A stretch of DNA of 35,935 nucleotides. It comes from an uncultured Mycobacteriaceae bacterium. GTDB taxonomy: Bacteria > Actinomycetota > Actinomycetes > Mycobacteriales > Mycobacteriaceae. The stretch lies in contig CADEGF010000014.1 in the NCBI GenBank assembly GCA_902826815.1, positions 79,881 through 115,815 of the forward strand, given 5' to 3'. Shown here one piece after another: positions 1-35,935 of this stretch. Position 1 is the stretch's first letter. Each line of letters opens with the position of its first letter. A model generated the notes under the pieces. It had not been told where the DNA came from and made no database searches. It saw only the letters and a program-made list of their open reading frames with translations. The translations under genes were made by a program, and so were the position numbers.

Positions 1-1158
1 GCTGGCGACGCGACGCAGATGGCGCCGGCGGCCGGTGATGCGACGCAGATGGCGCAGGCTGCGGATCCCGCGGTTGTCGGGCCACAGCTGGCGTACTCGC
101 AGGAGGAGCCGGACTACTACGAGATGTCCGCCGATTCGGTCGAGGAATTCGTTCCCGAGCAGGACGACGAGGCGCCCTACACCGCGGTAATCGCGCCGCC
201 ACCACCACGGACACTGCTGATGGGCAGTGCGATGGCGTTCGTGGTGATGAGCTTCACGACGCTGGCCGTCGCTGTCGCGGTCAACATCCGGCCGGTCGCC
301 GACGCCGAAGCGCAGCCGGTGCCCGCCATCCAGTCGCAAACGGTGCCGGGGCGCTACCTGCCCGAGGTGCCGCACGCGCCGGACCCGGTGGCGTTGCCGG
401 TCGCGGTGGTGGAGCCGCGAGCCGCCAGTGCGGCCAGGCCGCGGATCGTCCAGACCAACCAGGGCCCGGCGATCAAAAACGTGCCGGTCGCTCCACCGGG
501 GGTGCAGCCGGGCCAGCCGATTCCGATCCCTGCGGTGCCGGCGGTGCCGCTGCCGCCGGATGTCATCCCGCCGTGGAACCCGTTCCCCATGCCGACGTTG
601 CCGACGTTCCCGTGGCCGACGTACACCACGACGACAACCTCACCGACCACCACGACGACGAGTCCGACGACGACGACTACGACTACGACTACGACTACGA
701 CGAGTCCGACGACGACAACTACGACAAGCCCAACGACGACTACGACGACGAGCACGACGACGAGCACGACGACGTCGTCGAGCCCCCCGGCGCCGGAGCC
801 CGAGCCGGAGCCGGAACCGATTCCTGCGCCGAAACCCGAGCCCAAGCCGGAGCCCAAACCCGAGCCTGCGCCGGACACGTTCAAGCAACCGGCGATCGTG
901 GCGCCCAAGCCCGCGCCCGTCGCGCCCGCACCCGAGCCGGTCGCTCCGGCTCCGGTGGCGCCAGCGCCTGCGATCGTCGCCCCTGCGCCCGTGGCACCGG
1001 TGGCTCCCGTCGCGCCCGTGGTACCCGTCGCCCCTGCACCGGCTCCCGCGCCCGCGATCGCCCCGGCGCCCGTGATCGAGGCGCCGTCGTCAGGCAGCGG
1101 ATCCTCCAGCGGCGGAGCCGTCGAGGCGCCCGCGACGTCGCCGGTGTTGTCGCCGTAG
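1..1158 (+). CDS. Thr/Pro-rich single-pass membrane protein, 5' end outside window
   Basis: The frame is open from base 1, so the N-terminus lies upstream. Bases 1-60 encode two copies of a ten-residue unit (AGDATQMAPA-like), an imperfect 30-bp tandem repeat. An acidic stretch follows, then one hydrophobic segment at about bases 211-288 that reads as a transmembrane helix. After it comes a long low-complexity region: proline/valine-rich, then a threonine-rich run broken by SPTTT units (about 625-780), then PEPEPE/KPEPKPE and APAPVAP repeats up to the stop. This suggests an envelope protein with a small cytoplasmic part and an extended, perhaps glycosylated, extracytoplasmic stalk. I do not recognise the family. 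Mycobacteria have other proteins with this helix-plus-Pro/Thr-tail layout, but assigning a role would be a guess. The long antisense frames opposite the repeat come from GC-rich triplet repetition. Confidence 0.75.
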   Translation, partial: AGDATQMAPAAGDATQMAQAADPAVVGPQLAYSQEEPDYYEMSADSVEEFVPEQDDEAPYTAVIAPPPPRTLLMGSAMAFVVMSFTTLAVAVAVNIRPVADAEAQPVPAIQSQTVPGRYLPEVPHAPDPVALPVAVVEPRAASAARPRIVQTNQGPAIKNVPVAPPGVQPGQPIPIPAVPAVPLPPDVIPPWNPFPMPTLPTFPWPTYTTTTTSPTTTTTSPTTTTTTTTTTTTSPTTTTTTSPTTTTTTSTTTSTTTSSSPPAPEPEPEPEPIPAPKPEPKPEPKPEPAPDTFKQPAIVAPKPAPVAPAPEPVAPAPVAPAPAIVAPAPVAPVAPVAPVVPVAPAPAPAPAIAPAPVIEAPSSGSGSSSGGAVEAPATSPVLSP

Positions 1159-1161
1159 TTG

Positions 1162-2700
1162 ATGTCCGGCAACGCAACTGCGCGACAAGCCATCGCTGTT
1201 GGCGCGGTCGTGCTGACCTTCGCCACGGCGTGCTCGCAAGGCGATGCAGCGCAGACAGCCGAGACCACGAGCTCGCAGGTGGCACCGACACCCGTCGCGC
1301 AAGCACCTCCGCCTCCTGCGCCGACGTTGCCGCCCGTTGCGCCGTCGCCCTATGACTTCTCCACTGTCTCAACGCTGATCGACGACGCGATCGCGGCCAA
1401 CGAGCTGCCCGGCGCTGTCGTGCAGATCGGGCACGGCGGCCAGGTGGTGTTCCGCAAGGCATACGGCGTGCGCAAGCTCGACGGGGAGCCGGGGCTGAAT
1501 GCGGCGCCCGCACCGGCGGAGCCGATGACCGAGGACACGATCTTCGACATCGCCTCGCTGACGAAGCCGCTCGCGACGGCGCCCGCCGTCATGCAGCTGT
1601 TCGAGCAGGGCAAGCTGCAGTTCGACGATCCCGTGCAGAAGTATCTGCCGGCCTTCAACACCGACAACGATCCGCTGCGCGCCGAGGTGACGCTGCGGAT
1701 GCTGCTCACGCACACGTCGGGCCTGCCGGGCGATGTCGAGCTGAAGGATCCGTGGGGTCTGGCACAGATCGACAGGGCGGAGGGATTTCGTCGCGCGCTG
1801 ACGACGCCGCTGGAGTCGCCGCCTGGTGCGGGCTTCCGCTACTCCGACATCAACTTCATCCTGCTGGGCCTGTTGGTCGAGAAGCTCACGGGCCAGGTGG
1901 AAGACGATTACGTGCAGCGCAACGTCTTTGGGCCGCTCGGTTTGACGGACACGCGCTATCTGCCCGCGGCCAAGGCGTGTGGCCCGCACTCGATGAGGGG
2001 CGCCGCGCTGGCATGGGCGCCTCCGTCGGCGGAAGGTGCGTCGGTCGGTTGCGCTGCGGGCACGTGGAACATGAGCCTGCTGTCGCGGATCGCGCCGACT
2101 GCGCGCGACGAAGAGAACAGGGGCGATCCGAGCAAGAACCCCGACATCGACTACCTGCTGCGCGGCACGGTGAACGACACGACGGCGCGGCGCATGGGTG
2201 GCGTGGCCGGGCATGCGGGCGTGTTCTCGACGGCACACGATGTCGGCATCATTGCGCAGGCGGTGCTGGATCGTCTTGCGGGGCGGCCGGGCACGTATCC
2301 GCTGAAGCAGGAGACGCTGCAGATGATGACGAGCCCGCAGCAACCCGGGCACAGCGACGGACAGGTCGAGGCGGCCAACCAGGCCGAGCGAGAAGCCGTC
2401 GCGTCGGGTCCCAATAGAAGAGACCCGCTGCTGGCGCCGCACTATCCGGCGATCAGGGGGGAGAACCTGCGTGGCTTCGGTTGGGACATCGATACCGGCC
2501 AGTCGACGCCGCGGGGAGTGGTCTTCCCCATCGGTAGCTTTGGCCACACGGGTTTCACGGGCACCAGCGTGTGGATCGACGCGGCCTCGGACACCTACGT
2601 CGTCCTGCTCACGAATTCAATCCACACTAGGGGCAGTCCACCGGCGTCGAAGCTGCGGGGAGACGTGGCGACTGCGACAGCTCAGGCGCTGGGCCTATAG
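1162..2700 (+). CDS. Beta-lactamase-family serine hydrolase, predicted lipoprotein
   Basis: The protein is about 512 residues, with a signal peptide ending in ATAC, so Cys24 is probably the lipidated residue of a mature lipoprotein. A Pro/Thr linker follows to about residue 65, then a class C beta-lactamase/esterase fold. Numbered from the TTG at 1159 (one more than from the ATG), the catalytic elements are S-L-T-K at 133-136 (Ser nucleophile and Lys), Y-S-D at 228-230 (Tyr base) and H-T-G at 463-465. A GHAGVFST segment near 351 is also typical of the family. The gene follows the previous stop with no gap, as TTG then ATG; I prefer the ATG. Members include penicillin-recognising enzymes, esterases and D-amino peptidases, so the substrate cannot be read from sequence. 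The cell surface is the likely site of action. Confidence 0.85.
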   Translation: MSGNATARQAIAVGAVVLTFATACSQGDAAQTAETTSSQVAPTPVAQAPPPPAPTLPPVAPSPYDFSTVSTLIDDAIAANELPGAVVQIGHGGQVVFRKAYGVRKLDGEPGLNAAPAPAEPMTEDTIFDIASLTKPLATAPAVMQLFEQGKLQFDDPVQKYLPAFNTDNDPLRAEVTLRMLLTHTSGLPGDVELKDPWGLAQIDRAEGFRRALTTPLESPPGAGFRYSDINFILLGLLVEKLTGQVEDDYVQRNVFGPLGLTDTRYLPAAKACGPHSMRGAALAWAPPSAEGASVGCAAGTWNMSLLSRIAPTARDEENRGDPSKNPDIDYLLRGTVNDTTARRMGGVAGHAGVFSTAHDVGIIAQAVLDRLAGRPGTYPLKQETLQMMTSPQQPGHSDGQVEAANQAEREAVASGPNRRDPLLAPHYPAIRGENLRGFGWDIDTGQSTPRGVVFPIGSFGHTGFTGTSVWIDAASDTYVVLLTNSIHTRGSPPASKLRGDVATATAQALGL

Positions 2701-2790
2701 CGCCGGTTTTGCGGTTTGAGCTGATCGGACCATGTCTCTCGCTAGGCTCCCGAGGACAGACCAGATCGGGAAAACCGGGGAGAGACCACA

Positions 2791-3249
2791 ATGAGTGAAC
2801 GTCAGATCGCCCGTGAGAAGGCGGCGGCCGTTACCCAGCAAGAGGCGGACGATGTACGCCAGCTCAAGGAATTCGAGGGCTTCGCGAAGTTCTCCGACGA
2901 TGACCTCAAAAGGGTCGTGCAGGCATCGCATCGCACGTCGACGTCGGGGCCGTGGCCGCTGATCCGTGAGCAGACGGTGTCGGATGCGTGCTACATCCTG
3001 CTGAGCGGGGAGGCCGCGGTGTACGTCGGCAACGACAAGATCGCCACCGTGCAGTCGGGTGAGGTGATCGGCGAGTCGGCGATGAAGCGGGGCAAGCTGC
3101 GTGGCGCGACGGTGACGACGACGGGCCGAGCCGAGGTGCTGCACATCGACCGCAACGACCTCCACCGTTTGCTCGAGGATGTGCCCGCGCTGCGCAAGCT
3201 CATCGATGACACGGTGGCGCGACGCACGCCAGGTGCGAACGAGGGCTGA
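2791..3249 (+). CDS. Stand-alone cyclic-nucleotide-binding domain protein
   Basis: This 152-residue protein is little more than one CNMP/Crp-type beta-roll: the FEGFAKFSDDDLKRV lead-in, a ligand segment GEVIGESAMKRGKLRGATV (about residues 89-107) with the Gly-Glu and Arg of a phosphate-binding cassette, and a closing helix. No helix-turn-helix, kinase or cyclase domain is present, so it should act as a cAMP-responsive partner rather than a transcription factor. The cassette departs somewhat from the E. coli Crp pattern, so nucleotide binding is an inference. A good ribosome-binding site (GGAGAG) precedes the ATG. A TAGGCT at about 2743, in the 90-base gap after the lipoprotein gene, could be a -10 element. 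It seems to form its own transcription unit. Confidence 0.8.
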   Translation: MSERQIAREKAAAVTQQEADDVRQLKEFEGFAKFSDDDLKRVVQASHRTSTSGPWPLIREQTVSDACYILLSGEAAVYVGNDKIATVQSGEVIGESAMKRGKLRGATVTTTGRAEVLHIDRNDLHRLLEDVPALRKLIDDTVARRTPGANEG

Positions 3250-3309
3250 GCCCCGTACGAATTCCAATATTTCTTAAAGCTTTTCGCTGCATCGGCCCGC
3301 CGACGTGGG

Positions 3310-3335
3310 GTCAAGCCGCTACGTGTAGCCTTGAC
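3310..3335. promoter_or_regulatory. Interrupted palindrome upstream of the glycosyltransferase operon
   Basis: Within the 192-base gap 3250-3441, GTCAAG (3310-3315) and GCTAC (3318-3322) are mirrored by GTAGC (3325-3329) and CTTGAC (3330-3335), leaving a 2-base bulge and a 2-base centre. The centre is too tight for a good RNA hairpin, so a protein-binding operator is more likely. It overlaps a TTGACG at 3331-3336 that might be a -35 element, but no matching -10 is obvious. The rest of the gap shows nothing recognisable. Confidence 0.35.
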
Positions 3336-3441
3336 GGTGTTGGTAACCCAGCCAGTCCGGAATGCATTCGCCGTCTTCCGCTGATCGCCGAGCAACCGCT
3401 CATGCCGGACACGCAGGTAACAACCGGCAATCGGATTTACC

Positions 3442-4641
3442 TTGACTGCTCCACCTTATTTTCCGTCCTTGACCTCTCCCTACATCTCTAAGCTTGATCC
3501 CGTTGGGGCGCAACGCTTTTCCCTGGCTGCGCGGGTCGGCATCCTCAGTACCTATGCTCCGACGCATTGCGGCTTGGCGACATTCACCGCAGCCCTGTCC
3601 GACGCGCTGGCCGCGAATGGCACCGAGGTGAGTGTCGTACGCGTGGCCGACGGGGACCGTTCGTCGCACGACCGGGTGGTTGGTGAGCTGGTCAAAGGAT
3701 CGGCGAGATCCATCGCAGCGACCTGCGAGAAGCTCAACCAGAACGACGTCGTCGTCATCCAGCACGAGTACGGAATCTATGGCGGCGTCGACGGAGATGA
3801 CGTGGTGGACATCGTCGACGGGCTGCGTGTGCCGTCGATCATCGTCGCCCATACAGTCCTCAAAAGCCCTTCGCCACACCAGCGTTCGGTCCTGGAGGCG
3901 ATTGCGGCGGCTGCGGACCAGGTGGTCGTCATGTCCGAGGCCGCACGGCACCGGTTGTGTACCGGGTTCGACGTCGACCGACGGAAAATCATCACGATCC
4001 CGCACGGCGCGAAGGTCCCCGGCGGCGCGGCTGCGAAGCGCCCGAGTAGGCCCACTCTGTTGACGTGGGGGTTGCTGGGCCCTGGAAAGGGTGTCGAGCG
4101 GGTGATCGACTCGATGGCTTCGCTGAAGGACCTGCCCGGCAGGCCGCACTATGTGGTTGCCGGCCAGACGCACCCGAAGGTGCTGGCCAACGACGGCGAG
4201 GCGTACCGCGACGCCCGAAAAGAACAAGCGCACCGCCGCGGCGTCTCAGGTTCGGTGTCGTTCGACGCCCGCTATTGGGGCGCGTCGAAGTTGCCCGCCC
4301 TCATCCAGTCAGCCTCGGTCGTCGTATTGCCCTACGACTCCGATGACCAGGTCACCTCCGGGGTCCTTGTCGACGCGATCGCGTGTGGCAGGCCCGTCGT
4401 GGCCACCGCTTTTCCGCACGCCGTCGAGCTCCTCGCAACGGGTGCGGGCATCGTCGTCGGCCACGACGATCCGGACGCAATGGCGTCGGCCCTGCGCCGG
4501 GTGCTGACGCAGCCGCGTCTCGCGGGCTCGATGGCCAGCGAGGCCCGTCGACTGGCGCCGGACATGGCGTGGTCGGTGGTGGCGAGCGCGTACCTGAGCC
4601 TGGCCAACCGGCTCCTCACCGAGCGGCAGGCGCTGGTATGA
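3442..4641 (+). CDS. GT4-type (GT-B fold) glycosyltransferase
   Basis: The protein has 399 residues from a TTG start at 3442, the first start codon after an in-frame stop at 3418. It shows a two-Rossmann glycosyltransferase layout. The N-terminal half opens with RVGILSTYAPTHCGLATF (about 31-48), the acceptor-side glycine loop, and has QHEYGIYGG near 107. The C-terminal half begins GLLGPGKGVERVI (about 211-223) and carries a nucleotide-sugar-binding segment with SGVLVDAIACGRPVVAT. No signal peptide or membrane helix is seen, so it is cytosolic. It heads a three-gene operon, overlapping the next gene by 4 bases (ATGA). Donor and acceptor are unknown; with a GH130-type enzyme in the operon, a mannose-containing glycan is a reasonable guess only. 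Confidence 0.8.
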   Translation: MTAPPYFPSLTSPYISKLDPVGAQRFSLAARVGILSTYAPTHCGLATFTAALSDALAANGTEVSVVRVADGDRSSHDRVVGELVKGSARSIAATCEKLNQNDVVVIQHEYGIYGGVDGDDVVDIVDGLRVPSIIVAHTVLKSPSPHQRSVLEAIAAAADQVVVMSEAARHRLCTGFDVDRRKIITIPHGAKVPGGAAAKRPSRPTLLTWGLLGPGKGVERVIDSMASLKDLPGRPHYVVAGQTHPKVLANDGEAYRDARKEQAHRRGVSGSVSFDARYWGASKLPALIQSASVVVLPYDSDDQVTSGVLVDAIACGRPVVATAFPHAVELLATGAGIVVGHDDPDAMASALRRVLTQPRLAGSMASEARRLAPDMAWSVVASAYLSLANRLLTERQALV

Positions 4642-5660
4642 CGGCCCCGATATCGCCATCCAGCTTCGACCATCTGCTGCGACTGACAGACAGCAACGGC
4701 ACCTTCGAGCACGCAAGCTTCACCGACCCCCGGCCCGAACACGGTTACTGCACCGACGACATGGCCCGCGTGCTCGTGGTGGCGACTAGAGAGCCCGATG
4801 CCACCGGCCCGGTGAAGGGTCTCGCAGGCCTTGCGGTGCGGTTCCTGAACGAGGCGCAGGCATACAGCGGTGCGTGCCGAAATCGGATGGACCGCTACAG
4901 CCGGTGGAGTGATGAGCCGACCACCGACGACCACTGGGGCAGGTGCCTCTGGGGACTCGGTACCGCCGCCGCCAACAGCGGCGTCGGCATCGTTCAAAAG
5001 CTGGCGGTGATCCAGTTCGAGCGGGCTGCGCAGGCACGGTCGACGTCCGCGCGGGCAATGGCATTCGCCGCGGTCGGAGCCGCCGAGCTTCTTTCCGTCG
5101 ACCCGGAACACAAGTCGGCACGACGGCTGATCAAGGACTACGCGGCGTCACTTGCCCCACCCGCTGACGACAGCTCCTGGCCGTGGCCAGAGCCGCGGCT
5201 GGCCTACGCGAACGCGGTGCTCCCCGAGGCGATGATCGCCGCGGGAGTTGCGCTTGACGACATGGCATTGCAACAGCGCGGCCTGGATCTGCTGGGCTGG
5301 CTGGTCGGCTACGAAACCGGGGACGGCCATTTGTCGCCGACGCCGGTGGGGGGACGAGGGCCCGACGACGTCAGGCCCGCGTTCGACCAGCAGCCGATCG
5401 AGGTGGCCGCACTGGCCGATGCCTGCGCGCGTGCCGCTGCCGTCGACGCCGCTGCTACCTGGCCCGATGGTGTCGCGGCCGCTGCCGCCTGGTTCCAGGG
5501 CGCCAACGACGCGGGGCAGGCCATGTGGGACCCGGAGACGGGCGGCGGGTTCGACGGACTTCACGCCGACGGGGTGAACCAGAACCAGGGCGCGGAGTCG
5601 ACCCTGGCTGTGATCTCGACGATGCAGCACGCACGGCGGTTCTCCGTTGTGTCGCAATGA
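4638..5660 (+). CDS. Alpha-helical glycan-associated protein (six-hairpin-like), operon partner of the GT4
   Basis: This 340-residue soluble protein starts at the ATG that overlaps the upstream stop by 4 bases, and it overlaps the next gene in the same way. It consists of repeated amphipathic helices and conserved-looking patches HGYCTDDMARVLVVA (about 38-52), RWSDEPTTDDHWGRCLWGLG (about 90-109) and a C-terminal NQNQGAESTLA. Such patches occur in (alpha/alpha)-barrel domains that in other bacteria are fused to or encoded beside GT4 glycosyltransferases. The separate gene here would be the split form. An acidic active site (the DD/ED residues in those patches) is possible, but no glycosidase family can be named with confidence. 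Translational coupling on both sides suggests it acts with the other two products. Confidence 0.6.
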   Translation: MTAPISPSSFDHLLRLTDSNGTFEHASFTDPRPEHGYCTDDMARVLVVATREPDATGPVKGLAGLAVRFLNEAQAYSGACRNRMDRYSRWSDEPTTDDHWGRCLWGLGTAAANSGVGIVQKLAVIQFERAAQARSTSARAMAFAAVGAAELLSVDPEHKSARRLIKDYAASLAPPADDSSWPWPEPRLAYANAVLPEAMIAAGVALDDMALQQRGLDLLGWLVGYETGDGHLSPTPVGGRGPDDVRPAFDQQPIEVAALADACARAAAVDAAATWPDGVAAAAAWFQGANDAGQAMWDPETGGGFDGLHADGVNQNQGAESTLAVISTMQHARRFSVVSQ

Positions 5661-7135
5661 CTTCAGTGCGTGCCGGACTCGTCACGCGTAGCCCGCAACG
5701 GCTTACGGCCGATCCGTCACGGGTCATCACCCGGCTCTTCGTCCCCGGCCAGGAAGGGTTCGAGAGTCAGGACTCCCGCGCGGGAGCCGTGCTGAAGCGC
5801 ATCCTTGCCCTCGACGAGGACGAGGTGCGGTGGTCGCTGGACGACATCATCACACGCTTCGACGGGCGGCACCGGGATCTGGTCGGCACCTTCCACCGGC
5901 ATGCCGGTGAGCTCGCCGACCGTCTGGACAGCGACATCGCGCGGTCACCCTCTCGAATGTTGTTGCTTGGAGCCACCTTTACCAGCGAGTACGCCATCGA
6001 AGCGGCGGCTTTGTGCAATCCGAGCATCGTCGCCCACCCGGATCAGGCGGGTACGGCCGCGGGCAGCCTGCGGTTCGTGATGAGCGTGCGGGGTATCGGC
6101 GAAGGGCACCGGTCGTCGATCGGGTTTCGGACAGGCGTCGTCGACGCCGAGGGTGACGTCACGATCGATGAGCCTGCGCCGTTCGCCACCGTCGGATCGG
6201 TAAGGGCGACGCTTTTGGATGCCACCGTGTTCCGCAGTGAGATCGCGGGTCAGCGCGACGCGGGCGAGGCCGCCGACTACGTTCTCGATGCACTCGGCGA
6301 CAGGTTCACCAGAGCCGACCTCGACGAACAACTCGACACGCTTCAGACACACATGAGCACCCGCGGCCGTGCGCAGCGGACGATCTCACTGATCCGCACC
6401 ATCGCCGACCGGTTCTATGCAGTCGAATTCGCCGACGAGATACCGCTTTCCGAGCGCGTGCTGTATTCGGCGATGGGCGCCGAGGCGGCAGGCATGGAGG
6501 ACGCGCGATTCGTCCGCTTCGTCGACGACGACGGGTCTGTCCGGTACTACGCCACCTATACGGCCTACAGCGGATCGCTGATCAGCCAACAGCTTCTGGA
6601 GACGACGGATTTCCAGTCGTTCACGTCGACGCCGATGGTCGGCAGTGCGGCGGCAAACAAGGGCCTGGCGCTGTTCCCGCGTCGCATCCGCGGCCGCTTC
6701 GCCGCCATGTCGAGATCAGATCGTGAATCGAATTCGGTTGCCTTTTCCGATGATCCGTTCGACTGGCCGAGCGCCGAACCCTGTCAGCAGCCCGCTCGGG
6801 CCTGGGAGGCATTGCAGCTCGGCAACTGCGGGCCGCCCATCGAAACCGAGGCCGGTTGGCTGGTGCTGACCCATGGCGTCGGCCCGATGCGCACCTACCG
6901 GATCGGCGCGATCCTGCTCGATCTGGATGAGCCGACCCGCATCATCGGCCAACTGCGCCAGCCGCTGCTGAGCCCGGCCGCCGACGAGCAGGACGGCTAC
7001 GTCCCCAACGTCGTCTACTCGTGCGGTGCGCTGGTGCACGCCGGAACGTTGGTGATTCCCTACGGGATCGGCGACGCTGCGATCGGCTTCGCCACCGTGC
7101 CACTGCGCGAGTTGCTTGCCGAGCTCACCGGCTGA
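5657..7135 (+). CDS. GH130-family beta-mannoside phosphorylase/hydrolase-like enzyme
   Basis: The protein has 492 residues from the ATG at 5657, overlapping the previous stop. GH130 features include SSIGFRTG (about 153-160) and G-M-E-D-A-R at 279-284, where Asp282 aligns with the general-acid Asp of the family's GxEDPR-type motif. A YYATYTAYSG strand and a late GWLVLTHGVGPMRTYRIGAILLDLDEP segment fit the five-bladed propeller. An N-terminal extension of roughly 100 residues makes it longer than the minimal fold. Known family members phosphorolyse or hydrolyse beta-mannosides in the cytosol, and no signal peptide is seen here. With the GT4 and the helical protein it forms a compact build-or-recycle module for an intracellular mannoside; the direction of flux is not deducible. 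Confidence 0.72.
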   Translation: MTSVRAGLVTRSPQRLTADPSRVITRLFVPGQEGFESQDSRAGAVLKRILALDEDEVRWSLDDIITRFDGRHRDLVGTFHRHAGELADRLDSDIARSPSRMLLLGATFTSEYAIEAAALCNPSIVAHPDQAGTAAGSLRFVMSVRGIGEGHRSSIGFRTGVVDAEGDVTIDEPAPFATVGSVRATLLDATVFRSEIAGQRDAGEAADYVLDALGDRFTRADLDEQLDTLQTHMSTRGRAQRTISLIRTIADRFYAVEFADEIPLSERVLYSAMGAEAAGMEDARFVRFVDDDGSVRYYATYTAYSGSLISQQLLETTDFQSFTSTPMVGSAAANKGLALFPRRIRGRFAAMSRSDRESNSVAFSDDPFDWPSAEPCQQPARAWEALQLGNCGPPIETEAGWLVLTHGVGPMRTYRIGAILLDLDEPTRIIGQLRQPLLSPAADEQDGYVPNVVYSCGALVHAGTLVIPYGIGDAAIGFATVPLRELLAELTG

Positions 7136-7409
7136 GGACACGGGCGATCGCGGTCATCCGGCGAGCGGGTGGACCCGCTGCTCGTTCAGTTGGTCGCGCG
7201 AGGTGACTGCTTCGCTTCGATAGGACGTGGCTTGATGCCGGCCTCTCGGGTTGTCGAGCGGTGCCACCACACCGGCCATGATCCGTAAGTGGAACATCGT
7301 GCCGGTCCACCCCGAGGGGCGAGATCCGGTCACGCATGGTTTCGGTCGGTGGGTGGCCGCCCCTGTACATGTTCGCGGAGGTAGACCTCCAGTAGACGCC
7401 CATTTGCAT
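7136..7409. other. Non-coding or decayed stretch between the GH130 gene and the tetR operator
   Basis: No convincing gene is seen. On the minus strand an ATG at 7403 has a fair ribosome-binding site (AGGAG at 7410-7414) inside the palindrome, and opens a 92-codon frame down to 7125. That frame overlaps the end of the GH130 gene by 11 bases and becomes Arg/Pro-rich after about 45 codons, so it may be the start of a decayed divergent gene rather than a functional one. Nothing else recognisable is present. Confidence 0.35.
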
Positions 7410-7434
7410 CTCCTGTCAACACTGTTGACAGGAG
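7410..7434. promoter_or_regulatory. 25-bp palindromic operator at the tetR start
   Basis: Arms of 11 bases (CTCCTGTCAAC at 7410-7420 and its exact complement at 7424-7434) flank a 3-base centre ACT. The right arm runs into the AGGAGG ribosome-binding site of the TetR gene, 9 bases before its ATG, and the left arm supplies AGGAG to the opposite strand. The size and symmetry fit a TetR-dimer operator, implying that the regulator represses itself by blocking transcription or translation start. Confidence 0.8.
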
Positions 7435-7444
7435 GCGTTAACAT

Positions 7445-8203
7445 ATGATGTCACCGCAGCTCACGACCCGAACGGAAACGCCGCCGATGACGTACCTGCC
7501 CGACGCGTCCGACCGTCAGAACGACGGCCCGATCAACCGGTCGACGATCCTGCGGGCGGCGCTGACGATCATCGATCGCGACGGCATCGACGGTTTGTCC
7601 ATGCGTCGCCTCAGCGAGCAGGTGGGCCGGGATCCGACGGTGCTGTATCGACACGTACCGAACAAGGCTGCGCTGCTCGACGGTGTCGCCGAGCTCGTGC
7701 TCGGGCAACTGCGGGTGGACACGGCTGACTCGGATTGGGTGGGTCAGTTGCGCGCCATCGCTCACGAGTTCCGTCGGTTGGCCGTCGCACACCCAAACGT
7801 GGTGCCGTTGTTGGCGACTCGGCCGCTGGCGACCCCGTTGGGCCAGCGGCCGCCGGGAATGCTGCGGCCACTCGAAGATGTTGTCGCCCTGCTCACATCC
7901 TCCGGATTCAGCGGGGCCGACGCCCTGCACATCTACCGGGTGCTTTTCGGGTATCTACACGGCCATATCCTCACCGAGCTGCAAGAGGTGATCGAACGAC
8001 CGGAGGAGACCGACGACGTGCTGCGCCTGGGCCTGCATCGGCTGGAGGTCACCGAGTTCCCCCAGGTGCGCGCCTTGGCGTCGGTTTTGGCGTGCTACGA
8101 CGGTGAGGCTGAACTGGACCGCGGCCTCGATCTGCTGTTCTTCGGACTCACGGCGACACTGACGACGCCGGGCGGGTCATCTCGTGCGACGCAACAGAAG
8201 TGA
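7445..8203 (+). CDS. TetR-family transcriptional repressor (TetR_C type)
   Basis: The protein has up to 252 residues; ATG at 7445 is followed at once by a second ATG at 7448. The DNA-binding domain spans about residues 30-80, with a helix-turn-helix at LSMRRLSEQVGRDPTVLYRHV (about 51-71) followed by NKAALLDGVAELVL. The C-terminal part resembles the tetracycline-repressor-type ligand domain, with PNVVPLLATRPLATPLG and a dimer-interface helix pair. The ligand is unknown. No divergent target survives intact to the left, so the regulated gene may be itself, the small downstream gene 75 bases away, or a distant operon. Autoregulation through the palindrome at 7410-7434 is likely. Confidence 0.88.
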   Translation: MMSPQLTTRTETPPMTYLPDASDRQNDGPINRSTILRAALTIIDRDGIDGLSMRRLSEQVGRDPTVLYRHVPNKAALLDGVAELVLGQLRVDTADSDWVGQLRAIAHEFRRLAVAHPNVVPLLATRPLATPLGQRPPGMLRPLEDVVALLTSSGFSGADALHIYRVLFGYLHGHILTELQEVIERPEETDDVLRLGLHRLEVTEFPQVRALASVLACYDGEAELDRGLDLLFFGLTATLTTPGGSSRATQQK

Positions 8204-8248
8204 CGGGAAGGGCGTAGCGTCAGGAGTATCGAGCCGCTCGGTTGCGGG

Positions 8249-8277
8249 CGAACATGCTCGACTAAGAAGGACAACTC
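8249..8277 (+). promoter_or_regulatory. Leader of the 52-aa gene, conserved in its paralogue
   Basis: From CGAACATG at 8249 through the first codons of the gene, 43 of 46 bases match the segment starting at 28109. It contains a three-codon frame ATG-CTC-GAC-TAA (8254-8265) whose stop runs into the ribosome-binding site AAGAAGGA. The copy at 28114 has ATG-CCC-GAC-TAA. Conservation outside the coding region suggests a shared translational or regulatory leader; similarity stops upstream of 8249. Confidence 0.6.
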
Positions 8278-8436
8278 ATGGCTTCGCCAACAATGCTCCT
8301 CACTCCCTATGACCTCCGCGTCCAGCTTGTCAAGGACACCATCGAGCAGCACTCAAAGATTGGCGACGAGGCGGCATCCGAACTGGCCATGCAGATCCTC
8401 CACACGCTGAACTCCATTCCGGAGAAGATCCGCTAA
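8278..8436 (+). CDS. 52-residue conserved small protein (first of two paralogues)
   Basis: The protein begins MASPTMLLTPYDLRVQLVKD and ends LNSIPEKIR; 39 of its 52 residues match the 53-residue paralogue at 28138, with a one-residue length difference (HS-KIGD versus HSKKIGD). It is mostly helical, without cysteines, signal peptide or membrane segment. The pattern of two amphipathic helices around an IGDEAA turn, ending in PEKIR, matches small actinobacterial proteins that I believe are listed as DUF6307, though I cannot verify the number. A strong ribosome-binding site (AAGAAGGA) precedes the ATG. The gene converges on an orphan ABC-ATPase tail 6 bases beyond its stop. The function is unknown. 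Confidence 0.8.
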   Translation: MASPTMLLTPYDLRVQLVKDTIEQHSKIGDEAASELAMQILHTLNSIPEKIR

Positions 8437-8442
8437 CCCGCT

Positions 8443-8487
8443 TCAGAGCGAGACTTGCTCGCGGCTCGGGCGGACATCACCGATGTC
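8443..8487 (-). pseudogene. Orphan 3' tail of a sugar-ABC ATPase gene
   Basis: Read on the minus strand, this segment encodes DIGDVRPSREQVSL and a TGA stop. The intact ATPase whose stop is at 8701 ends [14 protein letters not shown], so 10 of 14 residues agree. At DNA level 35 of 45 bases match, 22 of them in the 24 nearest the stop, and many differences are at third codon positions. Homology ends abruptly before the Asp and exactly at the stop codon. It is the leftover end of a diverged second copy of the gene. Confidence 0.75.
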
Positions 8488-8700
8488 GGACCGCGGCCGG
8501 ATCACCGAACGTGCAGCCACTGCGAAATTCTGCACGAATTTTCGCAGTACGTTCACGCTCGACGTGCGTTGCCGGAGTTCAGAACACGCCAAGCAGCGTG
8601 CTTGCGTCGGCGTTTGACGATCCGAACCCGGCGCGGGCGGTCGGGGCGATCATCGAGGGGCTCGACTGAGTGGGCGGAGGTCAAACCGCCGACGGCCGGC
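8488..8700. other. Scar-like region with an inverted repeat and a coding-like fragment
   Basis: This 213-base stretch separates the orphan ATPase tail from the intact ATPase. It holds a near-perfect inverted repeat at 8519-8548 (ACTGCGAAATTC against GAATTTTCGCAGT, with a 5-base loop and one unpaired base), which could act as a bidirectional hairpin. A plus-strand frame at 8583-8669 reads AFDDPNPARAVGAIIEGLD at its end and then stops, with codon use like a genuine C-terminus (possibly TetR-like). It has no start of its own and looks like a gene fragment. Confidence 0.45.
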
Positions 8701-9795
8701 TCAGAGCGCGACGTGCTCGCGGCTGGATCGCACGTCCCCGGTATCAGCATCGAAGAAGTACGTCCGCTCCTGCGCCATCTCCAGGCCGATCTTGGTGCCC
8801 GGCTGGTAGTCGGTGCCCGCCGGTCCCTGGATGACCACCCGCGTCGGCGCCGAATCTGACGCTGTGTTCACCAGCGCGGTCACCAGGACGTGGCTGCCAA
8901 GCGGCTCCACGAAGTCGACGCGCGCGGGCACCATGCCCTGCGCGTACTGGCCGTGCAACCGCAGATGCTCGGGCCGCGCGCCGACCGTGACCGGACCGTC
9001 CGGCGTCGATACCGACGACACCACCGTGCCCCCGACGTACAGGACCCCGGACTGAACCTCGCCCGGTATGAGGTTCATCGGCGGGCTGCCCATGAACGCC
9101 GCGACGAATGTGTTCGCCGGATGGTTGTAGATCTCGTCGGGCGTGCCGATCTGCTGCACCTCGCCACCCGCCATCACACATAGCCGGTCGCCGAGCGTCA
9201 TCGCCTCGACCTGATCATGGGTGACGTAGATGGAAGTGACCGGCAGCTCTCGGTGCAATCGCTTCAGGTCGCCGCGGACCTGGTTGCGCAGTTTCGCGTC
9301 GAGGTTCGACAGCGGTTCGTCGAGCAGGAACGCCTGCGGCTGACGAACGAGCGCGCGTCCCATCGCAACTCGTTGGCGTTGGCCGCCGGACAGCTGGCCG
9401 GGCTTGCGGTCGAGTAGCTGGTCGATCTCCAGCAGCTTGGCCGTCTCGCGCACCCGTCGATCGACCTCGGCGCGTGGCGTCTTGCGCTGCCGCAGACCGT
9501 AAGCCAGATTGCGGTACACCGACATGTGCGGGTACAGCGCGTAGTTCTGGAACACCATCGCGATATCGCGCTCACCCGGCGCCAGGCCGTTGACGACCGT
9601 GCTGCCGATCCTGATCTCGCCCGACGTCGGCTTGTCGAGCCCTGCGAGCAGTCGCAGCGCGGTGCTCTTCCCGCATCCAGACGGCCCGACGAGGATCAGG
9701 AACTCCCCGTCGGCCACCGTCAGGTTGAAGTTCTTGAGGGCGACGACATCGCCCGGGTAACGCCGTGTGACGTCACGGAACTCGACTTCCGCCAT
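8701..9795 (-). CDS. ugpC: Sugar ABC importer ATPase (UgpC/MsmK type)
   Basis: The protein has 364 residues with the start at 9795, 2 bases after the upstream permease stop. Walker A GPSGCGKS is at 37-44, the Q-loop at [13 protein letters not shown], the ABC signature LSGGQ at 135-139, Walker B AFLLDEP at 155-161 and the switch His in VTHDQ. After about residue 235 there is a TOBE/MOP regulatory domain typical of MalK/UgpC ATPases that power CUT1 carbohydrate importers. It works at the inner face of the membrane with the two permeases and lipoprotein encoded upstream. It is the last gene of the nine-gene operon; its final 14 codons recur as an orphan at 8443. The symbol denotes the family, not a proven glycerol-phosphate substrate. 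Confidence 0.9.
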
Positions 9796-9797
9796 CC

Positions 9798-10706
9798 TCA
9801 ACCCTTCAATCCGGTGCTCGCGACCGACTGCACGAAGTAGCGCTGCGCTCCGACGAACACCAGGAGCATCGGCAGCAGGCTCATCACGTTGGCCGCCATC
9901 AGCAGGGGCCACTTCACCCGGTGCGCGCCCTGGAAGTAGCTGAGCCCCAACGGGATCGTCATCTGGTCCTGCGTAGTAATGACGATCAGCGGCCACAGGA
10001 AGTCGTTCCACGACGTCAGGACGGTGAGCGCCGCCAACGTCGACAGCGCGGGCAGCGACAAGGGCAGGATGATCTTGAACAGCACGCCGATCCGCGACGT
10101 TCCGTCGACCCGGGCGGCCTCCTCCAGCTCGACGGGCACCGTCAGGAAGAACTGACGCAGGAAGAAGATGCCGAACGCCGTCGCCAGGTTCGGCAGCATC
10201 AGCGCGCCGATGTGGTCGATGCCCAGCCCCTCCCACACGTTGTCACCGAACCACTTGACGATGAGGAACACCGGGATCATCGTGACCTGGAACGGCACCA
10301 TCAGCGTCGCCATCAGGGTGACGAAAAGCGCTCCGCGGCCGAGGAATCGGACACGCGCGAACGCGTAGCCGGCGAGGCTGCAGACGATCAAGTTGCTCGC
10401 GAGAACCACCAGCGTCACCAATGCGCTGTTGAGGAAGAAGTGCCCGAACGGCGCCGACGCCCACGCCTCGGAGTAGTTGGAGAACCGTGGCGACTCGGGG
10501 ATCAGTACCGGCGGAAAGCGATTGGCTTCACCTTCGGTCTCCAGCGAGGTGATGAGCATCCACAGCAGCGGCACGATCAGGATGAAGGTCAACGGGATGA
10601 GGACCAGGTGCCATGGACTGAACGGCAGCCGCCAACGAGAGGTCGGCTGAGGCGACTTGGTAAGCGGCGCAGCCGTTTCGGCGGGCGGCAGTTGTGTGGT
10701 CGTCAT
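9798..10706 (-). CDS. Sugar ABC permease (MalG/UgpE type)
   Basis: This 302-residue membrane protein starts at ATG 10706, overlapping the upstream permease stop by 4 bases. It has a Pro/Thr-rich cytoplasmic N-terminus, a first helix at about 32-52 (HLVLIPLTFILIVPLLWMLI) and about five further helices. The EAA loop reads EEAARVDGTSRIGVLFKIILPLSLP, which docks into the ATPase. The C-terminal motif (GAQRYFVQSVASTGLKG) is typical of MalG-like permeases of CUT1 importers. It pairs with the permease at 10703-11593 to form the channel. The ATPase gene follows after 2 bases. Confidence 0.9.
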   Translation of the reverse strand: MTTTQLPPAETAAPLTKSPQPTSRWRLPFSPWHLVLIPLTFILIVPLLWMLITSLETEGEANRFPPVLIPESPRFSNYSEAWASAPFGHFFLNSALVTLVVLASNLIVCSLAGYAFARVRFLGRGALFVTLMATLMVPFQVTMIPVFLIVKWFGDNVWEGLGIDHIGALMLPNLATAFGIFFLRQFFLTVPVELEEAARVDGTSRIGVLFKIILPLSLPALSTLAALTVLTSWNDFLWPLIVITTQDQMTIPLGLSYFQGAHRVKWPLLMAANVMSLLPMLLVFVGAQRYFVQSVASTGLKG

Positions 10707-11593
10707 GAGTACACGTGCCTGCGGGCGAGCCGGAACTGCACGGCGGTGATCACCAGGATGACGAGGAACAACGCGTAGGCCATCGCCGCGGCGTAGCCGG
10801 CGTCGAATTGCACGAACGCCCGGTCCCACAGGTAGTAGACGATGACGGTGGTGGCGCGCAGCGGGCCGCCGCGGGTGGTGACGTAGACCTCGTCGAAGAG
10901 CTGCAGCGCGTTGATCGTCAGCCAGACGACCATGAACAGGTTCGCGGGCCCGAGCAGCGGAACGGTGATGGTGCGGAACCGGGTGAACGCGGACGCCCCG
11001 TCGATCGCGGCCGCCTCGTGCAGTTCCGGTGGAACACCTTGCAGTGCCGCCAGATACACGATCACCGAAAAACCCGTCCAGCCCCAGATCGTCATCGCCA
11101 CGATCACGTACAACGCTTGCGACGGCGACGCCAGGAACGGCTGCGACGGTGCGCCGACCGCGTTCAGCGCCGCGTTGACCAGCCCGTAGTCACGGTCGGT
11201 CAGCCACAGGAAGATGATGCCCTGCGAGATCGTCGACACCGCCATGGTGATGTAGGCGGCCGTCCGGTAGACCGAGATGAACCGCACCGAGCGGTTCAGC
11301 GCGACGGCGACGAGCAAGCCGACGATCATCGTGCCCGGCACGAACAGGGCCGTGTAGACGATGGTGTGCTTGATCGCCTCGACGAACACCGGGTCGTCGG
11401 CCAGCTTCTTGTAGTTGTCGAAGCCGACCCACGGCGTCTCGTCGCTGAGCAGGTCGGACTTCTGGAACGACAACTGCAGCGACATCAGCACCGGCAGCAG
11501 GCCGAAGATCCCGATCAGGATGGCCGCCGGACTCACCAGCGCCCATCCCGAAACGGTGTCTGTGCGGCTCAGCCGCCGAAGCAGTGCGGGCAT
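10703..11593 (-). CDS. Sugar ABC permease (MalF/UgpA type)
   Basis: This 296-residue protein begins at ATG 11593, giving the N-terminus MPALLRRLSRTDTVSGW; the frame is open further upstream but would run into the binding-protein gene. Six hydrophobic segments are evident. The EAA loop is HEAAAIDGASAFTRFRTITVPLL, and TTRGGPLRATTVIVYYLW is a usual C-terminal motif of the UgpA/MalF group. It is the channel partner of the MalG-like permease and couples to the UgpC-type ATPase. The start lies 7 bases after the binding-protein stop. Confidence 0.9.
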   Translation of the reverse strand: MPALLRRLSRTDTVSGWALVSPAAILIGIFGLLPVLMSLQLSFQKSDLLSDETPWVGFDNYKKLADDPVFVEAIKHTIVYTALFVPGTMIVGLLVAVALNRSVRFISVYRTAAYITMAVSTISQGIIFLWLTDRDYGLVNAALNAVGAPSQPFLASPSQALYVIVAMTIWGWTGFSVIVYLAALQGVPPELHEAAAIDGASAFTRFRTITVPLLGPANLFMVVWLTINALQLFDEVYVTTRGGPLRATTVIVYYLWDRAFVQFDAGYAAAMAYALFLVILVITAVQFRLARRHVYS

Positions 11594-11600
11594 CGACTCC

Positions 11601-12887
11601 CTACTTCTCCGCCAGCTTCTCGTCCGCTGCCTTGGCTGCACCGTCGAGGGCGGCCTTGGGCTGGTCCTTGCCCAGCATGACAGCCACGATCGCCTGGCCG
11701 AGCGCTTCGGAGATCGCCGGATACTGTTCGACCTGCGGCCTGACCGTGTGGACGTTCTTCAGGTTCGCGACGAACTCCGCTGTGCCAGGCACGTTCTTGT
11801 TCAGCTCGTCGACGACGGACTTGTCGTCACCGACCGAGGCGCGGATCGGCAGATCGCCGGTCTGCAACGAGAACGTCTTGACCTGCTCGGGCGCCGACAA
11901 CCATTTCACGAAGTCGATGGCGGCCTGCTTACGCTTGTCGCCGTTGTCGAACACGACCCAGTTGTCGGGTCCGGCGATGGTCTGATGCCCGCCGCTCGAA
12001 CCGGCGTAGGTGGGCATCACCTGCACGCCGTACTCGATGTCGGACAGCTGGCTGAGATCCCACGGGCCGGTGACCAGCATCGCGATCTTGCCGCTGTTCA
12101 TCAGCTTCGGCCCGTTCTCATTGGTGGTGTCGAGATACAGCGATTTATCGTCGACGGCCATCTGCTGCAGTGTCGTCAGCGCCTTGACGCCGGCCTCGGA
12201 GTTGAAGGTGGCCTTCGTGTTGTCCGAGTTCAGAAGGTCGCCGCCGGCCTCCCAGAGCATCGGCAGCCAGTGCCACACCGTGTCTTCGCTGCCGTCGGCG
12301 GGGATCAGCCAGCCGTACTGCCCCTTGGCGGGGTCGGTCAGTTTGGCTGCAGCGGCACGGAAGTCGTCCCAGGTCCAGTTCGGCGTCGGCGGCTCGACAC
12401 CGGCATCGGCGAACAGCTTCTTGTTGTAGACGATCGCGAGGTTGTCGACCAGTGCGGGTACGCCGATGACCTTGTCGCCGACGGTTGCGGCCTTGCGCTC
12501 CGCCTCGTAGAAGTCGTCCCATTTCCAGTCCGGCTTCGCAACTTCCTCGGTCATGTCGACCAGCGAGGAGATCTTGGCGATGTTCGGTGCCCATGACCCG
12601 AACATGTATGCGACGTCGGGTGCGCTGTTGCCGCGGACCGCGGTAAGAACCTTCTGCAGCACAAGGTCATTGGAGGAATACAACTCGGACACCTTGACGT
12701 CCGGATTCTCCTTGTTGTACTGGTCGACCAGGCCCTTGAAGGCCTCACCTTCGGTGTCCTGGTAGCCGTGCCACACCTGGATCTCGGTGGGGCCGGACGA
12801 CGACTCCTCGCTGCCCCCACCGCCGCACGCGGCGAGGACGAGTGCAAGGACGGCGATCAGTGCGATGCACAACCTACGTCGAATCAC
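11601..12887 (-). CDS. Sugar ABC importer substrate-binding lipoprotein (family 1)
   Basis: The protein has 428 residues and starts at a GTG with a strong AAGGAG ribosome-binding site at 12895-12900. The signal peptide MIRRRLCIALIAVLALVLAAC ends in an LAAC lipobox, giving a lipid-anchored Cys21. Extracellular solute-binding family 1 features follow: EIQVWHGYQDTEGEAFKGLV, FNKENPDVKV-like text, a ligand-cleft segment VPALVDNLAIVYNKKLF and the aromatic-rich PNWTWDDFRAAA. It captures an oligosaccharide or glycoside at the outer membrane face and delivers it to the two permeases. Its position between the GH4 gene and the permeases suggests that the GH4 substrate is the imported sugar. Confidence 0.9.
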   Translation of the reverse strand: MIRRRLCIALIAVLALVLAACGGGGSEESSSGPTEIQVWHGYQDTEGEAFKGLVDQYNKENPDVKVSELYSSNDLVLQKVLTAVRGNSAPDVAYMFGSWAPNIAKISSLVDMTEEVAKPDWKWDDFYEAERKAATVGDKVIGVPALVDNLAIVYNKKLFADAGVEPPTPNWTWDDFRAAAAKLTDPAKGQYGWLIPADGSEDTVWHWLPMLWEAGGDLLNSDNTKATFNSEAGVKALTTLQQMAVDDKSLYLDTTNENGPKLMNSGKIAMLVTGPWDLSQLSDIEYGVQVMPTYAGSSGGHQTIAGPDNWVVFDNGDKRKQAAIDFVKWLSAPEQVKTFSLQTGDLPIRASVGDDKSVVDELNKNVPGTAEFVANLKNVHTVRPQVEQYPAISEALGQAIVAVMLGKDQPKAALDGAAKAADEKLAEK

Positions 12888-12899
12888 GGTGACACTCCT

Positions 12900-14252
12900 T
12901 TAGTTGGCGATATCTCGGGCGAGGATTGGAGCCGCCCCGGCGGCGACATCAGGCCGGGTACGCAGTTCTTTGGGTAAAAGGTCGCCGTGCGCGGTCGTCA
13001 GTTCGTCGCACAGTTCCCAGATTTGGTCGACGGTCAGCGTCGCGGCGGTGTTCGGGTCGACCATCGCCGCCGCGCGGACCAGTCGCGGGTCCCCCTCGAC
13101 TGCGGCGCGCACGGTGAGGTCGACCGGGCCGAGGAAGCCCCGGTTCAGTGCCGCGCATTGCGGCGGCAGGTCGCCGACTTTCATCGGGTGCGCGCCGAGT
13201 GCGTCCAACAGCGTCGGCACCTCGACGGCAACGCCTTCGGGCAGGTTGGTGATCAGCCCGTCGTTGACGACATTGGCGGAGATGACGCGCGGCGTCCCGG
13301 TTTCCAGGGAATGAATCACCTGTGGGGCGTACTCCGTCGAACTGGTGTCGATCGGCAGCTCGTGCTTGTCAGCCAATTCCGTTCGTACCCTCTGGTACTC
13401 GGCGAGGTTCGCTTCGCTGATGGACACGTATTCGCCGACGTTGATCCGCAGCCGCTCGATCTCGGCGGGATCATGCAGATACCAGCCGACGTATTCGCTG
13501 CTGTGCTCGCTGGTTTCGGTGGGGTAGTAGCCGAGCCGGCGGTACATGTCGACACGGACGCGCCTGCGCAGTTCCGGGTCGGTGGCGATGCGCGCGTCCA
13601 GCAGCGGATAGAGGTTCTCGCCGCCGCGTTCCCAGCGGAGTATCCAGCCCTGGTGGTTGACACCCGCCGACCAGTAGGAGACGTCGTCGTAGGGCACGTC
13701 GATGAGCTCGCAGAGGCCGACCATCGTCCAGTACACGGAGTGGCACAAGCCCAGCACCTTCAACCGCGGCGCGACCGCATGCAGGTACGAGATGTTCATG
13801 GCCATCGGGTTGGTGTAGTTCAGCAGCCAGGCGTCGGGGCACACCTCGGCCATATCGCGGGCGATGCCGGCCAGCACCGGGAAGGTCCGCAATCCACGGA
13901 AGATTCCGCCGACGCCGATCGTGTCGCCGATGGTCTGCTTGAGCCCGTAGCGCGCCGGGATCTCGAAGTCGCGCACCGTCGCTTCGTGCATGCCGACCTG
14001 GATGACGTTGATGACGTAGTCCGCGCCGTCGAGTGCGCGGCGACGGTCTTTGGTGGCGACGATCTCGGGCTCGGCGCCCGCCGCGGTCGCGGTGGCCCGC
14101 GCGATCGCCTCCGCCGTCTCCAACCGCTCGGCGTCGATGTCGTGCAGCACCACCCGGGTCGCGCTCAGCTCGGGGAACGACAGGATGTCGCCGAGCAGCT
14201 CGCGGGTGAACTCGACGCTGCCCGCGCCGATGATGACGACAGTGGGTTTCAC
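12900..14252 (-). CDS. GH4-family NAD-dependent glycosidase, alpha-galactosidase-type signature
   Basis: The protein has 450 residues from a GTG at 14252 that overlaps the upstream stop (GTGA). The nucleotide-binding N-terminus VVIIGAGSVEFTRELLGD is at about 5-22, DTIGVGGIFRGLR at about 110-122 and NYTNPM at 145-150. The metal-binding motif is C170-H171-S172-V173, with a further candidate ligand His200 in VNHQGW. GH4 enzymes cleave by NAD-assisted oxidation/elimination with Mn2+. In that family a CHSV motif has been linked to alpha-galactosidases, while CDMP and CNVP-type motifs mark phospho-glycosidases, so an unphosphorylated alpha-galactoside is the best guess. No signal peptide is present, so it acts in the cytosol after import. 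Confidence 0.85.
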   Translation of the reverse strand: MKPTVVIIGAGSVEFTRELLGDILSFPELSATRVVLHDIDAERLETAEAIARATATAAGAEPEIVATKDRRRALDGADYVINVIQVGMHEATVRDFEIPARYGLKQTIGDTIGVGGIFRGLRTFPVLAGIARDMAEVCPDAWLLNYTNPMAMNISYLHAVAPRLKVLGLCHSVYWTMVGLCELIDVPYDDVSYWSAGVNHQGWILRWERGGENLYPLLDARIATDPELRRRVRVDMYRRLGYYPTETSEHSSEYVGWYLHDPAEIERLRINVGEYVSISEANLAEYQRVRTELADKHELPIDTSSTEYAPQVIHSLETGTPRVISANVVNDGLITNLPEGVAVEVPTLLDALGAHPMKVGDLPPQCAALNRGFLGPVDLTVRAAVEGDPRLVRAAAMVDPNTAATLTVDQIWELCDELTTAHGDLLPKELRTRPDVAAGAAPILARDIAN

Positions 14253-15202
14253 TTCACCGCCTTGCGTTCCGTCGACGCGTCGGCCACGACGGCCTCGGTG
14301 AGATCCTCGCCGCGCTTCTCGTCGCTGTAGACCATCAGCGTCGAGCCGACGAGCGCGAGCACGATGCCAATCGCGCCGTAGGGGGTGGGCAGGGTCTGGT
14401 AGGCGATCAGCGAGATGATGACGGTGAGAGCGGGCGCCAACGCGTTCGTCGTCGGCGCCACGATGGAGGCCTTGCCGCGGGCGAGGGCCATCACGAGGAA
14501 CAGCGCGCCGACCGCATTCAGAACCTGGGTGACGGCCGTCAACGCCGGTGCCTGCCAGGGGAAGTCGGTGGGAAGGCCGCCGACCATGAAGAGCGCGACG
14601 GGGATCAGCAGCAGCCCGCTGATCGTCATCCATCCGAAGGTGGTGGCCTCGTTGACGCCGATGGTCGCGGTCTTGCGCATGAAGTAGGCCTGCACGCCCC
14701 ATGCCACGCAGATCAGGATCGCCAGCAGCAGCCACGGACCCTTTGATTCCTCGGCTTCGCCGCCGGTGATGGTGAACAGCACGATGGCGGCCAGCGCCAT
14801 GATGAGGCCGACGACAGCCAGAGGCTTGAGCCGTTCGCGCAGCAGCACCATCGCCATCAAGACGGTGATCGCGGGGGAGATCGAGATGATCGGGAAGATC
14901 AGGTAGGCCGGACCCATCGTCAGCGCCTGGAACAGGATGAGCTGGCCGCCTGCGCCGGTGAGGCCGATCAGCAGCCCGTAGATCGTCGCGGCCGGCCGGC
15001 GGTCCCAGCGTTGGCCGCGCAGGATGAAAGCGGCCGGGATGATCATCGTCAGCGCCCAGATGCTGTAGATCATCTCGTCGGGATAGCCGTACTTCGTCGC
15101 GGGCAGGGCGGAGAATGCGCCCCAGACACCCCAGAACAGGATCAGCAGCGCAGCGTAGAAGATCCAGCTACGGGTCTGCGTCGTGGCAGTTGTCTCAGTC
15201 AA
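14249..15202 (-). CDS. DMT/EamA-family transporter
   Basis: The protein has 317 residues from a TTG start at 15202, with GAGGTG about 7 bases upstream. Ten hydrophobic segments fall into two EamA-type halves; the second half ends SLIAYQTLPTPYGAIGIVLALVGSTLMVYSDEKRG. The first helix pair (SWIFYAALLILFWGVWGAFSALPA) is typical of the drug/metabolite transporter superfamily. It sits inside the sugar operon between the kinase and GH4 genes, 6 bases after the kinase stop and overlapping the GH4 start, so it is co-translated with a catabolic pathway that already has an ABC importer. It might import the released monosaccharide or export an inhibitory product; neither can be told from sequence. Confidence 0.85.
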   Translation of the reverse strand: MTETTATTQTRSWIFYAALLILFWGVWGAFSALPATKYGYPDEMIYSIWALTMIIPAAFILRGQRWDRRPAATIYGLLIGLTGAGGQLILFQALTMGPAYLIFPIISISPAITVLMAMVLLRERLKPLAVVGLIMALAAIVLFTITGGEAEESKGPWLLLAILICVAWGVQAYFMRKTATIGVNEATTFGWMTISGLLLIPVALFMVGGLPTDFPWQAPALTAVTQVLNAVGALFLVMALARGKASIVAPTTNALAPALTVIISLIAYQTLPTPYGAIGIVLALVGSTLMVYSDEKRGEDLTEAVVADASTERKAVK

Positions 15203-15208
15203 GATGAT

Positions 15209-16186
15209 TCACCTCGTCGAGTCGTTCTCGGAAAGTTGTTGCACAGCATCCGGACTCAACGGATTCCCGCTGTGCTTGGCGGCGTACAGCGCGGCGCCCA
15301 CCGCCGGATCGAGCCTCGGACGCTGCAGGTCGTACTTGGCTGGAGCGCCCTGCAGCGCGGCGACGAACAGCGTGAGAAAGCCGTCGTCGGAGAACATGCC
15401 GCCCGAGTAGGACACCGCGACGGTTTCGTCGTCGGTGAACCCGACAAGGGTGCGGGTGGTTTCGATCAGCGTGACGAGCTCGCCGGCCGCCGCGGACAGG
15501 ATGCGCTGTGATTCCTGGTCGCCGGCGCGGGCGGCCTCGGTGACCGTCGTGGCCAGGGCGGCGATCTTGCTGCGGTTGCCCTTCCAGGTGTCGATCACCA
15601 GGCTGACGACGTCGAGGTCACCCCCGACCTCCAGCCGGTCCTTCATCAGTTGGTGCAGCGGCCCGCGCGGCAGCCTGCCGTCGCTCATCCGCGAGAACGC
15701 ATTGAGGCCTTGGGCGGCAATCCAATACGCCGAGCCCTCGTCGCCGAAGAGCTCGCCCCAGCCGCCGACCCGGTGGCCGACGCCCTGGCGTTCGCCGTAG
15801 GTCATCGACCCGGTTCCGCTGATGACGTTGATGCCGTCCTCGCCTGCGAGTGAGCCGGCCCAACCGCACACCATGTCGTTGTTGCAGCTGTACCGGTCGT
15901 GGCCGAGCACACCGGCAGGGACGGCGTCGAGCTGTTCGATGTCGCCGCTGGCCTCGCCGTAGCCGGGAAGGCCGAAGAACGCGGCGTCGATATCGGTTGG
16001 CTTGATTCCGGCCTGGGTGCAGATGTCCGTAACACCCTGCGCGAGAGACTTTTCGACGACATCGAAGCCGTCGTTGAAGTAGTAGGACGTCGGCGCAGTG
16101 GCGCGGGCTATGACACGTCCGGCATCGTCGATGAGCGCGAACGCCGTCTTCGAACCCCCGCCGTCGACCCCGAGATAACGAGCCAT
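15209..16186 (-). CDS. BadF/NAGK-family sugar or amino-sugar kinase
   Basis: The protein has 325 residues from ATG 16186. The ATP-binding hairpin DGGGSKT is at 8-14, followed by the family's GLPGYGEASGD and NDMVCGWAGSL segments, the ISGTGSM phosphate-2 loop, GGWGELFGDEGSAYWIA and a late SGGMFSDD. This is the BadF/BadG/N-acetylglucosamine-kinase branch of the actin-like ATPases. In this operon the likely reaction is ATP-dependent 6-phosphorylation of N-acetylgalactosamine, N-acetylglucosamine or a related amino sugar, feeding the AgaS-type enzyme next door. It lies 34 bases after agaS and 6 bases before the DMT transporter gene. Confidence 0.82.
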   Translation of the reverse strand: MARYLGVDGGGSKTAFALIDDAGRVIARATAPTSYYFNDGFDVVEKSLAQGVTDICTQAGIKPTDIDAAFFGLPGYGEASGDIEQLDAVPAGVLGHDRYSCNNDMVCGWAGSLAGEDGINVISGTGSMTYGERQGVGHRVGGWGELFGDEGSAYWIAAQGLNAFSRMSDGRLPRGPLHQLMKDRLEVGGDLDVVSLVIDTWKGNRSKIAALATTVTEAARAGDQESQRILSAAAGELVTLIETTRTLVGFTDDETVAVSYSGGMFSDDGFLTLFVAALQGAPAKYDLQRPRLDPAVGAALYAAKHSGNPLSPDAVQQLSENDSTR

Positions 16187-16220
16187 CGCTATAGTCCAAT
16201 CTTCTTCGCGCAGGCGCTCA

Positions 16221-17354
16221 TCAGCGCTCCTTCTCTGCCATCGGATAGATGGTGACGCCTTGCACGACGCGATTGACCTCACCGGAAGGGAACGGATTGT
16301 CCGGCGTCTTGCCGTACTCCAGCGAGGTGAACAGCGCGAGGTATTGGGCGAACACCAGATACGGGAGGGCAACAAGGGCGTCGTCGAAACCGTCAAGTCC
16401 CGGCAGCACGACAGCGGGACCGTGTGTTTCGGGAATGGACTCAGTGCTGATCACCGTGACGGCGTCCTGGCCGAGCTGCGCGCGGACCTCGGCGATGATG
16501 TCGAGATCGTAGCGGCGGGTGTAGGGGTTGGCGGAGACGTAGACGACGACGTGCGTGTCGCCGTCGAGCGCGGACTTCGGACCGTGCCGGAACCCCAGCG
16601 GGGAGTCGAAGTAGGTGACGACCTCGCCTGCGGTCAGTTCGAGCATCTTGAGCGCGGACTCGTGTGCGAGCCCTTCGAGCGGCCCGCTGCCGAGGTAGAC
16701 GATCCGCTGCTTCTTGGTCTGCGCGAGGGCGGAGATGTCCAGCTGCTGATTCGCGACGCGCTCGGCAGCGCTGGCGAGCTTTTCGCCGTCGTCGGCGGTG
16801 GCGGATCCGAGCAGCCTCAGGCAGGTCAGCAGCATCGACGTGAGGCTCGACGTCATCGCGAAGCCGGTGTCGTTGGTGCGTTCCGGCATGTAGAGGACGC
16901 GCGAGTTCGCGCGGCCGCTGTGCGTGCGGCCCAGTTCGCCGGAGGGGTCGCAGGTGAGGACGAGATGCCAGATGTCGTCGACGATTTCGTCGGCCAGTTG
17001 CGTGGTGGCGAGGCTTTCCGGGCTGTTGCCCGAGCGGCCGAACGACACCAGCAGTGTCGGAGTGTTCGGCTCCAGGTTGTCGAGCGGGCTGGCGACGATG
17101 TCGGTGGTGGGAATGGCTTCGACGCGGCGGCCGAGATGGCGCCGGAGCGCGGCGGCCACGATCTCACCGATGAACGCGGAGCTGCCCGCGCCGGTTAGGA
17201 CGATCCGGATGTCGGGGCGGCCGGTGATCTGATCCAGGAACTCCGCGACGGCGGGGTCGTATCGCTTCGCGACCTCGCGCCAGACATCGGGTTGCTGGCC
17301 GATCTCGAGAATCGTTGCGCCGCCGTCTTCTTGGGCGGGCACAGAACTGATCAT
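16221..17354 (-). CDS. agaS: AgaS-type SIS-domain sugar-phosphate deaminase/isomerase
   Basis: The protein has 377 residues, close to E. coli AgaS; its start at 17354 overlaps the upstream stop (ATGA). It has two SIS domains. The first carries TGAGSSAFIGEI (about 54-65) and SFGRSGNSPES (about 104-114), which hold the sugar phosphate. The second has GSGPLEGLAHESALKMLELT and LGFRHGPKS, strongly typical of AgaS. Characterised AgaS proteins convert galactosamine-6-phosphate to tagatose-6-phosphate and ammonia. Together with the kinase and the GatZ/KbaZ-type gene this supports a galactosamine or N-acetylgalactosamine route, although no deacetylase is encoded here. GlmS-type isomerase activity is a less likely alternative because the glutaminase domain is absent. 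Confidence 0.82.
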   Translation of the reverse strand: MISSVPAQEDGGATILEIGQQPDVWREVAKRYDPAVAEFLDQITGRPDIRIVLTGAGSSAFIGEIVAAALRRHLGRRVEAIPTTDIVASPLDNLEPNTPTLLVSFGRSGNSPESLATTQLADEIVDDIWHLVLTCDPSGELGRTHSGRANSRVLYMPERTNDTGFAMTSSLTSMLLTCLRLLGSATADDGEKLASAAERVANQQLDISALAQTKKQRIVYLGSGPLEGLAHESALKMLELTAGEVVTYFDSPLGFRHGPKSALDGDTHVVVYVSANPYTRRYDLDIIAEVRAQLGQDAVTVISTESIPETHGPAVVLPGLDGFDDALVALPYLVFAQYLALFTSLEYGKTPDNPFPSGEVNRVVQGVTIYPMAEKER

Positions 17355-18676
17355 CGGGCGTCTCCAATGGTGTTGGCATCGGTCAGGCAGGCTCGGGAGT
17401 AGGGCCGCATCGCGTCCCTGATGCGGTCGATCACCAGGTTTTGCGCAGTGGGATCGAGTTCGCCGGCGCGGATCCGGTCGTACTGGTAGGGCAGGTACTG
17501 GCTGATGAGCGGCATCGGGACGCCGACGCGGTCGAGGTTCGCCAGGAGGGTCAGGCGCGCGGCGTCGACCTCGTCGTCGGCCCAGTAGTAGCGCAGTCGG
17601 TCGCTGTAGCTGTAGCGGCGGGCCATGCGCTGGGTGAGCGGGTCGCCGTCGTAATAGCCGCGCCAGTAGTCGGGGTTGGCGAGCATTCTGCGTTCGACGA
17701 CCTCGATGAGGTTGGACCGGGCGGGCCTTGGTAGGAGTTCGTCTTCGATGTGGGCGAGCGCGAACAGCGCTTCGCGCATCGCGAAGGTCAGGCCGGGTCC
17801 GACCTTCAGCACGGCCCAGTGGTCTTCGACGAGTTCTCTGAGCTGCGAGGGGCGCTGGTAGTCGGTGGAGTGCGCCTCGAAGACCAGGTGCTCTTCGTCG
17901 TCGAGGACGCGCCGCAGATCGAGGGTGGCGTCGCGCTGGTAGTCGATGACCTGGAGATGGTCGAACTCGACGCCGGGCTGCACGACCAGGGCGATGACGC
18001 GCGGCCAGACGTCGTCGAGCCCGAAGTCGGCGAAGGCTTTGCGGTGCGCGGCGATGGTGCGACGGGCGCGGTCGGCGGGTGTCGGCGTGAGGACGTCGAG
18101 GGTTTCGTGGGCGCCGCCGGGGACGGGCACCTCGGTGCCGATGACGTACATGGGCGCGTCGAGGCCGGTGCGATGGGCGGAGTCTTCGGCGACGCGCATG
18201 AGGCGGGCGGTGCGCAGCGCGACGACCTCGTCGTCGAGGACGTCGGGGTCGTCGGAGCACGACATCGAGCAGTCGAGGTGGATCTTGGCGTAGCCGGCCT
18301 CGACGTAGGCGGCGATGAGCGTCTCGGCTTTATCCATTGCGGCGCTGGCAGTTTCGCGTTGCCAGCGGTTGGGGCCGAGGTGGTCGCCGCCGAGGACGAC
18401 GCGGTCGCGGGCGAAGTCTTGTTGGTCGGCGATGTCGAGGACCAGGTCGCGGAACTCGGGCGGGCGCAGCCCGGTATAGCCGCCGAACTGGTCGACCTGG
18501 TTGGAGGTGGCTTCGATGAGGACGTAGCTGTTGTCAGAGGCGGCCTGGGCGATGGCGGCCTCGACGACGGTGGGGTGGGCAGAGCAGACAGAGTAGATGC
18601 CGACGGCCTCACCGGCCTTGTGGCGGCGGACGGTGTCGGCGAGCCAGTTGACGCGCTGGCCGGACACTTGCAACAT
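17351..18676 (-). CDS. D-tagatose-1,6-bisphosphate aldolase accessory subunit, GatZ/KbaZ type
   Basis: The protein has up to 441 residues, slightly longer than GatZ/KbaZ. Family features include the N-terminal GIYSVCSAHPTVVEAAI, LIEATSNQVDQFGGYTG, VLGGDHLGPNRWQ, KIHLDCSMSCSDD and IGTEVPVPGGAHE. In enterobacteria this protein stabilises the catalytic GatY/KbaY aldolase; no such aldolase is encoded in the window, so it may act alone (perhaps as an epimerase/aldolase relative) or with a partner elsewhere. It is the first gene of the operon. The ATG at 18676 has GAGGA directly adjacent, which is too close; the GTG at 18667 would place that site 9 bases away and may be the true start. Confidence 0.8.
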   Translation of the reverse strand: MLQVSGQRVNWLADTVRRHKAGEAVGIYSVCSAHPTVVEAAIAQAASDNSYVLIEATSNQVDQFGGYTGLRPPEFRDLVLDIADQQDFARDRVVLGGDHLGPNRWQRETASAAMDKAETLIAAYVEAGYAKIHLDCSMSCSDDPDVLDDEVVALRTARLMRVAEDSAHRTGLDAPMYVIGTEVPVPGGAHETLDVLTPTPADRARRTIAAHRKAFADFGLDDVWPRVIALVVQPGVEFDHLQVIDYQRDATLDLRRVLDDEEHLVFEAHSTDYQRPSQLRELVEDHWAVLKVGPGLTFAMREALFALAHIEDELLPRPARSNLIEVVERRMLANPDYWRGYYDGDPLTQRMARRYSYSDRLRYYWADDEVDAARLTLLANLDRVGVPMPLISQYLPYQYDRIRAGELDPTAQNLVIDRIRDAMRPYSRACLTDANTIGDAR

Positions 18677-18680
18677 TCCT

Positions 18681-18758
18681 CGATCATGGGAAACTCGCTC
18701 ATAGTGCGCAATGGATAGCGGTCAAGCGATCACTAAAACTGCTCGTTTGGAGTGATCG
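18681..18758. promoter_or_regulatory. Candidate DeoR operators in the divergent gatZ-like/deoR gap
   Basis: The 94-base gap holds three copies of a CGATCA-N3/4-AAAC element: plus strand at 18681-18694 and 18727-18739, and minus strand ending at 18758. The last two form an 8-base perfect inverted repeat (CGATCACT at 18727-18734, AGTGATCG at 18751-18758). The right-hand site abuts the GAGGAGG ribosome-binding site of deoR. Such repeats suit a DeoR-type repressor that controls both the sugar operon and itself. Confidence 0.6.
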
Positions 18759-18770
18759 AGGAGGTGGGCG

Positions 18771-19556
18771 GTGTCGATCAGACGCAACGACCGGATGCGT
18801 GAAGTGCTGTCACTGCTGCGTGACCGGGGCGAAGTGGACTCGCAGAAGCTGCGGGCGGAGCTGGGGGTGTCGGCGGCGACGTTGCGGCGGGACCTGAGCG
18901 AGTTGGAGGAGCAGGGGCTGCTGGTGCGGACGCACGGCGGGGCGCGGGCGCTGGATCCGAGCGGCAGTGAGATTCCGGTGCGGCTGCGTGATCACCGGAT
19001 GATCGCGATCAAGAGGCGGATCGCCCAGCATGCGGCGGCGTTGGTGCCTGCGGGTCCGCAGGCGGTGGCGCTGACGGGTGGGGTGACGACGGGCGAGGTG
19101 GCGCGGTCGTTGAAGGGCCGGCCGCAGATGACGATCGTGACGAACTCGTTGACGATCGCGGCGGACTGCGCGGTGGACGCGCATATGAAGGTGATCATGA
19201 CGGGCGGGTTGGTGCGGCCGAATTCGATGGAGGCGGTGGGCCCGATGAGCGAGCACGCGTTTCAGGTGATCAACGTGGGCACGGCGGTGCTGGGTGCGGA
19301 TGGGATGTCGGCGGAGGTGGGGGCGACGACGTTCGACGAGGCCGAGGCGCGCACGTCGATGGCGATGGCGGCGAACGCGCAGCGGGTCATCGTGCCGGTC
19401 GACGGGTCGAAGATCGGCAAGGTCACGCTGGCAAAGATGGTGCCGCTCAGTCAGATTGACCATCTGGTGACCGACTCGACAGCCGATCGTGGGCAGTTGG
19501 AGCTCATCGCGGCGGCGGGCGTGCAGGTGCACGTGGTTGAGGTGGGCGAGGAGTGA
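18771..19556 (+). CDS. DeoR-family repressor of the sugar operon
   Basis: The protein has 261 residues from a GTG with GAGGAGG just upstream. The N-terminal winged helix-turn-helix spans about residues 5-58, with GVSAATLRRDLSELEEQGLL and the family's THGGAR wing. The C-terminal sugar-phosphate sensor has LTGGVTTGEVARSL, VTNSLTIAAD, the GADGMS motif, a FDEAEA acidic patch and VPVDGSKIGK. DeoR proteins are usually released from DNA by a phosphorylated sugar of their own pathway, here perhaps an amino-sugar or tagatose phosphate. It is divergent from the nine-gene operon. Its last 21 codons recur, 57 of 64 bases identical, at 26824-26887. Confidence 0.9.
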   Translation: MSIRRNDRMREVLSLLRDRGEVDSQKLRAELGVSAATLRRDLSELEEQGLLVRTHGGARALDPSGSEIPVRLRDHRMIAIKRRIAQHAAALVPAGPQAVALTGGVTTGEVARSLKGRPQMTIVTNSLTIAADCAVDAHMKVIMTGGLVRPNSMEAVGPMSEHAFQVINVGTAVLGADGMSAEVGATTFDEAEARTSMAMAANAQRVIVPVDGSKIGKVTLAKMVPLSQIDHLVTDSTADRGQLELIAAAGVQVHVVEVGEE

Positions 19557-19617
19557 ACGTCCGCTGGGAGCTTTAACGCTGAGGCGTAGTGCACAAATCG
19601 TGGTTAGCGTGGACCCC

Positions 19618-20397
19618 ATGATCGCCACGCGCGAAGTCACCTACGACGTCGACGGACTGACGATGGTGGCCCACTTGGCACGGCCAGACGGCAAGGGTTC
19701 CTGGCCGGCAGTGCTCATCGGACACGACGGAATCGGCCTCGATGACTATCAACGCGGCCGCGCCGACGACCTCGCCAAGCACGGCTACATCGCCCTCGCG
19801 ATGGATTACCACGGTGGCCGGACGTTCTTCGGCGACCCGGACGCGATGCTGGCGCGGGTTATGCCGCTGATGGCTGACGCCACCCGCATGCACGCCATCG
19901 GCCGTGCTGCGCTCGACGTCCTGCTTGCTGTGCCCGGCGCCGACCACGACCGGCTCGCAGCGCTCGGATACGGTGCCGGTGGCCGAATCGTGCTGGAACT
20001 TGCTAGCGCGGGAGTGCCATTCAAGGCACTCGCAGCGATCCATCCGGGCTTGCCGGCCGCCCGCGCCGAAGATTGGAATAACGTGGGCGGAGCCTACTTG
20101 CTTTGCACAGGCTCCGAAGACCCACTCTGCACTCCCGATCAACTGTTCGCGTTCACCAGCGCGCTTCAGGATGCCGGAGTTGATTGGCGCGTAAACGTTT
20201 ACGGTGGAGCCAAGCACGCTTTTTGGGCCGCTCCGATGCATCCTGACGGCTCATTGACCGGTGGCAACACCCACGTCGTCGCCACCGTGCCCGGCGTGGG
20301 CCATCACGCTTTGCACGCGACACGCGCGTGGCAGGCGGTGCTAGACCTGCTCGATGAGACAGTTGGAGCTTCGTCGGTTTCGATTCAGCAGCCGTGA
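19618..20397 (+). CDS. Dienelactone-hydrolase-like alpha/beta protein lacking the usual nucleophile
   Basis: The protein has 259 residues from ATG 19618. The fold matches the dienelactone hydrolase family: PAVLIGHDGIGLDDYQRGRADDLAKHGY near the N-terminus, Asp168 in CTGSEDPL and His200 in GGAKHAFW. In the nucleophile elbow, where the family has G-[FY]-C-x-G-G, this protein reads G117-Y-G-A-G-G122, so Gly119 occupies the catalytic position. A Cys codon TGT or TGC to GGT or GGC change would explain it. It may be inactive, use another residue, or only bind ligand. The ribosome-binding site is weak, the gene stands alone, and it is the first gene in the 7.3-kb block between deoR and the orphan deoR tail. 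Confidence 0.8.
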   Translation: MIATREVTYDVDGLTMVAHLARPDGKGSWPAVLIGHDGIGLDDYQRGRADDLAKHGYIALAMDYHGGRTFFGDPDAMLARVMPLMADATRMHAIGRAALDVLLAVPGADHDRLAALGYGAGGRIVLELASAGVPFKALAAIHPGLPAARAEDWNNVGGAYLLCTGSEDPLCTPDQLFAFTSALQDAGVDWRVNVYGGAKHAFWAAPMHPDGSLTGGNTHVVATVPGVGHHALHATRAWQAVLDLLDETVGASSVSIQQP

Positions 20398-20485
20398 CGA
20401 CGGGCTTACTGCTCCGCGGGATGTTCGGCATGTGGAAAACGCGACTCACGGTGCAAAGGCCGCCCGATCGACAAGTTCAGTGGAG

Positions 20486-21496
20486 TCAGGTCGCCGAACG
20501 GCTCGCCCGGTACTGCCGCGGCGTCTGGCCGAACCAGCGACGGCACGACCGGTTCAGCGCGCTCTGCTCGGAATAGCCGAGCAGACCGGCGATCTGCTGC
20601 AGATGCAGTCCCGGCACCGCGAGGTAACGCGCCGCATGCGCCCGACGCTCGCCGTCGATGATGTCGTGGCAGCGCACACCCTCGGCGGCAAGTTGTCGCT
20701 GCAGAGTCCGCGGGTGCAGCGCGAGATGGTCGGCGATGGCCTCGGCACTGCATTGTCCGGTGGGCAGCAGCCGCCTGGTCAGTTCGGCCACGCGTTCGGA
20801 CAGCGCGGCGGTGCTCGGCAGGTAGGTGGATTCCAGGTACTTCGTCGCGATGCGTCGGGTCTCGGGATCGGCGGTGTCGATGGCCTTGTCGGCAACACGC
20901 GCGGACAGCTCGAATCCGCTCCAGGTCTGATTGAAGCGCACCGGGCAGCCCAGCTCCGCGCGGTAGGCGTCCTGTGATCCGTGCTGGCTGTGCATGAACC
21001 TGATCACCCGAGGCCGGGCCTGCGGTCCGCCGAGGAGCCGAAGAATTTGCGCAGCGATACCCATGCTGAGCTCGTAGCTCTGCGTCGGGTACGGAACGCC
21101 GGGCTCGGTCACTTCATACGTGCACTGCACGTCGGACTCCGCAGATGCCCGGCCGACCGTCAGCGTCAACGCGGGGGAATGGACGTACAGGTAGCGCGCG
21201 ATCGCCTCGAAACCACCCAGCACCGTTTGGGCATTGCGGGCGATCACCGCAATGGGTCCGAGAATGTCCAGGCCCTGAAAACGGGAAAGGCGACGCCCGA
21301 AATCCAGGCACTTCAGGTCGTCGGCACTCGCCTCCAGCAAGCGGATGAACGCGTCGACGGGGACGAAGCCGTCTGCTTGCTGTTCGGCGCCGGCGGGAAT
21401 TCCGAAGCGCGCCAGCAGCGACTCGGGGTCGCCGCCCAGTTCGCGCACTAGATCGCCGTAACCCCGCAGGGCCGCGGTGCGCAGCAGACTGCCCAT
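20486..21496 (-). CDS. virS: AraC-family regulator, VirS orthologue candidate
   Basis: The protein has 336 residues, close to M. tuberculosis VirS (about 340). The N-terminal half is the AraC arabinose-binding-like sensor found in this subgroup (residues about 20-205). The C-terminal half carries the two helix-turn-helix units, with SAEAIADHLALHPRTLQRQLAAEG and LHLQQIAGLLGYSEQSALNRSCRRWFG. It is divergent from a mymA-lipR-SDR set exactly as VirS is in M. tuberculosis, where VirS activates the mymA operon under acid stress. Its ribosome-binding site (AGGTGAT) overlaps a 13-base direct repeat in the intergenic gap, suggesting autoregulation. The 88-base gap between its stop and the DLH-like gene holds nothing recognisable. 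Confidence 0.85.
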   Translation of the reverse strand: MGSLLRTAALRGYGDLVRELGGDPESLLARFGIPAGAEQQADGFVPVDAFIRLLEASADDLKCLDFGRRLSRFQGLDILGPIAVIARNAQTVLGGFEAIARYLYVHSPALTLTVGRASAESDVQCTYEVTEPGVPYPTQSYELSMGIAAQILRLLGGPQARPRVIRFMHSQHGSQDAYRAELGCPVRFNQTWSGFELSARVADKAIDTADPETRRIATKYLESTYLPSTAALSERVAELTRRLLPTGQCSAEAIADHLALHPRTLQRQLAAEGVRCHDIIDGERRAHAARYLAVPGLHLQQIAGLLGYSEQSALNRSCRRWFGQTPRQYRASRSAT

Positions 21497-21504
21497 ATCA
21501 TCAC

Positions 21505-21538
21505 CTGTCGGAAAATGATAAAAATCTGTCGGGAAATG
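21505..21538. promoter_or_regulatory. Tandem direct repeat, candidate VirS-binding site
   Basis: CTGTCGGAAAATG (21505-21517) and CTGTCGGGAAATG (21526-21538) match in 12 of 13 bases and start 21 bp apart, two helical turns, on the same face of the DNA. This is the arrangement AraC-family proteins use. The repeat lies 8 bases upstream of the virS start codon and 39 bases upstream of the mymA start. Confidence 0.7.
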
Positions 21539-21577
21539 TCAAGACCCGCAATGTCGCCGACGGCCATCCTGATGGTC

Positions 21578-23053
21578 ATGAACGCACAGCATTTCGACAT
21601 CCTGATCATCGGCGCAGGGCTGTCGGGCATCGGGACGGCCGCCCAGCTGACCGCCGAGTTTCCGCACAAGACCCTCGCTGTGCTGGAGCGCCGCGAGCGC
21701 CTTGGCGGCACCTGGGACCTGTTCCGCTACCCGGGCGTCCGCTCCGATTCGGACATGCTCACCTTCGGCTACAAGTTCCGGCCGTGGCAGGAGCGCAAGG
21801 TGCTGGCCGACGGGCCGTCGATCCGCCAGTACATCGCCGACACCGCTGTCGAATACGGCGTCGACGAGAAGATCCAGTACGGGCTGAAGATCGTCGGCGC
21901 CGACTGGTCGACGGCCGAGAGTCGCTGGACGGTGACCGCGGTGCACGAGGCGACGGGCCAGACGCGCCACTACACGTGTGGCTACCTCATCAGCTGCACC
22001 GGCTATTACAACTACGACGCGGGCTATCTGCCGACCTTTCCCGGCGCCGAGCGGTTCACGGGCCGCTGCGTCCATCCGCAGCACTGGCCAGAAGACCTCG
22101 ACTACACGGGCAAGAAAGTCGTCGTGATCGGCAGCGGCGCAACGGCAGTCACCCTGGTCCCCGCGATGGCGGGCGACGCGGCGCAGGTGACCATGCTGCA
22201 GCGCTCGCCGTCGTATGTGTTCTCCCTGCCCGCATTCGACAAGATCTCACAGGCGCTGGGCCGTTTCCTCGCCGAGGAAAAGGTGTATGCGCTCGGCCGC
22301 AAGCGCAACATCGTGATCCAGCGTTCGCTGTACAAGGCATGTCGGCGCTGGCCGAAGACGATGCGCCGATTCCTGCTGTGGCAGGTGCGCCGTCGCGTCG
22401 GCGCGTCGTTCGACATGAGCCACTTCACCCCGAACTACATGCCGTGGGACGAGCGGCTGTGCGCGGTGCCCGACGGCGACCTGTTCGACGTACTGGCATC
22501 CGGAGAGGCGTCGGTCGTGACTGATCTGATCGAAACCTTCACCGAGACAGGCATTCTGCTGAAGTCGGGCCGCGAGCTGGAGGCGGACATCATCGTCACC
22601 GCGACCGGTCTGAACCTGCAGATGCTCGGCGGTATGGCGCTGTCGGTCGACGGCGAGGCCCGTGAGCTGCACGACGCGATGACCTACAAAGGAGTGCTGG
22701 TGCAGGACATGCCGAACATGGCGTGGATGTTCGGCTACACCAACGCGCCGTGGACACTGAAGTCCGACATGGCCGGTGAGTATCTCTGCCGGCTGATGCG
22801 GCAGATGGACCACAACGGTCATGCGGTGGCGACGCCGCGCGATGTCGAGGGCTGCGCGACGGGCGACGGCATGCTGGACCAACTGCAATCCGGCTACGTG
22901 CAGCGCGGCAAGGACGTCATGCCGCGCCAGGGTTCCAAGCTGCCGTGGCAGGTGCTGATGCACTACGAGAAGGACTCTCGGATGCTGCTCGACGAGCCCG
23001 TCGAGGACGGCGTGCTGTCGTTCGAGGCAACCCGGGTGGAGGCATTCGCATGA
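21578..23053 (+). CDS. mymA: Flavin-containing (Baeyer-Villiger-like) monooxygenase MymA
   Basis: The protein has 491 residues from ATG 21578, the start that matches recalled M. tuberculosis MymA (about 495, beginning MNQHFDVLIIGAG). Starts further upstream would place coding sequence in the regulatory repeat. The FAD site GAGLSG is at 12-17, followed by [19 protein letters not shown]. The Baeyer-Villiger fingerprint [12 protein letters not shown] is present, then the NADPH site [11 protein letters not shown]. Text such as [10 protein letters not shown] and [17 protein letters not shown] agrees closely with MymA as I remember it. The family adds one oxygen from O2 to ketones or heteroatoms; MymA in M. 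tuberculosis is tied to envelope maintenance at low pH. It is translationally coupled to lipR by ATGA. Confidence 0.88.
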
Positions 23054-23964
23054 GCATCCATCCAGGCGTGGTCCGCGCCGCGCTGCGCGGCTGCCGACCG
23101 CTGTTGGCCTCGCGCCGGGTAACGGTCGGCGGCAAGCGCAGAATGTACGACCTGTTCACGCGGGTAGCTCGGGCGCCGAGGGGTACGGGCTATGACTGCG
23201 TCACCATCGCGGGCGTGCCGGTGGAGGGGGTGCGACCGCCGGGGGTGGACTCCGGCGCGACGCTGCTGTACCTGCACGGCGGCGCGTATGCACTGGGTAG
23301 TGCCAAGGGTTATCGCGGCGTGGTGGCGCGGCTCGCCGACGCGGCCGGGATGACGGCGCTGGTGCCCGACTACTCACGGTCGCCGGAGGCGCGGTATCCG
23401 GTTGCACTCGAGGAGATGGTCGCCTTCTATCAAACGCTGATCGCCTGTGGCGTCGAACCGGAAAGTCTTGTCATTGCGGGTGATTCGGCGGGCGGAGGGC
23501 TGGCGTTGGCGTTGGCCATGGCTCTTCGGGATCGCGGGATCCCCGGCCCGGCAGCGATCGGCCTGATCTGCCCGTGGGCCGACCTCGCTATCGACATCGA
23601 CGGCGGACGCCCAAAGACGCGTGATCCGCTGATCAATCCGTCGATGGCCGCCGAGTGGGCGCCGAGGTACGTCGGCGAGCATGACCCGCGGCTGCCCGGC
23701 ATCTCGCCGGCGCGTGGCGACATGGCGGGACTGCCGCCGATCGTGCTGCATTCGGCCGGCGACGATCCGCTGTGTATCGATGCGGACAAGATCGAGAAGG
23801 CCGCCGCAGAAGCGGGAACAGGGCTCGTCGAACACCGCAGGTTCGATGGCCTGTGGCACGACTTTCATCTGCAGGCCGGTGTTCTCGCCGAGGCCGACGC
23901 GGCGATCAAAGACATGGGCGCGCGGCTGCGCACCCTCATGACCGAAAAGGAAGCAGCGATATGA
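23050..23964 (+). CDS. lipR: HSL-type acetyl-hydrolase/esterase LipR
   Basis: The protein has 304 residues; the start at 23050 overlaps the mymA stop. It is a hormone-sensitive-lipase-type alpha/beta hydrolase with oxyanion motif HGG at 76-78, nucleophile elbow GDSAG at 144-148 (Ser146), acidic residue in AGDDP at about 237-240 and His270 in LWHDFH. The similarity to M. tuberculosis LipR (Rv3084) runs throughout, including [10 protein letters not shown] and [16 protein letters not shown]. No signal peptide is visible, so it is probably cytosolic or membrane-peripheral. The likely role is hydrolysis of the ester formed by the monooxygenase or of a lipid intermediate in the same pathway. The next gene starts in its stop codon. 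Confidence 0.87.
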
Positions 23965-24797
23965 GTTCGTTCGAGGGCAAGGTCGCCGTCATCACCGGCG
24001 CGGGTTCGGGAATCGGCAGGGCGCTGGCACTCGATCTCGCGGCAAGGGGCGCAAAGCTGGCGCTGTCTGACATCGACGCCGACGGTCTCGCGGAGACGGT
24101 GCGCGCCGTGGAGATGTTTGGCGCCGAGGTGAAGGCCGACCGGCTGAACGTCGCCGAACGGGAAGAGGTGCTGGCCTACGCCGACGATGTCGTCGCGCAC
24201 TTCGGCGCGGTGCACCAGGTGTACAACAATGCCGGCATCGCCCACAACGGCAACGTCGAGGATTCCGACTTCAAGGACATCGAACGGATCATGGACGTCG
24301 ACTTCTGGGGTGTCGTCAACGGCACCAAAGCGTTTCTGCCGCATGTGATCGCGTCGGGCGACGGACACATCGTGAACATATCGAGCCTGTTCGGCCTGAT
24401 CGCGGTGCCGGGTCAAAGTGCCTACAACGCAGCGAAGTTCGCGGTCCGTGGTTTCACCGAGGCTTTGCGGCAGGAGATGCTGGTCGCCGGGCATCCGGTG
24501 AAGGTGACGTGTGTGCATCCCGGCGGGATCAAGACCGCGGTCGCCCGCAATGCGACCGTCTGCGACGGCGAGGATGCGCAGACGTTCGCGGAGTTCTTCG
24601 ACAAGTACCTGGCGCTGCATTCACCGGAGATGGCCGCGGCGACGATCGTCGACGGTGTCCGCGATGGCCGAGCACGGGTGGTGATCGGCTGGGAGGCCAA
24701 AGCCCTCGACGCGATGGCACGGCTCACGGGGTCGGGGTATCAGCGATTGATGGCCACCGCGGTTCGGCGGTTCTTCCCGTGGGCCAACAAGCGCTGA
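23961..24797 (+). CDS. Short-chain dehydrogenase/reductase, Rv3085 type
   Basis: The protein has 278 residues; its ATG overlaps the lipR stop by 4 bases. It is a classical SDR: cofactor loop TGAGSGIG at 12-19, Asp37 in ALSDID suggesting NAD(H) preference, NNAG at 89-92, and a Ser-Tyr-Lys triad in NISSLFG (Ser141/142), Y155 and K159. It closely resembles the third gene of the M. tuberculosis mymA operon (Rv3085, sometimes called sadH). It probably oxidises or reduces the alcohol/ketone handled by MymA and LipR. In M. tuberculosis the operon continues with adhD, Rv3087, Rv3088 and fadD13; here it ends after this gene and faces a convergent broken gene. Confidence 0.85.
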
Positions 24798-24821
24798 TTG
24801 CGGGCAGCGCGTGTGCTGCGG

Positions 24822-25340
24822 TCAGGCCATCTCGGGCACACGCAGGTGAGCGAGTGCCAACTCGAAGTCGCACTGGTCGAGTACCTCTGCGTTTGCTTCC
24901 TGGCTGCCCGTGGCCTTGATCATGTCCAGCTGGTCCTTGTTCTGCTCAATCGCTTCGGCGTTGTCGAAGGTCGCCGCGGCCACTCCGCGACCGGAGGCCC
25001 GGTCGACGAGCAGGCTGGCACTACAGAATCCGTCCAGTTCCTCGAGGGCGGGCAGGATGGTCGCCTTGTAGAACTCGACGCCCCCGTCGAGTTGATCCGG
25101 ATCGACCTTGACCCAGGTGGCCCGAGCGCAAGCGCCCTCACCTGCGCGGTGCTCGCGGTGCATGGCAGCGATCTCTCATTCCTCGATTTGGGCGCCACCA
25201 CCGAATAGCTCCGCGGCCCGGTCACGAATCGGCCGGAGGGACTCCGCGCTCGCGCGCATTGCCTCCTCGGACTCCCAGGACCGGCTGCGCACCCGGACAA
25301 TACGCCCTTCGCAATCAAGCACAACTAACGATTCCTGGGG
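24822..25340 (-). pseudogene. Broken two-domain antibiotic-biosynthesis-monooxygenase-like gene
   Basis: On the minus strand one frame runs from the lysin stop (25341) to 24822, interrupted only by a TGA at 25176-25178. The upstream half reads LVVLDCEGRIVRV then SWESEEAMRASAESLRPIR and IEE before the stop. The downstream half continues [15 protein letters not shown], then [20 protein letters not shown] and ends [12 protein letters not shown]. In intact actinobacterial relatives, as I recall them, the two halves join as EEWEI, so a Trp codon TGG has become TGA. The first 30-40 residues are also missing. The 113-residue second half (ATG 25163) could still be made as a single ABM-like domain. 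Relatives are small dimeric heme- or quinone-associated proteins of unknown role. Confidence 0.7.
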
Positions 25341-26597
25341 TCAGGAGCCGGCCTTGGGCGCACGCTGTGAGCGGGTCTTCTTCGCCGGCTTGGCTTGGGA
25401 GCGGGCTGGTTTTGTCGGCTTCGGTTTCGCGGCGGCAGACCTTTTTGGAGCCGTCTTCGTCGGAGGCTCGTGCGCGGCGGTGAGCATGACACGATCGTCT
25501 TCGCCTGTGGGCTCGCCCTCGGCTGCGGCGCCGATACCGCAAGCAGCTGCGTACTGCTCAGGGGTGAGCCCATCGGCGGAATCCATGCAGCAGTTCCCGA
25601 ATGGCGGACACCCCTCCGGCAGACCGCCGCCGAAACCCTCCCCGTTGGTGTACTGATGGGCAACTTTGCCGGGGTAGCCGGGGTTTGATCCATAGGCGGC
25701 GAGAACGATCCGAAGCCCGACGGGTTTGTCGGGCCAAAGACTGTTCAGGTCGCCCCTGTTGCCGTAGGCGATGACGCGTCGCCGATCGCCCAGCCAGTCC
25801 GCGACCGCCTGGTAGGCCTTGTTCAATCCATCGGACTGGTTGCCGGTGATCTGTCCCTGCCAGCTCTCCACATCGATCATCACCGCCATCCGTGGATGAG
25901 GCGGTCCAACAAGGTCTTTGAGCGTGTCAACGGTCTGCTGCCAGTTCTTCCGCCAGACGAAGTAAACGATGAAGAAGACAAGCGCATTCTCGTCGCAGCG
26001 TCTCTTGCACCAGGCGTAGTTCGATGCCCAGTTCCTGTCCCGATACGTGCCGTCGTTGGACCGGATGGCGAGCACCCGATAGGGGTAGGAATCATCCACC
26101 GGGCGTTGCCATTCCGACACGTCGGCATACAAGGTGTCGGTCACCGGGACCGCCGCGGCCGCGAGGGTGGTTTCTGGATCCAGCGCGCCCGCCAGCCACG
26201 GCATGGGATCAATTTGAGAGCCCGCCCGCCAGACAGTGGGATGCACTTCGAAGTGCAGGTGTGGGCCGGAGGATTGGCCGTTGCTTCCCACATAGGCGAT
26301 GTGCTGACCGGCGGCCACGCTGTCGCCCAGCCTCAGACCGGTGGCAAAGGCGTCCCACATGTGGCCGTAGACGGTGGTGCCGCCTCCTGCTGGACGAGGG
26401 TGGTCGAGCACGATCCACTGGCCGAAACCCTGTGCCGCTCCGATGTATTTAACGGTTCCGGCTTGCGCTGCGTAGATGCGCGTGCCGTCATTGGCTGCGA
26501 AGTCTTGCCCCCAATGCATCTGACGGCCGCGCGGACCAAAGGGCGACGACAGGTGATATGTCCCCGTCTTCAGCGGCACGTACCTACTCGCCGCCAT
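25341..26597 (-). CDS. M23 peptidase plus GH25-like muramidase, two-domain cell-wall lysin
   Basis: The protein has 418 residues from ATG 26597, with GGGAG about 8 bases upstream; a GTG at 26606 is the alternative. Domain 1 (about 10-135) is a LytM/M23 zinc endopeptidase with H28xxxD32 (MHWGQD), YGHM (His79) and H113-L-H115. Domain 2 (about 155-320) resembles a GH25-like hydrolase: YADVSEWQ, MIDVESW (Asp242, Glu244), VIAYGNRG and HQYTNG. A Cys-rich patch follows (CPPFGNCCMD), then a Lys/Ala/Pro tail. No signal peptide or membrane helix is seen, so release would need a phage-type or non-classical route. The pairing is common in phage lysins and tail enzymes. It lies between two truncated genes. 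Confidence 0.78.
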   Translation of the reverse strand: MAASRYVPLKTGTYHLSSPFGPRGRQMHWGQDFAANDGTRIYAAQAGTVKYIGAAQGFGQWIVLDHPRPAGGGTTVYGHMWDAFATGLRLGDSVAAGQHIAYVGSNGQSSGPHLHFEVHPTVWRAGSQIDPMPWLAGALDPETTLAAAAVPVTDTLYADVSEWQRPVDDSYPYRVLAIRSNDGTYRDRNWASNYAWCKRRCDENALVFFIVYFVWRKNWQQTVDTLKDLVGPPHPRMAVMIDVESWQGQITGNQSDGLNKAYQAVADWLGDRRRVIAYGNRGDLNSLWPDKPVGLRIVLAAYGSNPGYPGKVAHQYTNGEGFGGGLPEGCPPFGNCCMDSADGLTPEQYAAACGIGAAAEGEPTGEDDRVMLTAAHEPPTKTAPKRSAAAKPKPTKPARSQAKPAKKTRSQRAPKAGS

Positions 26598-26823
26598 CGG
26601 ACACACTCCCAGACAGCGTGTCTTCCGCGACGACAGTATTTGTTCTCACCACTCGAACCCCTCCTTCAGCTGCAACTGGCTCTGGTACCACAGCCGTAGA
26701 CCGACTGTTGTCGGCGTGTCTTGCGCTGCTAGGGCGGTGACTGCGGCACCTTTCGTAGTTTGTGAGGACTGCCGAAAGTAATGATGCCGCGACCGCTGTA
26801 ACCGCGGGTCCAGATTTACAGCA
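26598..26823. other. Upstream region of the lysin gene
   Basis: This 226-base non-coding stretch lies between the lysin start and the orphan deoR tail. It contains a short hairpin CCGAC-TGTT-GTCGG near 26700 and a spaced CTTTCG/CGAAAG pair near 26752-26781 that recalls the half-sites of the palindrome before the protease gene, but the match is only six bases. I see no clear promoter and no gene. Confidence 0.35.
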
Positions 26824-26887
26824 GCAGTTGGAGCTCATCGCGGCTGCCGGCGTGAACGTGCACGTGGTCGAGGTGGGCGACGACTGA
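26824..26887 (+). pseudogene. Orphan 3' tail of a deoR-type regulator gene
   Basis: The segment encodes QLELIAAAGVNVHVVEVGDD and a TGA stop, matching the end of the intact DeoR at 19493-19556 (QLELIAAAGVQVHVVEVGEE). At DNA level 57 of 64 bases match, with the first 21 identical, and most changes are synonymous or conservative. Similarity begins abruptly at 26824 and ends at the stop codon. There is no start codon or DNA-binding domain, so it is a remnant. Confidence 0.85.
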
Positions 26888-27053
26888 CGAGAATCAGCGC
26901 GGAAATATTGAAAGACAATTACTTTCGCACCGCCGCGGTCGCCGGAGCGTAGAGTGGATTGTATCGGCGGTATATCGCACGCGACCACCTGAGATTGTGT
27001 CATCGCCGATTCGATTGTATTGAGCAGTTCGAGGCTCAGACGGGATCCTTCCC

Positions 27054-27497
27054 ATGGCTGTAAAAGAAGGCACGGCCGTCTCGGCGGACCGTCACGCGGG
27101 CCCCGAGAACACGCCGCGACTGTGGTTGAAGCGCAAGGCGCCCATCAGCGGGTTTGTCGACGGAGCGTGGTGGCCGAACAGTGATGATCTGCCCACAGAG
27201 CTGCCCGATCTACTGTCGGTGCTGTCAGTGCGCCTCGGCGTCGTTGCTCGGGTGATGTACAACGTCGACGAGTGGTCGATAGCACCGCGGCAAATGGTAG
27301 TCGGCGGACACAAGGTTCGGCTCGACGGATATCACCGCCAGCCGCCCAACACGCTCGAGGTTCTGGACGCGCGTGGCAACAGGATCGTGCTGCTGGTAGT
27401 CCCGGCTCGAACCGAACCTGACCGTGCCCACTCCATCGTGATGGCCGCCGCGGCCACCGGCGATGCCACGAGTGTCGAATCCCTCCTCGCGGTCTAA
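27054..27497 (+). CDS. DUF5994-like protein
   Basis: This 147-residue soluble protein has the features GFVDGAWWPNSDDLPTELPDLL (about residues 33-54), RVMYNVDEWSIAPRQMVVGG and KVRLDGYHRQPPNTLEVLDARG, followed by a hydrophobic strand LVVPARTEP and a disordered tail. These are the hallmarks, as I remember them, of the actinobacterial family DUF5994, whose role is unknown. The Trp-rich start and later strands suggest a compact alpha/beta fold. The 166 bases upstream (26888-27053) are AT-richer than the surroundings and likely hold its promoter, but I could not pick out a sigma-factor consensus. It seems co-transcribed with the HPF-like gene 23 bases downstream. Confidence 0.68.
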   Translation: MAVKEGTAVSADRHAGPENTPRLWLKRKAPISGFVDGAWWPNSDDLPTELPDLLSVLSVRLGVVARVMYNVDEWSIAPRQMVVGGHKVRLDGYHRQPPNTLEVLDARGNRIVLLVVPARTEPDRAHSIVMAAAATGDATSVESLLAV

Positions 27498-27520
27498 CGG
27501 CGCTAAAGGAGACCGATCCT

Positions 27521-27943
27521 ATGAACACGTACAACCACACCGAAACCGCGATGGCCGAAGATGACGTCCAGCAACGAAACGCCTTTCGCGAGAACGCGAT
27601 CCATGTCGGCGTCGGCTTCGTGGCGAAGGAACATGCGTACGTTGTCGACATGTTGTCAGCGCTCGGGCACCACCTGGGCAGGTGGGACCCGAGAAATGTG
27701 GTCCTGGACGTCTCCCTGCAGGACCGCGGCGGCAGGGAGCAGCGCGTCACTTTGCGCACTACCCTGCCCGGCCGGCAGCCGTTGATAGCGGTTGCTGAGA
27801 ACCCGGACATCAACCACGCGCTCTCCGAGGCGAAGCGTGAGCTGATCCGCCAACTCGAACACCAGAAGTCGGGGAACGAGCCCATGAAAGACCGTCGGCT
27901 CCGGCGGGCCACGATCCGGCACCCCGCCACCGCGGGCAGATAG
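27521..27943 (+). CDS. Ribosome-hibernation-factor (HPF/RaiA)-like small protein
   Basis: This 140-residue protein has AAAGGAG about 9 bases upstream of the ATG. After a short polar N-terminus it shows a beta-alpha-beta pattern like the S30AE/HPF fold: IHVGVGFVAKEHAYVVDML, a helix, VVLDVSLQDRGGREQRVTLR and LPGRQPLIAVAENPDINHAL. A basic helix SEAKRELIRQLEHQK and an EPMKDRRLRR tail resemble the rRNA-contacting end of HPF-type proteins. If the assignment holds, it would dock in the small ribosomal subunit during stress. It lacks the long C-terminal dimerisation domain of long HPF. Its place between a DUF5994-like gene and a small conserved protein gene suggests a dormancy/stress set; this is inference. 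Confidence 0.58.
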   Translation: MNTYNHTETAMAEDDVQQRNAFRENAIHVGVGFVAKEHAYVVDMLSALGHHLGRWDPRNVVLDVSLQDRGGREQRVTLRTTLPGRQPLIAVAENPDINHALSEAKRELIRQLEHQKSGNEPMKDRRLRRATIRHPATAGR

Positions 27944-28108
27944 TGGGGCAGGCATGACGCACACAACCGGTGTACGCGTTGTCGGCAATCATGCGGGTAT
28001 CAGCCTCAGTGCCAGACAAAGGGAAATGGCTTTGGCCCAGGCAGTCTGGGATTACGAAGGCGGGTCGGTGTCCGGCGGTGCCGAGGGGCTACCGCAGGCA
28101 CCGTCTCA

Positions 28109-28137
28109 CGAACATGCCCGACTAAGAAGGAAACCTC
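28109..28137 (+). promoter_or_regulatory. Leader of the 53-aa gene, conserved in its paralogue
   Basis: CGAACATGC at 28109 begins a block shared with 8249. It includes the three-codon frame ATG-CCC-GAC-TAA at 28114-28125, whose stop merges with the ribosome-binding site AAGAAGGA. The 165 bases between the HPF-like stop and this leader contain no gene I can support. Confidence 0.6.
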
Positions 28138-28299
28138 ATGGCTTCGCCAACAATTACCCGCACGCCCTACGACGTACGCGTCCAGCTCGTCGAGGACATC
28201 ATCAAGAAGCACTCGAAAAAGATTGGCGACGACGCGGCAGGCGAATTGGCCGTGCAGATCCTCTTCGCGCTCAATTCAATCCCCGAGAAGATCCGCTAA
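28138..28299 (+). CDS. 53-residue conserved small protein (second paralogue)
   Basis: The protein begins MASPTITRTPYDVRVQLVED and ends LNSIPEKIR; 39 positions are identical to the 52-residue protein at 8278. It has one extra Lys in HSKKIGD. It is predicted to be almost entirely helical and is charged (Lys/Asp/Glu), with no Cys, signal peptide or membrane segment. Relatives are small actinobacterial proteins that I believe belong to DUF6307. Like its paralogue it faces an orphan minus-strand gene tail, here 39 bases past its stop. Its neighbours (DUF5994-like, HPF-like) hint at a stress-linked role. Confidence 0.8.
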   Translation: MASPTITRTPYDVRVQLVEDIIKKHSKKIGDDAAGELAVQILFALNSIPEKIR

Positions 28300-28338
28300 G
28301 CACCCGGGGTCCTCGAGCAGGCCCAGGCTTGTGCAGTT

Positions 28339-28375
28339 TCATCGCCGGGCGGAGACCCACTGGCCGACTCGCGCG
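28339..28375 (-). repeat. Copy of the Gfo/Idh gene 3' end, distal direct repeat
   Basis: These 37 bases match 30413-30449 in 34 positions, with a 22-base identical run. In the minus strand both encode ARVGQWVS followed by a few codons and the stop. This copy is in frame with the protease gene and forms its last codons; homology ends at the stop codon. Confidence 0.85.
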
Positions 28376-30315
28376 GTAGGGAGCTCTGTCAATGCCTTTC
28401 CGATCCGCCTGACGTCCTCGCTGGAAACGTCGAGTTCATCCGCGACGTCGGCAACGAGGCGACTCGCGGCGAACGGCATCGTCAGCGACAGTTCGAACAG
28501 CGACTTGAACACCGGAGCCAACTCAGTGAACTGGTGGTCTTTGACGAACTCGCGAATGAACTTCGGGTTGACGATGGTGAGCTCGTCCGGGGGCAACTGA
28601 CGTGCCTCGTCGGCGATCCTCGCCAGACACGCGCCCTGTGCCTCGATAGCTTCCTTCGGCAGTCTCAAGGAGAACGTCGTCAATACGGCATCGGCGGTAA
28701 CGGTGGCCAACGCCTGTGGGATGTGCGCGCCTTCCGCAACACGGGCCGTGACCGACAGTGTCCACTCACCGTCGCCCCTCGGAACCGAGACGATCGCCTT
28801 GTGCTTGTCGAAGCCGACGACCACGTCGATCTGCTTGGTGATCGTTGCCGGTGTTCCCTTGCTGACCGGTACCTTCACCGGGACTGTGATCGTCAGTCCT
28901 ACCGGCGCGGGTGATGGCGTCGTCGGATCGATCCAGCCGGGGACCGTGACGCCGTTGACGGCCCACTGCACCACCGCTGAGGTGAACCCGGAGTATTCAG
29001 CTGTCGCGGTGACGTCGTAGCCGTTCTCGCGGTGCACCAGCCGAAATTCCCTTGTGCCGCAGCTATGTCCGACTCCCGACACGGGAACGAGGTCGCCGGG
29101 CAGGACAAGCGGGAGCACGATCTTGGGCGCCAGCGTCAGCTTCGCTTCGTGCAACGTCGGAAGTCGCCGACCGACAAGGAGCAGCACTGCATCGGGTGAA
29201 TGATCGATCACCCGGACACCGGTGCGCCCGTCAGTCCAGTCCTGGTCGCCGCCTGGCACGGTTACGGTGTGCCGATAATTGACCCGATCGACTGGCCCGT
29301 CGTTGGGCGCACCGTCGTCGCGCAGGATCCGGTGGACGACGACACCGGGGTGCGGACGTTCGAGGTTGGGCCTGACCAAACCCGGCCCACTACCCAGGCC
29401 GCGGTCCCAACCTGTCGCCGGCCGGTATTCGAACGTCGTCCAGGACGGATAGGCGTCGGTGGAAGGGATCGCGACCAGCGTAGTGCGGTTTGGCATGCCC
29501 GCGCGGTAGAGCGTGACCAGCGTCGGCGATGCGGCGGGCGGAAGCTTTTGCACCCAGGCCATGTCGGGGGCCGTGAATTTTGCCATGGCATCTCGTGACG
29601 CGCAGTAGCGCCACAGCTGCGCGGGCGATAGGCCGGGACCGGCACCGAGATGGTCGGCGTTGTCACCCCACAACAACGTGTGCGGGAAGCGGCGCGCGGT
29701 GTTGGGAATGCGAAAAGTGGGATCCGTTGCGCCGTATCGCGCCGACGACATGGCATCCACTGGATCGTCGTAGGTTCCCCACTGGTCCACCGAATGTAAA
29801 GGGCCCGACGAGTGGTCGTAGCCGAGTACGTGGCCGATCTCGTGAACGTAGAAGTTGAACGAGGCGCCGAGATTCAGGTAGGCGGCCGGGTACCCCTGGT
29901 CATCGATCAGCGCCCCGGTTGCACCGCCGGCCGCAGCCGGACTGGCGAGCTGGCCGGTGAGTTGGCTGGTAGAGGTGAAAATCACCAGGCCGTCGAAACT
30001 CGACGGCAGCGACTTCGGGAACTTGGTAGCGAGATAGCGCGCGGCGTGTGTGACGCCGATGGATCGGGTGTCGCCCAGGGGCGCGATGGGCACGAGGCCG
30101 TCGAGCTTGTCGATGTCGTTCTGGTTTGTTCCGATGTTGCGCCAGGGGTGAACGGTGGCTTCGATGTCGCGGGTGCCTGCGGTGACGTCACACCAGTAGC
30201 GCAAGAAGCTGTATTTGTACGCGGGGTCGAACATTGCATCGAGGTCGAACGTCGGTGCAGAGGTTCCTGATGGTCCGGCGTAGATGCCGTAGACGCCGAG
30301 GGTGAATTTCGCCAT
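28339..30315 (-). CDS. Metzincin-like zinc metalloprotease with a captured C-terminus
   Basis: The protein has 658 residues from ATG 30315, with GGGAG 8 bases upstream. The zinc site is H158-E-I-G-H162-V-L-G-Y-D-H168, the extended HEXXHxxGxxH of metzincins, and Met189 in DPVDAMS is a good Met-turn. The catalytic domain covers about residues 1-260. The rest contains beta-rich segments (about 270-520) and an alpha-helical end. There is no signal peptide, pro-region or membrane helix, which is odd for a metzincin. The last eleven residues (ARVGQWVSARR) match the end of the adjacent Gfo/Idh dehydrogenase, not this family, so the native end was probably replaced. Substrate and secretion route are unknown. 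Confidence 0.75.
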   Translation of the reverse strand: MAKFTLGVYGIYAGPSGTSAPTFDLDAMFDPAYKYSFLRYWCDVTAGTRDIEATVHPWRNIGTNQNDIDKLDGLVPIAPLGDTRSIGVTHAARYLATKFPKSLPSSFDGLVIFTSTSQLTGQLASPAAAGGATGALIDDQGYPAAYLNLGASFNFYVHEIGHVLGYDHSSGPLHSVDQWGTYDDPVDAMSSARYGATDPTFRIPNTARRFPHTLLWGDNADHLGAGPGLSPAQLWRYCASRDAMAKFTAPDMAWVQKLPPAASPTLVTLYRAGMPNRTTLVAIPSTDAYPSWTTFEYRPATGWDRGLGSGPGLVRPNLERPHPGVVVHRILRDDGAPNDGPVDRVNYRHTVTVPGGDQDWTDGRTGVRVIDHSPDAVLLLVGRRLPTLHEAKLTLAPKIVLPLVLPGDLVPVSGVGHSCGTREFRLVHRENGYDVTATAEYSGFTSAVVQWAVNGVTVPGWIDPTTPSPAPVGLTITVPVKVPVSKGTPATITKQIDVVVGFDKHKAIVSVPRGDGEWTLSVTARVAEGAHIPQALATVTADAVLTTFSLRLPKEAIEAQGACLARIADEARQLPPDELTIVNPKFIREFVKDHQFTELAPVFKSLFELSLTMPFAASRLVADVADELDVSSEDVRRIGKALTELPTARVGQWVSARR

Positions 30316-30330
30316 TGTTCGACTCCCGCG

Positions 30331-30357
30331 CTTTCGAGTGATGTGTTCACTCGAAAG
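30331..30357. promoter_or_regulatory. Perfect palindrome directly upstream of the protease gene
   Basis: CTTTCGAGTGA (30331-30341) and its exact complement (30347-30357) flank a 5-base centre TGTGT, ending 15 bases before the start codon on the minus strand. No T-tract follows, so an operator is more likely than a terminator. The remainder of 30358-30412 shows nothing recognisable. Confidence 0.65.
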
Positions 30358-30412
30358 TGTCGGCGAGCGACGGAGCGTGCGCGTAAGTAGTCCGGTACTT
30401 CAATCCCACGGG

Positions 30413-30449
30413 TCATCGCTGGACGGAGACCCACTGGCCGACTCGAGCG
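30413..30449 (-). repeat. 3' end of the intact Gfo/Idh gene, proximal direct repeat
   Basis: This is the native copy of the 37-base sequence also found at 28339-28375. It encodes ARVGQWVSVQR and the stop, in the position where Gfo/Idh relatives typically end with an ESARTGRWV-like tail, so it belongs to this gene by origin. Confidence 0.85.
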
Positions 30450-31513
30450 CTCTCGGCGATGGCTTCACCGACGAGGACCTGCTCGAGTCCGTCGTCGAAC
30501 GTCGGATAGCCCGGCGTCTCAGGTGGTTTTCCGTCGGCGACTGCGGCGTAGACAGCGCGGAACAGCGCCTTGAACGCATCGGGGTAGCCCTGCGCATGCC
30601 CGGCGGGATAGTCACCGGTGTCACGCAACTGCAGCTGGTTCGGCCCGTCGCGGTAGCCGATCCACAACTGCTCAGGGTTCTCCAGTCCCCAGGCCAGTGA
30701 CGCGTCCGCGCCGCTCAGCTCGAAGCTCATGTTGTTCTTGCGACCCGGCGATATCTGCGACAGGGTCAGCACGCCTCGTGCGCCGCCGGAGAATCGCAGC
30801 AGCACACCCGCCATGTCTTCGGTCGTCACCGTCACCTGTTCGCCTGTTCCGTCCGACTGCGCGAACGTTTCGACAGACCCGGTCGGGCGGATCCGCTGCG
30901 GGATCGCCGTCGTCAGATCGGCCATCACGGCGTCGATGCGCTGACCGCTGACGTAGCCCACGAGATCCAGCCAGTGCGAACCGATGTCACCGACCACGCG
31001 CAACGATCCGCCGACGGCAGTGTCGAGGCGCCAATTCCAGTCGGTGTCCTTGGCCAGCCAGTCCTGCAGGTAGTGTCCGGTGATCAGCCGCACGGGCCCG
31101 ACGGACCCGGAACCCACACGCGTCGCCGCGTCCCGGCAGAGCGGGTAGAAGCGGTTGATGAAGCAGACGGCGTTGACAAGCCCGGATTCGGCTGCAGTGG
31201 AGCAGAGTTCGCGGGCCTGCGCCGCCGTCAGTGCGAGCGGCTTCTCGCAGATGACGTGCTTGCCCGCCTGCAACGCCGCCAAAACCTGCTCGTGATGGCG
31301 GTCGTTCGGGCTGCAGATGTGCACGGCGTCCACGCGGTCGTCGTCGAGCATCTCGTCGAAGCTTCGGTAGGGCGTCGCCAACCCGGACGACGCGGCGCGC
31401 TGCGGCGTGGATCCCACGACCCCGACCACCGGAACCCCGATGCGGGCCAGAGCTTCTGCGTGCACACGGCCCATGAATCCGGTGCCGACGATGGCTGCTC
31501 GTTTGTCGGTCAT
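30413..31513 (-). CDS. Gfo/Idh/MocA-family NAD(P)-dependent sugar/cyclitol dehydrogenase
   Basis: The protein has 366 residues; the ATG at 31513 overlaps the upstream permease stop. The Rossmann motif GTGFMGRVHAEAL starts at residue 10, and the family motif EKP is at 90-92. A catalytic-region DIGSHWLDLVGY (about 175-187) with His follows, then the C-terminal beta-sheet half. Members oxidise sugars, inositols or their derivatives in the cytosol. Encoded with an ABC importer and a TIM-barrel isomerase, it probably acts on the imported compound. It is the last gene of the cluster, and its final codons recur 2.0 kb away as the end of the protease gene. Confidence 0.88.
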   Translation of the reverse strand: MTDKRAAIVGTGFMGRVHAEALARIGVPVVGVVGSTPQRAASSGLATPYRSFDEMLDDDRVDAVHICSPNDRHHEQVLAALQAGKHVICEKPLALTAAQARELCSTAAESGLVNAVCFINRFYPLCRDAATRVGSGSVGPVRLITGHYLQDWLAKDTDWNWRLDTAVGGSLRVVGDIGSHWLDLVGYVSGQRIDAVMADLTTAIPQRIRPTGSVETFAQSDGTGEQVTVTTEDMAGVLLRFSGGARGVLTLSQISPGRKNNMSFELSGADASLAWGLENPEQLWIGYRDGPNQLQLRDTGDYPAGHAQGYPDAFKALFRAVYAAVADGKPPETPGYPTFDDGLEQVLVGEAIAESARVGQWVSVQR

Positions 31514-32298
31514 GTGCGGAACAGGAACCTTTCGACCTTGCCGAGGCGCAGCACCACCGCGAACGCCAGCGCCACCACGGCGATGAAGAACGCCGACACC
31601 GCGCCGAGCGCCGGCGATATGGCACCCCGCAGACCTGAGTACACAAACACCGGGAGCGTCTGGTTGTCAATCGTTGTCAGGACCTGGCTGACGACGAAAT
31701 CGGTGATGCTGAGCACGAATACGACGAGCGCGCCCGTCACGATTCCCGGCGCGAGCAGAGGCAGACGCACGAAGAGAAGCTGCTCGACGGGATCGGCGCC
31801 CAGTGTTGCGGCGGCGGGCACGACGTTGGGGTCAGTGTCCTCGATCGCGGCCAACACCGTCCACAGCATGAAGGGGAAGCAGGTCACGGCGACCGCGACG
31901 GCCACCGCGGTGAGGTTGCCACGGACACCGATGCGGCCGTAGAGATCGAAGTAGGCGAACGCGGTGACGATCGTCGGCGAACTCAGCCCGAGCGACAGCA
32001 GGACGGTGAAAAGCGTTCTGCTGTTGCGTCCGACCTTGGGCAGGGCGATGGCGGCGGGCACACCGCAGAGGATGTTGATGCCGACGCCCACCCCGGCGAC
32101 GAAGAGGCTGTTGCCGAGCGCCGTCCACACCGCCGGGTTGGTGAACATCTCGCTGTACCAGTGAATGGTGAAACCATTGGGCGGGAACGTGAGTAGCTCG
32201 CCCTGCGACAGGGACGCGAGCACGACCAGGACAGTGGGTGCCAGCAGCGGGATCAGCGCGCACAGGGTGACGATGCCCGCGAGACGAATGCGTTTCAT
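31510..32298 (-). CDS. ABC permease, PotC type
   Basis: This 262-residue membrane protein has about six helices. The start at ATG 32298 overlaps the stop of the other permease (ATGA), and its own stop overlaps the Gfo/Idh start. The N-terminal helix LAGIVTLCALIPLLAPTVLVVLASL is followed by a periplasmic WYSEMFTNPAVWTALGNSL segment, typical of PotC/PhnV-like permeases. The EAA-type loop is PAAATLGADPVEQLLFVRLPLLAPG. It forms the channel with the 32295-33236 product. This class carries polyamines, iron, phosphonates and some sugars, so the substrate is set by context only. Confidence 0.88.
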   Translation of the reverse strand: MKRIRLAGIVTLCALIPLLAPTVLVVLASLSQGELLTFPPNGFTIHWYSEMFTNPAVWTALGNSLFVAGVGVGINILCGVPAAIALPKVGRNSRTLFTVLLSLGLSSPTIVTAFAYFDLYGRIGVRGNLTAVAVAVAVTCFPFMLWTVLAAIEDTDPNVVPAAATLGADPVEQLLFVRLPLLAPGIVTGALVVFVLSITDFVVSQVLTTIDNQTLPVFVYSGLRGAISPALGAVSAFFIAVVALAFAVVLRLGKVERFLFRT

Positions 32299-33236
32299 CG
32301 TGACCGTCGCTTGCGTCTACGTCCCGCAGCGAGGATCACGGCGGTGCCGACGCTGACGATCACCAGCAACAGGATGCCGATCGCCGCGCCTTGTGGCGGG
32401 TTACCCAGTCCCAGGTAGCGGTCCTGAAGGAAATTCGAGACGAAGTTCTTCAACCCGCGACCGAGGATGGCGGGGTCGGCGAACGCGGCCATCGTCAGCG
32501 CGAAGCACGCGGCGAAGGCGGCGACGATCCCGACCCTCAGTTGGGGCAGTGTGACGCGCAGGAACACCGTGCCGGGTCGGGCACCGAGAGTGGCTGCGGC
32601 GGAGCCTAGTTCGGGATCGATGCGCAGCACGGCAGGCAGCAACACGACGACCGCGGCGGGCAGCAGGACCTGGACGATGCCGATGCCCACACCCCACAGG
32701 TTCCCGACCAGACGCAGACCGGTCAGCCACTCGACCGGACCGCCGGGACCGATGGTGACGAGCAAGCCGAACGTGCGGGTGATGTCGCCGGTGAGCATCG
32801 GCACGAACACGCCGATCAGCAGCGCGAGCCGCAGGCCCCGTCGTCGCACCCGGGTCAGCGTCAGCGCGTACGGGATCGCGATCGCGACGGCGACAAGCGG
32901 GGCGAGCACAGCCATCATGAGCGATCTCGCCAGCACGGTGTGGAACTGCGGGTCGCCGATCAGCCCGCTGTACTGCTGCAGCGACACCGGCCCTTCGACG
33001 GCGAGGAAGCTGTCATAGGAGTGCAGGCTGCTCCACAGCAGCACCGCGAGTCCGGCGACCAGCGACCCGGCCAGCACCAGCCCGGGAATCAGCGCGACGA
33101 GGCGCCGCATCGCGGTGGGAACGACCTTCGCAAACAGGGTGCGCGTCGTGATGAGCGCGTCGACGAGCCGCCAAATGGGCGAGGCTGCGCGGGACTCCAG
33201 TTCCTGCCACTGCTCGGACACCGATCGCGAGTGCAC
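32295..33236 (-). CDS. ABC permease, PotB type
   Basis: The protein has about 313 residues from a GTG at 33236, 2 bases after the ATPase stop; a GTG at 33221 is an alternative. A cytoplasmic N-terminus of about 60 residues precedes the helix ALIPGLVLAGSLVAGLAVLLW. The conserved PotB-like region has GVFVPMLTGDITRTFGLLVTIG, and the EAA-type loop SAAATLGARPGTVFLRVTLPQLRVG contacts the ATPase. The C-terminus is strongly basic (GRRRKRRSR), consistent with a cytoplasmic end. It is paired with the PotC-type permease. Confidence 0.88.
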   Translation of the reverse strand: MHSRSVSEQWQELESRAASPIWRLVDALITTRTLFAKVVPTAMRRLVALIPGLVLAGSLVAGLAVLLWSSLHSYDSFLAVEGPVSLQQYSGLIGDPQFHTVLARSLMMAVLAPLVAVAIAIPYALTLTRVRRRGLRLALLIGVFVPMLTGDITRTFGLLVTIGPGGPVEWLTGLRLVGNLWGVGIGIVQVLLPAAVVVLLPAVLRIDPELGSAAATLGARPGTVFLRVTLPQLRVGIVAAFAACFALTMAAFADPAILGRGLKNFVSNFLQDRYLGLGNPPQGAAIGILLLVIVSVGTAVILAAGRRRKRRSR

Positions 33237-33238
33237 GG

Positions 33239-34312
33239 TCAGGCCTGGGTGACGATGGGGACGTCGTCGGCGTTCCACGCGACCACGACGGAATCGCCGA
33301 CGTCGTGCGTCGTGGCGCTGCGCCCGGCGGGGACGTGCACGGCCGCGGTGGGTCCGCAGTCGAGCTGCACCTGGTAGAAGGTGCCGTGTCCGTCGAACGC
33401 GGAGAACAGGATTCGGCCGGCGAGTCCGTTGTCGTAGCAGTGCGGGGTTTCGTCGGCGGCGAGCAGGCGGAGGCGTTCGGGCCGCATGACGGCGGTGGCC
33501 CTGCCGAGCGGCACGGAGGTTTGCACGGCGACGGCGACGCCCGAACTATGCAGTGTTCGTGTGCCGTTGGCGGTGACGACGTCGCCTTCGAGGAGCAGCG
33601 GGTCGCCGAGGAAGCCGGCGACGAACGTGGTTGCGGGGCTGGCGTACAGCTCGCTGCCGGGTCCGCACTGCACGATGCGGCCGTTGTCCATGACGGCGAT
33701 GCGGTCGCTGACCATCAGGGCTTCGCGTTGGTCGTGGGTGACGTTGACGATCGTGACGCCGAGCTCGCGGTGGATGCGGGTGAGCTCGAGCTGCATGGAT
33801 TCGCGCAGCCGGCGGTCCAGCGCGGACAGGGGTTCGTCGAGCAGCAGGATGCGGGGCTGATAGACGAGGGCTCGGGCCAGGGCGACGCGCTGGCTCTGGC
33901 CGCCGCTGAGCTCGCTGATCGCGCGATGCTGAAGTTCGGGCAGCTGCACGAGGTCCAGCGCGGCGGCAACCCGGGTGGCGGTCTCCTTGCGTCCGACGCG
34001 ACGCATGCGGAGCGGGAAGGCGACGTTGTCGCCGACGCTGAGGTGGGGGAACAGTGCCAGCGACTGGAAGACGACGCCGAGTTCGCGGGTGTGCGCGGGG
34101 CGGCCGGTCATGCTGCGGCCGCCGATGACGACGTCGCCGCCGTCGGCGTCGAGAAGGCCCGCGATGATGCGCAGCAGCGTGGACTTGCCGGAGCCGGATG
34201 GTCCAAGGAGCGTGAAGAACTCGCCGTCGCCGATTTCGACGGACACGTCGTCGAGCACCACGAGATCGCCGTAGCTCTTGACGACGTGGTCCACCCGGAT
34301 GGCGGCGGTCAT
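33239..34312 (-). CDS. ABC importer ATPase, PotA type
   Basis: The protein has 357 residues from ATG 34312, 10 bases after the binding-protein stop. Walker A GPSGSGKS is at 37-44, Q-loop VFQSLALFPHLSV near 81, signature LSGGQ at 135-139, Walker B ILLLDEP at 155-161 and switch VTHDQ near 195. A C-terminal TOBE domain starts at about 275. The overall pattern is the PotA/FbpC/AfuC class rather than the MalK class, fitting the two permeases. No substrate specificity can be read from the ATPase. Confidence 0.9.
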   Translation of the reverse strand: MTAAIRVDHVVKSYGDLVVLDDVSVEIGDGEFFTLLGPSGSGKSTLLRIIAGLLDADGGDVVIGGRSMTGRPAHTRELGVVFQSLALFPHLSVGDNVAFPLRMRRVGRKETATRVAAALDLVQLPELQHRAISELSGGQSQRVALARALVYQPRILLLDEPLSALDRRLRESMQLELTRIHRELGVTIVNVTHDQREALMVSDRIAVMDNGRIVQCGPGSELYASPATTFVAGFLGDPLLLEGDVVTANGTRTLHSSGVAVAVQTSVPLGRATAVMRPERLRLLAADETPHCYDNGLAGRILFSAFDGHGTFYQVQLDCGPTAAVHVPAGRSATTHDVGDSVVVAWNADDVPIVTQA

Positions 34313-34322
34313 CGGCTCGGCC

Positions 34323-35474
34323 CTATCGCCCGATCGCGCCGTCGAAGGCTTTCTGCCATGCCTCGTCATTCTTCGCCATCAGAGGGATGGGCGCCACGAT
34401 GGCCTTGACGGCCTTCAGGTCGTCCGCGGAGCGCGGGAAGACGCCCTTGTTGTCGGACATGTAGGTCGGCACGGTCGCGTCGGGGTTTACCGGGATGAGG
34501 CCGAGCTTGTCGGCGACGACGGACTGAACTTCTGGATCCAGAAGGTAATTGGCGAACACCTGGGCGTAATAGGAGTTGTTGTCGGGGATGCCCTTGTGGA
34601 TGTAGTAGGCGTCGCCGACGACGTAGATGCCGTCAGTGGGGGCGACGAGTGCGACGGGCGCGCCGGCGTTTTGGGCTTGGATGCCCGAGCCGCTGTTGGA
34701 GATCGCGACCTTGACCGAGCCGGTGCTCAGCGCGGTGACGACGTCGGCGTTCGAGCCGAGTTGCGCGAGGTTGGGCTTCAGCTCGCCGATGCGCGCCCAC
34801 ACGGGGTCCATGCCCTGCGGCGGGTTCTGCGCGGGGTCGACGCCCATCGACTGGGCGAAGCCGAACGCGGTGCTCGAGTAGATGGTGTCGACGGCCAGGC
34901 TCTGGGCCAGCTCGGGCTTGAACAGGTCGTCCCAGGATTTGATGGTCGCGGGATCCACTAGGTCGGTGCGGACGATGAACGGCACCGTGAGCGTGTACGG
35001 GTTGACGTACGTCCAGGGGTCACCCTGTTTGTGATCCGGGGGCGCGGCGGTCTCGGCGGTCGCCTTGGCGAGGTTCGGGGCGAGCTGCGGATCGATCGGA
35101 ATCGTCCATCCGCGTGCGGCATTGGTGTATGCGCGCTGTTGGGCGTTGAAGCTGGCGTCGGCCGACGGCCGCTGCCCGGAGGAGATCTCCTGGTTGAGTT
35201 TGGCGTAGCTCACGGCCTCGTCGGTGGTGTCCCAGACGATCGGGATGCCGGTGTCGGCGGTGAACTTCTTGGCGGCGGTGTCGGCGTAAACCTTCTCCTG
35301 GTCGCCACTCCAGATCCGGATGACGAGGCGGTCAGGTTTGGCGGGCGGTTCCGACGGTACGCCGGTGCTTGTGGTGCCCGACGCACTGTCGCTGCCATTG
35401 CTGCTACAGGCGGAAAAGCCGGTCGAGGCAAGGATTCCGACGGCCGCGACGGCGATGACGCGTCTGATGTTCAC
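34323..35474 (-). CDS. ABC importer substrate-binding lipoprotein, PotD/Fe-type
   Basis: The protein has 383 residues from a GTG with CAGGAG about 6 bases upstream. The signal peptide ends in the lipobox FSAC (Cys23), followed by a Ser/Gly/Thr linker. The binding lobes include LVIRIWSGDQEKVYADTAAK, FTADTGIPIVWD, the hinge-like WTYVNPYTLTVPFIVRTDLV and DDLFKPELAQSLAVD. This is the polyamine/iron/phosphonate type of solute-binding protein. It heads the transporter part of the operon, 13 bases after the isomerase stop. With a sugar isomerase and a Gfo/Idh enzyme encoded alongside, a sugar, cyclitol or sugar acid is more plausible than a polyamine. Confidence 0.87.
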   Translation of the reverse strand: MNIRRVIAVAAVGILASTGFSACSSNGSDSASGTTSTGVPSEPPAKPDRLVIRIWSGDQEKVYADTAAKKFTADTGIPIVWDTTDEAVSYAKLNQEISSGQRPSADASFNAQQRAYTNAARGWTIPIDPQLAPNLAKATAETAAPPDHKQGDPWTYVNPYTLTVPFIVRTDLVDPATIKSWDDLFKPELAQSLAVDTIYSSTAFGFAQSMGVDPAQNPPQGMDPVWARIGELKPNLAQLGSNADVVTALSTGSVKVAISNSGSGIQAQNAGAPVALVAPTDGIYVVGDAYYIHKGIPDNNSYYAQVFANYLLDPEVQSVVADKLGLIPVNPDATVPTYMSDNKGVFPRSADDLKAVKAIVAPIPLMAKNDEAWQKAFDGAIGR

Positions 35475-35487
35475 AGCGACTCCTGGG

Positions 35488-35934
35488 TTAGTGGGGCAAC
35501 AGTTCGGATGAGTCGAGTGGCATCATCGGAGCGAGGTAGCGGTAGCCCAATACCAGTGCGTTGGGCTCCTTTCCGAGCATCTCGACGATGTCGGCTTCGC
35601 CTTCGATCTTGGATAGGGCTGCGGCGGCGAACACCTCGTCCTCGTGCTCGATGTCGATGTTGCCTTCGTAGCCGACTTCGGTGAGCGCGGTGATGACCTT
35701 GTGCCAGTCGATCACGCCCCAGCCCGGCGCGCGGAAGCGCCACCATCCGTTGCCGAACCCCTGCAGGTCGCCGAACGCCTGGCCGTAGAACCCGAGGACG
35801 CCGCGCTTGTGTTCGTCGATGTCGATGTCTTTGGCGTGAAAATGCACGATGCGGTCGCCGAAATCTTTGATCGCCTGGATGTAGTCGATGCCGAGGAAGA
35901 CCAGATGTGACGGGTCGATCTCCAGGCCGAGGGC
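35488..35934 (-). CDS. Xylose-isomerase-like TIM-barrel sugar isomerase/epimerase, 5' end outside window
   Basis: The frame is open to the window edge, so only the C-terminal 148 residues are present. Motifs are ALGLEIDPSHLVFLGIDYI, then RIVHFHAKD (a metal-ligand His and Asp/Lys pair of AP-endonuclease-2-type barrels), GWGVIDWHKVITALTEVGYEG and IDIEHEDE with a metal-binding Glu/His. Such enzymes interconvert keto- and aldo-sugars or epimerise inosose and hexuloses with a divalent metal. It is the first gene of the second cluster seen here and probably acts next to the Gfo/Idh enzyme. Confidence 0.85.
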   Translation of the reverse strand, partial: ALGLEIDPSHLVFLGIDYIQAIKDFGDRIVHFHAKDIDIDEHKRGVLGFYGQAFGDLQGFGNGWWRFRAPGWGVIDWHKVITALTEVGYEGNIDIEHEDEVFAAAALSKIEGEADIVEMLGKEPNALVLGYRYLAPMMPLDSSELLPH

Positions 35935-35935
35935 G

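Follow-up and report, generated by a model that had tools for sequence, protein, structure and literature searches.

What process would leave the detached 3′ ends of three genes within one stretch of mycobacterial DNA? In the 35,935-nucleotide stretch analysed here (the window), the final 45, 64 and 37 bases of the genes for a sugar ABC-transporter ATPase, a DeoR-family regulator and a Gfo/Idh/MocA dehydrogenase each recur once (Table 1). All three orphan tails are found beyond the 3′ end of the intact gene, on the same strand, and all three repeats finish at the intact gene's stop codon. The direct repeats thereby bear out the initial annotation of this DNA, which had described these ends as recurring in the same orientation beyond the gene body, each copy closing exactly at its stop codon. 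The genome that carries the window is a draft assembly of 6.87 Mb in 141 contigs and belongs to the same genus sample as M. stellerae (G143).

Table 1. Positions of the orphan tails, their intact counterparts and neighbouring features ("orphan" denotes a detached gene end)
Feature	Position	Strand	Remarks
Small gene, copy 1 (52 aa)	8278..8436	+	ends 6 bp before ATPase orphan tail
ATPase orphan 3′ tail	8443..8487	-	35/45 to 8701-8745; 8443-8489 is 79% to M. stellerae ATPase end
Segment between orphan and intact ATPase tails	8488..8700		dispersed palindromic intergenic repeat at 8506-8561
Intact sugar ABC ATPase	8701..10236	-	Pfam ABC_tran, TOBE_2; distal gene of nine-gene operon
Intact DeoR-family regulator	18771..19556	+	Pfam HTH_DeoR, DeoRC; best relatives G396 95%, M. 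stellerae 91%
Insert X between deoR tails	19557..26823		Pfam: DLH hydrolase, AraC, FMO, alpha/beta hydrolase, SDR, M23 gene
Last codon and stop of hydrolase-like gene tail, cut in window	26816..26821	-	read by eye; tail continues in M. stellerae and G396
deoR orphan 3′ tail	26824..26887	+	57/64 to 19493-19556; third-position differences 6/7
DUF5994 gene	27054..27497	+	Pfam PF19457
HPF-like gene (name from initial annotation)	27521..27943	+	no Pfam or NCBIfam match; beside GH130 in G396, G159, G081, G053
Small gene, copy 2	28138..28299	+	direct repeat with copy 1
Flank adjoining Gfo orphan	28314..28338		equivalent to M. stellerae Gfo-tail flank
Gfo orphan 3′ tail	28339..28375	-	34/37 to 30413-30449; last 12 codons (stop included) of 658-aa ORF
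Insert between Gfo tails	28376..30412		holds most of ORF 28339-30315 (658 aa)
Intact Gfo/Idh/MocA dehydrogenase	30413..31513	-	Pfam GFO_IDH_MocA; distal gene of second sugar cluster

Frequency of tail repeats

The number of such matches expected by chance within the window is 3e-15 for deoR, 9e-9 for Gfo and 3e-6 for the ATPase, whose repeat (76% over 8438-8487/8696-8745) is the weakest of the three. Among eight first-order Markov surrogates, each about 9-10 kb long, the highest scores were 34/64, 26/45 and 24/37 for the deoR, ATPase and Gfo tails, respectively. We also scanned the terminal 60 bases of 1,692 genes no shorter than 300 bases (30 from the window and 1,662 from 109 loci longer than 6 kb, many of them orthologous or overlapping), as called by a homemade gene caller that missed, for example, the M23 and DUF5994 genes. 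The scan detects only repeats inside one locus, which extends over no more than about 20 kb (36 kb in the case of the window), and a tail stub in genome G396 is out of its reach because the parent gene lies 28 kb away. Same-strand matches that reach the stop codon at E ≤ 1e-5 comprised five rows, of which four came from the three window pairs and one from a local tandem repeat (L128); relaxing the threshold to 1e-3 added one row each from L035, L128 and L129.

Gene tails in general are not richer in repeats than control segments. At E ≤ 1e-5, 4 matches were found for 1,692 gene starts and 15 for 5,076 internal segments, compared with 5 for the 1,692 tails. These 19 control matches come from eight loci (L044, L121, L122, L124, L198, L214, L215 and L224), and those of L121 and some of L124 are between paralogous glycosyltransferase genes. 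No gene start or internal segment of the window itself gave a repeat at this threshold. Three of its 30 tails did so, compared with 0/289 in 20 other stretches of the same genome (Fisher p = 8e-4). What stands out is the occurrence of three tail repeats in one window, not tail repeats as such. The earlier judgement that three such events in one window are not random is upheld by this contrast, by E values of at most 3e-6 for each pair and by the lower surrogate scores.

Second stop-reaching copies of the deoR and ATPase tails were also seen in no other genome searched with these tails as queries. The last 100 bases of deoR match 12 of 14 genomes, and the window's own genome alone has more than one match that reaches the stop (three); the other 13 genomes have no second deoR-tail match past base 81. 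Likewise, only the window's own genome has a second stop-reaching match to the ATPase tail. A functional motif shared by the tails and present at unrelated loci, which the initial annotation had named as the competing explanation, was ruled out, in that the three tails have no evident sequence in common and the searched relatives carry no second stop-reaching copies. No Rfam RNA matched over the tails in the window at gathering scores.

Tail divergence and the three junctions

Counted by codon position (1, 2 and 3), the orphan departs from the intact copy at 1/0/6 sites for deoR, 2/1/7 for the ATPase and 0/2/1 for Gfo. Pooled, 14 of 20 differences are at third positions (p = 9e-4), with the Gfo tail alone contributing one of three. 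Because the differences concentrate at third codon positions, the copies appear to have diverged mostly while coding and to have become stubs late; until recently, the orphans were probably parts of working, diverged alleles. Among the distinct tails compared, own copies included (54 for deoR, 23 for the ATPase and 8 for Gfo), the closest to the orphan is the window's own intact copy for both deoR (57/64, vs 55/64 for M. stellerae) and Gfo. For the ATPase, the intact copy and M. stellerae tie at 35/45, and the 79% match of the orphan to the M. stellerae ATPase end has an E value of 2e-4. Given that its closest match is the window's own intact copy, no foreign source is evident for the deoR orphan.

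At the Gfo junction, the orphan forms the in-frame 3′ end of a 658-aa ORF that, read by eye, carries a zincin-like HEIGH..GYDH motif. This ORF has no Pfam, NCBIfam, PHROG or PDB match, and neither it nor the insert matches any of 197 other genus genomes (E ≤ 1e-30; own genome the 1 of 198) or 315 other genomes of a phylum sample (E ≤ 1e-10, with few candidates scored per genome; own genome the 1 of 316). A viral source was ruled out, as there is no viral-contig match and no PHROG. Alignment of M. stellerae with the window breaks off at the homologue of 26821, resumes 40 bases on with 28314-28375 and runs into a 147-base Gfo stub and a permease fragment. Its Gfo gene is thus itself a truncated stub, the tail of which is 30/37 to the orphan and 32/37 to the intact copy. 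The 25 bases beside that tail match the orphan's outer flank (28314-28338) at 17/25 vs 4/25 for the flank of the intact copy, and none of 20,000 random 25-mers from the window reached 17/25. On the strength of this flank match, the M. stellerae arrangement is the equivalent of an empty site; the orphan and its outer flank are accordingly the older state, to which 28376-30412 was added. No empty site was found at the ATPase or deoR junction among the fetched relatives.

The left side of the deoR junction, up to 26821, is 89% identical to both M. stellerae and G396. Insert X matches M. stellerae at 91% over 20486-25280 and at 89% over 26612-26821, and no recombinase family is present among its scanned ORFs. 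The 40 bases that follow the homologue of 26821 in M. stellerae are 92.5% identical to G396, where the continuing tail aligns with the 3′ terminus of a gene at a distance of 28 kb (in L172; 83% over 36 bases, E 5e-4; 70% over 20 residues) that reads by eye like an alpha/beta hydrolase. Past this stub, M. stellerae proceeds to its Gfo stub; G396 has part of a 355-aa gene, then an operon cut off within GH4, then deoR. In the window, the hydrolase-like tail is reduced to its last codon and stop, and next comes the deoR tail, with CAG where the two meet. Because a cut gene tail meets the deoR tail, the junction resembles a deletion between two outward-facing gene ends. That only the final 6 bases of a different gene's tail remain at its left edge speaks against replacement at this site. 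The downstream flank of the deoR orphan matches the deoR flanks of relatives at no more than 12/30 bases, a comparison that is uninformative given 13/30 for the flank of the intact copy.

A third deoR tail is located about 3 kb to the right of the window in a deoR pseudogene with an internal gap (L217 3135-3452). Beyond the window's right edge, across a run of N and through a 55-base overlap, the genome is collinear with G159 and continues to a ROK regulator, the 355-aa gene and this pseudogene. Neither the third tail nor the reading frame through the Gfo orphan had been mentioned in the initial annotation.

At the ATPase junction, much of 8500-8565 is an inverted repeat with further copies in the window's own genome and in G396, G143, G162 and G394. 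The inner border of the orphan overlaps about 10 bases of a stretch (8480-8564) that is also present in G396, where it follows a glycosyltransferase-like gene. Because 8488-8700 consists of a dispersed intergenic palindromic repeat and unassigned sequence, it would hardly be cargo. Its plus-strand reading with a stop near 8668, taken as a fourth gene tail, has no convincing relative among the loci compared. The coding region of the intact ATPase, as called by the homemade caller, probably starts near 9801.

Origin of the orphan tails

We favor, with a probability of about 0.4, the view that the orphans are stubs of earlier, diverged alleles of the same two catabolic operons, left behind when incoming alleles recombined through gene homology and were joined imprecisely within the resident tails. 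The incoming DNA would have comprised an operon allele together with its own 3′ flank. This DNA would have recombined with the resident operon through the homology of the genes, and the non-homologous end of the flank would then have been joined illegitimately within the resident gene's final few dozen bases. The expected product has the order gene body, new tail, new flank (the cargo) and old tail, and it is because this order is observed, always on the 3′ side, that we propose imprecise, gene-anchored recombination. Such a process could be named homology-facilitated illegitimate recombination (HFIR) or terminal displacement, and mycobacterial conjugation is a possible route of delivery. What sequence comparison establishes is that the orphans are homologous to the last 37-64 bases of the intact genes and diverged as coding sequence, and that the Gfo orphan with its outer flank corresponds to the M. 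stellerae arrangement.

With regard to HFIR, a homologous anchor is present in that the orphan and intact tails represent two alleles of a single gene, either of which might be the incoming one. Non-homologous DNA beside the anchor is found at the Gfo junction, where the insert is unmatched elsewhere and M. stellerae has the tail and flank without it. By eye, possible microhomology at the junctions amounts to about 8-10 imperfect bases for the ATPase and CAG for deoR, and is undefined for Gfo. Among the fetched relatives, none has the adjacencies assumed for a donor or for a resident haplotype. The initial annotation had offered two origins, and its suggestion that diverged alleles replaced resident ones and left stubs gains support from the third-position pattern and from the empty-site equivalent and lineage-specific insert at the Gfo junction; its treatment of 8488-8700 as cargo is hardly borne out.

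Almost equally probable, most of all at the deoR junction, is the alternative that the ancestor had extra, separately acquired operon copies that were then lost by deletion, with only the outermost bases of each block retained. The nine-gene operon and the divergent deoR have outward-facing 3′ ends, so the leftover edges of a deletion would automatically be gene tails. Decay is also present in the region, as seen in the deoR pseudogene to the right of the Gfo cluster and in the Gfo stub and permease fragment of M. stellerae. The pseudogene comes after the 355-aa gene, a fragment of which G396 keeps before its truncated operon. Furthermore, the gene-tail stub beside 26821 is 40 bases in M. stellerae, longer in G396 and 6 bases in the window, and G396, which has the stub, the truncated operon and deoR, resembles the window's deoR junction before as much had been deleted. 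However, each tail would require an acquisition plus a loss, and what is left is very small in all three cases and invariably situated 3′ of the intact copy. The bases common to the deoR orphan and the pseudogene are weak evidence for deletion, since they occur jointly in 1 of 53 relatives and singly in 3 and 23. At the deoR junction, the orphan meets the truncated tail of a different gene, which shifts weight from replacement toward deletion. Replacement is best supported at the Gfo junction, and a simple deletion fits the deoR junction about as well.

A further, less likely reading is that a single incoming block (8488-26823) replaced the operon between small gene 1 and DUF5994, leaving both the ATPase and deoR orphans, with the Gfo junction as a second event. 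These two orphans are indeed the two outer edges of one operon in the correct order and orientation, and at fourfold sites some parts of the block show greater similarity to M. stellerae or G396 than the flanking genes do. Identity to M. stellerae at such sites is 0.75-0.79 for perm1, perm2, SBP, g14249 and BadF, 0.67 for GH4 and 0.56-0.65 for ATPase, SIS, GatZ and DeoR (DeoR to G396, 0.83). Because identity is uneven along the operon, exchange of alleles seems to have occurred here, in favor of the replacement reading preferred above, and the comparisons suggest that operon alleles and parts of insert X were exchanged with relatives. This same unevenness, with ATPase, GatZ and DeoR not raised toward M. 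stellerae, makes a single block improbable, as do the failure to find DLH in the fetched relatives and the absence from all of them of the operon between small gene 1 and DUF5994.

An insert that supplies a new gene tail is the classic geometry of integration at gene ends, and the tail repeats might accordingly be viewed as attachment sites of mobile elements. We consider this highly improbable. The 30 ORFs scanned include no integrase, transposase, relaxase or other recombinase, and no tRNA was found. The repeats differ in sequence and length from junction to junction and are just 76-92% identical, so that there is no near-identical att core, and no inverted repeat coincides with the insert ends among the pairs listed (25 of 27 for 19480-26900; none for 28300-30460). 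Insertion of a transposon or IS element was ruled out on similar grounds, as the pairs listed include no end-matching inverted repeats and the tail repeats are long and diverged, unlike a short, exact target duplication. Least probable of all is chance similarity or assembly error. The draft state of the assembly leaves room for the latter, but copies that are 8-24% diverged rarely cause misassembly and M. stellerae supports the Gfo flank; the E values and surrogates argue against the former.

HFIR, in which one end is anchored by homology, the other is joined illegitimately and foreign DNA is gained, is described for naturally competent species and for E. coli conjugation (PMC3240628; PMC5361080). 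The anchored and illegitimate ends resemble those proposed for the window; the differences are that the host is a mycobacterium, the process is read from sequence and the three junctions fall inside gene 3′ tails. Displacement of gene ends is also reported for rhs genes, where the old 3′ end is pushed downstream of a new 3′ end and intervening genes, and homologous recombination with circular intermediates has been proposed in that account (PMC2935791). However, rhs genes have variable C-terminal tips behind a constant core, whereas the old and new tails in the window are nearly the same, the displaced tail has no apparent function and the products are metabolic. In Vibrio cholerae, incoming modules at T6SS effector genes likewise push old 3′ ends and immunity genes downstream (PMC5361080). 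Those are antagonism modules and the window holds metabolic operons, the likeness being that old 3′ ends are shifted downstream. Finally, mycobacterial distributive conjugal transfer is described as yielding mosaic tracts with short recipient intervals and, in one transconjugant, about 55 kb of non-homologous donor DNA (PMC3706393). It would be a plausible delivery route for the incoming DNA.

Among the titles listed in a literature search, none described orphan metabolic gene tails; a prior report may still exist. Such tails are short and escape notice easily, but they show at which places operons were swapped or lost and which alleles took part. Should the pattern hold more widely, gene replacements made imprecisely could be detected from sequence alone, and these tails would offer a natural setting in which to study the coupling of homologous recombination to end joining in mycobacteria. 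It is perhaps tempting to go further and speculate that the 3′ ends of operon-terminal genes are preferred borders for cargo loading in mycobacteria, with incoming alleles anchored in the operon being end-joined repeatedly within about the last 60 bases of the resident gene and orphan tails recording operon turnover as rhs tips record toxin turnover, but we regard this as improbable.

Gene order around the junctions

The initial annotation had also reconstructed a compact ancestral map in which the clusters, deoR and the small genes are in direct contact once the inserts are taken out. This map lacks support: no fetched relative has those adjacencies, and M. stellerae and G396 have other neighbors at these positions. 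The relatives were drawn from at most 396 genus genomes in any one search, and the fetched loci are redundant, with many cut at 1.5 kb and others at flanks of up to 10 kb. DUF5994, the HPF-like gene or the small gene is beside deoR in 0 of 99 loci (92 with at least 1.4 kb downstream and 44 with at least 5 kb), so that strains with DUF5994 directly after deoR, which the map would predict, did not emerge. The same genes adjoin the ATPase end in 0 of 27 loci, 19 of which include 300 bases or more downstream. For the Gfo end the count is 1 of 16, where the HPF-like gene is 6.5 kb away (L129); a small gene directly followed by either stop, the other arrangement expected from the map, was not seen in these loci. 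In G159, 5.9 kb separate the HPF-like gene from the Gfo stop, a distance that spans two fetched pieces. The order of GT, GH130, TetR, DUF5994, the HPF-like gene and the small gene differs in G396, G162, G394, G159, G081 and G053.

The two small genes constitute another duplication in the window that the initial annotation did not mention, a direct repeat of about 190 bp at 84% identity (28109-28299 on the side of copy 2). Their family is present in 44 of 198 genus genomes, including that of the window (E ≤ 1e-8).

Duplicated small gene and the segment between its copies

The small gene is present twice, with 84% identity between its copies, and each copy is directly followed by a minus-strand orphan tail. 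These copies therefore bound a 20-kb segment with direct repeats, an arrangement compatible with insertion of a circle by a single crossover. Additional copies of the palindromic intergenic repeat occur throughout this genome and in four relatives (G396, G143, G162, and G394). The ORF that ends in the Gfo/Idh orphan tail encodes 658 aa and carries a zincin-like motif, and it has no matches among 197 other genomes of the genus or 315 other genomes of the phylum sample.

Coordinates of features in the window and in fetched loci
Feature	Genome	Location
Small gene, copy 1	window	8249-8436
Small gene, copy 2	window	28109-28299
Palindromic repeat	window	8506-8561
M23 gene	window	25341-26606
658-aa ORF	window	28339-30315
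deoR pseudogene	own	L217 3135-3452
Gene-tail stub	G396	L198 18666-18800
Gene-tail stub	M. stellerae (G143)	L169 1364-1325
Intact gene end	G396	L172 10277-10336
Truncated operon	G396	L198 18950 to L199 4482

Gene tails in related genomes

The M23 gene is similar to phage endolysins (PHROG 880, E 6.5e-80), and the neighbours at the border of its upstream region differ among three genomes. In G396 and M. stellerae, this upstream region is followed by a gene-tail stub (hydrolase-like when read by eye), and G396 carries a similar intact gene end 28 kb away. Thus, orphan tails are also found in relatives at this region. The sugar operon of G396 is truncated inside GH4, and a search for its ATPase tail found none; deoR is retained with its stop codon moved downstream.

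Remnants and repeats of deoR

Approximately 3 kb to the right of the window lies a deoR pseudogene with an internal gap, which matches the 3′ part of the intact deoR at 87%. Directly past the deoR stop codon in two other loci (L019 and L020) is a ~24-bp tandem unit that repeats a short part of the deoR tail. This repeat is a small tandem instance of tail duplication.
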